DNA from: Chloranthus sessilifolius
Lineage: Eukaryota > Streptophyta > Magnoliopsida > Chloranthales > Chloranthaceae
NCBI GenBank assembly: GCA_021018995.1
Contig: CM037588.1
Location: forward strand, 96,198,765-96,262,764
Reading direction: 5' to 3'
Length of the DNA stretch: 64,000 bases
The notes under the pieces: model-generated
Database searches by the model: none
The model's input: the letters and a program-made list of their open reading frames with translations, nothing else
What the model was told of the DNA's origin: nothing
Part shown: one piece after another, positions 1-64,000 of the stretch
Layout of the letters: every line of letters begins with the position of its first letter
Position numbering within the stretch: the stretch's first letter is position 1
Program-made: the position numbers and the translations under genes

Positions 1-215
1 TCCATAGGCATTCATATGGAATTAGAACCGTCATTTTGAGCTTTTGGTGGAAAGCATATGTACCTCCTCCTTATTCTGTTTATGTTAGTTAGTTAGTTAT
101 GGTTCTACTTTGTTTCCGCTATACAATGATATGTCATGTGTTCGTTCAGGGTTCGACCTTAGCGCCAACCCGCTGACGGCGCGGGTTTTGGGGTGCCAAA
201 ATTCGGGGTGTCACA
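1..215 (+). repeat. 3' end of the 5' LTR of Tekay-like element A (partial)
   Basis: The stretch ends in GGGGTGTCACA and is followed at once by a primer-binding-site-like sequence and gag. It resembles the LTR ends of elements C and D (GGGTTGTCACA, GGGTCGTCACA). The LTR start lies left of the window. Confidence 0.75.
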
Positions 216-216
216 A

Positions 217-228
217 TTGCTATCAGAG
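217..228 (+). other. primer binding site, tRNA-iMet type, degenerate
   Basis: TTGCTATCAGAG lies two bases after the LTR end. It matches the usual plant TTGGTATCAGAG site with one change. The spacing and position support the LTR boundary at 215. Confidence 0.65.
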
Positions 229-339
229 AAACGGCTTTAGAGACGTCTGACAAGTCTTAAACCGTTTTGAGATTGAGATTTTGTTGGATATGAGGGACCA
301 TCTGTTGATGAGACTTTTATTTCATTGTAACAGATTCTA

Positions 340-1633
340 ATGGACTAGAGAAGTAGAGGTCGGCCTAGAGGAGGTCGCCAACGAAGTGTGAGGAGTATTG
401 ATGATATTCCTTTGGGATCCAGAGGAGAGCAGAGACCACCTCATGAGGTGGAGAGGGGTGGGGTCATCAGGATGAGTCAGCGGATAGGATGGCTCGAGCC
501 ATGGAAGCCATAGTCGCTGCTATGACTCAACAAACCCAACAAACTACTCTTTTGGTTGAGCAAACGGCATTGTTGGCCGCCAATAATATCAGCCATCAGC
601 AGCAGCCACCACCTCCTGCACTATTGCCATCATCTTTCATGGATTTCAGGAGATTGAGGCCTCCGGTATTTTTGGGGCAGACAGATCCGCTGGAAGCGGA
701 GAAATGGTTGAAACATATGGAGAAATTACTTGAAAGACTCCAGAGCCCTGAAAGCGAGAAAGTTGATTGGGCTTCCTTCCAACTTGAAGGTGACGCCGAC
801 GCTTGGTGGAAGTCGGTGTTATGGAAGAGGGAGGTTGAGGGTCCACAAGACTCGTGGACCTTGGCTGAATTTGTAAGGGTATTTAACAGGGAGTACTTTT
901 CGAAACAAGTCAGAAATCAGTTGAAAAAGGATTTTGCCAATCTTTTACAAGGGAGCATGACCGTAAGGGAGTACGGCAATGAATTTGTGCGGTTATCAAG
1001 GTTTGCTCCAGAATTGGTAGCTACAGAGGAAATGAAGGCCAATAGATTCGAGGAAGTCCTAAGATCTAACATTCAAGAAAGGGTGTCGATATTTGAACTA
1101 GAAACATATGCCATAATGATAGGAAAGGCCATCGTTGCAGAGAGATATAAATAAGAGGCGTAATTTGAAGAACAAAGAAAGTCCGGAGGGAGTGAGTGAC
1201 TACGACTCGGGGAATAAAAAGCCGAGGTTGTTAGCACCTGTTCCAGTTTCAAGACCAGCCTACATGAGTTATCAGAGGTCTAATGCGTTTACTCCTACGA
1301 GACCGTTCCGCAGAGAGGGCCCTGCTCAGACTCAGGCGTCTGGGGTATCAGTCACACAGGGATCTTCAAGAGCGGCATCTTCAAGTCCACAAATAAAATG
1401 TGCCCGTTGCGACAAACCACATAAAATATTGGACTGTAGACAGGACACGGGAGGATGTTATAAATGTGGGAAGATAGGCCATATGATATGAGACTACGCC
1501 GAGATGAGAAAGGAGGGCACTGTTTCGACTGCTACGACACAGAGGCCTACACATTCGACTCGACTTGTTATTCAAGGTCGTGCTTTTACCGTTACAGTCG
1601 AGGACACCCGTACAAGTAACGATGTCATCCAAG
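340..1633 (+). pseudogene. gag: gag of Tekay-like element A (broken)
   Basis: Capsid/nucleocapsid polyprotein of a Ty3/gypsy chromovirus. Reading starts at the ATG at 340 (an Arg/Gly-rich N terminus with an immediate TAG), shifts frame near 450, and is open from 489 to 1154. That part has the retrotransposon-gag core (RPPVFLGQTDP, DAWWKSV, EFVRVFNREYF, MTVREYGNEF). A second frameshift near 1140 leads to a basic tail and a CCHC zinc knuckle (CYKCGKIGH, about 1455-1485). The last knuckle Cys is replaced by Tyr, after a stop at 1489. The frame continues to the codons for SNDVIQ, where elements C and D have a splice donor. The organisation parallels gag of C (41067) and D (61864). Confidence 0.85.
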
Positions 1634-1776
1634 GGATAATTTTTATTATGTTTAAATTCATTTACTTGCTTTCTAGATGAAGAAAGTGCTTTGATAGAAA
1701 GACCTAGGTTCATTTTAATAGTTGTTTGATCGTGACATGCATCTCTGAACGTTAGTATATGTATTAATATATATAG
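1634..1776 (+). other. candidate gag-pro intron of element A (donor mutated)
   Basis: Gag ends ATCCAAG and protease coding resumes after ATATAG with GTACGTT. Removing the interval joins DVIQ to the protease frame through a split Gly codon, exactly as in elements C and D. The donor reads GG instead of GT, so this copy should no longer splice. Confidence 0.6.
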
Positions 1777-1918
1777 GTACGTTGCTACTGTATTAAGAAA
1801 ATGATGGTGATCGTTGTGAAGCACGAGTTCTAATAGACCTAGGGTCTACCCACTTGTTCGTAACTCCAGAATTTGCGGGGAAATTGAAAATTGTTCCTGA
1901 GCAGTTAGATTTTATTCT
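1777..1918 (+). pseudogene. aspartic protease fragment of element A
   Basis: The reading contains ARVLIDLGSTH followed by LFVTPEFAGKLKIVPEQLDF, the N-terminal half of a retropepsin. The active-site Asp is present in the form DLGS. Similarity to the protease of D (63180 on) stops at about 1918, where unrelated sequence begins, so the element is truncated. One TAA lies just upstream. Confidence 0.75.
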
Positions 1919-3337
1919 CGGCAATAACATTGGGATTTTTAGTTCGGCAATAACATCAAAAAATTTAGGAAAAAAATTAAATTTTACTGAAAAACTTATT
2001 TTCCACTGGTATGAGAAATGGGTCCCACAACTCATGTTAAGTAACAAGTTTTTTACCCATAAAATTTTCCTAAGAAAAACTATTGAAATCTTTTCTAGCC
2101 CAAGTCTTAGGCTAAAATTGGGCCCCAAATTTCAGCCGATCCCTCTCCTCCCATTTACTCATTCTTCCACAGGTGCTACCACAAGATTCTTCCTAAACAA
2201 CTCGGGCTTCATGTGCTTAAATTAATCATTGAATGCTTTGATTCTAATGATGGAGATCATTCTTAGTCTCAATCTTCTACACAATAGATCTTGAAATCAT
2301 GGTCCTATCATCACGTAATCTTATTTTTATTCCACACGAGACAAATCGGGAATAGTGGCCGAGGGCACATGTGATGTATGTACACTATTTTATTCAATTT
2401 TGGCGATGTGTGCTACGTGGAATCAAAATTTTACCATCTGATTGTAGACTCATGATCTTAAGATCTATTTTGTAAGAGATTGGTACACAACAATCTCTAT
2501 CATCTAAGTCAAATAGTCAATGGGTTAAACATGTAAAATCCAGGTTGAGACGGAGGAATCTTTGTTTTTAAATGAAGGCACCCTTTACTCCCACTACGAA
2601 ATATCAATTTGGCTAAAAATGTGATGGTGCATATTTAAATTTCTCTATTTTTAGATGGGTACTTGTATTTATGGCAAAAGATTCATTCTCTGCAGCTAAG
2701 GTTTTTGTTGTTAAAACAGTTGATTACCTTTAAATTGGATGATGGAGATCATTTTTTCATCTAATTATTCACAAAATATATCTTGCAATCATGGCCAGTC
2801 TATCAGATGGTCAAATGATAATTCCACCTGGCACACATCTTCGAAAGTGACCGTGATCATGGCATACCATGAGAAGGGTTCACAAGTCACTTTTGAGGAT
2901 GTGTTCCATGTGGAATCAATATCTGATCATCGAATAGGTGCCCATGATATCAAGATCTTTTGTATGGAAGAGTGGAACTAAAAAAGATCTTCATCGTGCT
3001 TTCAAGGCTAAGACGATTGCATGTAAGTACAGTATTCAAACATTCATTTAATAAATCAAAACTTATAATAATATTTATAACTGAATTGATTGAGGTGTTA
3101 TACATGTTCATCGCAACCTTCCATTTAACCTTTGATATGATTCTCTAAAATTAAAAGGCAGAAATCTTGAGGATTTTGAGTAAAACAAAAATTTACTCAT
3201 TTTTCAAAAAATAGGTGAACATAAAAGATTGGAAAAATTTTACAAAAAGATTTCTTATGTATTATTTTTTTACAAGCCTATGGAAAGTAAAAGATATTTT
3301 CACTTTCTATAGGATTTTTTACAAATAGACCCTATGT
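1919..3337. other. spacer without recognisable genes; diverged repeat
   Basis: Only short shadow ORFs are present. A 13-base direct repeat (TCGGCAATAACAT) starts at 1918 and recurs at 1945, at the truncation point of element A. The interval 2645-2990 is similar in order and wording to 58610-58910, with phrases such as 'gattca-tctctgca' and 'ttgttaaaacagttga'. Parts of 2240-2460 resemble 59120-59250. I could not assign this repeat to a family. Confidence 0.4.
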
Positions 3338-3346
3338 TTCTTAATT

Positions 3347-3440
3347 GGGAAATTTACCTGATCGACCCTGTCAGATACTCCTTTCCCGCCAGATACCCTG
3401 TATTTTCACCTTTACCCAAACTGACCAGCTCCAAGCCCAG
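3347..3440 (+). repeat. left terminal inverted repeat of the MULE
   Basis: This is the inverted counterpart of 57045-57138. Both begin GGGAAATTTACC and end AGCCCAG. Weaker similarity continues to an AAATTACCCC block, which is where the Tat element is inserted. Confidence 0.85.
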
Positions 3441-3877
3441 CAGTCGCCTACTTTACGAAATGCCGAAATTACCCTGTAGACACCCAAATTTGACCCCAAG
3501 GCCCGATCGAAACACATTTCGAGAGAGGCGCATTTTTGAGCTTTTGATAGCATGTATGGAACCCTTAGAAATCATCCCAAACCCTTAGGAATCACCCTAG
3601 ATCCCTTAGGAACCTATCCCGAACCTTTGAAAACCAGTCCCGACCCTTAGAACCCATCCCAAACCCTAAACCTAACCTTCCCGGACAATGGATGAGGAGG
3701 GGTGCACCAGAACTAGCTACGGCCCTCTACAACAATTAAGTCCTATACCATTGAGGAGTAGAGGTTGTCAGCTTTCCGACGGTCCAAGAATCGCCCCAAT
3801 CGGAGGTCTACATCAAAAGATATAGCAAACCGGGCTCGGAGGGCATATATGTAAATACATGGGGCCCCTTAAGAACT

Positions 3878-4099
3878 TGGCGCAACTAATAGTTGCTCCA
3901 GCAATAAACTTTGCCTGCCGCAACTAATAGTTGCACCAGGCCAATTCTCCCTCATTTTAAGCCTGGGACAACTAATAGTTACGCCAGATTCAAAAGGGGC
4001 CCGATCCTCGCGAGCTAACTTCCAGGCACTGTTCATTACTGTTTTACTGTACATTTGCCTGGCACAACTAATCGCCTGGCGCAACTATTAGTTGTGCCA
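3878..4099. repeat. palindrome cluster 1 (four copies, 5' LTR)
   Basis: Copies lie at 3878-3900, 3916-3938, 3964-3986 and 4077-4099, with a half copy at 4060-4073. The consensus is two 11-base arms, TGGCGCAACTA and TAGTTGCGCCA, around a single A or T. The cluster lies 280-500 bp upstream of the LTR TATA box. Start-to-start spacings are 38, 48 and 113 bp. Confidence 0.9.
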
Positions 4100-4382
4100 G
4101 GCATATGAATAGTAATTGTTGGATTTTGCCCTGAAAATCGTGATTGGGGTCTGACTTGTTGACCACCTTGACCTTTGGGGTGTGTTTTACTAGTTCTGCT
4201 GCACCCTTTTGAAGCCTATTTACACCCCTTTAAGTGGCTTAAGGCCTCACCCCATCATCCACCATTGGAGGACCTTCTCACACATTTCAAGACTCCAAAA
4301 ACCCTAGGAATCCTTAAATGTGAGATTACCTAATTGCTAAACTCATTTAGCTCCTAAGTAGCCTCCTAATCCACCCATTTCC

Positions 4383-4391
4383 TATAAATAG
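4383..4391 (+). promoter_or_regulatory. TATA box of the Tat 5' LTR
   Basis: TATAAATAG is preceded by C-rich and followed by GAGTCCCCCC. The same box is at 27043-27051 in the 3' LTR. Transcription of the element would start about 30 bases downstream. Confidence 0.75.
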
Positions 4392-5119
4392 AGTCCCCCC
4401 TCCCCTTGGTTTAGGGGTTGAGAATTTCTACCTAAGAGAGAAAGAGCTTAAAGTGAGAAGATCTTTCTCCCTTTGGTGCACACCCCCCATACAAATTCCA
4501 TAATTCACAAAACTCCTTTAGACCTTAGCATTTCATAGAAAATCCTTAGGTTAGGTGTGTGTGATCCCCTAGCCTCCCTTCCCTACCTCTTAGGTTCAAG
4601 CCTTAAGAGTTAGAACCCCACTCTCTACCATACAAAGCCTTCAAGAGCTCATCAAAGCAAGCCACGCAAGGCTCTCCTACGGTGCTACAAGGGCTCGAGG
4701 CCTCCGGCTCTCCCCTTTCTTCTCCTATCTCTTTCTAGCTCCCTCCATCCTCCCATTTGTGCCGTTACGCCGCCGACTTTTCAATAGGAACGGAGGGGCA
4801 CAAATAGGATTCAAAGCCCTTTTGGGTAAGAGGAAGCTATTTTCTTTTTTTTTTACTTTATTTTATTTTTAGCCATTAGTAGAGACCATGTTAAACGAGT
4901 TGATCAGGTGCTTAACACCTTCCCGATCGATAACCGAAGCCCCTACCCAAGAGCCTTTGGTGTGGACCGGATTCAGAGTCATATTTTTAGCACTTCGGTG
5001 CTCATAAAAATGAACTAGGTATCCCGAGACACCGAAAGCTCTAGGTGGCGACTCTATATTTTTTCGTTAGAGGGCGCATCGTCGCGACGGAATCGTCTCA
5101 ATTCCTACGGTTGCACAGA

Positions 5120-5137
5120 TGGCGACACTGCTGGGGA
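5120..5137 (+). other. primer binding site, tRNA-Arg class
   Basis: TGGCGACACTGCTGGGGA lies two bases after the LTR end. Tat/Ogre elements use sites of the form TGGCGACTC.GCTGGGGA, complementary to a tRNA-Arg 3' end. One substitution is seen. Confidence 0.8.
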
Positions 5138-5290
5138 CTAGCTTGTAGAGCTTCCCCTTGAACTTGGCCTTATTATTTTTAATTTTTACTAACATGTTAT
5201 TGCTATTTTTTTAGTTTATTTTTACTATTTTTTTACTCACCCCCTCCGATTAAGTCATTTTACTTACCCCTACTTTTCCGTCATTTACAT

Positions 5291-5460
5291 GCCTTAGCCG
5301 ATCGACAAGCTTACTTGCGCATTTGTCTTTTAATTTCTTTACTTTCCCATTATTTTAATGCCTTAGCAGATTGGCGGGCTTACTTGTGCATTTTCTTTTA
5401 ATTTCCTTTAAATTTTCGTCATTTAAAGTGCCTTAGCCGATTGGCGAGCCTACTTGCTCA
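5291..5460 (+). repeat. three tandem copies of a ~69-bp unit in the leader
   Basis: Copies start at 5291, 5360 and 5430, each with GCCTTAGC.GAT and then CTTACTTG.GCAT. The third copy is partial. Confidence 0.75.
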
Positions 5461-5956
5461 TATTCCATCAGTGGACGCCGGCCCGTAGTGGTGGCACGGG
5501 ATAATCACCCTCGGTCTTTGAACTAAAAAAAACTTCCAAAAAAAAAAAGAAAAGCTTTGAAAAAATTGAACCAAGTTAGGGAGCTTAATTAATCTATTTT
5601 TACGGGGTAGATTTTTAAAAGGGGTTGGGATTAGGCAAACACACAACCGCCCGGGTCTTAGTATGGCGGCAGCCTCTAGTGGTGATGATCCAGAAAAGTC
5701 CTAGCCCACCTAGTATCTGAGAAGGCGCTCGCACCGGAGGTATATCGGGTGGGTTCCCATTCCGAAGCTTAAACCCCTAAGGGAGCGCGCTAGCGAGTTA
5801 TACCGGACTCAAACCCTTTAGGTGCGGTGAGGAGAGAATCGATCACCAAAAAATAGCTCAATTCTCGGAAGCCTAGCTTTCACAAAAACCAAAAAAAGAG
5901 ACTCATTTCGAGCATTGGTGGCTATTGTCTTCTATTCTGGAAGACCATTTTTTGCC

Positions 5957-6121
5957 TAGCGCAAGTATTAGTTACGCCAGTATAAAAACACTGAATTTAT
6001 AACTGGCGCAACTAATAGTTGTGCCAGCTTTAAAATCCCAAGTTTTACCTTGGCGCAACTATTAGTTGCGCCAGTGTAAAATTGGTCCCCTGCAACCTGG
6101 GCGCATGTATTAGTTGCGCCA
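5957..6121. repeat. palindrome cluster 2 (four copies, leader)
   Basis: Copies lie at 5957-5979, 6004-6026, 6051-6073 and 6098-6121. Starts are exactly 47 bp apart each time. The 23-base motif is conserved, while the 24-base intervals between copies are clearly different from each other. Confidence 0.92.
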
Positions 6122-6825
6122 GGTTTGTTTAGCAGCCCACCAGCCTGAATCTGTGGCCTTCTTCACATCCCGAGTTCCCCGATTAGTGTGCTTAGTACCT
6201 TGTTTGGGCCCCGCCATCTCCGACACCCAATACGCCCCCGCCGGTCAAAAGAGGGCAACTTCTTTTTAGCTCATTTCGGGGGATCAGGTTGATTGTCTCA
6301 ATTTTCGTGCCTTCAATAGATCGAATGTTCTCCTTCGATTCTTCCAAAGTGCGTCAGAATCGTCGCCGCGAGTCTTGAAGTAAGGTACGAGAGCCACTCG
6401 AAAAGGGAGTTCTAAGGCCTCGGAACCTTTGTTTTATTAAAACTTTTTTCAAAAAAATCAAATCAAAAAATATATATATATATAAAAGCTAAAAATAGAT
6501 AGTTTGCGGTGCCGGCACAACGGCATCATCTTGCCCTCCGCAGTCCCGTAGGGGAAGGAGAAAATATTTTGGGCCTTATCCAAGGCACCCTTACCCGACC
6601 CACTCCCGAAGAATGTCGTGGGTAGTAGACCCGACTTACGCTGTTCCCGACTCATCCCCGCCACATTCTCCAACCCACTCCCATTCGGGAGAAGTTTTTT
6701 CCACCATCTCCCTCACCTAACCCCCCTTTACCGCCACCGGCCCATTCGGCGCCCCCATATTCCCAACCATTACCCCCCAAAATATCCAAAATCCAACCCC
6801 CCATTCTCCATCTTTTACCCAAGCC

Positions 6826-8202
6826 ATGCCAAGTCCAACTCATCTCTCATCCATATGCATACAAAACCCAAACCCATTTTCTCAATCCACATTCATGCCC
6901 CAATTCCCATCATCCCCCTATAGACCCGATCCACCCACATTCACATACACCACTTCCACCCTATCCAACCCCCCACAAAATCTCCCATCCATCCGGGTCA
7001 TGCCCATTTTTACTAGGGCCATGCCCAACTTTCCTCATCCCCTTATCATGCCCCCATCATCCCAAAACATACCCAATACATCCCTCATCCACCCCATACC
7101 CCCCCACCTACCGTGGCCATGCCCGATTATACTGGTGCCATGCCCAATTTTTCTGCCACCTCCATCCTACCTATACCCCATCACCCCTTAAATCCCCCAT
7201 CTCCATCCAACCTGTCCTCCATGACCATGATGGAGGAGATGTTCCAAGCCTATTTCGTGTGGAAGGTTTCTCAAAACACCCCCTCTCCTCCACACCCCAT
7301 GCCCATGAACCCACCCCTAGCCAATCTCCATGCCTCACTCCCCCATGACCCCCATCAACCCCCCATAATCCACACCACTCAAACCCCCATCACCCACTTA
7401 TCCCAATACCCCATGACCCAATACCCCACTACCCAAGCCTACCCAGGGCCCATGGCCCAGACCCACCAAGGGCCCATGGCCCAAACCTACCAAGGATCCA
7501 TGGCCCAAGCCCACCAAGGATCCATGGCCCGGACCCACCAAGGGCCCATGGCCCAAACCCATCAAGGCCCACTGGGCCAAACCCACCAAGGATCCATGGC
7601 CCATACCCACCAAGGGCCCATGGCCCAAATCCATTAAGGCCCACTAGGCCAGACCCACCAAGGGCCCATGGCCCAGACCCACCAATGGCCTAAGGCCCAA
7701 ACCCACCAATGGCCCAATGGGCCAAACCCATCAAGGCCCAATGGGTCAGACCCATCAAAGGCCCTTGGCCTAAACCTACTCAGGCCCATTGGTCCATACC
7801 CATCAAGGGCCCGTGGCCCAAACATACCAAGGGTCTATGGCCCAAACCTATTGGTGGCCCATGACCCAAAATGACCAAGGGTTCATGGACCAAACCCGAA
7901 CCCCACACTCACACCTTCCACAATACCCCCAACACTTAACCCAACCTTCACAACTGGGTCAAACCCATGTCATCCCCCAAACCCAATTTTCCCATGGCCC
8001 CACACCCCAAGGCCATCTCCAAACCTTCCCCCATACCCAATGGCCCCACCAGGCCCCACCTCAAAACCAAATTCCCATCACCCAACAAACCTTTCCTCAC
8101 CTCCGATGGGCTCACCCCCACTCATGTCATTCCCATCCAACCAATGCAACAACAATAAGAGAATCCCACCCTCACTGCACACTATGCCGACCAGTAGTAT
8201 GA
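6826..8202 (+). pseudogene. gag: Pro/Gln-rich N-terminal extension of Tat gag (broken)
   Basis: Low-complexity coding sequence rich in Pro, His, Gln, Thr and Met, read in successive frames from 6826, 7113, 7668 and 7789, so at least three frameshifts are present. The middle part encodes an eight-residue tandem repeat (GPMAQTHQ-like, 7447-7860). A short segment with MMEEMFQAYFVWKVSQ (about 7227-7275) looks like a coiled-coil remnant. Tat elements often have a disordered region in front of the capsid domain. The function of this one is unknown. Confidence 0.6.
7447..7860 (+). repeat. 24-bp coding tandem repeat in gag (GPMAQTHQ units)
   Basis: About 16-17 units of GGCCCATGGCCCA.ACCCA type are present. 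The 24-base period keeps the reading frame. Later units drift and carry stops and frameshifts. Confidence 0.85.
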
Positions 8203-8242
8203 AGAGGACAAGATTAGGAATAGCGGGGCCTATGTTGGGGCT

Positions 8243-8920
8243 TTGACCAGCCTTAACCCCCCTCCCATAATTGCCCATCCCCTGGTGGCCCAGAGTGAAG
8301 TCCAACTGACGGCCGAGAAAGTGACCCATGTATCGAAAGAGTCAGAGCAGCTGAAAGAACAGTTGGACAAAATACAAAAGCAGTTGATGAAAATGGGTGG
8401 TGCTGAAATCCACACCACGGACTTCACAGACTTATGTATGTTCCCTGAGGTCCCCCTGCCCCCCAAATTTGAAATGTCAGCTTTCGACAAATATAATGGC
8501 ACGGGCAATCCTATTGCGCACCTAAAGTCCTACTGTGGGGACATGTGCCAATATAGGGAGGACGAAAGACTGCTAATAAAAGTCTTTCAAAAGAGTCTGA
8601 TCGGGCCGGCTTTAAGATGGTTCACATCTTTAGAACCGTCTATGATGAAAATGTGGAGGGACTTGACGCATCTCTTTCAAGAACAGTATGTCTACAATAT
8701 AGACATTGAGTCGTGTAAGTCTGACTTGGCCCATTTAAAGCAGAACCAGAACGAGACCTTCAGTGACTACTTGGGGCGATGGAGAGCATTGGCAGATCAG
8801 GTTAGGAATAGAATACCTGATGATGAACAGATAGAGATAATTTCAAAGAACACTCTGTCAGTGATTTCAGACTTTTTGGTATATACCGAAGCGAGGACGC
8901 CATCAGGGATGGGCGTCTGA
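8243..8920 (+). pseudogene. gag: Gag capsid domain of the Tat element
   Basis: A 225-codon frame. A predicted coiled coil (EKVTHVSKESEQLKEQLDKI, about residues 26-45) is followed by the Tat-type signature LCMFPEVPLPPKFEM and the retrotransposon-gag fold (PIAHLKSYCGDM, LIKVFQKSLIGPALRWF, LTHLFQEQYVYN, ETFSDYLGRWRALADQV). This domain assembles the virus-like particle in the cytoplasm. The frame ends by a shift before the C-terminal tail, which resumes in another frame at 9088. It is joined to the Pro-rich extension by a further frameshift. Confidence 0.88.
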
Positions 8921-9087
8921 ATAAGAATATACCGAGTGGACCCAGTGGGGTTAGAAGATTTTCAGAGCAAAGGAACGAGAAGAGAACAGGGGGCGATGTC
9001 CAGAACATATTCAATACCCAGCCCAATAACAATACAACCTCGTTTCAATTTCAGGCTGCCCCACCAACACTCGTTAGGCCTGAGCAG

Positions 9088-10617
9088 ATGCAAAGAATGG
9101 GGAATGGGCAAGGAATGCAAATGACTCCGGAACAGAGGAGAGCCCGCTACGACCGAGTCTTCACGCCTCTGGGGCAATCATTAAGTGTACTTTTGCCCCT
9201 GTTAATAGAAAAGGGATTAGTGGCTATCCACCAACCACAACCTCCTCCTCACCCGATCCCAAGGAACTATGACCCAAATACCCACTGCAATTTTCATCAG
9301 GGTTCAGGTCACCCTATTGATCACTGCTTCCCATTGAAGCACGCCATCCAGGATTTGATCAATGCCAGGAAAATCATTCCCCTTGCACCCTCTCAGCATG
9401 CTAATATTCATCAAGTGCCACTACCCTCACATCCAATCGGAGGAGCAGGTCCCAGACCCACCGTCGGAATGATAGAAGATGAGGAGGGGTTTGAATTTGA
9501 CCCATCCAATTATATCAGTGATCGGGAGAGTTATGTAGCACCTTTGCCAAGAAACATAGTCGAGGGGAACGTAGGGGTAATTAAACCCCTAAATTTGTCA
9601 GAATATTTCCCCAACCCAACCCCGCAATTCGAACCCTTGGATCTTCGGGCATACTTTTCGTCCATCACACCCGTCAATTATGTAAATATCAATGCATACC
9701 AACCATACACCACAACCCCCATCAATTATCCTATAAGCCCCCAGGCCCCCAATCTTGCACCCGCACCCACCAGTTATTAATGGCCTGTGCCTGCCCCATT
9801 TCAACTACCACCATACACCACAGCCCCCATCGATTACCCTTTAAGCCAATAGGCCCCCAATCCAACACCCGCACCCATCAGTTATCAATGGCCTGCGCCC
9901 ACCCCAACTCCCCCAGTTCAGCCATTGGCAAACTCCACCACCTCGGTCAATTACCTAACGGCCCATCAGACCCCCCATCTGCCGCCAGCACCCACCAACT
10001 ATCAATGGCCTACTTTTACCTCGTTCCCTCCAATGCCACCACCCTCAAGCTTCACCACCCCCATTTGGCCTAATCTTTCCACCCAACCCGCTGCCACCAA
10101 GGTGAATCAAGTATTACCCACACCTCCCGAGCCGACAGTACAAGTGCCTCAAGTATCGGCAGTCATACGCTTCCAACTCTCGGGACCCAAGTATAATCCT
10201 CATCAGGTCCCGCTAAGCTACGAACAAACAGATATTAATGCCAGCAGCAGCAGCAGAGAAGGAGCAGTAGATTTTATTACCATGTTAGGGAGGATATCAA
10301 AGCTGCTAGAAGCACCAGCAGTAACACAGGCCCAACCCGAAGGAAAGAAAGACTGCGCAATGAACCCCTTCGAAAAAATGAGTCCAGAACATTTATTGAA
10401 GACTCAGCTGAGAAGAATGCCTGCCCATATCACTGTATGGGATCTGTTGATGACGTCCCTACTCCATTTCCAAACATTAATGGTGGCATTAAAAAATGCG
10501 CATGTATCATTTCAAGTTAGCCCGGATGAAGTCGGGCAGATAATTGGTCAAGTGATGGCTCCAAATGCCATTTCATTTTCTGATGCCGATTTACCTGAGG
10601 AAGGAGGTAGTCACTCA
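9088..10617 (+). pseudogene. gag: C-terminal part of Tat Gag: zinc-knuckle-like motif and Pro-rich linker
   Basis: One frame with two stops (9778 and near 9868). It opens with RYDRVFTPLGQSLS and a CNFHQGSGHPIDHC motif followed by LKHAIQDLI, the Cys/His pattern usual at this place in Tat Gag. A long Pro/Tyr-rich linker follows, with three NYQWP-like repeats (about 9760-10010). It then passes into a conserved stretch (MNPFEKMSPEHLLKTQLRR, VWDLLM) and VMAPNAISFSDADLPEEG just ahead of protease. Confidence 0.8.
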
Positions 10618-11306
10618 AAATCGTTGAATATAATCGTTGAGTCCAGAAATATGATTATCCCCTTAGTTCTAATCGATAACGGGTCTGTATTGAATATATG
10701 CCCATTAAGAACTGCCACCAAGATTGGGGTAGATCCGTGCATCCTGAGACCCCAAGAACCAGTGCCCGAGGTTTTGATAACACACGAAGAGAGATAATGG
10801 GAGAAGTTGACCTTGAGCTGTTAATTGGGCCAATGATCTTCTCCATACTATTTCAGGTAATGGACATCAAATCCTCGTTTAATTTGTTGTTAGGGCGCCC
10901 GTGGCTACATGAAGTCGGAGCCATACCTTCCACATTGCACCAGAAACTCAAATTTGCATCTGGGCATAAGATTATCACAATCATCGGAGAGGGGCATAGT
11001 GAGAAAGAAAGGGCCGCCAATAGCATTGAAAATTCCAATATGTTGGATATACCACACACCGCTGAGGACGTCGACCTCCACAGTTTTGAGTACGAGGTGT
11101 CGGCAATACTCCCAGACCCCATCGAGGCCATCATTCCAAGAACTGGAGGTGGCATGGTAACAGCAGTAGCCATGCTCCAAAAGTGGGGCTATCAGAAAGG
11201 AAGGGGTCTGCTACCCAGATTACAAGGAAGAAAAGAGCCAGTTGTCGCTAAGGGGCAGAAGGTCCGACTCGGGTTAGGATACAAGCCCATAGGAGAAGAG
11301 GTCTGA
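10618..11306 (+). pseudogene. Tat protease with G-patch-like segment (one frameshift)
   Basis: Retropepsin that would cleave Gag-Pol. The active-site Asp is at 10675-10677 within VLIDNGSVLNI, the DNGS form typical of Tat. The first frame stops at 10797. The second half (FNLLLGRPWLHEVGAIPSTL) is in another frame from about 10755. At 11150-11290 a Gly-rich segment (MLQKWGYQKGRGL, then RLGLGYKP) resembles a G-patch, which Tat polyproteins are known to carry here. Confidence 0.82.
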
Positions 11307-12042
11307 GAGGTCAAAGAGAAAGCCAGGATCGTCATGGCTGCAAGAGCTTGAGGAATCAACATAGAAGAGAAACCTCGCCCTACGCCGAACATCAGGGATT
11401 CCTTTGTCAACGCAGGGGTCGTAAAGATCGATCGAAATGGGCCAACCCATTTGACCCCACACAAACCCACAGCCCCAATCCAACCCACCAATCCCCAGAT
11501 CTCCCTTCCCAGCTTGGAGATAGATTTGGCCGCGTTGTCCCTTTTCGAGGAACGACGGTCGGTACCTGAATAAACCCCCCCTGTGGTGAATCACCATAAA
11601 ACTGAGTTATCATTTGAGGATATGATCTTAAATGAAATGGGGATCAATATGACGGAGGCTGACTCTAATGAGCCATATCAGTCAGCACCCTTCATCCCAA
11701 CAGGTAAAGAAGCGGCCCCTCAGGTACGCAACTGGGCATCTTTGCCCCAAACCCTGGAAGCTGGGAGTGGCCTAACATTTGGCACCCTTTTTTTTAAAAA
11801 AAATAACCTATAAAAAGTGAGAGAAGCCCTTGGCAAATAATACCTTGTGTATATAGCAACCCGTCTTGCCAAGGGTCCGTCTCCGAAGAAAACAAAAATC
11901 TCAAAAACATGGAAAAAATACAAAATCTCAAAAACATGGAAAAAATACAAAATCTCAAATACATGGAAAAAATACAAAATTTCAAAAATATGAAAAAAAT
12001 ACAAAATCTCAAAAACATTGAAAAAATCCAAGTCCAAAAATA
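11307..12042 (+). pseudogene. linker between protease and RT, with Lys-rich repeats
   Basis: The protease frame continues with stops at 11304, 11349 and 11569 to 11813. It contains acidic text such as ELSFEDMILNEMGINMTEAD. A homopolymer-rich stretch follows, then five copies of a 27-base repeat (11895-12029), then the RT frame. In Ogre relatives an intron lies between protease and RT. I could not define splice sites here with confidence. Confidence 0.55.
11895..12029 (+). repeat. five tandem copies of a 27-bp unit
   Basis: The unit begins AAAATCTCAAAAACATGG. 27 bases equal nine codons, so any open frame would encode Lys/Asn-rich repeats. The last two copies have point changes. Confidence 0.85.
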
Positions 12043-13434
12043 TTGTCATTTAAAATTCTAGAAAATGTCCCACAAAAGAATGCCTTAATCAAAATGCCTG
12101 TCCCACGTGAAATCGACCCCTTCCCTGTAGAAATACAAGAAGAGGTAGGGATCACAAGTCTGGACAAGGATGTCCCCTTCGAGGAGCTCCCCAATGAGCT
12201 CCTTGATCGATTTGCTGACTTTGAGTATGGCCCTACCCCCATTGTCGAAGAGACCAAAGACGTCAATCTAGGAACTGAGGAGCTTCCCAGGATAACCAAA
12301 ATCGGAATGTCATTGTCTCCTGAGGAAAGAAAAAGCATGATCGACTTCCTTCGGTCATACCAAGACATTTTTGCCTGGTCATACGAGGACATGCCTGGTC
12401 TGGATACTGATTTAGTCGAGCATGAGTTACCCCTCTACCCTGATATGAAGCCAGTCAAGCAGAAGCTGAGACATCACCGACCCGAGTGGATGTTGAAAGT
12501 CAAGGACGAGGTCATCAAGCAATACGATGCGGGGTTTCTCATGGTATCCAAGTACCCGCAGTGGTTAGCCAATATTGTACCTGTGCCGAAGGACGGAAAG
12601 GTCTGCATGTGTATCGATTTTCGCAATTTGAACAAAGTGAGCCCAATGGATGATTTCCCATTGCCACACATCGACATCTTGGTCGATAACACAGCTAAGC
12701 ACGGGATGCTTTCTTTTATGGATGGATTTTTGGGATACAATCAGATAAAGATGGTAGAGGTTGATCACGAGAAGACAGCGTTCATTACCCCCTGGGGAAC
12801 CTTTTGCTATCGAGTCATGCCATTCGGGTTGAAGAATGCCGGTGCAACGTACCAGAGAGCTATGACTGCACTATTTCATGACATGATGCACAGAGAGATT
12901 GAAGTGTATGTCGATGACATAATAGCCAAGTCACCGGAGCGAAGCGACCATCTAGTAAACCTTCAGAAGCTATTTGAAAGGCTAAGGAAGTATCGACTAT
13001 GTCTGAATCCACAGAAGTGCGCATTTGGTGATATGTCAAGGAAACTTCTAGGGTTCATCATCAGCAGGAGGGGGATCGAGGTCGACCCAATCAAAGTCAA
13101 AGCCATCACTGAAATGGCACCGCCGTCTACCGAGAAAGAGGTTAGAGGGTTTCTGGGCAGAATACAGTATATCAGTTGGTTCATTACACAGCTAACTCCA
13201 ATCTGCACGCCAATCTTCAAGTTACTAAGGAAGAATTCACCCGTTGAATGGAACGACAATTGTCAGGAAGCTTTCGAAAAATTCAAAAGCTACCTCCTTA
13301 ATCCACCTGTTTTGGTACCACCTGAGCCAGGGAGACCACTCTTGATGTATCTCTCCATGATGAAAGTTTCGATGGGGTTGTCTTGGGGCAACACGATGAA
13401 ATGGGAAGAAGAGAGCAGGCCTTTTACTATCTGA
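12043..13434 (+). pseudogene. pol: reverse transcriptase of the Tat element
   Basis: RNA-dependent DNA polymerase domain, 463 codons without a stop. The N-terminal tether has SLSPEERKSMIDFLRSYQDIFAWSY. Fingers and palm motifs follow: VVPVPKDGKVCMCIDFRNLN (with slight changes), LPHIDILVD, FMDGFLGYNQI, TAFITPWGTFCYRVMPFGL, catalytic YVDD at 12907-12918, and LLGFIISRRGIEVDP. The end of the frame (from about 13355) is out of phase, because the RNase H start is read in another frame. The same frame resumes by 13453, so two compensating indels are likely. Because the catalytic residues are present, RT decay is less advanced than in the neighbouring domains. Confidence 0.93.
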
Positions 13435-13730
13435 GCAAGAAGTTTACTGATTATGAAATGCGCTACTCTCATCTGGAGAAGGCATGCTGTATGGGCTACT
13501 CAAAGGCTCCGCCACTACTTGCTATCTCAGGCGGTTTTGCTCTTGGCCCGAATGGACCCATTGAAATACCTATTTGAAAAGCCAGCTCTCACTGGACGAA
13601 CCGCACGATGGCAACTTGTATTATCTGAATTCGACATCATGTACGTCACTCAGAAGTCGATCAAGGGGCAGGCGCTTACTGATCATCTTGCCGATAATCC
13701 TTTACCTAATCATGATCATTTGAGAACTAA
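13355..13730 (+). pseudogene. pol: RNase H domain (first) of the Tat element, frameshifted
   Basis: The segment with GQHDEMGRREQAFYYLSKKF and MRYSHLEKAC lies in a frame different from RT (13383-13577). YLFEKPALTGRTARWQLVLS and FDIMYVTQKSIKGQALTDHL are back in the RT frame from 13453. It removes the RNA strand during reverse transcription. Two frameshifts within about 150 bases inactivate it. Confidence 0.85.
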
Positions 13731-14339
13731 GTTCCCTGATGAGGACATCCTATTCATGACAGAAGACGATACAGAAGAAGCAGAAGAATCATGGGTAATG
13801 CACTTTGACGGGGCAGCAAATGTCGAGGGCCAAGGAGTTGACGCCATCCTGATTTCACCAAAAGGATCCCATGTACCGGTCTCTATCAAGCTCAACTTCC
13901 CTTGCACTAACAATATGGCTGAGTACGAAGCTTGCGCCGCTGGTCTGCAAGCGGCTCTCGATCTGAATGTAACTCGCCTTTGAGTATTTGGCGATTCACA
14001 GTTAATCATATGCCAGACGAATGGTGACTAGAAGACGAAAGACGAGAAACTAATCCCCTATCATGAACACCTCGAGGAACTAATAGCTTGCTTCCATGAT
14101 GTGACTTTCTCATATGTCCCTCGGATAAGGAATCACTTTGCCGACACATTAGCAACTTTGGCATCAATGATTGAAATCCCCTATGGTGTTGAGATGAAGC
14201 CGATCATGATCGAGCAGAGGAATGAGCTAGCCTTCTGCCTCTAGATTGAGGAACCTATAAAGCCTGATGATGAGCCACCTTGGTTCTCAGATATCAAGAA
14301 TTTTCTCGAGACCCTAACTTTCCTAGAGGATACATCCAA
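13731..14339 (+). pseudogene. pol: second, archaeal-type RNase H (aRNH) of the Tat element
   Basis: WVMHFDGAANVEGQGVDAIL marks the start of an RNase H fold with the catalytic Asp at 13807. NMAEYEACAAGLQAAL carries the Glu. VFGDSQLI has the next Asp, and NHFADTLATLAS completes the domain. A second RNase H between the first RNase H and integrase is the diagnostic trait of Tat elements. In-frame stops lie at 13981 (TGA), 14029 (TAG) and 14242 (TAG). Confidence 0.88.
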
Positions 14340-15498
14340 GACAGACCGACGAACCATTCAACATTTAGTGGCAGGTTACGTCATTTGCGGGGAATGCCTC
14401 TACAAGCGATCATACAATAGCATCTTACTTAGGTGCCTCACCAAAAGTGAAGCGGTCAATATTATGAAAGAAATCCATGAGGGAGTATGTGGAGCCCACG
14501 TCAGCGGTCACATGCTCGCTAAGAAAATCCTACGGCAGGGATACTTTTAGACCACCATGGAATCAAATTATTACAAACATGTTAAAAAATGCTACAAGTG
14601 TCAAGAACACTCCAGTCTGATACAAGCTCCTGCCATTGATCTTCACTACATGACCACCCCTTGGCCATTTACTACCTGGGTCCTTGACATTGTCGGAATG
14701 ATTAATCCGAAAGCATCAAATGGACATCGGTTCATCCTCGTCACCATTGAATACTTCACCAAGTGGGTAGATGCGGCGTCATATGCCAACATCACTACCG
14801 GTCACGTTGAGAAGTTTCTCAAGAACAATATTGTGTGCTGATTTAGAGTACCCAAAGATATCATCACGAACAATGGCATAAACTTTACGAATAAGCGCAT
14901 CCGAGACTTCTGCGAGTAATACAAGATCAAGCACCATCGCTCATCCCCTTATCGGCCTCAAACTAATGGAGCCATGGAAGCCGCGAACAAGGTAGTCGTC
15001 TGCATCCTCGAGAAAATGGTCGTCACTTATCAAGATTGGTGTGAAATGTTGCCATTTACTTTGTGGGCCTACCGAATGTCGTTCCGTATCGCTACAGGGG
15101 CAACACCATTCTCCCTTGTGTATGGAATTGAGGTCGTCCTCCCAGTAGAGGTTGAAGTACCTAAAGCAGAAAGAGAGAGATCACGCTTTGATCAATTAAA
15201 CTTACTGGATGAGAAGAGACTCCTAGCCTTGTGTCACACTCAAGTTTTCCAGGGGCGAATAGCACACGCTTACAATAAACGTGTCCGCGGTTGAGATCTA
15301 ATGGTAGGAGACACTGTGCTGAAGAAGATCTTCCCATCCCTCCACGCCGATCCAAGAGGAAAGTTCAAGCCAAACTGGGAAGGACCTTACGTCGTTCGAG
15401 AAGTGTTGTCGGGATACGCCATCCACCTTGCCACCATGGACGGAGATCATCTTCCTGAGCCCATCAACGCTGGATACGTCCGACGGTTCTACTCTTAG
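14340..15498 (+). pseudogene. pol: integrase of the Tat element (four stops, catalytic Asp lost)
   Basis: The HHCC zinc finger is visible as EIHEGVCGAH then CYKCQEH (14476-14620). The catalytic core has the first Asp in WVLDIVGMI. At the second position the usual DNG reads NNG (Asn codon at 14869-14871), consistent with one G-to-A change. The Glu is in GAMEAANKVV. The C-terminal GPY/F motif is FKPNWEGPYVV (about 15367-15400). Stops are at 14548, 14839, 14917 and 15292, all in one frame shared with RT. The product cannot be active. There is no chromodomain, as expected for Tat. Confidence 0.92.
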
Positions 15499-16875
15499 TT
15501 CATCACGACAAGGTAAGTGTTGGTGAAACAAATACATGACTACTTAAGAACCACCCAAAAGAGGCCATCGTTCCAAGCACAGTAGCCCAAAAACATCCCT
15601 AAAAATGATGATATCCTTTGCTACCCCATTTGAGCCTGAGCCTTTCTTTCAATAAACCCATTCCCCCAAAAAAATATACGTGTACATATACCAAAAAAAA
15701 AAGAGAGAAAAGATGAAGTAGAGTTACTATCAAAATCTTTAAAAAAAAAGAGTCAAAAAAGCAAAACCTCAAAAAGAGAAGGCCTGAAACGAAGCAAAAA
15801 GAACAAAAAATGTAGAAGAATCACGGGGCATGTACAGTAAAACCCCCAAGGAAGAAAGTATGTTGAGAAAAGCCGTATCAAGGAAACCCTTTTAGCCCAC
15901 CATACCTTCAAATCCTAACCTAATGGTCAAGCAACACCCTAAAGGAAGCCCTCTTTGTAGGTTTACAAGCAGTCATAATATCTGGTAAGTCAAACATGAG
16001 CCGAGTTGTGAGACGACACCAGAACCCCATCTAGCCGGCTATGACGGAATCGACGTCTATGTCGTGGCTTTTAAATATATATATATATATAATAAAATAA
16101 AATAAAAATACAAGCTCAAAGCAAGATGGACGTGGGGAAAACCCGAAAGGGCATTACGGGTAAAAACAGCGAGCTTGTGCGGACCAGGTGAAAACTCGAA
16201 AGGGTGCTTGGGGTAAGAGAGCTAAACCCATGGACGTGGTGAAAACCCGAAAGGGCACCACGGGTAAAAAAAGGGGAGATAAATTTTTAAAAAAAGAGAG
16301 AAAATTTTGAAAAAGAAAGGTTTGGACTGATTGAGAAGATTGATGTTTGAGGAACCCTTTTGTTACTCTTCCTGTACCCTCTTGTCCGATTGGGCCACTC
16401 ATGCTAGTTCGAATCGGGTCCCGACCAGAATTGTCTTTGTGAAACCCACACCGTCAAATGTATGACCCGAGGCAAGGAGAAAGGTTTAACTCAATCCAAA
16501 GGGATCAATATTTTGGCCTTGGTAAAATCCAGAAACTCACTCAGGTCCGACTGCATGAAAGAGTTTGACCATGCTCAAAGGTGGACCCAGGGTTTTCCAA
16601 AGTTTCACCCAATGATTAAGGCACCAAAAAGAAAATATAATAAAACCAAAAATAGATCTGTATAGATGTATATAATAAACTGCCTTTTGCACCACTTACA
16701 CAACGACCCAAAAAGAGAGTCGATGTGATGACTAACGTATTTTTCCTTTTACAAGTATAAAATAAAAACAAAGAAAATATGTATACCAAAAAATGTGTGT
16801 GTATTTGTAAAAGGGGTTTCTTACGCCCCTTTTCTGTATATCTGATCTGTGCAAAAAGTTCTGTGTAGGAAGGAG
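15499..16875 (+). other. post-pol noncoding region of the Tat element
   Basis: A-rich sequence with an (AT)n run at 16073-16092. The motif GTGAAAACCCGAAAGGGC occurs three times about 53 bases apart (near 16133, 16187 and 16238). Comparable degenerate repeats lie after pol in other Tat elements. This would also be the 3' side of the antisense ORF that ends at 16876. Confidence 0.6.
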
Positions 16876-18375
16876 TTAGCGACCTAGCTCGCGCTTCAAA
16901 GCACTAATCTCAGCATGAAGGTCATCTTCCTGGACATTTCGTTCAGTCAGCCAACGACCATGCAAGCTCTTGAACCTCTTCCGATAAGAATCGACGGCTC
17001 CAAAAGCGACGCTCAGTGATCCCTTCAAACGAAGGACCTCACTCTCTATTGATTCTGCTCTAACCTTTTCATGTGCCAAAAGTTCATGCAGAAACCTTTT
17101 CTCATCCACCAGTAACTCGATGCGGGCTCGGAATGCAATCTCTTTCTTTAACCAGGGACCTCCAGTGTCAAAAATCTCTGATAAATCTAGACCATTGGCA
17201 GCAGGCTACTCAGTCAACAGCCAGGCCTCGTACTCAGGAGAATTCCTAACCAAGTCCCCCTGCTCAATATCACACATTAGTGTCGACTGACGCATCTCCC
17301 AAAGTGCGGAAATCCAATCTATGTTCGCAGAGGACCCCCTAGAAAAGATCAAATCACATAAAGGGGGTCTGGCCTCACAAGGCACCTGCTGAGGGCAGTC
17401 GAATTGACGCAACACTCGGAATGGGAAGTAAAAGGTGCTACTCGTCAGTCCTATGAGGGTGATGCCCTCGTGATCTCTACTACGAATTATCGGGAAGGTC
17501 AGGTCCAGCCAAGGGAGCCTCCATGTCAGATCGGCATCGATCAACCAAATTTTCAGAGCTGACATATCGCCCTAGGGGAGCAAGTGGTATTGACCCAGAA
17601 AGCATTGGACTACCTCGCCTCGGGCAATATAAAAGTGGGGCACGGGCCCCAAAACAGCAAAATTCTCACCCAACCAGACCTGAAGCAATAAGGGGCATCC
17701 CCGATGGCCCTCCACCATTCCCAAAGCAAAGGAATCAAGGCATCGATATATTTCGGCAAGCACTAAATGCATCATGGACCGGCCCGCCTCCAGCTCCGCC
17801 AAAATATCACAAACTATCAATGAGAAGCTCTCTCCCCCAGTGAAGAAAAGAATTTCAGAGATGAGACCGAGTGCTAGAGCTTTCAAGTTAAAAACATTCC
17901 TAACCGACAATATTTGGAGGCTTTCGTCACCAAAAAATTCTTTGAGGAATTTTAGCGAACACCTTGTGGGCCCCCCAATGAGACTTTTCTCATACTCGGA
18001 TTTCTTCAAACTGAGAGTAAGGTGAACGGATTTGGAATAGCCCGGCCAAGGCGTGACTCTTGCAAGGCCCCTGTGAAGCTTCAGGCCAGACAGTTTAGAT
18101 AGCTCCTCAAGGGTTGGGGTTAGCTCCAGCTTCCCAAAACTAAATATGTGGAGGTTCACATCCCAAAATGAAGCGGCGGCATGAAGAAGTTCCCACCGAA
18201 GGGGAACCTCTTGGAAGGAAGGAAGGCGAGATAGCCCAAGGCGGTCCAAGTCGGCGAGCTCAGTCTCATTCAAGCTCCCAAACCAGGCCGTTAAAATTTT
18301 GGGCCCTAAACCCAACAAGGGGGTAAAATTGGCTTCGGGCCCTCCGCGTAAGGGAGGGCTGGAAAGCGGGTCCAT
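16876..18375 (-). pseudogene. antisense ORF 1 of the Tat element, DUF7745-like
   Basis: A single frame of 500 codons on the minus strand, broken only by two TAG codons (at 17572-17574 and 17206-17208). The N-terminal half reads RWELLHAAASFWDVNLHIF, then FGKLELTPTLEELSKLSGL, the signature of plant retroelement accessory proteins that I recall as DUF7745, related to the plant mobile domain. The second half contains FRVLRQFDCPQQVP, typical near the end of this domain. The C terminus (VRAESIESEVLRLKG to DLHAEISALKRELGR) is a predicted coiled coil. The start at 18375 is chosen because a TATA-like box and a palindrome array lie just upstream. The function is unknown. It is not required for the retroviral cycle and is probably regulatory. 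Confidence 0.82.
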
Positions 18376-18510
18376 GAACGTACAAAGACCTTTTGGGGAG
18401 ATAAAAATCGATGTATGGTGATGGACCCGCCTTGAAAAAGCAAGGGTAAAAAGAACCAGTCAAAGAGACCAAGTCAAAACCAAAAGAGCTAACTTTTGGA
18501 CTGACCCGGG

Positions 18511-18518
18511 TATATAAG
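18511..18518 (-). promoter_or_regulatory. TATA-like box of antisense ORF 1
   Basis: On the minus strand the sequence reads CCTTATATACCC. It lies 26 bases from the nearest palindrome copy and about 135 bases before the ATG at 18375. This is a plausible core promoter, from position and sequence only. Confidence 0.55.
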
Positions 18519-18543
18519 GACCCACTACTCCCCAGGTTAAACC

Positions 18544-18710
18544 TAGTGCAACTAATAGTTGCACCAGTGCATTTCGGCCCCCTGTCTTGCATGGCGCAAC
18601 TAATAGTTGCGCCAGCACAAATTGGCCCCCTTTCTTGCCTAGCGCAACTATTAGTTGCGCCAGCACAAATCCGCCAAGAGTTAAACCTGGTACAACTAAT
18701 AGTTACGCCA
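18544..18710. repeat. palindrome cluster 3 (four copies, upstream of antisense ORF 1)
   Basis: Copies at 18544-18566, 18592-18614, 18640-18662 and 18688-18710 are spaced exactly 48 bp apart. The motif is the same as in the LTR. The 25-base spacers differ from one another. Confidence 0.93.
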
Positions 18711-19090
18711 CGCTCCGAGCTCCCCCTCTTCAGCCCTTTCGGGACCTAATTGGGGGGCTTACACCCTTTTTTGTTTGTTTCACCCACCTTGTTCATTTAG
18801 CAACTAGGCATTTGTTCTGTTTATTTATATGCAAGACCAATCCTACATCAAGGCATGCAACCCAAGGGGTCACTTTCCAAAAACATTTTGGGCCAACACA
18901 TCCTGCAGAGAAACGGATCCAATACCAAGAAATCGAGGCATAAAATCAGAGCAGAACTATCCTCCAAAAAAAATTGATAAAAATAAAAATTTATTTCCAA
19001 AGTACCACATCAACCATTCCCCAAATTGTTCAAAACGGATCCAAATCAAATTCCAAAAAGTACTGAGTTTTCCAAAAATAAACTAAAAGC
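18711..19090. other. spacer between the two antisense genes
   Basis: I see no gene. It would hold the distal promoter of antisense ORF 1 and the 3' end of antisense gene 2. Confidence 0.5.
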
Positions 19091-22000
19091 CTATTCCTGG
19101 TTGGCGCCCTTTGACTTCTTGCGACGACGAGAAGAACTTTAAAAAGTCCGCATGTCCCCCACCCTAGACCATGCCTGTAAGATCCTGCTGAGCAAGGAAC
19201 GCGATCCCTTAGCAAGAGCACACTGCAAAGCAAAACCAAAGTCAGGAATCAGAATCAGTTAAAGGGCAAATGATGATAAAGTGAATGAAGAGGAATAGAA
19301 TAGCAAGGCACTCACCGTCTCAACCTCCCTAAGCTCTGCCAAGTGACGATGGTATGACGCATACTCCATGGCCGAGTTGAAGTCCTATATTTAGAACAAT
19401 GCAATATCAAAGGTCAAGACAACCCTAAACGCATGTGCAAAAAGAAACCGAAATGAATGGAGATTGGGCCATCAAAGGACTTACCCCTGGGACCACCTCA
19501 GGAGGGGGAACGCGAGCCGCTTCGGCAGAGAATCATGCCTGTCGATCTACACCAGCGCAGAGGCTCGAAAGGAAGCTATCATCAAGGCGCCATAAGGTCC
19601 CATAGACTATGAATGGATCACCAGCAGGGATACCATAGTGAGAAGTCCCCGACGGACCAGCACCCGACAAGCCCTCACCCGAGGGACCTGCACCAGAGGG
19701 ATCCACCCCCGACATATCAGCTGCATTGGGTTTGCCTTCACCATCTGAATCATCCCCTGGGGCGAACTGTGAACAAGATAAGATCCACTTAGAGGGGGGC
19801 AAAAGCCAAATAAAAGAAAAAAAGGAACTAATCCAAGCTGAGACAAATTCCCTGACCAAGCGGGCCGCTAAAGGCCAGAAAATTGGCGCTGGGAACAAAG
19901 CGCGGCAAGATGAACCGATGGGGCAAGCACTCATACCAAAGGTGATAGTCCCCGGGCACGTGAAGGGCATGGATATGGAGCCCATTATTGAAGAAGGCCG
20001 CTGTGAGCTCCTTGATACTGCCAACAGGATATCAGACATCTGCCGGAGGGTCCACAGGTATGGCATAATAGCCCTGAAACTGGTGCACCACTCGCTCTCC
20101 CAAATAATAAAATTTAGCCCACGCTCCGTAGAAGAACACGACGGCGATTATTGAATAAGTGGGAGGCACCTACAGCTGCTCAGTCCCGGAAGGGGGATGC
20201 AAGGTACAGATCAGGGAGAATCTGCTCAAGTCAAAAAAGAGGGAAACCAAGCAAGCAACACCTCAGTCAAAGAAAAATTCCAAGCTAAAAATAAACAAAG
20301 GTTGAAAAAAGAAAGGAGAGTTGTTACTTGCTCGGGGACCATCAAATCCAGTTGGGACCTTAGGCCCATTTCTAGGTGCTTTAGGCCCACGTTGCGGCAT
20401 CGGTCCTGATGCCAATTGCTAAGCAGGGGATAGGTAAGTGCCTCTGATAAAAGAAGCGGGCGCCCGGGGTGGAAGTGGTGGTATCCCCATACCTAAAGAG
20501 ACAGCACATAAGCGCAGGTCGATAGCACATAAAAGTCATGTAAAAAAAAATGTTGACAAGGGCAAAGAAATGCGGAATTACCTTCAAGGTGGCCCAAAAA
20601 CCTACGGCAGACTTCAAATCCCCAGTCGTAACTCGAGACAAGTTGTACATCGACCACGCATACCCTGCTCCTCCCCAGTCATGTTTGGGGACATCACCCT
20701 GTTGTCGCTCCAAGTGTGCCAAAAATGTGTGCAAAAAATTAAAGAATTAAAGAATGCTAAATTATATGGATGTTAACTTATGAAAGGGATATCAGCACAT
20801 TGGGGCTAACACTGGCCTGCAAGATCAGGGCCAATTGTAGCAAGTTTTAAAAGTAACTATTTCAAGATCGTCCACAGAGAAGTTTGTCTAAAATGAGAGA
20901 TAAACCTCCAGATCTGTGCTACCAGATCTGGCTCTATAATTATCTAAAATAAAGAATAGATAAAAGAGAGTGTTGGGTTTTGTCACGTTTAACTAAAAGC
21001 AAATAAAGAAAAGAACTAACTACGTGATCCAGATCCGAGTTGTGGAGGTGTTTAAAATAAGACAAATGCAGAAATAATAGCTTCATGTATTTTAGCCTTT
21101 GAATTTTAATGGAGAATCTGTAGTTCAACAGAGCAGATTCAATCTTCATCTCGGCTACAGATGTAAGAGAAATAAATCCGAATTAAGGAATAGGTTTAGA
21201 CTTATGGTCGTGATTTGTCACGATCATCGCCTAGTCGTGGCCTATTCTTTATTTGAACATGAACATCATCAGAATCTTTGCTTGAATTAGGTTACCAACG
21301 CTAATTCGCATGGGATGATGAATTAAGGGAAGTTGGATGGATGAGTGAATCTAAAGAAGTCTAATGCACTAAGGTGAACATTCGTAACCCTCGACATGAC
21401 TCCAATGGAGAAGACACAAATTACAACCTTTTAAAATCCAACGTTACAATTACAGAGCACGGTTTCTTAGAGAGCCCTCGGACTTACAGAGCTTCGAGCC
21501 CTCGATTCTGATCTTGAATCGAACTTGGAAGTACAAATCACTGCAATGGCTCTCAAAGGTAAAATACAAGAAGGGATTACAGGGAATCGATGAGCTTTCG
21601 GCCAAAATGGGGAACAGAGATGAAAACTCTAAAACTGGATACCCAAATTGGGCAAATGGTTCATCTATTTATAGTTTTCCTAAGCCACGGATGTGTATCA
21701 ACCAATCGAATTGGATAGATCTGTATCAACCAATAGGAGTCGAGCACCGGGATCCAGACTGCTGCGCCAATCGAAATGCTTGATCCGTTCGTAATCGAAA
21801 GCAGAGGCATCAATTCTATGTAATTCAAAAATCTGTTTGAGCTTCTAGAAGTTCCCAAGTAATTTCATCTTTGGGTGTTCACATGGGGTGGAATATGCCT
21901 TTGGTTCGTGCTCGTAATCTTCCGGAATGTCCTTGGGTTTTAAAATGCATTGCGTGCAAAGTTTCTGAAAATACCTTCTGACGAGCCGCAAATCGTAATG

Positions 22001-23379
22001 CCATTTCGCATAGTTTAAGGGCTTTTTCAAAGTAGTTTGGCTCCGTAATCTCTCTTCGCAGCATTTTGGCTCGAATCTCTTTTCGCAAAGCATTTTGGCT
22101 TCAGGAGATCTTTTCGCAAAGGACTTTGGCTTCGTGAGATCTTTTCAAAGGACTTCTCTTCTTTTCGCAGCATTTTGGCTTCAGAGGTCTTTTTCAGGAC
22201 TTCTCTTCTTTTCGCAAAGTTCAAAGTTCTTTGCGAATAGTAGATGTTCTTTGCGAATTGAACTTTTAGCTTCCATTCTTCTTTGCGAATGGATCCTTCT
22301 TCTTCTTCAGGTCTTTTCTTGCTCTTTTAGGACCTTTTTAGCCATTGCTGAGGCTATTTCTTCACTCCCTCTTTGAGTTTGACATGCGTTGTCAGCTTTT
22401 TGATCATTTTAGGATGGTTTTCGGATTTGGACCTGTCTTTTTGGTTAGCTGCAATATGAACACTAAAGCACTTATTTAGTCCTCTCAAGGGTCTTTCAAG
22501 GCTCAAGTTTAGGGGTAAAAAATGGTATTTTTCACTACTTATCACACCCCAATTGTCTATCACGCTTAAAAGGGCCAAGCTGACTCGGCCCCCGCTGGCA
22601 TTTGTAAAAAGGGTCTTGCCCAACAAGAGTAGGAGCGTGATGCGGGCTAAGACGATCGCCCTCTCTGGCACAATGTAGAGCACCCTATCTGGCTGACCCA
22701 AGTCCACCAACTCATCAGCAGAAAAAAGGGAGGTCAACCAAGACATCTTGACCTTTGTTCCATGGGTCTACCCACAAGGAGGATAGGCCCCAATCAGTCG
22801 AATAATGTCCTCCCGGCTCGGTACCGTGAGATCGGATATCGGTATCCCCCCTATCCTGATACCGGTAATCATGGCCCAATCGACGGGCGTCAATGACATA
22901 TCGGCATACGGCATATGGAATGTCATGGTCTCAGGGCGAAACCTCTCAATCAAGGCCTTCAAATAGGCAGTGTCAGCCCTCATGGTGAGACAAGACAGGA
23001 ACTCCCCATAGCCCACCTGCTCCAACAGAACCTTCACTACAGGGGGGACGTAGAGGTAGAACTCGTGAAAGTCGAGCCATCCCCCACGGAACACAATATT
23101 GGGCAGGTCCTACACCCAAAGAAAATGCACATCAGATCAAAAAAAAAAGAAGAGAGAGTGCATAACGAAAATAAATTGAACCTTTCGTTTACCTTGCCCG
23201 CTATCCCAAAGTTTGAAATGTGAGTGTGCTGCTGGTGAAGGAGGCCGACCCGGGCGGCCTCACCCTGCATCTCGAGCCATGGGCCCGCTCTCCGTTCCAC
23301 CCAAACAAACTCCTCCCCCCGCGGGCCACGAACGATCTCGGGTCCCTCCTCGGGAATGTGCTCATCACCACCTGACATA
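19091..23379 (-). pseudogene. antisense gene 2 of the Tat element: spliced plant-mobile-domain (PMD) gene, interrupted
   Basis: Proposed exons (minus strand): 23379-23193 (ATG at 23378), 23109-~22550, [insertion], ~20740-20582, 20492-20328, 20169-~19850, 19766-19485, 19384-19316, 19222-19091. The junctions I could define are GT..AG and keep phase 0. PMD signatures occur in order: FRPETMTFHMPYADMSLTPVD, ASGGRVSLALLSVID, HDWGGAGYAWSMYNLSR, VWGYHHFHPGR, YLGERVVHQF, VPGDYHLWYECLP. Then come a Gly/Ser-rich region (GAGPSGEG), a short helix and a basic tail (RRRKKSK), a possible nuclear signal. Stops are at 22768, 20032, 19533 and near 19139. PMD is known from transposons and silencing-related host proteins. 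The role in this element is unknown. Confidence 0.8.
20771..22546 (-). mobile_element. ~1.8-kb insertion in antisense gene 2, probable solo LTR
   Basis: On the minus strand it begins TGTGATAAGTAGTGAAAAAT, where the PMD reading stops, and runs to near TTAACA at 20771. PMD coding resumes at about 20740. Inside is a promoter-like CTATAAATAG (minus, near 21662-21672) and no coding capacity, primer site or second copy of its own end. This fits a solo LTR, but I found no target duplication and the right edge is uncertain. A 0.2-kb part (22020-22260) is a degenerate repeat of TTCGCAAAG-type motifs. Confidence 0.5.
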
Positions 23380-24175
23380 CTGGGGCAATAAGGCAATCAC
23401 AACTGGTCAAGTACAGAGATACACGTACAACTTTGTTCTTTCAAAAACACAAAAAAAAACCTTTTACTTTGCTTTGTTCTTTCAAAAAAAAAAACAAACA
23501 AAAACAAAACAAAAAAAAAACTTTTTACTTTGTTAAACAAAAAAGGGGAAGAAGAAATAAGAAAAGCAAAAAAAATAAAAAACCCTTATGTTTCAAAACA
23601 AAAAAAAAAAAATCCCTTTCTTTTATGCTCCTAAAAATGAAAAACCAAAAAAAGAAGCCTTTCTTATATAAACAAAACCACAAAAAAATCCTTACTATTA
23701 GAAAGAAAAACAACAACCAAAAAATAATAAAAATGCCTTAGTTGGTTTTCCCAAACAAATAAAATCTCTTGTTCTCTTAATTTCAAGAGAAGTCAAAAAT
23801 CATTTCCTTAATTTTCAAAAAAAGAGATCGAAAATCCCTTCTTCTTTCTAATTTAGTGTTCAAAAAAAAAGAAAAGACCAAAAATCCAATATATGCAAAA
23901 TAAAAACATATAAAAAAAAAGGAGAGAGAAAAAATAACAAAAATAAAGTCCATTCTATATACACAAATAAAAGCAAACAAAAAAAAATATATATATATAT
24001 ATACATTAGGCACCAACAAATTCCGCAAAACAACAAAATAGGGCACCATTTATGAAAAATTGTCGGCATATCATCAATGAACAAGCATATAATTATTCAT
24101 CAAAGAATGCAAGATCATAACAATATTTACAAGAAAAAGCAAGAGAAATCAAAGGAAGTAAGTTTTAATGGTTAC
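23380..24175 (-). other. 5'-UTR intron of antisense gene 2 (predicted)
   Basis: On the minus strand the donor is CAAAAG|GTAACC at 24176/24175 and the acceptor is TTGCCCCAG at 23380, one base before the ATG. The interval is strongly T-rich on the minus strand (A-runs on plus), as plant introns are. It also contains an (AT)n run at about 23987-24003. The upstream leader exon would lie at about 24176-24330. Confidence 0.6.
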
Positions 24176-24384
24176 CTTTTGAAAGAAGATGGGCCTCTGA
24201 TCTAGCGTAATCCGGCGCTCGATCCACACAAGTAGGGCAACAGCAATGAGGCACGCAAAGAGGCAATGAGAGGAAACCCTAGGAAGAGGTGGTTTTCGGT
24301 TTCAAAGGAGAAGAGGGGGAAGAAAATTTCGAAATAAAACCCCCCAGCCTGAACTCGGGCTGTTTAAAAACCCCCAGCCAAGCC

Positions 24385-24503
24385 TGACGCAACTATTAGT
24401 TGCGCCAGGCAAAATTTTGCCCTTCACTTGCTTGGTGCAACTATTAGTTGTGCCAGGCTATTTTGGGGCCCCTAGTGGCCTGGCACAACTATTAGTTGTG
24501 CCA
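24385..24503. repeat. palindrome cluster 4 (three copies, upstream of antisense gene 2)
   Basis: Copies at 24385-24407, 24433-24455 and 24481-24503 are spaced exactly 48 bp apart. On the minus strand a weak TATA-like TTTTTAAAC (24362-24370) follows the last copy by about 15 bases. This is the same order of parts as at antisense ORF 1. Confidence 0.9.
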
Positions 24504-26137
24504 GGCACTTAGGCCGGGTCTTAGGCCTGGTACGGGCCAGATAGGAGGGTCGGTTCCCTATTTCCTCCTTTATCTATTTTATCCCCCGGCAGATGCACAC
24601 GCTCTCGGAACGGCATTTCGATCATCCATCGACTTGCCGAGGAAGCTGTGCTAAAATAAAGGCGGACCGAGGTCGATGAGCACCTCGGTCCCACACCGGA
24701 AATATAAAAAGTCCAAAAAAAGAGAGAGAATCCCCACAGAGAAGCCGAAAAAAAATTCCAAAAAATTCACATAAAATAATAACTTCAAAATTCCAAAAAA
24801 AAATCAATCACATAAAATAGTTTGAAAATTCAAAAAAAATGGGTCGGAAACAGATCTGTATTCCCCACAGAGACGCACAAGCATAAGGCGATAAAATGTC
24901 AATATTTTATCTGCAACGTAGTTGTGCCATATTAAAGTCATGAGTCAGAGGTTCGCCTCAGATCTTGGGATCCTACTTTAAGGAAGGAGCAACAATATCA
25001 GTCCCGGTCAAACAGTTGATGTTTCGATCAAGTCGACTCCACTGCTAAATCTTTGCGATGAGCGCTCTGTTCATATGAACTTAAGAGTCTTAAAGCTTGA
25101 AATTCTCCGTTGGAAAAGGTAAATCATTGGTTGAAACCAACTTGTTAAGAATGAGATTATGTATCAATCAAACTATGTACAACCATGCATTTAGAAGGGT
25201 TCATTTCCCTTTTATTTTCTGCAGGCTTAAAACCTGTATGGGCAGCGGGATCCCTATAAAGTGTACGCCATGCGTCTGGGTATCCGTTTGATGGTCGTTT
25301 GTCCCTATAAATTGTACTCGGGTGGGTCCAGGTCGGGGCTTCCATCGCCTTTGTTGTTGCTTATTGCCCCCAATGGGTGCACGATTATGCATAGTTGATT
25401 GATGTTTATGATCATTATCAGCAGGAACCAGGATTGGATGTCCCTTTTGGTAGACACCCAACAGCTGGTTAGATCTATTTAGTGGTATTTGAAGTTGGAC
25501 GCTCTGGGTCATGTGGATCTAGGGCACATTTTTGAAAATGCCACGTACTCCCAAAAAGCGTTGTGACATCTATCCACTTCCCTCCGACAATCATGCTAAA
25601 TAAACTTCGGGGTCGATGGGTTCGCCCAAAGATCTCGAACCCTGCTTTCAGCAGGGGCACCCGCAAATAATCTAATGAGGTCATCAAATGCCTTGTAGGA
25701 TTAGACGCAAACTGTAGAGCCTTGTGTATGCTTGCTTCGCGCCTATCTTTGAATGTGGGTCGAGCACCCCTCTTACTCACGAAGTTGTTGCATTCAGAAT
25801 GAATTTAAAATATCAAACACCTTCAAATCATCTTGAGAAGCAAACATTGTTCCTGACTAACGGGCTTTCGCAACTCGAGGGGCAAACATTTTTCCCAGCT
25901 ATTGGGCTTTCGCAAATCATTCCACCTCAGTTATGCCCAGTAATGTCGCTAAGCGCTTGGGAACCGATTACCTCGAGAAACGGATGATTAGACTGGCACC
26001 CCAGGGCTTTCATTTTCTCATCGTGTTACTCACCCGATGTTTGAAGTTCATTCTGAATACAGTGGACCCGTTAGTAATGCCTTGGGCCTCTTCGGATGTC
26101 TCATTTCTTTGGCATACGATCACTAGTGATCGGATAC
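24504..26137. other. 3' region of the Tat element without genes
   Basis: Only short shadow ORFs are seen. A tandem duplication of about 42 bp lies at 25836-25918 (CAAACAT..TTCC, then GGGCTTTCGCAA, twice). I see nothing else recognisable. Confidence 0.5.
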
Positions 26138-26140
26138 CAA

Positions 26141-26151
26141 AGAGGGGCATC
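26141..26151 (+). other. polypurine tract of the Tat element
   Basis: AGAGGGGCATC lies directly before the 3' LTR start TGTAGACACC. It would prime plus-strand synthesis. Confidence 0.75.
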
Positions 26152-27773
26152 TGTAGACACCCAAATTTTGCCAAGGCCCGATCGAAACACAGTTCGAGAG
26201 AGGCACATTTTTGAGCTTTTGATGGCATGTATGGAACCCTTAGGAATCACCCCAAACCCTTAGGAATCACCCTAGATCCCTTAGAAACCTATCCCGAACC
26301 TTTAGAAACTAGTCCCAACCCTTAGAACCCATCCCAAACCCTAAACCTAACCTTCCCGGACAATGGATGAGGAGGGGTGCACCGGAACTAGCTACGGCCC
26401 TCTATGATGATCAAGTCCTATAGCATTGAGAAGTAGAGGTTGTCAGCTTTCTGACAGTCCAAGAATCGCCCCAATCGGAGGTCTACATCAAAAGATATAG
26501 CAAACCGAGCCCGGAGGGCAGAAATGTAAATACATGGGGGCCCCTTAAGAACTCGGCGCAACTAATAGTTGCGCCAGCAATAAACTTTGCCTGGCGCAAC
26601 TAATAGTTGTTCCAAGCCAATTATCTTTCATTTTAAGCCTAGCACAACTAATAGTTGCGCCAGATTCAAAAGGGGACCCCATCCTCGCCAGCTGACTTCG
26701 AGGCATTGTTCATTATAGTTTTACTGTACATTTGTCTGGCACAACTATTAGTTGCGCCAGGCATATGAACAGTAACTGTTTAATTTTGCCTCGCAAATCA
26801 TGATTGGGGTCTGACTTGTTGACCACCTTGACCTTTGGGGTGTGTTTTACTAGTTCTGTTGTACCCTTTTGAAGCCTATTTGCACCCCTTTAAGTGGCTT
26901 AAGGCCTCACCCCATCATCCACCAATTGAGGACCTTCTCACACATTTCAAGGCTCCAAAAACCCTAGGAATCCTTAGATGTGAGATTACCTAATTGCTAA
27001 ACTCATTTAGCTCCTAAGTAGCCTCCTAATCCACCCATTTCCTATAAATAGAGTCCCCCCTCCCCTTGGTTTAGGGGTTGAGAATTTGTACCTAAGAGAG
27101 AAAGAGCTTAAAGTGAGATCGTTCTCCCTTTGGTGCACACCCCCCATACAAATTCCAGAATTCACAAAACTCCTTTAGACCTTAGCATTTCATAGAAAAC
27201 CCTTAGGTTAGATGTGTGTGATCCCCTAGCCTCCCTTCCCTACCTCTTAGCTTCAAGCCTTAAGAGTTAAAACCCCACTCTCCACCGCACAAAGCCTTTA
27301 AGAGCTCATCAAAGCAAGCCACGCAAGGCTCTCCTACGATGCTACAAGGGCTCAAGGGCTCCGGCTCTCCCCTTTCTTCTTCTATCTCTTTCTAGCTCCC
27401 TCCATCCTCCCATTTGTGTCATTACGCTGTCGACTTTTCGGTAGGAACGGAGGGACACAAATAGGATTCTAAGCCCTTTTGGGTAAGAGAAAGCTATTTT
27501 CTTTTCTTTTACTTCATCTTATTTTTAGCCATTAGTAGAGACCGCGTTAAGCGGGTTGATCGGGTGCCTAACACCTTCCCGATCGATAACCGAAGCCCCT
27601 ACCCAAGAGCCTTTGGTGTGGGCCGGATTCAGAGTCATATTTTTAGCACTTCGGTGCTCATAAAAATGAACTAGGTATCTCGGGACACCGAAAGCTCTAG
27701 ATGGCGACTCTATATTTTTTCTTTAGAGGGCGCATCGTCGCGACGGGATCATCTCGATTCCCACGGTTGCACA
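26152..27773 (+). repeat. 3' LTR of the Tat element (1622 bp)
   Basis: Counterpart of 3475-5117, with the same ends, TATA box (27043-27051) and palindrome cluster. It is followed directly by the target duplication TACCC. Confidence 0.93.
26554..26759. repeat. palindrome cluster 5 (four copies, 3' LTR)
   Basis: Copies lie at 26554-26576, 26592-26614, 26640-26662 and 26737-26759, with spacings 38, 48 and 97 bp. Two copies have compensating or symmetry-restoring differences relative to the 5' LTR copies (for example GCGCCA here, GCTCCA there). Confidence 0.9.
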
Positions 27774-27778
27774 TACCC

Positions 27779-28295
27779 CCAAGATAATAAATAGTCGTCC
27801 TTTATTCAACTCATTACTGTTTATATTTTTTACTTTTTACTTTTTCGTTCGAAGAGACAATGACAAATTGCAGTCGCTCGCGCTCCATTTTTTAATCTTC
27901 AAGCTACCAAATTCGTAAGTTAAAAATTAAATTACCTTCCATTGCTGTAGAATTTTTTATTCTTCTTTCGGCAGTCTATGTTTTGAATTAATTTTCTTTT
28001 TTATACTAAAATAATAGAGCGATAACGATTTCCTACACAATCGATAACAATTGTTAACACGATCGATAACGATTGTTAATATAATCGCTACCGACTATTA
28101 AGACAATCAATAACGATTGCTCATAAAATTGATATCGATTGTGTAAGAAATCGTTATCGATCGCCTTAATAATCGTTATCAATCGCCTTAACAATTGATA
28201 ATGATTGTTATCTTAGCCTGATTATAAACAATCTCTTTTAGTATCTGAGTCACGCCTTGCAATTTTATTACAGTTCATTTACAGAAGTTGTCAAG
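27779..28295 (+). other. left subterminal region of the MULE with motif array
   Basis: Continues the DNA interrupted at 3474. The interval 28020-28215 holds about nine units of an inverted-repeat motif (CAATCG-ATAA-CGATTG and variants) at 22-bp steps. It ends about 80 bases before the gene start at 28296. A matching array lies at 56515-56695. Confidence 0.75.
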
Positions 28296-29040
28296 ATGGT
28301 GGTACAACAGGTTGTTGCCAAATATTCACCTACTGGCATTTCGAAGGTATACAAGGACGCTAGCCCACAGCGGAAGGAGTTGCTCAGAGCATCAATTTTC
28401 GGTGGAATATTCTAAATGCCAAAGGGTGTTAGTTTTGTTGGAGATGTCGTCAATGCCATGTTGAGTTTTTGGGTTGAGAAGAACCACTTCCGAATCGGGA
28501 AGAGAGATGTCGATTTTGAGAAGATGGACATTACCTTAATATTGGGCCTTGCCGTGGTTGAACTCCAACAGTATACCCCTTATGTTAAACCACCTGAAAA
28601 GGAAACCATTTAATACAAATATTTTCGTGGACTGTCGCCTGGTAAAATTATTCGGCCTCATATAGAAAATGGATTGAGGCTAGCGGAAAGTGATGACGAC
28701 TTCGTAAAGTTGGCTCTTCTATTTGTTCTGTGTACAGTTTTTTTTCTCGGGTCCCACTATCAACTGTTGGAAGATCACGTTGAACTCGTCGATGCCATCA
28801 AAAACTTCAAACAAACTCCGTGGGGTATCCAAGTGTTCAATGACTTGTTGGAGTATATAGAGAAGGGCGTGGAAAATAGAAAGACTGCCGACAAGGATAA
28901 AGCCCTTAAGCCGTATAATGTTTATGACTGTATGTGTGTACTTCAATTAATGGTGGGCCTATGATATGTTGCCTAAAATCTCACCTGAAAGAACGCCTCT
29001 GACGAACCCTTACCCACGAAATGGTGGGAGAAGGCACAAA
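28296..29040 (+). pseudogene. DUF1985-like gene of the MULE (interrupted by the CACTA element)
   Basis: Starts at ATG 28296 (MVVQQVVAKYSPTGISKVY). One frame continues to 28964 with stops at 28413 and 28611. It includes FVGDVVNAMLSFWVEKNHF, DFEKMDITLILGL and FVKLALLFVLCTVFFLG..PWGIQVFNDLL, the pattern of DUF1985/plant-mobile-type domains in Ulp1-bearing and VANDAL-type MULEs. A frameshift near 28955 leads to WWAYDMLPK, and this frame reads straight across the CACTA insertion into 56411-56454. The assignment is by motif recognition and is uncertain. The copy is clearly inactive. Confidence 0.6.
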
Positions 29041-29165
29041 CACTACGTGAAGATGAAGAATAAACAATGCTAATGACTTAAAAAGAACCACGATGTTCGG
29101 CCGTTGTAGATAAATCCAAGGTTACAATGGCCCAAAACAACGGTTGTACAAATGCAACGGCCCCT

Positions 29166-30927
29166 GATTAGCAGATTTTGTAGGTAAGTGGGTTCAGACC
29201 TGTGACCTTTAACTCTTAAAACTGATTGGGCTCCCAAAAACCCTCCTCATTCTTCACCTTACGAAACCCTACTTCATCAAGTTAGACAAACCAAAACCCT
29301 ACCTCTCATCTCCTTCATGTGAGATGAACCAGGTCCCTCCCTCTCCTCTTCATCTCTACCACAACCCCCTTCGTCTCATCTGCGTGTCTACCATAACCAG
29401 AAACCCTACCTCTCTTTTTCTCATCCATTCAATTGAGCTGAAGATCTATTTTCCCCATAAGAAAAGAATCTAATCTTTTTTTATGAACCAATGGTTATAA
29501 TTTGTGGGTTCTTTTATAGATTACTATCATTATTATTAGGTTTATATATCTCTGATTACAGAGTTTTTCTGTTTTGGTAGAAGCTTCAGGAGCCCTATTT
29601 CCTTGTTTGTCGATGTTCATCTAATTTGCTCCAAACCAGAAATCAGGTAACTCTTTTGCTTTTTATATTATTATTAGAGGGTTTTAATCCATCTTTATGT
29701 TTATTTATTTACTTTCATGTGTTTGTTAACTTTTTTAATTCATTAGGTTTAGATCCACCTACGCCTGTTTCCTTGTGTTGCTTCTCATATCTTCAAGTTT
29801 TTTTTTTCAACTCTTCAAACCCTTATTTAGTCTGGAACTGGTGTTATGATCTTGGGCATAAATCATAATAGAAAATTAAGATTTTTACAATTTCTTCAAG
29901 TGATCAGTGCATATTATCATTGATCGAAAGTCCAATCAACAAGCCACCTCTTGGATGGAAACAGATCAAATGCCTTTAAAATTGATTATTTATTTATTTA
30001 AAAAATATGAAAAAGTATATGTTTAGAATTTTTTTGTTTTTCCAAAAAAATGCTTTCTTTTCTAATTAAAACTTGTGTTTGGTCACAAGGTAAATGTTAA
30101 TATTTTATAATATTAGAATTTTCTAAATTTTTCAAAGTTTCTCATTTTTTTCCAAAATTACCAAAATTTATCTAGTTTTTCTGTATATCTACGATGCCAT
30201 TCTATTCCTATACCTACACTTAGGTCACTGGTTATAGCTAGCACATTCACAATTATACTGGAATGTCATTATCTTCAATGGAAACAACTTTCTAGGTGCC
30301 ACCTCCGTAGGAGTTACTTATACAATCAATCTATTGATTAGTGGTGGCATACAAGAACTAAGTTTTTATTTGAGTGATGCTTAATAATTCTATGAATAAT
30401 TTATAAAAGAGGCCTGCCTCTTCCGATCAACAATGCATAGTTAGGCCATAACATCCCTCATTTTAAACCATATGGTGCACGTCTTTATTATCCAAGTAAT
30501 TTAATTTGGAGCACTTCATTAGCACTTCTTAAGCAAAGATGCCTATGAGAGGACTGTAACTATATGATCTCTGCACTTTCTAATCCGAATTGTTGCAGCC
30601 CATTATATATAATATTCATTTTCTCTGTAACTATAGTAGTCAATGCATATACTACTATATTGTCGGAGTACAACACTTTTACAGTACATGGTGCACTTGG
30701 AGCGTTTTAAAATCTTTCAAATATTAAATATCATATACACTCACAAAAATGTTCAAACAAATGTGAAAGCTACTTGTAGGCTTAAACTCCTATGTAGATC
30801 AAAGATTTAAAGAAACTTATCGTGTACTTTATACAATCCTTCTAAATCTTTGAATTTCATAAATTTGATGTATTAAGGTTGATAAATTTGGACGTCCAAC
30901 TCAAAACAATTGCCATTGATTGGAGGG
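29166..30927. other. CACTA interior, left part: no recognised gene
   Basis: A C/T-rich stretch with three AAACCCTA(C) telo-box-like motifs (near 29265, 29293 and 29400) and possible intron-like T-rich sequence after 29640. It could be a captured 5' gene end, but no protein family is recognisable. The remainder is AT-rich. Confidence 0.4.
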
Positions 30928-30932
30928 GCCCA

Positions 30933-33868
30933 TGTAACAACCCAGATTTTCTAACTTTATTTAACGGTATTAGATGATGTACCACTCGGTGCATGGTGCT
31001 AACGCTCCACACCGAAATCTACTCACTTTAAAAAAAGTCTAATTTTTTTATATCAATATTAGACTCATTACAAAGTACTCGCCGATATGATTCCAACGAT
31101 ATATAATTTGTCGATTTTTTATAAGAATATAAAAAGTTACGCCCGTTTGAAGAGTGAAGCATGTTAAAGGGCATAACTGTAATTTCGGGAGAGAATCACC
31201 ATTTGCTTTGGTGCTTACACAAAGCGCTGGATCAAAACCTCTTCTCAAGCTATTCAAGTCACGTATGAATTCTACTTGCATGTAAAAACTTCTATTTTAT
31301 TAAATCTTATACGGAAAGTCTTAATTAGAGTTAACATAGAAAGAAAATTATAAATATATCTACTTCTTCTCTGCAAAAGCTCCGACAATGCCATCTTTCA
31401 CAATTCTTCGTCGAATCTTCATCAATTTTTCGATCTTATCAGAGAATCTTCTACCATCAAAGTTTCTCATCTCCGCGACTGATCTATCATAAAAAAAGAA
31501 TTCTCGCGAAAAGATTCGGGCATATTGTCTCTCGCATCCGATCTCTATCAACCCAAATCATCATAGGATTTGAATCACACTTCAACAGGTGGGTGCCTCT
31601 AAATCTATCTTAAATTATTCAATTATTTCTTAAAAAGAAAACCCTCATTTTTTCCAAAATTTTGATAAATTTTGGGTCTTAAAAACATAAAAATTCGACC
31701 CAAAATCGATAGGATCGTTTTTTCCAGATTTTCATAAAATTTGGCCAAACTCTTCAACAAATACAGCCTCGGTATTTTGGCTATAACATTTTACTCCGAA
31801 CTCAGATTGAAGTGATTCTTATGGCATTGGAAAGAAGACAACGTGATCTATAACTTTGTCTGAAATAATAATTTCATGAATTTAATATTTTTAAGGTCAA
31901 AATTGAACTACAAGTCGGGATATGTTTTAGATGATCCAAGGTTGCACGAGTTTGACATTATTATTTTTAACTCTTAGGCTACTTTATGCTCAACTTGTCT
32001 CCAGACTTATAAATCGCTAAAATTATATAAAATATATTAAATAGCTTGCATTGAATAACAATCTATAAGTTTAAGAGGTCAAATATTAATATTTTTCAAT
32101 ACTTACCATTCTATTACCTCTTTTGAACCTTTTACAACCCTGGAATGGACATGTGTGTCCCTTTAAAATCTGAAATACGTCCAATTGCTATACCAATCGA
32201 CCATCAATTTCTATGAATACAATTAACTCCAATAAAATATATTTTCAACACAATTATAAAATAAATATAGTTAAATATTTCTTATTCTTTATTTTACTTC
32301 AATGCTTTATGTTTTATGTTCTATATTAATTTTCTTCAAAAATATAAAATGCTTAGGGTTAATGTTATAGTTTATTCTTATATATATTTACCATTATCAT
32401 ATAACATTCGTCATGTAGAAAGCATACGCATATAAGTTAAAAATAAGATATGACACATGACATAAGCTTTCGTCACGGTGTGGTTTTTTTCACCGTCACG
32501 TGGAACTTGAAATGTAGGCATTCATATACGGATGCAACTCTTCTATGATAGTGTGGGATACCATACGAAGTACATTCAGGTTACTACAAAACTCGCCCCT
32601 TGGAAAGCATAGTTTAGTAAAGTCTATCGCACCGTGGCCCATTCTAACTAAGTTTAAGAAAAAATGAGAAAAAAATATGTTAAGACACATGTATGTTAAG
32701 AAAGTGGGGACTTAAGCCCACACAAATATGATATCGGGGCAGGGACCTAAGCCTAGAATCGAATAATTTTATGATATGTTAAGATACGCTGTGAAGGCCA
32801 TATAAATACGAATTAAGTTTTACACGTGCCATACCTTACGAGCCATAGTAAGGGTCTAACGTCTACTGCCGAGACGAGTCTTAAGGATATTATAGCTTTG
32901 TCTTGAACTAAGGGGACATCGTGGTTACTATACCGATAACCTCATCTGGTTGGATGGTGATTTATGTTATGATATAGAGGTTAGGTGATTATCTTCACGT
33001 GGACCTCGCGTGATAGGCTTGAGCAGCGATCCTGGCACAGATCGTTTAAATAAGATAAGATGCGAAGTACGTTGTGTAAGCATATGGAGTAATTAATAAG
33101 ACTTACGATATGTCACGTATGCTAAGTTGATAAGACAAATAGGAAAAGAGATAAGAAAATTAGAAGCATCATGTACCCTTCATGTTATAATATATTTTTC
33201 AGTTGGATTATGATATGTTATGAGTTATGGATAATTTAGTCATTTTATTTAAATGCTAATTTTAGTTTTAAAATACACTACAACTCAAGCGATTGCACTC
33301 ACGATCACTTGGGTAAGTTATGGTGGATCGATTGTACAACCCACTGAGTTTACGCGACTGAGTAAACTCACCCCACTCCCAAAATCTAATAGTTTCAGGT
33401 GAAGATTCTACTTATCCCATCCTTGATGATACGGAAGCTGTTGATCCGAAGATGGCTCACATAAACGAGGACGTCGGATACCACTTAGATGAGATTATAG
33501 ACTCAGCAGACTTTTACCAACATTGAGAACCTTTTACTCTAGTTTTTCCTTTATTTCTTGAGAGGCATATTTTAGCCTTGATATATTTGTGAGTTTACGT
33601 TTGGAATTATTTTACCCTACGTGAAACTGATTTGATTTTTTTATCCTAGATGCACGATTAGGATTAAGTACTTCATTATTATTGTCTACGTTTTTTGTTA
33701 TTAATTTATGAGTCATTTATCATTTAATGTTATCTTAAAGGCCTCAATTCATATGGCAAGTCAATTTATAGATTATGCGTATGTCCACTTATCGCCTTAA
33801 CCAGCATGCGATGTCATAACACAAAATTCTAGGCCCTTGATATCGGGTAAGGATTCTGGGTCGTGACA
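30933..33868 (+). repeat. 5' LTR of element B (2936 bp)
   Basis: Corresponds to 36934-38413 plus 51589-53009. Relative to the 3' LTR it has an extra stretch of roughly 80 bp near 33085-33165 that is absent at 52305. Confidence 0.9.
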
Positions 33869-33872
33869 GAGA

Positions 33873-33884
33873 TGGTATCAAAGC
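33873..33884 (+). other. primer binding site of element B
   Basis: TGGTATCAAAGC, four bases after the LTR end, is the tRNA-iMet type with one A for G. Confidence 0.8.
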
Positions 33885-34440
33885 CTAGGCTTTACTTCCT
33901 CGAGGACTGTGTGCCTCATGTAAGTACACTGTGGTGATGATGTGATAATGATTTTGATAGACCCTAAGCTTTAGATCTTTTGTGGACTGAAGGATTTTAA
34001 GAAAGTGTGATGATCAATGACATAAGATTTAAAGGTTCAATTAAGGATTTAAAGATCTGTTTGATGAAAACTTATATGAGTTAGGAGCATGTGAGAGAAA
34101 TTGAGAAGAATCTTTGAAGATTGAGGAGCAATTAGAAGATATATTTTTAGCGCATTGGGGAATAATTAGAAAAGATAAATCCTAGCTGGTTTGATGGTTT
34201 AAATATTCATTATAGGTTGAGATGTTGACTATAAGAATAACTTATTAGAAATGAGTTCAGATGGAGGAATAAATTATTATCATCAACCTCAGATTTATTT
34301 GAATTACTTTATGGTCAACAAGATATAATAATGATGATAGCCTACGACGGAGTGTTAGAAGTAATTGATGTTGAGAAGTGAGAGTATATTTCGAATAAAT
34401 AATTTAAGAGACTATGAGAATTTGATTTTTGAAAAGTTAA
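33885..34440 (+). other. remnant between PBS and pol of element B
   Basis: AG-rich sequence with no gag similarity. It stands where about 2.5 kb of gag, protease and RT would be expected, so a large deletion ends near 34440. Confidence 0.6.
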
Positions 34441-34452
34441 GGATTACAAAGA

Positions 34453-36747
34453 GTGGAAGAACATGAGGAACACCTTCGTCTCGCACTTCAGGCACTCCGA
34501 GATCACCAGTTGTATGCTAAACTTAGTAAGTGTGAGTTTTGGCTTAAACAAGTGACCTTCCTTGGCCACGTTGTATCAGCAGAAGGAGTGACCGTTGATC
34601 CTTCTAAGATCGAAGCAGTTACAGAATGGAAAGCACCGACGAGTGTCACCGAAGTTAGGAGTTTCCTCGGATTGATAGGTTACTACCGTCGCTTTGTTGA
34701 AGGATTTTCACGCATTGCTCTACCGCTCACCTGTCTCACACGAAAGAATGTTAAATTTGTGTGGACCGATAAATGTAAAGCAAGTTTTCTAGAACTGAAG
34801 AAGAGGCTTACTACTGCACCAATCCTTATCCTACCTTCCACTTCAAGCGCTAGTGAATTTGAAATATTCACGGATGCATATCGCCAAGGACTTGGTTGTG
34901 TGCTTAAACAAAGTAAGAAAGTTATCGCTTATGGGTCAAGACAGCTCAAACCTCATGAAAAGAACTATCCAGTTCATGACTTGGAACTGGTTGCAGTTAT
35001 CTTCGCCCTCAAACTATGGCGACACTATCTCTATGGCGAGACATTCAAAATTTATACGGATCACAAAAGTTTCAAGTACCTTTTCTCACAAAAGGACTTG
35101 ATTTTGAGACAACGTAGATGGATGGAATACACAAAAGATTATGACTGCTCCATAAATTATTACCCCGGAAAAGCTAATGTCGTCGTTGATGCACTTAGTA
35201 GAAAATCTTCGGCACTATTAGCCAAATAAAAAATTTGAAAGCCCTTCAATGAACTCGTCGAAGAAGACATTTACCTCTAAGAGATTGACAATGGTGTATA
35301 TTTGGCACGAATTGTGATGAGTCCATTCATTTTGGACAAAATCAAGGAAATACAGCGTACGCACTCAGAGATCCTCAAGATCATCGAAACCATAGGATCA
35401 AAATTGGATTTCAGCCTAAGGACGGATGGGATGTTACTCTTCAGACAAAGACTGTGCGTACCCAATGACCCTCAAGTGAAAAAGGAGACACTTGATGAAG
35501 GTCACAAATCAGGATACTCAGTACATTCAAGCAGCACTAAGATGTATCGAAATCTAAGAAATTGGTATTGGTGGCCGAATATGAAGCAGAAAATAGCCGA
35601 ATACGTGTCGAAATGCTTAGTGTGTCAATAAGTCAAGGCAGAACATCAGAAATTGGCTGGACTTATACAACCCCTACCCATCTCGGAATGGAAGTGGGAA
35701 AATATATTTATGGACTTCATCGTAGGTCTACCAAAGACGATGAAGAAGAACGATGCAATCTGGATAATAGTTGACAGATTGACTAAGTCAGCTCATTTCC
35801 TACCATTCAAGACTACCACAAATGGGAACAAACTTGCCGAAACATATCTGAAAGAGATTGTCAAACTACATGGGGTCCCAGTCAGCATTATCTCTGATCG
35901 AGACTCAAAATTTACTTCCAAATACTGGACAACCTTCCAAGATGCACTAGGCATTCGATTAGACTTTAGTACTGCCTTCCACCCATAGACGGACGACCAG
36001 ACGGAAAGAGTGAATCAAGTAGTTGAGGATATGTTATGAGCATGTATGCTCGACTTTCGAGGGAACTAGGACGATCACCTCCCACTGATCAAGTTCTCTT
36101 ACAATAACAGCTACCAGACAAGTATCGGAATGTCCTCTTTCGAAGCTTTATATGGCAGAAGCTACAGAACGCCGTTATGTTGGGACAAGGTTGGAGTTAG
36201 GAAGATACTTGGACCCGAACTAGTCCAAACTACAACTAACAAAGTCAAATTGATACGGAACGACTTAAGATAGCCTAGGATCGTCAAAGAAAGTATGCCG
36301 ACCCTCACCGTCATAATTTAGAGTTTGAGGTTGGCGAACAGGTTTTCATTCGCGTTTCTCCGACCAAGGGAGTCATGCGTTTTGAGAAGCGAGAGAAACT
36401 AAGCCCCAGATATGTAGGGCCTTTCGAAGTCACAAAACGTGTGGGTGAGGTTACGTATAAAATCACCTATCGCCACAATATCCGGAAATCCATGACATTT
36501 TTCATGTATCAATGCTGAGAAGATACATCTATGACCCATCACACATAGTAGAGATCAAACCCGTCAATATAAAGGAGGATCTCACTACCATAGCGAGACC
36601 GATCGAGATCCTTGACTAGAAAATTCAAGTCTTCAAAAACAAAATGATGAGATTAGTGTTGGTCCAATGGCAACATCACACGCCAAAGGAAGTGACCTAG
36701 GAGAATGAAAATGACATCAAAGAAAACCATCCTGAGCTTTCTGAATA
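34453..36747 (+). pseudogene. pol: partial pol of element B: RT C-terminus, RNase H, integrase, chromodomain remnant
   Basis: The reading begins just after the YVDD position, with [19 protein letters not shown] and [20 protein letters not shown]. RNase H follows ([44 protein letters not shown]). Integrase has the HHCC finger (GHKSGYSVHSS..CLVC) and the DDE core (FMDFIVGLP, SDRDSKF, QTERVNQ). Stops occur at 35227, 35629, 35986 and later. After about 36270 a frameshift leads to the GPY/F region (LSPRYVGPFEV) and a chromodomain-like tail (VQWQHHTPKEV). Loss of the RT active site shows it cannot replicate itself. Confidence 0.9.
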
Positions 36748-36785
36748 ATCGGTACGTAATTTTCGGGGACGAAATTTTTTTTAGA

Positions 36786-36933
36786 GGGGGAGAATGTAAC
36801 GACCCTGATGATTTTTTTATTATCATTGAACCTTTGACTTTTGATGAGAAGCTGAGATTATGGAGAAGTGCCTCGAGCTCATTCTCTCATTTACATAATT
36901 TTCGAGGACGAAAATATTATAAGGGGGAGAGAA
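36786..36933 (+). repeat. two polypurine tract/LTR-start junctions in tandem
   Basis: AGAGGGGGAGAA followed by TGTAACGACCC occurs at 36786-36810. About 135 bases later AAGGGGGAGAGAA followed by TGTAACAAC starts the real 3' LTR. The same GAGGACGAAA phrase precedes both. The first looks like the start of a different LTR, cut short. Confidence 0.7.
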
Positions 36934-38413
36934 TGTAACAACTCATATTTTTTAACTTTATTTAACGATATTAGATGATGTCCCACGCGGTGCGTGGTGC
37001 TAATGCTCTACACCGAAATCTATCCACTTTAAAAATAGCCTGATTTTTTATATCAATATTAGACTCATTACGAAGTACTCGCCGATACGATTCCAATGAT
37101 ATAAATTTATCGATTTTTGACAAGAATATAAAAAGTTATGCCCGTTTGAAGAGTGAAGCAGGTTAAAGGGTATAACTGTAATTTCGGGAGAGAATCACCA
37201 TTTGCTTTGGTGCTTATATAAAGTGCTGGAACAAAACCTCTTCTCAAGCTATTCAAGTCACGTATGAATTTTACTTACGCGTAAAAACTACTATTTTATT
37301 AAATCTTGTACGAAAAGTCTTAATTAGAGTTAACCTAGAAAGAGAATTAGAAATATATTTACTTCTTCTCTCAGTTGTCTCTCTTTATTCTTTCTTCTCT
37401 ACAAAAGCTCCGACAGTGCCATCTTTCACAATTCCTTATCGGATCTCCATCGATTTTTTGATCTTATCAGAGAATCTTCCACCATCAAAGTTCCTCATCG
37501 CCGCGATCGATCTATCATAAGAAAGGAATTCTTATGAAAAGACTCGGGTATATCGTCTCTCAAATCCGATCTCCATCAACCCAAATCATCGTAGGATTCG
37601 AATTACGCTTCAACAGGTGGGTACCTCTAAATCCATCTTAAATTATTCAATTATTTCTTAAAAAGAAAATCCTAATTTTTTCCTAAATTTTGATAAATTT
37701 TGAGTCTTAAAAACATAAAAATTTTGCCCAAAATCGATAGGATCGTTTTTCCCAGATTTCGTGAAATTCGGCCAAACTCTTCAACAAACACAGTCTCGAT
37801 ATTTTGGCCATAACTATTTACTCCAAATTCTGATTGACATGATTCTTATGACATTGGAAAGAAGACAACGCGATCTATAACTTTGTATGAAATAGAAATT
37901 TCATGAATTTAATGTTTTTAAGGTCAAAATTGAGCTACAAGTCGGGATATGTTTTAGATGATCCAAGGTTACACGAGTTTGACATTATTTTTTTAACTCT
38001 TAGGCTACTTTATGCTCAACTTGTTTCTAGACTTATAAATCGCTAAAATTATATAAAATATATTAAATAGCTTGTATCAAATAATAATCTATAAGTTTAA
38101 GGGGTCAAATATTAACGTTTTTCAATACTTACCATTCTATTACCTCTTTTGAACCTTTTACAACCCTGGAATGGACATGTGTGCTTCTTTAAAATCTGAA
38201 ATACGTCTGATTGCTATACCAATCAACCATCAATTTCTATGAATATAATTAACCCCAATAAAATATATGTTCAACTCAATTATAAAATAAATGTAGTTAA
38301 ATATTTCTTATTCTCTGTTTTACTTCAATACTTTATATGTTATGTTTTATATTAATTTTCTTCAAAAATATAAAATGTTTAGGGTTTATGTTATAGTTTA
38401 TTCTTATATATAT
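36934..38413 (+). repeat. 3' LTR of element B, first part
   Basis: Matches 30933 to about 32390 of the 5' LTR. It is interrupted at 38413 by element C after CTTATATATAT. Confidence 0.9.
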
Positions 38414-40975
38414 TGTAATATCTCGAAAATTTGGAGTTAAACAGTGACCTCGGGATCCGTGCCCGACTGGTCATAGGTTTGACCATGTAAGAGTTCACAA
38501 GTTAACGTAGGATAAGATGAACGGATGAGATGTGAGAATTTAAGTAACTGTGTGGAACGTGATGAAATCTGGAGCTATATACACCTCCTTCTAGTGTATG
38601 TGCTCAACACACGGGTTGAATGAGAAATAAAAGGGTTTAATAGCCCTAGTTCTTTTGTTTGGTTGTTGAGAGAGAGTAAAGAAGAGAGAGAGAGAGAGAG
38701 AGAGAGGAGAGCATAGTTAATGCAAGGAGTAATGGTGGGTGTTTGGAAGGGGGATTCAAGCATTTAAAAGGCCGATTCGATACGAAGGATCCGTTCAAGC
38801 CAAAGCTGGAACCCTAGCCTTTCCAACCCCTTTGACCATATCAATTTCAGATTGATTGAAGGTAAAATTTTATAAATTTAATGCATAGGTTACAGAGGTT
38901 TAAATTCAGTCAAATATGTTTTAAATGATAGATTAAGTACTTAGAAAAATAAAGGAAAAAGAGTAGGAAAAGATTTGGAAGAACAACCCAAAGGGGGGCT
39001 AAATCTGGCCAAATCGATTAATCGAAATCAGGTTTCGATTAATCGATTTTCGCCAAGAAGTTGAAAAGTCAAAGAACCCAAATTCGATTAATCGAATTGA
39101 GTTTCGATTAATCAACTTTGAATTTCGATTAATCGATTTTGGTGTCGATTAATCGACTGGGAACCTCCAGTGGCTGGAGGAAAGTGACCTGGGGAAATCG
39201 ACTAGTTGAAATGGGATTTCGATTAATCGATTTTGAGAATTCGATTACTCGAATTGAGAATCGAATTGATAGATTAGAGAGTTTCGATTAATCGATGTGG
39301 GATTCGATTAATCGAATGGGGATCTCGATTAATCGATTTTGGGAATCGATTATTCGATTTTGATCAAATGGGGATCTCGATTAATCGATTTTGGGAATCG
39401 ATTAATCGATTTTGAATTTCAATTAATCGATTTTGGGAATCGATTAATCGAATCAATTTTGATTAATCGATCTTGGAGTTCGATTAATCGACTGACTTAA
39501 AATTTGTTGACTTTTTAGTTTGACTTCAAGATTTTCGAGGGGTCTTGGACCTTCCTTATTGCATCTTTAATGATGTGTTGCATGTGTTATGTTGTACCAT
39601 AGGTAGTACGTATGATCATAGGCACAAGGAGCCACGTGGGACCTTGATGCGTGAATTATCAGAGATTTGAGGTAGGGAACACCTTGAACATGTACTTTAA
39701 TTTGCAAGAGCATGTATGTAGTGATATAGAATCAAATTGAAAACTGTTTTATTGCTTAAAGTTTTGTGAAAAGTATGTGTGAGTGACACCAATAAGAGGA
39801 TATAATGATGAGCCATCCCCAGGGGATGAGGAAGTGATTTAATAAGAGCATCAGGTGTGATGCAAGGGAATAGATACATCCCAGGGATGTATCTAGGATT
39901 GAATAATGTCTGATAGGGCCTAACTGATAAAAGATATCACACTTAGATGGTGAATAACTATATGTAAAGCACCTGATATTTTTGTTATTTGAGGTTTGAT
40001 AGGATACCCCACCGACGTGGCAGGATACCCACGACTGACGCGACAGGATATCTGTGACCAATACGGCGGCGAAACCGTAAGCTAGTACGGAGGCATATCC
40101 GTACACAATAAGCACACCCCAGGGGTGTTGAATTGAGATAAGTTGAAACCCCACCACCGATCCCCAGGGGAAAGGAGCTTGGGTACTAATTGTATTTCCA
40201 GGGAATACGTTTAAAACTGTCTATATAGATGACTATGAAGGGTATCTCATCGGGGCTCGATGCTATATTGCTCAGGGATTACTTAAGTTGAAAGGTTAAG
40301 TTTTGCTTTAGGCCTAGTCAGTATCATTCATGAGAAATTAAAAGACATGTGTAAACTACTAGTAAAATGTGATGCTTTTCGACTGTTTTTCTTAGTAATT
40401 GCATAGATACATCATGCATGACATATCATGGAATATATGTGAGTTTTAATTTATATGTTCACTGTGTTTTGTTCCCTATTGAGCTATGATGTAGCTCACC
40501 CTTTAGACTATACGTCGCAGGTCCACTATTAGCAACGAGGCTTGAGGGCGTTGACCACAGTGGGTCGGACCTTGCGCCTGGTGACGAGTTGGAGCCGCCT
40601 CCGGAGGACTTCTTTTAGAGGACTCCGTTGTGCACCTTTGAGAGTTTTGTGAGCGTATTTGGTACGGCTTAGTATGTCAAGCCTTGTTTTTGATTAAACA
40701 ATGTAAATAAATATTGGGATTATTCTTTTGGGCGAACCATCCTTGATGATCAGCTGTTATCGATGGTTCGGGCCGGTTCTCCATTCATGCAGAGGCATGA
40801 AGGTAGAACTGTCTTTTGAGTAATATATAAATGGTGATTTATTTTGCAGTCCTATTTATGTTCTTTCCATTAGTGTTGCTTGATATACCAGTGTTCCATG
40901 CGTAGTCAAGGGGCATGGTCAACATGATCGTGCTGATGGCATGGGTTTCGAGGTGCAGAAATTTGGGCTATCATA
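38414..40975 (+). repeat. 5' LTR of element C (2562 bp) with TCGATTAATCGA array
   Basis: Counterpart of 49082-51588. It contains a (GA)n run (38685-38706) and a probable splice-donor-like GATTGAAG|GTAAAA near 38860. About twenty exact or near copies of the 12-base palindrome TCGATTAATCGA lie between 39014 and 39492, mostly at 20-21 bp steps (for example starts 39084, 39104, 39125, 39145). Confidence 0.92.
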
Positions 40976-40977
40976 GT

Positions 40978-40990
40978 TGGTATCAAAGCC
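40978..40990 (+). other. primer binding site of element C
   Basis: TGGTATCAAAGCC, two bases after the LTR end, is the tRNA-iMet type. Confidence 0.8.
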
Positions 40991-41066
40991 ATTTCTTTTA
41001 GCAAATCTGACAATCATTCATTTTGTCAGAACATAGGGACTTCTGCTAACGAAACCTTAGTTTCAA

Positions 41067-42459
41067 ATGCAGCCGCCAATATCATCTAGGGGAAGAGGCC
41101 GACCGAGAGGAGGCCGACAGAGAAGTTTACGTAGTGGTGATGATTACATCTCTCCTTCCAATCGAGTACCCTTGGGAAGGAGTGAGGCCCCAGGGGGCAG
41201 CAGTAGTAGAAAACAAGAGGAAGAGGATCGAGATCGTCATGATCAAGATCTGAGAGAACAGGAGAGAGTGAGAGAAAGACAGGAAGATAGAGAGGAGCGC
41301 CAAAGGATGATGCACACCATGGAGACTATGGCAGCTGCCATGGCACAACAAGTCGCATCCTTTGCAGCTCATGCAGCAAGAGAGCAGCAGCCACCTACAC
41401 CACCTGTAGGACCTACATTGCATGTGCCTTCGTCTTTTACTGAGTTTAGGAGGATGAGACCTCCTACGTTTTCTAGGCAGGCAGACACGATGGCAGCAGA
41501 AAACTAGTTGATGGAAATAGACAAAATATTTAGCGTGCTGACATGCACGAAAGATGATAGTGTTAGATGGGCAGCCTACATGCTAGATGGGGAGGCTGGG
41601 CCTTGGTGGAAGTCCGTGATACGGAATAGGGCCCAGGAGACCCCAGAGTTGCCATAGACTTGGGAGGAGTTTGTTGAGGAGTTCAACAAACAGTATTTTC
41701 CAGAGGTGGTGAGAAACCAAATGGAGATTCAGTTTCTACGGTTAGGGTAAGGGAGGATGAATGTGAGAGAGTACGGAGTGGAGTTTCTACGACTTGCCCG
41801 TTTTGCTCCTGATTACCTCGCCACCGACGTGATGAAATCAAAGAGGTTTCAGCAAGGCTTGAAGCCTGAGGTTAGAGGAGGAGTAGATCCATTTCAGTTG
41901 AGGACCTATGAAGAGGTCATGAGCAAGGCACTAGTTGTGGAAGAGGAAAATAACAGCAGATATAGACAGAGAGAGCAACAAAGAGGAAGCAATGATCAAG
42001 GAAGAACGGGAAACTACGAGTTGGTGAATAAAAAGCCGAGGTTCGTGGCCCAAAATCAGAGACCACAGTTCCAGGGAGGTTTCGGAAGACCGACGTAGCA
42101 GCACAACCAACAGAGATTTCCACTACTTGCGTCGGGGAGACCTTTATGCTATGAGAGCCCTGCCATGTCTACTGGCGCTACCGTCACACAGGGTTCTCGT
42201 ACAATTTCTTTCGCACCTCGAGAGACTTGTGCCAAGTGTGACAAGCCTCACAGGACCGTGGATTACAGAGTGGGAACTAGGGGTTGTTTTCGATGTGGCA
42301 AGGTGGGCCACTTGATCAAGGATTGCCCCGAGGTTGATAAGGGGAAGACGGCTTCAGTTGCAGCGCCACGACCCATTCAAGCACGGAAGTCAATCGTTCA
42401 TGGAAGAGCCTATGCAGTCACTGCTTAGGAAGCAAGGAACATGCATGACGTCATCCAAG
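41067..42459 (+). pseudogene. gag: gag of element C (one frame, five stops)
   Basis: Starts MQPPISSRGRGRPRGGRQRS. A charged coiled-coil region (REQERVRERQEDREERQR) is followed by the gag core (FRRMRPPTFSRQAD, GEAGPWWKSV, FVEEFNKQYFP, NVREYGVEFLRLARFAP). The CCHC knuckle CFRCGKVGHLIKDC (about 42280-42325) is intact. Stops lie at 41505, near 41655, near 41748, at 42096 and 42426, without any frameshift. The last codons before the predicted intron are DVIQ plus one base. Confidence 0.9.
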
Positions 42460-42626
42460 GTGAGATTTTCATTTAAATAAAGGGTTGTAAATTCCTTGAA
42501 AATTTTAGATAGAGAAGGTGCATTCATTAGGAAATAGTGTAGATTATTTTCCAAACACTGAATTTGTACGTGAATTAGGGGTGTAAATTGATATGTAAAT
42601 TATTGTATGTATGTATGTATACTATA
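42460..42626 (+). other. predicted gag-pro intron of element C
   Basis: Donor CCAAG|GTGAGA and acceptor CTATAG|GTACGC are both GT..AG. Removing 167 bases joins DVIQ to GTLTIYEKG through a split Gly codon. The same position has an intron in elements A and D. Confidence 0.75.
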
Positions 42627-45600
42627 GGTACGCTAACTATATATGAGAAAGGATGCTTCATTGGATATGATGCCAGGTTCTACACACTCATTCGTCACTC
42701 CACGATTTTCCAAGAGGATGAAGATTATTCCAGAGGCGTTGGATTTTGTCCTATCTGTATTTATTCCAACTGGAGAGTTAATGGACACGGAGCTAGCTTG
42801 CAAATCCGTCATTGTAGCAATTCAAGACCTAGAGGTGCATGAATTGGAGGCAAAGTTGATACTACTGGACATGCAAGGGTTTGATGTGATCCTTGGCATG
42901 GACTGGTTGGCACAGAATTGTGCGACGGTCAATTGCAAGAACAAGGTTGTCGTCTTCAAACCCAACACAAGAAGATCATTTCGATTTCAAGGAGTGAGGT
43001 CATCACGTATGCCACTGATCTCAGCAGTAAGGGCCGAGCGGATGATCAGGAAGGGTTGCAGTGGATACTTGGCTTTCTTAAAGGAGGATAAGGAAGAAAA
43101 GAACATCATCTCTGATATAGCAGTTGTGCGAGACTTCGCCGACATTTTTCCAAAAGAGTTGCCTGGATTACCTCCAGAGAGAGAAGTAGAATTCGCCATT
43201 GACTTAGCACCGGGAACGGAGCCTATTTCAAAAGCACTATATAGAATGGCTCCTGCTGAGTTGAAGGAGTTGAAAGAGCAACTACAAGAGCTCATGGATA
43301 AGGGGTTTGTCAGATCGAGCGTGTCTCCGTGGGGAGCACCGGTCTTGTTTGTTAAGAAGAAAGATGGGTCAATGCGTCTATGCATTGACTATTGACAACT
43401 GAATAAACTCACTGTCAAAAACTGTTACCCTTTGCCTAGAATCGACGATCTGTTCGACCAACTGCAAGGAGCGAGGTATTTTTCCAAGATCGACCTAAGA
43501 TCTAGATACCATCAGTTGAGAGTTAAGGCAGAGGACATCCAGAAGACAGCTTTCAGAACACTGTATGGACACTATGAATTCCTTGTAATGCCGTTTGGGT
43601 TTACGAATGCTCTAGTGTCGTTTATGGATCTGATGAATCGAGTGTTTAAACCACACTTGGACTCCTACGTAGTAGTATTCGTTGATGATATTTTGATATA
43701 CTCCAAATCCAAGACGGAACACGAAGAACATTTGAAGATTGCTCTACAGACGCTACATGAACACCAATTGTACGCCAAACTCAGCAAATGTGAGTTTTGG
43801 TTGGAAGAGGTTAGCTTTTTGGGACATGTCTCAAAGCACGGTGTCACTATAGATCCAGCAAAGATAGAAGCAGTGGTTAAATGGGAGAAACCAAAGACAG
43901 TGACCGATGTCCGAAGTTTTCTTGGGTTGGCAGGCTACTATCGACGTTTCGTCGAGGGGTTGTCAAAGATATCGGGACCTCTCACGAAGCTGACACGAAA
44001 GGATTCGAGATTTGAGTGGAGTGAGGCATGCGAGAAGAGTTTTCAAGAACTCAAGACGAGACTCACTTCAGCTCCAGTGCTAGCGATTCCTTCAGGCAGT
44101 GGAGGATATGCAGTGTACAGCGATGCGTCATACAATGGTTTGGGTTGCGTGCTCAACCAACACAAGAAAGTGATAGCTTACGGGTCAAGACAGCTGAAAG
44201 AACACGAGAAAAATTACCCGACTCATGACTTGGAGCTAGCAGCAGTCATTTTTACGCTGAAGATTTGGAGACATTACTTGTATGGTGAGACGTTTGAAAT
44301 TTTCACCGATCTTAAGAGCCTCCGATACCTGTTTACACAGAAAGAGCTCAACTTGAGACAGTGCAGATGGATGGAGTTCCTTAAGGACTATGATTGTTCT
44401 ATATAGTACCATCTAGGCAAGGCTAACGTAGTAGCCGATGCTTTGAGTCGGAAGAGTTTAGCTCAGTTAGCTTGTTTGATTTTGGGTATGCACCGGTGGA
44501 AATTATTGGAAGACCTGGCACTCTATGATGCAAACATTGAGTCGAGAGCTACAGGATCCTTTTTGGCTAACATATCAGTGAGACCAGTAATATTTGAGCA
44601 TGTCCACGATCTACAGATGAAAGATCCGACGTTAACAAAGATTCATCAAGACGTGATTGAAGGCATCAGGCCGGACTTCTAAGTGAAAGAAGATGGTTCT
44701 TTATTGTTTAAGGGCCGTCTTTGCATCCCGGACAATGTCGAGCTAAGACGAACGATTCTTGATGAAGCCCACAAGTCAAATTATGCAATCCACCCTGGTA
44801 GCACCAAAATGTACCAAGACTTGAAAAAGAACTATTGGTGGAGAGGTTTGAAGCAAGACGTGGCCGAATACGTGTCACGGTGTTTGACCTGTCAGCAGGT
44901 AAAGATTGACCATAGGCATCTTGCGGGACTATTGCAGCCTTTACCAATACCAGAATGGAAGTGGGAATCGATCTCGATGGATTTCATTGTTGGATTACCG
45001 CGTACTGCGGGAAGACTGGCACAGCTATATATGAAGGAGATTGTCCATTTGCATGGGATTCCGAGTAGCATTGTTTCGGACCGTGACCCATTGTATACAT
45101 CAAAGTTCTGGAAGAAATTTCAAGAAGGAATGGGAACGCGACTAGATTTCAGTACGGCATTCCATCCACAAACTGACGGACAGACTGAAAGGGTCAATCA
45201 AATTATCGAGGACATGCTTAGGGCATGTATGTTAGAGCTACAAGGATCATGGGATCAGCACCTACCTTTGATTGAGTTTGCATATAACAACAATTTTCAG
45301 ACGAGCATTAGGATGGCACCATATGAAGCACTCTACAGATGGCGATGTAGATCGCCCATTAATTGGGAAGAAACTGGTGAGAAGTTTATTTTGGGACCCG
45401 AAATACTTGAAGATAATGCCGCCTATATTCGTATGATAAGGGCAAAACTTAAAGCGGCGCAGAGCAGATAGAAAAGCTACGCCGATATCAAGCGGACGAG
45501 TGTAGCCTACAAGGTGGGTGAACACGTGTTTGTTAAGGTGTCACCTATGAAGGGGGTGATGAGATTTGGAAAGAGAGGGAAGCTAAGTCCCCGCTATCTT

Positions 45601-45939
45601 GGACCATTTGAGGTTTTGGGACGAGTAGGGGAAGTTGCTTACCGTATTGGATTGCCACCGTTGTTCAATTCAGTACACAATGTCTTCCACGTATCAATGC
45701 TTAGGAAGTACATTAACGACCCTGACCACGTGTTGAGCAGTCAAGAGTTAGAGATGCATGAGTACATGACCATGATCGAAGAGCCGATGGAGATTTTGGA
45801 TCGAAAGAAACAAGTACTACGAACAAAAGTGATTCCACTCGTACTTGTCAGATGGAACCATCATCCGGCCGAGGAAGCTACATGGGAACGAGAGGCCGAT
45901 GTGAAGGAACAATATCCAGCCTTGTTTCCAACCACTTGA
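42627..45939 (+). pseudogene. pol: pol of element C: protease, RT, RNase H, integrase, chromodomain
   Basis: From 42643 on, one frame with stops at 43393, 44404, 44680 and 45469. The protease retains [12 protein letters not shown], but the usual active-site Asp two residues before Gly is not seen; a small frame disturbance lies just before it. RT shows [19 protein letters not shown] and the catalytic box FVDD (about 43678-43690). RNase H ends NVVADALSRKS. Integrase has HKSNYAIHPGS..CLTCQ and the DDE residues (SMDFIVGLP, SDRDPLYTS, QTERVNQ), but about 25 residues are missing between GLPRT and RLAQLY. The tail (VRWNHHPAEEATWE) is a Tekay-type chromodomain, which targets integration to chromatin. 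Confidence 0.93.
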
Positions 45940-46157
45940 GAGTCAATTATACCCCTGCAAGCGTGTTTATGGATTTTGACAACACTTGTAAACCAATGTA
46001 AAATTTTGATCAAAGTATGACATAGAAAAAAATTTTATATACACACATGACCGTGATGATGTGTTTTGTAGAACCAAGGATCATTTGATATCATAAATTA
46101 CCAAGATAAATAAAATAAACAGAGAAATTTGAAAACCAACAGACTTTGATCAAAACT

Positions 46158-46945
46158 GATTAATCGATTTTCAAATCGATTAATCGATTTTCAAATCGAT
46201 TAATCGATTTGGAAATTCGATTAATCGATTTTGTTCGATTAGTCGACTGGCATGTGCCAGTGACTGGGAACTTGAATGAGGATTAGGAAAATGACAGAGT
46301 GAAATTTTGATTAATCGATCTTGGTTTCGATTAATCGATTTGGGTTTTCGATTAATCGAATTAAGGGTTCGATTAATCGAACAAATTGAGAATTTTAGAA
46401 GAACTTAGAGGGATTTTATGAAATTTCGATTAATCGAGGAGGAATTTGATTAATTGATTTATGGTTTCGATTAATCGAATTGGAAGTTCGATTAATCGAT
46501 TAACTTAAGGAAATTAGAAAATTTGAAGTATGAGAAACGATTTCGATTAATCGAAGTGAAATTCAATTAATCGATTTGAGATTTCAATTAATCGAATCAT
46601 AGTTCGACTAATCGAGTAATTAAAAGAATCCTGAAATTTTTGGAAGGGACTGCACGATTTCAATTAATCGAAGTGAATTTTTGATTAATCGAAGTGAATT
46701 TTTGATTAATCGATTTTGGAATTTCGATTAATCGAAATGGATTTCGATTAATCGACTGGCTTGCGCCAGTGAGCTCAAAAAAAACTCAAAAAATTTAACG
46801 GATACGATTTCGATTAATCGAAATGGTTTCGATTAATCGATTTTGAGTTTTGACTAATCGATTTTGGAAATCGATTAATCGATTTTGTGCGGCTTGACCT
46901 AGTTTTGAATCTCGATTAATCGAGATTGGATTTCGATTAATCGAA
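46158..46945. repeat. TCGATTAATCGA palindrome array upstream of the accessory ORF of C
   Basis: More than twenty copies, exact or with one or two changes, grouped at about 20-bp steps (for example three in a row from 46176). Sub-blocks end with a short hairpin CTGGC..GCCAGTG (46246-46262 and 46756-46772). The array stops directly before the TATA-like box at 46953. Confidence 0.9.
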
Positions 46946-46952
46946 TTTAAGC

Positions 46953-46966
46953 CTATATATATAAAT
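46953..46966 (+). promoter_or_regulatory. TATA-like box of the accessory ORF of C
   Basis: CTATATATATAAAT is followed by a C/T-rich leader with AAACCCTA motifs and the ATG at 47199. It suggests an internal promoter separate from the LTR. Confidence 0.5.
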
Positions 46967-47198
46967 TTTGGGGATTTTGCTCCCCATTCGAAATCATTTG
47001 GGTTTTTGTGTTTTGGGCGCCATTTCTTCTTCTCCTTCTCCAACCAACCGAGCACTCTAGGGTTTGCATTTTCTGTCAATGTTTGGATCGGATTCAAGTA
47101 CCATCACATCCAAAACCCACGGTAAACCCTAAATTTGTGTTTTTTTTTTTTTTTCAAATTGAGTTAGAGAAACCCTAGTTTCTTGAATTTTCACCAAA

Positions 47199-48734
47199 AT
47201 GCCGCCGAAAACCGGGTTGTCTTCGGCAAGGGCAACCTCTAAACTCTCGGTCTGGCGTAAGAACGCCGCACCGCCACCACCTACCCCTTCACCGGTGAGG
47301 ACTCCATCACCGTCGGCATCGGAGACCACCTCCGGTTCGACGAGTGCGTCTTCACACGAGTTTTCACGTGAATCTACCCTCATGCCGCCACCACCCACTA
47401 ACGTACTATAACCCAATGAGTGGTGGGAGGCGAAGACCTTTGAGGTCGAGTATGACATTGACCCAACCCTCTTTACGAACCCCGATGTACCGGGCGAGAC
47501 CCAATGGGCTTGCAACTACCTCCGAAATGTCGGTCTCAGAAACCTTCTCAAACCAATCTGGGGTTCCTACTACCTTAGGTTAGTTAGATTGTTTTACCAA
47601 GGGCTCGTAGACGGCCCTACCGACGACGTGATTAAGACCACCATAGAGGGTCGAGAGTACATAATCACCCATCGCCACATACACGAGGTACTCGAGTGTT
47701 ACCTCGATTTCACCCCAGAGACCACCCTCTTCCCACCCTTTGAAGAGGAAGTTAAATTTGAAGAGATTATGACCCGCATGACTAACGAGAAAAAGGGGTC
47801 AGGATCCTCCATCAAGAGGGTCGACCTTCCCCACTACATGTGGATGCTTGATTTCATCATCAAGTGTAACCTCTACCCATTGCGGCACGACACCAAGCGG
47901 ATAGAGATGGTGCAGCAGGAACTATATGAGGCCTTTTGTGGCCGTTGGTTCGACGCAACCATGCTCATCCTAGAAGGGATGAGATACATAAAAGGTAAAT
48001 TGATGAAGGGCAACTTAAGGTCCAAGGAGAAAATGTCATATGCTCGGCTGATCTCGAGCATGTTGGAGTGTTACTCCAACGCTCCCGAGTATGCGGTATC
48101 GCCCCATGAGGTGCGGGCGATGGACCGAGTGAAGACATTTTCAAAGTCGTCATGGAGCCGTAGCTATAACTTGTTGAAGCGGACCCTACCGGCTCCGGGT
48201 CCAGTTCCAGCAGTAGCAGCAGCAGCAGTATCACCACCACCACCCCCACCCCCACCACCACATCAGGACCCACCCGTGGGTGGGGCACACCCTGTTGAGC
48301 CAGCAGCGGAGGGGGCGCCCTCCCATACCATCGTTTCCCCTACACCGCCAGCATAGTCTGCGCCAATTACACCCACGTCATCCTACCGCCGGCGAGCAGC
48401 TCACTCTAGTCCTACCGCCGAGGATGTGTTGGCACGCATGGAGGCCAACAACGAGTGGATGAACTGGAGGATGGACTTCCTTATGTTCCATACCCTCCGC
48501 TACATCTACCCGTTGGACTACCAGCGGCATTTAGCTCAGGAAGAGGAGTGGACCGCGGGACGGACTGCCTTCCATAGGGGTCCCGTCTTCCGTCCGACCA
48601 CCGCGGCTACCGATGCAGCATGCTCCGCACCCCAGCCGCCGGAGCACCCTACAGAGCCACCCCAGCCACAGCAGCCAGCCCAGTCAGAGCAGCCTGCTCC
48701 TACACCAGATCAGCCACCAGAGGGGACGGCTTGA
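47199..48734 (+). pseudogene. accessory ORF of element C, 'putative plant transposon protein' type
   Basis: One frame of 511 codons with only two stops (TAA 47409, TAG 48354). It has a Ser/Pro-rich N terminus, then a globular domain (WGSYYLRLVRLFYQGLVDG, IEGREYIITHRHIHEVLECYL, MLDFIIKCNLYPLRHDTKRI, GRWFDATMLILEGMRYIKGKL) resembling the plant transposon-protein domain I recall as Transposase_32, found in many retroelement accessory ORFs. A Pro-rich linker, a short helix (MEANNEWMNWRMDFLMFH) and a Pro/Gln-rich tail follow. It is encoded on the same strand as pol, unlike the Tat antisense genes. A leader with a TATA-like box and a palindrome array lies upstream. The function is unknown. Confidence 0.72.
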
Positions 48735-49081
48735 CACCGAGACGAGGATCTTTTTGTATTACCCATTTTGGGAGTTTTGATGTAATTCAAAAGCTGTAAA
48801 CAACAACTGTAATTTTGGAAATATAATGAAATACAAAAATAATTTTGTATATTTATGATCATTGATTTTCTTACATTCTGTCATGTGTCGTCATTTTCTT
48901 ACATTCTGTAATGGTTTTGTAAATTTTCTCATGCAATTATATTTTTATGCTATGTGTGTGTCTGTACTCTATTGTGTTAAACAACTGGTCCACCTCACAC
49001 AAGTGTGGGGGGGGGAGGGGGGCAAACCAGACCGACGCCCTTGGATTATTTTCGGGATGAAAATTCCCAAGGTGGGGAGGA
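48735..49081 (+). other. 3' untranslated region and polypurine tract of element C
   Basis: AT-rich sequence after the accessory ORF. It includes a G-run GTGTGGGGGGGGGAGGGG (49004-49021) and the final tract GGTGGGGAGGA (49071-49081) directly before the LTR. Confidence 0.75.
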
Positions 49082-49347
49082 TGTAATATCCCGAAAATTC
49101 GGAGTTAAACAGTGACATCGGGATTCGTACCCAACTGGTCATAGGTTTGACCATGTAAGAGTTCACAAGTTAATGTAGGATAAGATGAACGGATGAGATG
49201 TGAGAATTTAAGTAACTGTGTGGAACGTAACAAAATCTGGAGCTACATACACCTCCTTCTGGTGTATGTGCTCAACACACGGGTTGAATGAGAAATAAAA
49301 GGGTTTAATAGCCCTAGTTCTTTTGTTTGGTTGTTGAGAGAGAGTAA

Positions 49348-49386
<39 letters not shown>

Positions 49387-51588
49387 AGAGCATAGTTAAT
49401 GTAAGGAGTAATGGTGGGTGTTTGGAAGGGGGATTCAAGCATTTAAAAGGCCGATTTGATACGAAGGATCCGTTCAAGCCAAAGCTGGAACCCTAGCCTT
49501 TCCAACCCCTTTGACCATATCAATTTCAGATTGATTGAAGGTAAAATTTTGTAAATTTAATGCATAGGTTACAGAGGTTTAAATTCAGTCAAATATGTTT
49601 TAAATGATAGATTAAGTACTTAGAAAAATGAAGGAAAAAGAGTAGGAAAAGATTTGGAAGAACAACCCAAAGGGGGGCTAAATCTGGCCAAATCGATTAA
49701 TCGAAATCAGGTTTCGATTAATCGATTTTCGCCAAGAAGTTGAAAAGTCAAAGAACCCAAATTCGATTAATCGAATTGAGTTTCGATTAATCGACTTTGG
49801 ATTTCAATTAATCGATTTTGGTGTCGATTAATCGACTGGGAACCTCCAGTGGCTGGAGGAAAGTGACCTGGGGAAATCGACTAGTTGAAATGGGATTTCG
49901 ATTAATCGATTTCGAATTTCGATTAATTGATTTGGGATCAATTAATCGATTTTGGGAATTTGATTACTCGAATTGAGAATCGAATTGATAGATTAGAGAG
50001 TTTCGATTAATCGAATGGGGATCTCGATTAATCGATTTTGAATTTTGATTAATTGATTTTGGGAATCGATTAATCGATCTTGGAGTTTGATTAATCGACT
50101 GGCTTAAAAATTGTTAACTTTTTAGTTTGACTTCAAGATTTTCGAGGGGTCTTGGACCTTCCTTATTTCATCTTTAATGATGTATTGCATGTGTTATGTT
50201 GTACCATAGGTAGTACATATGATCATGGGCACAAGGAGCCACGTGGGACCTTGATGCGTGAATTATCAGAGATTTGAGGTAGGGAACACCTTGAATATGT
50301 ACTTTAATTTGCAAGAGCATGTATGTAGTGATATAGAATCAAATTGAAAACTATTTTATTCCTTAAAGTTTTGTGAAAAGTATGTGTGAGTGACACTAAT
50401 AAGAGGATATAATGATGAGCCATCCCCAGGGGATGAGGAAGTGATTTAATAAGAGCATCAAGTGTGATGCAAGGGAATAGATACATCCCAGGGATGTATC
50501 TAGGATTGAATAATGTCTGATAGGGCCTAACTGATAAAAGATATCACACTTAGACGGTGAATAACTATATGTAAAGCACCTGATATGTTTGTTATTTGAG
50601 GTTTGATAGGATACTCCACCGACGTGACGGGATACCCACGACTGACACGGCAGGATATCCGTGACCGATACGGTGGTGAAACCGTAAGCCAGTGCGGAGG
50701 CATATCCGTACACAGTAAGCACACCCCAGGGGTGTTGAATTGAGATAAGTTGAAACCCCGCCACCGATCCCTAGGGGAAAGGGGCTTGGGTACTAATTGT
50801 ATTCCCAGGGAATACATTTAAAACTGTCTATATAGATAATGATGAAGGGTATCTCATCGGGGCTCGATGCTATATTGCTCGGGGATTACTTAAGTTAAAA
50901 GATTAAGTTTTGCTTTAGGCCTAGTCAGTATCATTCATGAGAAATTAAAAGACATGTGTAAACTACCAGTAAAATGTGATGCTTTTCGACTATTTTTCTT
51001 AGTAATTGCATAGATACATCATGCATGACATATCATGAAATATATGTGAGTTTTAATTTATATGTTCACTGTGTTTTGTTCCCTATTGAGCTATGATGTA
51101 GCTCACCCTTTAGACTATACATCGCAGGTCCACTATTAGCAGCTGCTGAGGCTTCAGGGGATGTTGACCCTGGTGAGTCGAACCTTGCGCCTGGTGACGA
51201 GTTGGAGCCGCCTCCGGAGGACTTCTTCTAGAGGACTCCGTTGTGCACCTTTGAGAGTTTTGTGAGCATATTTGGTACGGCTTGGTATGTCAAGCCTTGT
51301 TTTTGATTAAACAATGTAAATAAATGTTGGGATTATTCTTTTGGGCAAACCATCCTTGATGATCAGCTGTTATCGATGGTTCGGGCCGGTTCTCCATTCA
51401 TGCAGAGGCATGAAGGTAGAACTGTCTTTTGAGTAATATATAAATGGTGATTTATTTCGCAATCCTATTTATGTTCTTTCCATTAGTGTTGCTTGATATA
51501 TCAGTGTTTCGTACGTAGTCAAGGGGCACGGTCAAGATGATCGTACTGATGGCACGTGTTTTGGGGTGCTGAAATCCGGGTTGTCACA
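49082..51588 (+). repeat. 3' LTR of element C (2507 bp)
   Basis: Counterpart of 38414-40975. Its (GA)n run is longer (49353-49382) and its TCGATTAATCGA array (about 49693-50100) has fewer units than in the 5' LTR. Confidence 0.92.
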
Positions 51589-53009
51589 TATGTTCACCAT
51601 TATTATATGACATTCACCATGTAGAAAATCACGATAGGGCATACACATATAAGTTAAGAATAAGATATGACACATGACATAAGCCTTCGTCACGGTGGGA
51701 TTTCTTTCACGATCACGTGAAACTTGGAATGTTGGCATCCATGTATGGATGCAACTCCTCTATGGTAGTATGGGATGCCACACGAAGTACATCCAGGTTA
51801 CTACGAAACCCGTCCCTTGGAAAGCGTAGTTTAGTGAAGTCTATCGCACCGTAGCCCATTCTAACTAAGTTTTTTAAAAAATAAGAAAAGAATATGTTAA
51901 TACACATGTATGTTAAAAAAGTGGGGACTTAAGCCCACGTAAATATGAAATTGGGGCAAGGACCTAAGCCCATAACTGAATAATGTTATGATATGTTAAG
52001 AAACGTTGTGAAGGTCAGCTGAATACGAATTAAGTTCTACACGTGTCATACCTTACGAGCTACCGTAAGGGTCTAATGTCTACAGCTGAGACAAGTCTTA
52101 AGGATATTATAGCCTTATCTCGAACTAAGGGGACATCGTAGTTACTATGCCGGCAACCTCATCTGGCTGGATGGTGATTTATGTTATGATATGGAGGTTA
52201 GGTAATTATCTTCACGTGGACCTCACATGATAGGCTCGAGCAGGGATCCTGGCACGGATCGTTTAAATAAGATAAGATGCGAAGTACATTGTGTAGGCGT
52301 ATGGAGCATCATGTACCATTCATGTTATAATATGCTTTTCAGTTAGATTATGATATGCTATGAGTTATGGATAATTTAGTCATTTTATTTAAATGTTAAT
52401 TTTAGTTTCAAAATACACTGTAACTCAAGCGATTGTACACACGATCACTTGGGTAAGTTATGGTGCATCGATTGTACAACCCACTGAGTTTACGCGACTG
52501 AGTAAACTCACCCCGCTCCCAAAATCTAACAGTTTCAGGTGAAGATTATGCTTATCCCGTCCTTGATGATACGAAAGTTGTTGATTCAAAGATGGCTCAC
52601 ATAAATGAGGATGTCGGATATCACATAGATAAAATTGTAGACCCAACAGACTTTTACCAACATTGAGAACCTTTTACTCTAGTTTTTCCTTTATTTCTTG
52701 AGAGGCATATTTTAGCCTTGATACATTTTGTGAGTTTACGTTTGGGATCATTTTACCCTACATGAAACTGGTTTAATTTTTTTATCCTAGATGCATAATT
52801 AGGATTAAGTGCTTCATTATTATTGTCTGCGTTTTCTGTTATTAATTTATGAGTCATTTATCATTTAATGTTTTCTTAAAGGCTTCAATCCATATGGCAA
52901 GTCAATTTATAGATTATGTGTATGTCCGCTTATCGCCTTAACCAACGTGCGGTGTCATAACACGGAATTCTAAGCCCTTGATATCGGGTAAGGATTCTAG
53001 GTCGTGACA
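51589..53009 (+). repeat. 3' LTR of element B, second part
   Basis: Resumes at TATGTTCACCATTATTAT, the counterpart of about 32385 in the 5' LTR, and ends GGTCGTGACA before the target duplication GCCCA. Confidence 0.88.
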
Positions 53010-53014
53010 GCCCA

Positions 53015-56000
53015 AGATCTTGTAATAGGAGAAATGAACTTGTTATTATAGAGTGGAGAAATACTTGCCCTAATAATATGATAAATTTAAACTTAGAAAT
53101 ATAACTCCTCGGTTCCTCGACTCATAATCAATTAATTTTGAGTTCCATGTCCAAATTCGTCGAGTGACCAGGTATATCGCCTAATTTGTTGATCCATATT
53201 GCAAATATGAATTGATATGTCCCTTTAATGCCCGGATATATCTAACATCTAGTAATAAATTGGATATGTGGGGCAATTATTTTTAATGAAGTTTATTGAG
53301 TTTTGAAATTAAAGACTTGCTTGTAGCCTATACTAGCACTAATAAACTTTGTTTATTACCTATACTTTGTAGGTTGTATTCTATAAAAGAATAGTAGTTG
53401 TACTTTGTAGCAAACTAGTAAGAAACTTATCAATTAGTACGAACTAGTGGAAAATTGGGTGCACCCACAAATATTGCGGTTATTAGACTACTATATGAGA
53501 AACTCACATTGATGACTGGTAATCAATTAGGAGTCAGTACATTCTTTGGAAGATCCAAGGTGAAAGATATCTAGATTTTGAAGTGTATTCTTGTTGGAGT
53601 GCTCGGGGTTATTGCTAGGAGTAGCATTTATTCAAATGCATTGTCTTATTAGTAGGATTGCTTCTAGGCAACCCAGATTTTATTTGGATAGTTCATGGGT
53701 AACTAGTTCTTAGCTAATCAACTTTCCTCCTTCTTAGTAGCTATTCTTTCTTAGCATTGGGTGACTACTGGAGCAAGTGCTATTACGGAGAGCAATTAAT
53801 CGATGACGTAAGTTTGGGATTCTTAGGTTTTCTATGTGTAATTATATGGCAAACAGTTATTCTTTCATGTTCTACAACATAGATTCCTTTAATGTGAAGT
53901 TTACTTGGATATTGCTTTGGTTGGGTCTAATTTGTCACCAATTTTCTCCTAATCAACTTTATTAGCTCCTATGCTTGAATGCATGGGAGTTGCTCAGTTA
54001 TTGTATCCTGTCTTGAGCAAAGGGTAACAAGATCTCTGCTTTTCAAGTTTATTTCCCTGCTCTTTAAGAAGTGTATTTTGACAAGCAAGGATGAATTTTT
54101 TGTCTTGGTGATGGACCATTTATTAACTAACTGTTTCTCCTTTTGTTATTATAATGGACCCTCAGGTGAGGAAGTCCAACAGAATTTCCAATCTTGTGGA
54201 ACGGTGAAGGGAGTGACAAGTTTGATAGACAAGTTTAGTCAACCGTAGGGATTTGCTTCTATTGATTTTAGCTGTTCAAAATGCTCTCCTGTTAAATGAA
54301 TCCGAATTGCATGGTCATTAATGACATGATAAAATTTTGCATTCAATTTGATTTATAGGATGACAGCTTGCTTCACGTGGCACTAAAACAATAAAAAATG
54401 ATGCCCTATTTCACAGTTTAAGGGTCTTCCCAGCTAGTATAGCAGGGTTCTCTCTCTCTCTCTCTCTCTCTCTCTAGTTATATAAATATAGTTCAAAATA
54501 TCTTTTTTCACTTTATATTTGTCAAAGTTGGAGTGTGTGAAAAGTTAAATCAGGATTACGTTTAATTTAGCAGGAACCCATATTGATTGTGGGGTTGAAT
54601 ATTGTTCTTTTATAAATTGAATTTTGATATCACAAGTTCTATATGATAATACTTATGCTAAATTATAGTTTGGTGTGATCAATAGTGGATGGGGTCATCA
54701 ATGCGTTCTCTTTGTTACACACACATTAGATGGTAGCCTTGAGTTGTTGGAATTTGGATGGGCTAATAAGGAGTGTAGGTGTTGAATGGGTTCATCAATG
54801 TGTTCTCATATTATGATAATATTATGTGCAATCCTCTCATATTTCAAATATATAAGCCAACAAATGTACATTTGTTGGCTTATATAGTTATATCTTACAG
54901 TAGAATTTGACTTGTTTCATGCAAAGCATGTATGCTAAGCATGTAAATGATCCAGGTATAAAGCTCCTTATGTTCTTGCATTTTGTGAACAATTGATGTC
55001 GATGGATATATATATTCTAATATTGAAGAAGATTTTTGGATGAATTGACCAGATTCTTAAAAGAATCTGATTTTTACATCTAAATTAAATTTGAAATCAA
55101 GTTTTTATATGCTCAATTATTGGTCAGTGTTTTAAGGTTTTAACCAAGTTTATAAGTATTAAATTTTTTTTTTTTTATTTTCTTATTTTGGCCTATTCAG
55201 ATAATTTTTCAAGTGTTGGTTAAAACCATGATGGGTGTTGGTTGAGGAGATGATATGGAATTTCTGAAGAGGGAGTTTGGTGAAGTCATTGAAGTTTTGA
55301 TTGAAGGTTTGATATGCATCATATAACCAAGTTATCAATTGTCATAGGAAAAGGGAAGTATGTTTTCCTCTCTATTGTGTTTTTCATGCCCTACTGGTGA
55401 AGTATGTTTTCCTGTCTATTGTAATTGATGTTTTCTTCTTTGTCAAAATGACTACTATAGGTTTGGATTGTTGCTGCTCAGGCTCTCACAACCATGGCAA
55501 TCAGGTCTAGGTGGCCTTTTAGATTATAAATATACAAATTCTTTACATGAATTGGCTCAAGGTGGAGTACAATCTCATTTTTCGGATATGCAACTAAGTA
55601 ACGGAGGTCAATGAGCTAGGTTTTTTAATAAGTCCTAAGCTAAATCGAAACATGCTTGAATATGGCAATGTTGAATATGTTAATAGGATAGTGTTGAATG
55701 TATTAATGTGATTTTCTCAATGTATTAATGAGATGTTGTCGAATGTATTAACAAGATATTATTATATATATATATATTTTATGGCTTATTATTTTTCAGT
55801 TTAGTTGAATGGATAGTAAATATTTTGCCTCATAGGTTGATTTGATGGGTGAGAAGTTGTGCATTACCAAATGCCCTTTTTTCACAAACGGTTGCATTCA
55901 TTGATTTTTTTTTTTTAAATTAATTTTATTTTTAGCTTATTATTTTTCTCTTTAGTTGAATGAATTATGTTTTTTTCCACGCTAGGTGATCTATGGTTGA

Positions 56001-56100
56001 TACAATACTTGTAACAGGTAGATTGGCTCTAATTACAGTAATAAAAATGAAAACTATGCACTTTTTTTTAAATTAAAAAAATATAATAATAATAATGGTC
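53015..56100. other. CACTA interior, right part: no recognised gene
   Basis: AT-rich. A short frame at 53979-54248 resembles nothing I know. Contains a (TC)n run (54450-54475), a 38-bp perfect palindrome (54849-54886) and homopolymer runs near 55170 and 55900. Confidence 0.4.
54849..54886. repeat. 38-bp perfect palindrome without spacer
   Basis: The left arm TATATAAGCCAACAAATGT is followed directly by its exact reverse complement. Confidence 0.95.
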
Positions 56101-56407
56101 CATAACCGCTGTTTCTGGAGTAATTAACAACGGTTCATTGGCGTTGTTTATATATACCACTGACTTAGGCTGTGGTTTCTAAAAAAAAATAACAACTATT
56201 TTTTTGTTAGGAACAACAGCTCAAAATCGTTGTTAACTTGGAACGGACATGGGTCGTTGTTTATTTGGTAAATAAACAACGGTTTTTGGCCGTGGTTTAT
56301 GAAAACCACTGTACTATAAACAGCGATCGTTACCATGGCTCAAAACCGTTGTTTATGACATTTATAACGGTTTTAGGCCGTTATTTTTTATCGATTTTCA
56401 CGTAGTA
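56101..56407. repeat. right subterminal repeats of the CACTA element
   Basis: Repeated AACAACGG/CCGTTGTT(T) blocks in both orientations at short intervals, ending in TTTTCACGTAGTA. Weaker versions lie at 29095-29165. Confidence 0.75.
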
Positions 56408-56410
56408 AAA

Positions 56411-57044
56411 TGAGGACAAAAGGCTACATTGTTGGGAAGATGTTGGAAAGCAAGGTATGATGTCTATTTAAAAACTTCAAATTTCTAAAGGTAAGGACTG
56501 TAAAGAGTAAATCGAAAGATTTCGACTCCGTAATCAGTCGATATTGACTGCCTATACAGTCGTTATCGACTTCCTACGCAGTCGTTATCAACTATGTAAA
56601 CAATCATTATCGATTGTATATAAAATCGATATCAACTGTTTATACAATCGATAACGATTGTGTATAAAAGTCTTTATCAACTGTTTCAAAATATTTATCT
56701 AGTAAAATTAATTTCCCAAAATAAAATTATGTTTCTTATACTTCACCATTGTATTTCTAAAAAACTTTCGATGGGGTTTACACTAGATCTGAACATACCT
56801 TGCGTTGCAATGGAAAACTGCAGGATCTTTAACTCCCAATGGACAAATGCAGGAGCTTCTTCTCCCAAGCCTTTGTTTTCTTCTTCCAAGTAGCAAATCT
56901 AAGGCAGAAAACGTCGTCACCTTCACCACCTCTAACTTCTTACTAACTCTAGCAGATTAAAATGAGGAAGAAGGGGATGCATTCGTGGGTTAAAGAAAGT
57001 CAAAGAAGGGGGTAATTTGGACTTTTTATTCTCTATAGGATCAA
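56411..57044. other. right part of the MULE: gene end, motif array, subterminal DNA
   Basis: 56411-56454 continues the DUF1985-like reading. 56515-56695 holds about eight units of the MULE inverted-repeat motif (forms such as CAATCGATAACGATTG and CAGTCGTTATCGACT) at 22-bp steps. 56700-57044 has no gene. Confidence 0.7.
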
Positions 57045-57138
57045 CTGGGCTTCGAGCTAATCGGTTTGGGTAAAGGTGAAAATATAGGGTCTCTGGCGGG
57101 AAAGGTGTATCTGATATGGTCGATCAGGTAAATTTCCC
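57045..57138 (-). repeat. right terminal inverted repeat of the MULE
   Basis: Inverted copy of 3347-3440, followed directly by TTCTTAATT. Confidence 0.85.
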
Positions 57139-57359
57139 TTCTTAATTCACTCATTCATCACTCAATTAGTTAGGAGTTGTGAATTTCATGTAGGCACAAC
57201 AAACCAATTCACAATTCAACTCAGTCCAATTCGGCATGACAAGAAAATTTATTAATTAATACTTAACTATTTTTCAAAATAAATTAACAAAATAGTGGTA
57301 AGATCATATTTAAGTTTTATAACTAATATAATAGTCATTTGTACTTCTTTTATTATCAT

Positions 57360-57569
57360 CATTATCTTCTTTTTTTTATAACCTGGGTATCCGGGTCTCT
57401 TAGAGCACCCGCCTAATCCCAGGGGCACATGCGGACCCCAAATTCAACACATGTCAGGTCAGCACAAGATATAAATCCCTAGGGTGGCCTCAAAGGGAGG
57501 AGGGGATTCAAACTCAGGTCTCCTGCCTTTGGAAGCAGGTACCTGGCCAACTCACCTAACCCCTTGAGG
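57360..57569 (-). mobile_element. tRNA-derived SINE
   Basis: On the minus strand it starts with a box-A-like GGTTAGGTGAGTTGGC (57545-57560) and a box-B-like GAGTTTGAATCCCC (57502-57515), spaced as in a tRNA promoter. It ends in an A-run. A 12-bp target duplication TTTTATTATCAT flanks it (57348-57359 and 57570-57581). Confidence 0.8.
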
Positions 57570-57581
57570 TTTTATTATCAT

Positions 57582-57960
57582 TATTATCATCCTCATAAAC
57601 ATCATCATCATAGCTTTATCCCATCTATTTGGGGTCAGCTTTCTAAGTCTTATTTTTTCACTCGTTTCTAATTAGGGCTAAGTCACAATCTTTTATTTCT
57701 TTTCTCACTGCTTTCATCTAAGTTTTCACTTGTTTTACCACTACAAAAAATAAGACTATTAGCGGTAGTCATAAACTGCCGCTATTAATAAAAAGACTAC
57801 AGCTAATACCCTTGCCGCTAATAATCTTAATAGTTTTTTTTTAATAGCGGCATTTTTTTGTTACCAAAAACTGTTGCTTATAGTCTTATTTTTTGTAGTG
57901 TCCTCTTACCCAATGTCCTTGTACTTGTAGAGTCTCAACCCTTTTATATATAGTATGAAT
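57582..57960 (-). mobile_element. LINE 3'-end remnant (RTE-like), split by a MITE
   Basis: The phrase CTTTATCCCATCTATTTGGG after a CATCATCAT run is the usual 3' end of plant RTE-type LINEs in antisense. The remainder is diverged. The MITE at 57739-57900 interrupts it. Confidence 0.5.
57739..57900. mobile_element. CACTA-type MITE, 162 bp
   Basis: Perfect 21-bp terminal inverted repeats start CACTACAAAAAATAAGACTA. The inside has further inverted AGCGG/CCGCT pieces and no coding capacity. Flanking triplets are TAC and TCC, so the 3-bp target duplication would have one change. Confidence 0.85.
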
Positions 57961-59392
57961 CTTGTGTCCAAACCCCCATAAATGACAGCCCAAATATTCT
58001 CTTATGTATTAATTTTTTTTATGAAAGAATATAAATTTATACTAAAATATAAATAAAAACTCCTAAAATTCATCATATACTTAAGGAATTGAATTTATCT
58101 TATAAGTGGTGAATTTTGAATGGTAAACCCAAACTCAAGGTGAGCAAACTAAGTAACTTAATTTTAGGGAGGTGTGCCACATTAGATCAACAATTTTTCA
58201 CACGTGTTAACTGAGTTGCCAGAAAAATTACTTGTTTTTTTAATTACTTTTTTAGTTGTTACGGTTGAGAAAAATGAAAACACGTGAAAAGTTTCACGTG
58301 AGTACATGAAAAAATAATCTTAGCCTATGCATCATTCATATAAAGGTTATAAATTGCTTTTTTTAGCTGACTTCAACAGATTTCAAGGCCACCGAAATTA
58401 TTATCAGACGGGCTTTGACTGAAATCAATGGCTAAAAAGGCGTATCTTGACTCTCATTATCACTGACGTCATACGATTATCAAAAAGGGAACACCTTTTA
58501 AGCCAGATAGAAGAGAATCTTGTCCCTCGCTATAACTTTTGCCTATTTTAAGGCGCCCAGATATCTGGAAAAGTATACGTCCAATGTACCCTCCATAGGA
58601 ATGGGTATTTGCAACTAAAGATTCAGTCTCTGCAACCAGGGTTTTCACACACTAAAACTGTTGACTGCTTCGAATCGGACAATGGAGAAGGATTTTCCAC
58701 ATAATCTTCCAAAAACTGGTCTGTCGATTATATCCCACCCATCAAATAGTCAAATGTTGATTGCAAGAGAGACGATCATACGTTGATAGCAAGACCCAAA
58801 TAGTCCTAAAAGTGACTTGAAAACCCTTTCTCATATTAGGTCATGATTATAGTAGTTTTGTAGTATTTTGGGAGATGTGTGGCACATGGGATCAACATCT
58901 TACTTGGGAGATATGTCAGCCATGAACAATATATCACTTATTTGAAAGGAGACAGAAATTACAGTTACAGATACAGGTATCCTTAACACCATGAAGGGGT
59001 GTCAACTTGCCGGAACTAGTATCCATGCCCCAAAAACTTGCGGTTGCCCCAACAATCACGAGTGGGGAATAAATTTTTTTTGAATTAGTTAGCGGAGATT
59101 GTTTTCCGCCCTGATCTTTAATATAATTAATCTTGAGAACATGGACCTACAATCACATGGTTAGATTTGGATTTCACATGACACACATCTCGAAAAGTGA
59201 TCCAAGCACCACATTAATGTACACCCATGATCATCATGTGAAATCAAAATTTGGTTGCTTGATGAAAGCTTCTAGTCTCAATACCCATTGGGTGGAAGAT
59301 TGTAACCAGGAACTTTCGAACCCAAATTTCACCTGATTGAGTGTTCGGGTCTGACGATTGTGTACAGTGGTACAAAACTAAATATGTTGAAT
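57961..59392. other. spacer with a diverged repeat, no gene
   Basis: AT-rich. The interval 58610-59330 resembles 2240-2990 in several blocks. I see no open frame of note. Confidence 0.4.
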
Positions 59393-60091
59393 TGTGTGAA
59401 AAGAGTCATAAGCTTAGTGGGAGCATCAGTGGTAAAAGATTTGGTGTGTAAGGGAAGTTAGACCACATTGTTTTGCATTGTGATGGAGAGGTCGTGCACC
59501 GACTCACAGTGTGACTACTTAACATCGAAACAAGCCCATAAGCTATAAATGGGGACAAAGCCCATTTGAAACAAATATCAAAGATATTTGTGAGAGAAGA
59601 GAAGAGAGCAAGCTATTGTCCCTTCTTCTCAAACCTTCCTTTGGGAACCCTAATCTCTTCAGGTTTCTTCTTCGCAAGGATGCTCGTAGTTCCGACCATT
59701 CCGTGTTGATTCCGATCGTGAGAAATCTTCAAACTTTGACATAGTTTAGATTGAAGAGCAAGAGAGAACACGCCTTTGAACGAGCAGGTATCGTAGAGCG
59801 AGCGTGAGGCGACCATATATAGTAAGTGTGGATATCATTGCGTGGCGTAAAAGCTAAAGATTATTGCATGTTAGAGTAGAGTTCGGTTGATAGCAAACGC
59901 CGTGACGTTTCACAAGTGTGATGCCGAAACCCTCTTTGAACGATTGTCGCATGCTTTGTATACACTACCTAAGAAGGTGAGTTTCATAGTGATTATCGTG
60001 CGAAATTATTTTCCTAAACTTAGATTGATAGATGTATGGTGTTTGATTGGATTCATTTTGAATTTGGGGGGAAATCGAGTTCATGTGAAAG

Positions 60092-60320
60092 AAGAAAAGG
60101 TTTCAAAATCACGCAAAATTGCTCGCGCAAATTGAAAATATCTCGTACAAATTTGAAATCGCTCGCGCCATTGACTTTCAAGAAACAGCAGGAAAATCCG
60201 CTCACGCAAATTTTTCAGGCAAAATTTCTCTGGAAAATTTTGCTCGAGAGAATTTTGGAGTGCCACAGGGATTGTTAAAATCGCTCGAGTGATTTTGAAA
60301 TCACCTCATGCGATTTGCCC
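60092..60320. repeat. CTCG-centred motif repeats in the LTR of D
   Basis: Variants of AAATCGCTCGCGCAAATTT and AATCGCTCGAGTGATT recur about eight times. Several are near-palindromic around CTCGAG or TCGCGC. Confidence 0.55.
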
Positions 60321-60619
60321 TATTTTTGGCTATCTTGGTTTTTTCTTCGGGAAGGCTTGTGAGTGTTTGAATTGATCAATTCCCACGTCATTGATATATG
60401 GTTTATGAACTTATTGTCATCTAGATTGAGTACGAGAAGTGGTCGATAGGATCTTTGCATTGCTTCGTTTAGTTTCAAGGTTAAGGTAGGAAAAACTCAA
60501 TGCCTAATTTCAGTTTTGATTTCGATTCAGACTCCATGATATGCTCGAGCTTGAATTTGAATGTGTATTTGATTTAAATGCCTGATATCTTGTTTCAGTT
60601 TAGATTCATGTAAGGTGAT

Positions 60620-60790
60620 TAGATTGAACTTGAACTCTCGAACACTTGATTGAATACGATCTTGAATTCTTGAACTCTTGTATGCTTGATCTTGAAATCT
60701 TGAACTCTCGCTTGAATATGAACCTTGCACTTGAACTCTTGCTTGAACATGAATATGCTTGAATATGATCTTGAACTTGAACTTTGAATG
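60620..60790 (-). repeat. degenerate CTTGAACTCTTG repeats
   Basis: A 10-20 base unit recurs irregularly through the stretch with many point changes. Confidence 0.6.
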
Positions 60791-61690
60791 TGACTCTCGA
60801 AGTTCAAGTGGGTAAAGAGGAGTGGAGTCCCTGGGGTTATGACCATCTTCCCGTACGAGATGCTCTGTTCCCTTCACGGGATGCTTTAACCCCAATAGAA
60901 TATTAGTCATGATATGAAAGTGAAAGTGTATCTAGAGAGGGGTAGAGTCCCCGAGATTTTTACCTTGTTTCCGTGTCATGGAATGCTCTGTACCTAAACC
61001 CTGTATATGATTTTGTATGTGATTTCGGTCCTAGCATGGCACGTTTAGATCTTGTAACTTTGTTCTTGATATGATACGCTTTTAGATTATGCTTTTTGAT
61101 ATGACATGTTTTTAGCTTTGTGAGTTCGAACTCAAGATTTGCATTCTCGTTTTGATATGAGAAAAATGATTTTGAAACTTCACTCATTGAATTTATGCAT
61201 TGCTTGATAAATTGTGGATTGGCATCGAATTTTTCTCTATTGAGCTTAGACTGTTAGCTCATCCTAATATTTTGTCACAGGTGTTAGTTTTATTCAATAT
61301 CCGGAGCTTGAGGCTGATCCTGATTACGTGCCAGAAGAAGAGGAGCCTCTACCTGAGGACTTCTTTCCTTAGATCTTTGTTTTCTTCTGGACTAGGTATA
61401 TGAGGATTATGGGTTGTGCTTAGAATTATGTTTTATATCACTATTTAGGTGATGGTCGGCCGTCACCAATGATCATTTTTGGATTATGTATGGCATGAAT
61501 AGGAATTCAGTGTAAAATGTCATGTGATATCAATCTTGTTTAAATTCCACATTCGTATAAGATATCTATTGTTTTGATTTCCGCATTGAACACGAATATC
61601 AGAGAGTTCGGTGCGCGCTTGTGCACCGAATTCGATGATAGTCCGGCTTTTCACAAATTTTCGTGTGAAGGAAAAATCGGGTCGTCACAG

Positions 61691-61702
61691 TTAATATCAA
61701 AG
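61691..61702 (+). other. primer binding site of element D, degenerate
   Basis: TTAATATCAAAG stands where TTGGTATCAAAG is expected. Both differences are A for G. Confidence 0.6.
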
Positions 61703-61863
61703 ATATGGTACTAGATTCAGTGTACCATGTCAGAGCGGGTCAACTATGACACCTTGTGCCACAGTTGATTTAAGACACATGGCATTAGGTTTCATAGGAC
61801 TATAGGCTAGAACTTTCTTACGATTAGTACTGATTGGAACTTGTGTTGATCTATTAGATCAGC

Positions 61864-62996
61864 ATGGCTCCACGTGATAGACTTAGGCTCTTCTGCAATA
61901 AAGGCACCTCGAGCGGCGAGGGAATGTCCGATGGTGAAGGATTCTCCATGGGTGCAAACAATACTCCCTTGGGAGGAGGGAACAACAGTGAGTTGACTGG
62001 GCAATTGTTGGAGACGATGGTCAATGGCCCAGCTTGCAGCGAGACGCCCACTATCTGGATTTTAGGAGTTCCGGAGAATGAATCCTCCAAGCTTCTATGG
62101 TCAGGCTGATCTACTTGGAGTGGAAGATTGGTTGAATCAGATGGGAAAGCTTCTTTGTGTGATTCCGAGCACAAAAGAGGAAAAAGTTAATTGGGCTGCC
62201 TTTCAGTTAACAGGAGCAATAGACCCGTGGTGGAAATCTGTAAAGACAACTAAGCTGCTAGAGATACCGAGTACCCCATGGACCTGGGCTCGGTTTGTAG
62301 AGGTGTTCAATGAGCAGTACTTCCTTGATGCATTCAGAGATCAAGGGGAAGTCAAGTTTGTGTCATTGGAGCAGGGTCAAATGTCAGTGCGAGAATATGA
62401 AGCCGAGTTTACGAGCCTTTCAAAATCCGCACCCCTACATGTTGCCACGAAACTTATAAAGACAAAGAAGTTCGAACGTGGCTTGAGGCCCAATATCAGG
62501 GAGAGGATTTCATTGTTCAGGGTAAAGACCTATGTTAAGATTATGGAGTTGGCCCTTATTACTGAAGGAGATATTGAGAGTATGTTCAGAAGAAGGGATC
62601 AACAGAACAAGAGTAGGGCAAGTCAAGCACAGTCTTCTACCCACGAGGGTTCCCCAAGTAAGAAGTCGAGGTTCTCGATACCAGCACCTCCCCAGCTTTC
62701 AAACTCTACCATAACGGGAGGATCGAGAGTTCCCTAAGCCTCACGCACCTTGTCATCAGCCTCGGTTGGTTCATGCGCAAATTGCGGAAAGTCGCATAAG
62801 ACTGAAGAGTTTAGGAGGATATCAGGTGCATGTTTCATATGTGGTAAACAAGGGCACTAGATAAGGGTTTGTCCTGAGATGCAGAAAGAGCAGACGATAG
62901 TAGCACCTACACAGAGTCCCTATCGACCTACAGTACAGGGTCGCACTTTTGCAGTCTCAACACATGACGCCCAAGCAACTAACGATGTAATCCAAG
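61864..62996 (+). pseudogene. gag: gag of element D
   Basis: Starts MAPRDRLRLFCNKGTSSGEG and changes frame near 62075. The main frame (62078-62737) has the gag core (MNPPSFYGQADLLGVEDWL, IDPWWKSV, FVEVFNEQYFLDAF, SVREYEAEF, FERGLRPNIRERI). After a stop at 62735 the same frame carries a zinc knuckle (CFICGKQGH, stop, IRVC, about 62829-62873). It ends with NDVIQ plus one base at the splice donor. It is the same organisation as A and C but clearly a different family by sequence. Confidence 0.88.
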
Positions 62997-63132
62997 GTAA
63001 GAATTACATTGTAATTCTAAGATTTGTCTTTACCTCTGACTAGTGAATAATTTTGGAGTTCGATTAAATTATATGATGCATGCTCACTACACAAATGGTA
63101 CACCATTATTAATTGAGTCGCATGGACACTAG
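62997..63132 (+). other. predicted gag-pro intron of element D
   Basis: Donor CCAAG|GTAAGA matches the plant consensus. The acceptor is CACTAG|GTACC. Removing 136 bases joins NDVIQ to GTLQMYQECD in frame and leads directly to the protease. Confidence 0.8.
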
Positions 63133-64000
63133 GTACCTTACAAATGTACCAAGAATGCGACATTTGTCAACATGATGCACGAGTATTGGTAGATCTAGGA
63201 TCTACTCACTCCTTTGTCACTTCTCAATTCGCGACTGAATTGAGTATCACTCCCGAATAATTAGAGTACATCTTAGCGGTATCATCTCCTATAGGGAACT
63301 CAGTCAGCACAGACACAGTTTGTCTGTTAGTCATCATCCGAATTGAAGACCGCGAGACAATTGCAAATCTGATTATGTTGGACATGCAAAGGTTTAATGT
63401 GAACCTTGGTATGGACTGGTTGTCCACTTATCATGCCAGTGTAGACAGCCTTCAAAAAGTAATTATTTTCCTCCCTCCAAGAGGAAAGCCCTTTCGATTC
63501 CATGCCATCAAGTCAAAGGTGGCACCTTTCGTATCAACTATCTGAGCCACACGACTGTTACAACAAGGATGTCCATGATACCTTGCTTTTGTACAAGGTC
63601 AACACAACGAGAATATAGATATCGTCAATATCCACATAGCCTGTGAGTTTCCCGATGTAGTCCCTGACGAGTTACCGAGATTACTGCCAAATCGAGAAGT
63701 TGAATTTGCTATTGATTTGGCTCAGGGCACTGAGCCAGTATCCAAGGCACTGTATCGAAGATGAGAGAAGGGATACTTGGCTCAGGGCACTGAGCCAGTA
63801 TCCCTTGTCTAGAAGCTCCAAGAACTTCTAGACAAGGGATTCATCAGACCTAGTGTGTCCCCATGGGGAGCACTAGTTCTATTCGTTAAGAATAAGGATG
63901 GCTCGATGAGGCTGTGCATTGATTACTGTCAGTTGAATAAGTTGACCATTAAGAACCGTTATCCGCTCCTGAGGATCAATGATTTCTTCGATTAGCTATA
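63133..64000 (+). pseudogene. pol: protease and start of RT of element D (continues beyond the window)
   Basis: The protease has [19 protein letters not shown] with the active-site Asp, then NLGMDWLSTYHASVD. The RT tether follows (FPDVVPDELPRLLPNREVEF, DLAQGTEPVSKALYR), then [29 protein letters not shown]. Stops are near 63258, 63543, 63762 and 63808. The last two lie in a 60-bp rearranged insertion (63757-63816). The last bases reach the conserved LRINDFFD region, so RNase H, integrase and the 3' LTR must lie to the right. Confidence 0.88.

Follow-up and report, generated by a model that had tools for sequence, protein, structure and literature searches.

Accessory genes preceded by family-specific palindrome arrays in three nested transposable elements of Chloranthus sessilifolius

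Within a 64,000-nt stretch of Chloranthus sessilifolius DNA (contig CM037588.1; hereafter the window), a MULE, a Tat-type LTR element and a Tekay-like LTR element that we call C are each marked by arrays of a different symmetric motif, and each of the four accessory genes that were found (PMD-1 and PMD-2 of Tat, and one gene each in C and the MULE) has an array upstream of it. The first-pass annotation had proposed that these elements combine an accessory gene with arrays of their own motif, and that they do so as three separate insertions with three different motifs; both proposals were borne out. Its further suggestions, of a general rule and of accessory proteins that regulate, and perhaps de-silence, their own family, stay at the level of hypotheses. 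Our best explanation, to which we give a probability of about 45%, is self-encoded regulation, in which the arrays would be clustered sites read by the element's own accessory protein.

Structure of the nest

The outer ends of the whole nest are the termini of the MULE (3347-57138). Its terminal inverted repeats (left, 3347..3440, plus strand; right, 57045..57138, minus strand) are 94 bp long and 90.4% identical, and a 9-bp target duplication, TTCTTAATT, flanks both sides, directly outside the left repeat. The MULE contains the Tat-type element and, separately, an element B (30932..53010, plus strand), and C (38414-51586) is inserted into the right LTR of B. Tat is flanked by the duplication TACCC and has its LTRs at 3475..5117 and 26152..27773 (both plus strand); its coding regions match Retrotrans_gag, Ty3_capsid and RT, which places it on the gypsy side and thus not in Ty1/copia. 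Also of gypsy type, and not Ty1/copia, are the RT, RNase H, integrase zinc domain and chromodomain in the pol pieces of C (43396..45939), which lie between LTRs at 38414..40973 and 49082..51586 (all plus strand). The chromodomain, at the integrase end, matches PF00385 (1.2e-5, 25.5 bits; cut-off 25.1), while the Tekay label itself is that of the first-pass annotation.

In element B, a truncated relative, the last pol domain to be recognised stops near 36500, some 430 bp short of the 3' LTR. Neither gag nor protease was found in B, the scan of its plus strand gave no accessory gene, and it has no palindrome family. Set beside the three elements of the window with accessory gene and array, B is the sole relative without a detected accessory gene and is also without an array, as a truncated and single case.

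Each motif is nearly confined to one element

The Tat motif, GGCGCAACTAWTAGTTGCGCC, has 19 copies at ≤3 mismatches, with 19/19 inside Tat and none in 100 shuffles. Four copies stand in the 5' leader (5958..6120) at steps of 47-48 bp, and 48-bp steps separate the four copies upstream of PMD-1 (18545..18709, minus strand) and the three upstream of PMD-2 (24386..24502, minus strand). Each LTR holds four more, with steps of 38, 48 and 113 bp in the 5' LTR (3879-4098) and of 38, 48 and 97 bp in the 3' LTR (26555-26758). The C motif, TTCGATTAATCGAA, is found inside C in 60 of its 62 matches (shuffle mean 4.7, largest 11), and 43 of the 57 within-array steps measure 19-22 bp. Its copies fall in the 5' LTR (18 at 39013-39492), the 3' LTR (15 at 49692-50099) and an internal array (46162..46945, plus strand; 27 copies counted at 46175-46945) upstream of the accessory gene. 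One module, made of four palindromes and a CTGG-N6-CCAGTG separator, is common to the LTR arrays of C and to the array beside its gene.

In the MULE, nine copies of a AATCGATAACGATT-type inverted repeat follow one another in exact 22-bp steps at 28017..28206, and the same type of motif recurs with 22-bp steps in the right subterminal region (56518..56682; five copies at 56558-56659). Counting both strands, this motif matched 38 times across the window, against a shuffle mean of 8.1 and a maximum of 14. Of these matches, 24 fall in the MULE, with 23 of them inside the two arrays, six elsewhere and eight in the C arrays, the latter because the MULE and C motifs share letters. Counted as places, 15 of 23 lie in the MULE, so that this is the least clean of the three motifs and the one with the weakest confinement. 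A motif-blind palindrome scan recovered the C and Tat families with 45 and 15 members, the largest cluster in 100 shuffles being of 2-4; for the MULE it gave four members only, a value equalled in 2 of the 100 shuffles. The significance of the MULE array rests on its 22-bp tandem order.

Observed/expected CpG ratios were 2.4-3.0 in the C arrays and 0.28-0.91 in the four Tat arrays measured; the MULE arrays are CpG-rich, like those of C. Searches of viral_contigs gave zero matches both for the C motif pair and for the Tat motif.

Accessory genes

The two Tat genes are antisense coding regions on the minus strand, between pol and the 3' LTR. PMD-1 (17206..18375, ATG at 18375) has one in-frame stop between two PMD pieces, which match Pfam PMD with E=1.2e-8 in 17572-18459 (35.0 bits, cut-off 34.9) and 4.8e-4 in 17206-17571. 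PMD-2 (22354..23378, with a predicted first exon and ATG at 23378) turned up below the array at 24.4 kb that had had no known gene, and matches PMD with 1.9e-12 over a stretch (about 22558-22998) that spans an in-frame stop. No antisense TRP28 domain (PF04195), the feature expected of Retand within Tat, was found at E≤0.05 in the minus frames of 15300-17250 and 18720-24370, read with X at stops, or in the ORFs of 17206-18745. The presence of PMD points to an Ogre-like lineage.

Both remaining genes are broken, lie on the plus strand and have Pfam matches below the curated cut-offs. The C gene (47199..48734, ATG at 47199, in-frame stops at 47409 and 48354) matches Transposase_32 with 2.7e-5 and 24.6 bits (cut-off 45), and the DUF1985-like gene of the MULE (28296..28961, in-frame stops at 28413 and 28611) matches DUF1985 with 1.9e-4 and 21.9 bits (cut-off 35.1). 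At E≤0.05, the MULE remains showed no DUF287 in six X-at-stop frames, a search less sensitive than that of single pieces (DUF1985 falls to 0.0022 in it), and no Pfam transposase (VANA) in the six frames of 27776-30931 and 53011-57044 of this decayed copy.

Homologue searches, in a database presumably poor in plant proteins, confirmed 0 of 1105 candidates for the C protein and 0 of 314 for that of the MULE, numbers that are no measure of rarity, and 1 of 3848 for PMD-1: P0001, a DUF7745 protein with 30% identity. P0001 itself gave no confirmed match in genome_contigs or viral_contigs, nor did the RTs of C and Tat in viral_contigs, and a sequence search of the PDB (E≤1) returned nothing for PMD-1 or the C accessory protein.

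Position of the arrays

In three of the four accessory genes, the array is followed within 9-29 bp by a TATA box. That of C, TATATATATAAA (46954..46965, plus strand), starts 9 bp past the last palindrome; the MULE has TATAAA (28223..28228, plus strand) 17 bp past the last motif copy, and PMD-1 has TATATA (18511-18516, minus strand) starting 29 bp from the array edge. The GC-matched chance of such a TATAWA is 0.018, 0.029 and 0.009, respectively; counting against the pattern, TATAWA occurs within 30 bp also at 2 of 16 other array edges or directions. For PMD-2, there is no TATAWA within 382 bp of the array, which lies about 1 kb from the ATG, and in the Tat 5' LTR a TATAWA stands 285 bp downstream of the motif copies. 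The placement 'at promoters or ends' given by the first-pass annotation is correct in that arrays precede genes and occupy LTRs or subterminal regions; it needs qualifying for the LTR arrays of C, which have no TATAWA within 700 bp downstream, so that a promoter role there is unsupported.

Cores are conserved and spacers are not

Comparison between copies gave core/spacer identities of 0.87/0.43 (near pairs) and 0.87/0.41 (far pairs) for C, 0.85/0.43 for both kinds of pairs for Tat, and 0.75/0.49 (near) and 0.72/0.50 (far) for the MULE, whose set includes the right copy at 56536 with >3 mismatches. Two control tandem repeats of the window gave 0.92/0.84 and 0.86-0.91/0.91-0.97. Since the cores are kept and the spacers are not, unlike in the two controls, the arrays look like retained protein-binding sites, and we regard the palindromes as candidates for such sites. 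A cluster of seven palindromes at 7465-7670 was rejected as regulatory, being a 24-bp repeat inside long ORFs, and was used as control. Between the two LTRs of one copy, that is, after insertion, core and spacer diverged equally (0.094/0.094 in C, 0.095/0.093 in Tat).

In C, the spacing keeps to two turns of the helix (R=0.72 for a 10.5-bp period; n=43, from the 5' LTR and internal arrays), and that of Tat is about 4.57 turns. The idea that all arrays lie on one face of the helix is therefore true for C and fails for Tat, with no common helical rule. Mirrored changes in the half-sites were not clear, the value being reached in 352 of 5000 shuffles for C and 1742 for Tat; the mirror and spacing tests left out the 3' LTR copies of both elements as duplicates. 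CpG decay in the C LTRs (cores 7/28 versus rest 25/62; Fisher p=0.23) was uninformative on methylation.

What may read the arrays

Under self-encoded regulation, the arrays would be clustered binding sites for a DNA-binding protein with two-fold symmetry, and the likeliest binder would be the element's own accessory product, of PMD type in Tat, Transposase_32-like in C and DUF1985-like in the MULE. Placed on the array before its own gene, such a protein would set its own expression; placed on the arrays of LTRs or MULE ends, it might open them or shield them from silencing, mainly in copies of its own family, as VANC does for VANDAL MULEs. An anti-silencing outcome, rather than plain activation or repression, is what we would predict. 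Supporting this reading are the confinement of the motifs, the core/spacer identities, the position of the TATA boxes, the finding of PMD-2 below an array, the shared module and helical spacing of C, element B with neither gene nor array, and the precedents of VANC21 and the Sireviruses. It is weakened by the below-cut-off Pfam matches of C and the MULE, by PMD-2 and the C LTRs without nearby TATAWA, by the helical mismatch of Tat, the unmirrored half-sites and the MULE motif matches in C arrays, and also by the Sirevirus exceptions, the same-orientation motifs of VANC21 and the role of the host PMD proteins MAIN/MAIL1, which act in silencing and are not known to contact chromatin (PMC9899485, in part).

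Alternatively, though with a lower probability, host transcription factors could bind the arrays, so that the element switches on its LTR and accessory gene together while the accessory protein does something else. Stress-box arrays are reported to play such a part in other LTRs, and the core/spacer pattern and the TATA position indicate a binding site, not whose it is. According to the accessible part of Bousios 2010 (PMC2829016), Sirevirus boxes mainly gave sites for stress factors, with no single common factor, and LTR boxes are present in four elements without ENV; genes that go down in host PMD mutants share one 'DOWN' promoter motif, possibly that of another factor (PMC7156037, PMC9899485, both in part). 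Against host factors, three nested elements in the same host bear three different motifs and B none; the copy numbers (27, 18 and 15) or the strict spacing of 22 bp may also exceed what such factors need.

We consider it improbable that the palindromes act as RNA or DNA secondary structure, with symmetry serving for pairing and hairpins that feed small-RNA silencing or serve the RNA life cycle. Array transcripts do fold beyond shuffles (z of -11.5 for C internal, with 20 shuffles, -8.7 for the Tat 3' LTR and -10.5 for the MULE), but since folding is common to all palindrome arrays, the z-scores cannot serve as a test. According to the account of Bousios 2016 in the available text of PMC10760457, small RNAs are drawn to the palindrome clusters of maize Sireviruses; for an element, to be targeted for silencing would presumably be costly and not a reason for keeping arrays. 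The full-length RNA of C or Tat would include the internal arrays of that element. In three of the four accessory genes, a TATA box follows the array, which would then be left out of the accessory transcript, provided that this box is used. Letters are kept and not pairing alone, with core identities of 87% in C and 85% in Tat.

Ordinary minisatellites, made by slippage and functionless, with accidental palindromy and position, are a disfavoured and highly improbable reading: the C array does differ in size between the LTRs (18 versus 15 copies, with indels), the internal C array has larger units of 117-119 bp, and, among Retand elements with recent activity, about half show tandem repeats in the stretch from pol to the 3' LTR (PMC11963269, accessible part), but the spacers of near copies are poorly kept (0.43, 0.43 and 0.49 versus 0.84 and 0.91-0.97 in control repeats), core and spacer diverge equally between LTRs, and clusters of 45 and 15 palindromes face 2-4 in shuffles.

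Self-encoded regulation also has a wider form, which we put forward as doubtful: both transposon classes may have built, repeatedly or via one exchanged protein superfamily, a dimeric regulator (of PMD, DUF1985 or Transposase_32 type) together with palindrome arrays that are specific to the family and located at the regulator's own promoter and at LTRs or ends, as a private anti-silencing or activation channel. Our estimate for it was lowered slightly because six ENV-containing Sireviruses have no boxes (PMC2829016, in part). If true, VANC-type control would extend to LTR retrotransposons, and there would be an explanation for extra ORFs that have long been puzzling, namely those with the plant mobile domain, the antisense ones and the ENV-like ones. 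Counts of extra ORFs in plant LTR retrotransposons come to almost 4000 (PMC11728184), and their function is described as an open question (PMC7264820; both in their accessible text). Were each protein to read the palindromes beside its own gene, its target site could be read from the element sequence, which would open the question of function to direct test; such proteins would be sequence-addressed chromatin regulators, a selfish counterpart to MAIN and MAIL1 as host silencing proteins (PMC5418596, in part).

Comparison with known systems

Within the window, the MULE shows VANDAL-type features: inverted ends, a 9-bp duplication and a motif in noncoding tandem arrays. Its terminal inverted repeats measure 94 bp, whereas VANDALs are not known to have long ones, and two of the three elements here are, unlike VANDALs, LTR retrotransposons. 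In the available text on the Arabidopsis VANDAL/VANC system (PMC5735166, PMC10398659), the element encodes an accessory protein with DUF1985, for which our MULE offers a broken gene with a below-cut-off match, and, as here, a short motif that differs by family forms tandem arrays in noncoding parts, there including introns and upstream regions. VANC21, a member of the protein family depicted with DUF1985 and DUF287, binds the tandem motifs carried by its own TE family, from which it removes methylation; its motifs are reported as same-orientation arrays and not palindromes (PMC5735166, in part). Binding and methylation loss are demonstrated there and would be predictions here, and a one-way 9-mer there contrasts with an inverted repeat here.

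A parallel to C is that sunflower Tekay elements have a conserved extra ORF and that a 3' ORF of sunflower Athila has a Transposase_32 match, with nuclear signals predicted in that work (PMC11728184, accessible part). In sunflower Tekay, this ORF stands 5' and matched no known domain, whereas that of C is on the 3' side, and 'palindrom' has 0 occurrences in the main text of that paper.

The first-pass annotation was not aware of this arrangement in LTR retrotransposons; for the layout, a precedent exists in the Sireviruses (Ty1/copia), with palindromic repeats in LTRs and upstream of ENV (Bousios 2010, PMC2829016, here and below in its accessible part). As in C and Tat, boxes cluster in the LTRs and again just upstream of an extra (ENV-like) gene; copies are many (8-32 there), clusters are CpG-rich, as here in C and the MULE, and the element Tnd-1 uses ACAATCGATTGT, which resembles the MULE and C motifs. 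Among 13 box-bearing Sireviruses, copies precede the gene's place in 9/9 with ENV and 0/4 without, but the latter four keep LTR boxes and at least six other elements with ENV have none, which weakens a strict gene-array rule. Sireviruses differ in superfamily and extra gene, and in their CGG-CCG core, which neither the C nor the Tat motif has; their boxes are similar across distant Sireviruses, and the authors favoured host factors as the binder.

For antisense ORFs of Retand/Grande/Ogre-type Tat elements, a regulatory, DNA-binding role has already been proposed; Grande gene23 has its own promoter, and PMD is present in 57% of Ogre elements (PMC11963269, PMC7264820, PMC6317226). The accessible text of these three papers gave no link of repeats to antisense promoters. 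The layout reported here is, then, known from Sireviruses, and what appears to set our element apart from the Tat elements described in those texts is the presence of two PMD genes per element, each with an upstream array, and of the same motif in the LTRs and the leader.

Nested elements and their palindrome arrays

Self-comparison and junction reading showed that the window is plant DNA with transposons nested in one another. The outermost is a MULE (3347 to 57138), with inverted ends 90.4% alike over 94 bp and a 9-bp flanking duplication, TTCTTAATT. Two elements lie within it. One, a Ty3/gypsy element of Tat type, has LTRs at 3475-5117 and 26152-27773 (distance 0.069) and is flanked by the duplication TACCC. 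The other is element B (30932-53010), with an LTR distance of 0.095 over the compared part only; its right LTR contains element C (38414-51586; gypsy pol plus chromodomain; LTR distance 0.053). By LTR distance B is older than C, in agreement with the nesting, which demands the same order. Given this nesting and the junctions, MULE, Tat and C are separate insertions. A Tat ORF past gag (10680-11306) has a G-patch domain (3e-7). More gag-bearing retroelement fragments, cut by the window edge, lie at 1-3343 and 62066-62737; a motif-blind scan found no palindrome family in them, and bin 2001-2500 of the left fragment has eight single palindromes.

The Tat motif occurs 19 times in five places (5' LTR 4, leader 4, 18.5 kb 4, 24.4 kb 3 and 3' LTR 4), and the C motif 60 times (5' LTR 18, internal 27, 3' LTR 15). 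Allowing up to three mismatches across the whole window, 19/19 Tat and 60/62 C matches fell within the owner, while the maxima in 100 shuffles were 0 and 11, respectively. The motif-blind scan recovered 45 members of the C family and 15 of the Tat family (2-4 in shuffles). The proposal of one symmetric, family-specific motif per element therefore stands for Tat and C and is weaker for the MULE, which holds 15 of the 23 places of its motif. On two strands, 8 of 38 MULE motif matches lie within C arrays, because both motifs have letters in common. The motif-blind scan gave only four MULE members, and support for this family rests on tandem order: nine copies in exact 22-bp steps at 28017-28206, plus five at 56558-56659. 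CpG observed/expected ratios were 2.4-3.1 in the C (39013-39492, 46162-46945 and 49692-50099) and MULE arrays (28017-28206 and 56518-56682), compared to 0.70 in the window, with no such enrichment in the Tat arrays.

Element B is a relative of C (66% in a 710-bp stretch of the RT-RNase H region) and has neither a palindrome family in the motif-blind scan nor an accessory domain in its plus-strand frames. The recognised pol domains of B stop near 36500, leaving some 430 bp to the 3' LTR. B is hence a negative case, although a single and truncated one, without gag, protease and most of RT.

Arrays upstream of accessory genes

As the first-pass annotation had noted, each of MULE, Tat and C combines an accessory gene with motif arrays. 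The arrays lie upstream of the genes and also in LTRs or ends. In Tat, an array starts 170 bp upstream of the first antisense PMD gene (ATG 18375, minus strand), with TATATA 29 bp from the array edge. In the MULE, the array ends 90 bp upstream of the DUF1985-like gene (ATG 28296; two in-frame stops), with TATAAA 17 bp past it. In C, the 27-copy array ends 254 bp upstream of the accessory gene (ATG 47199; two in-frame stops; Transposase_32 2.7e-5, below cut-off), with TATATATATAAA 9 bp past the array. With array edges and the TATA-box pattern (TATAWA) chosen by us, the GC-matched chance of an equally near TATAWA was 0.018 for C, 0.029 for the MULE and 0.009 for the first PMD gene; 2 of 16 other array edges or directions had one within 30 bp. 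Since nearly all noncoding internal DNA of C lies upstream of the gene, array position alone is weak evidence there, and TATA spacing is more telling. In C, a single module, made of four palindromes and TCGACTGG-N6-CCAGTG, is repeated in the gene-side and LTR arrays (39083-39220, 46175-46310, 46659-46815 and 49762-49900). The promoter of the accessory gene may have arisen from the LTR, or the LTR from that promoter.

A minus-strand scan below the 24.4 kb Tat array, where no gene was known before, extended the observation by one gene: a second PMD gene (22354-23378, minus strand; PMD match about 22558-22998, E=1.9e-12). Its likely first exon has a probable start at 23378. The array lies roughly 1 kb away and has no TATAWA within 382 bp. 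The minus-strand stretch 20381-20746, with no Pfam match taken alone, is possibly a later part of this gene. Another Tat array (5958-6120) lies in the leader, past the 5' LTR and ahead of the first ORFs; there is no TATAWA closer than 350 bp to it.

Possible binders and core conservation

Having the same sites by the putative promoter of the accessory gene and again in the LTRs or ends is the layout of a regulator controlling itself. From sequence, we give a probability of roughly 0.45 to the arrays being bound by a protein encoded in their own element. Binding by host factors is a less likely explanation; for the comparable Sirevirus boxes no single binding factor was found, and the authors turned to stress factors (accessible text of PMC2829016). 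Action as RNA or DNA structure seems improbable: array transcripts do fold (z -8.7 to -11.5), but the same is expected of any palindrome array.

That the arrays are neutral repeats is very improbable, since neutral duplication should leave core (the motif) and spacer equally alike among copies, and they are not: near copies gave core versus spacer identities of 0.87 and 0.43 in C, 0.85 and 0.43 in Tat, and 0.75 and 0.49 in the MULE, with much the same values for far copies, while two control repeats kept both (24-bp repeat in long ORFs, 0.92/0.84; 27-bp repeat at 11895-12031, 0.86-0.91/0.91-0.97 across 13 core choices). The 24-bp control, a minisatellite (CCAAGGGCCCATGG; 7432-7897) in the proline-rich 5' ORFs of Tat, is palindromic, yet its spacers are conserved. 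The pattern suggests that the arrays are sites, not MINISATELLITES. Between LTRs, that is after insertion, the contrast is gone (core and spacer differences 0.094 and 0.094 in C, 0.095 and 0.093 in Tat), so the cores were probably kept during the active life of the elements and have begun to decay since.

Comparison with known systems

Our search of the open-access literature found nothing on LTR retrotransposons in which PMD or Transposase_32 genes are linked with cognate palindrome arrays, and on the motifs only bacterial work. The layout is nevertheless partly preceded: the accessible text of Bousios 2010 (PMC2829016) describes palindromic boxes in the LTRs of 13 Sireviruses, and linker boxes upstream of ENV (77/79), present in 9/9 ENV+ and 0/4 ENV- elements (Fisher test p=0.0014, counting box-bearing elements only). 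Six Sireviruses have ENV without boxes, with CpG islands at the same place, and count against a strict rule. This counter-case and the weaker MULE figure lower the odds of a general reading across plant transposons, which we consider doubtful. For Retand, the available part of Vicient 2025 (PMC11963269) reports antisense ORFs with a suggested regulatory role, TRP28 in 97% of clusters, and about half of the elements carrying tandem repeats. Whether extra ORFs of LTR elements shape methylation is a question raised, citing VANC, in the part available of PMC12844716. In MULEs a system with a regulator controlling itself is real, as described for VANC21 and VANC6, and a DUF1985 protein can be an anti-silencer (accessible text of PMC5735166 and PMC10398659). 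Self-regulation would be a plausible interpretation, in part anticipated by earlier work. The CpG-rich C and MULE arrays resemble the CpG islands of the Sirevirus boxes, whereas the Tat arrays differ.
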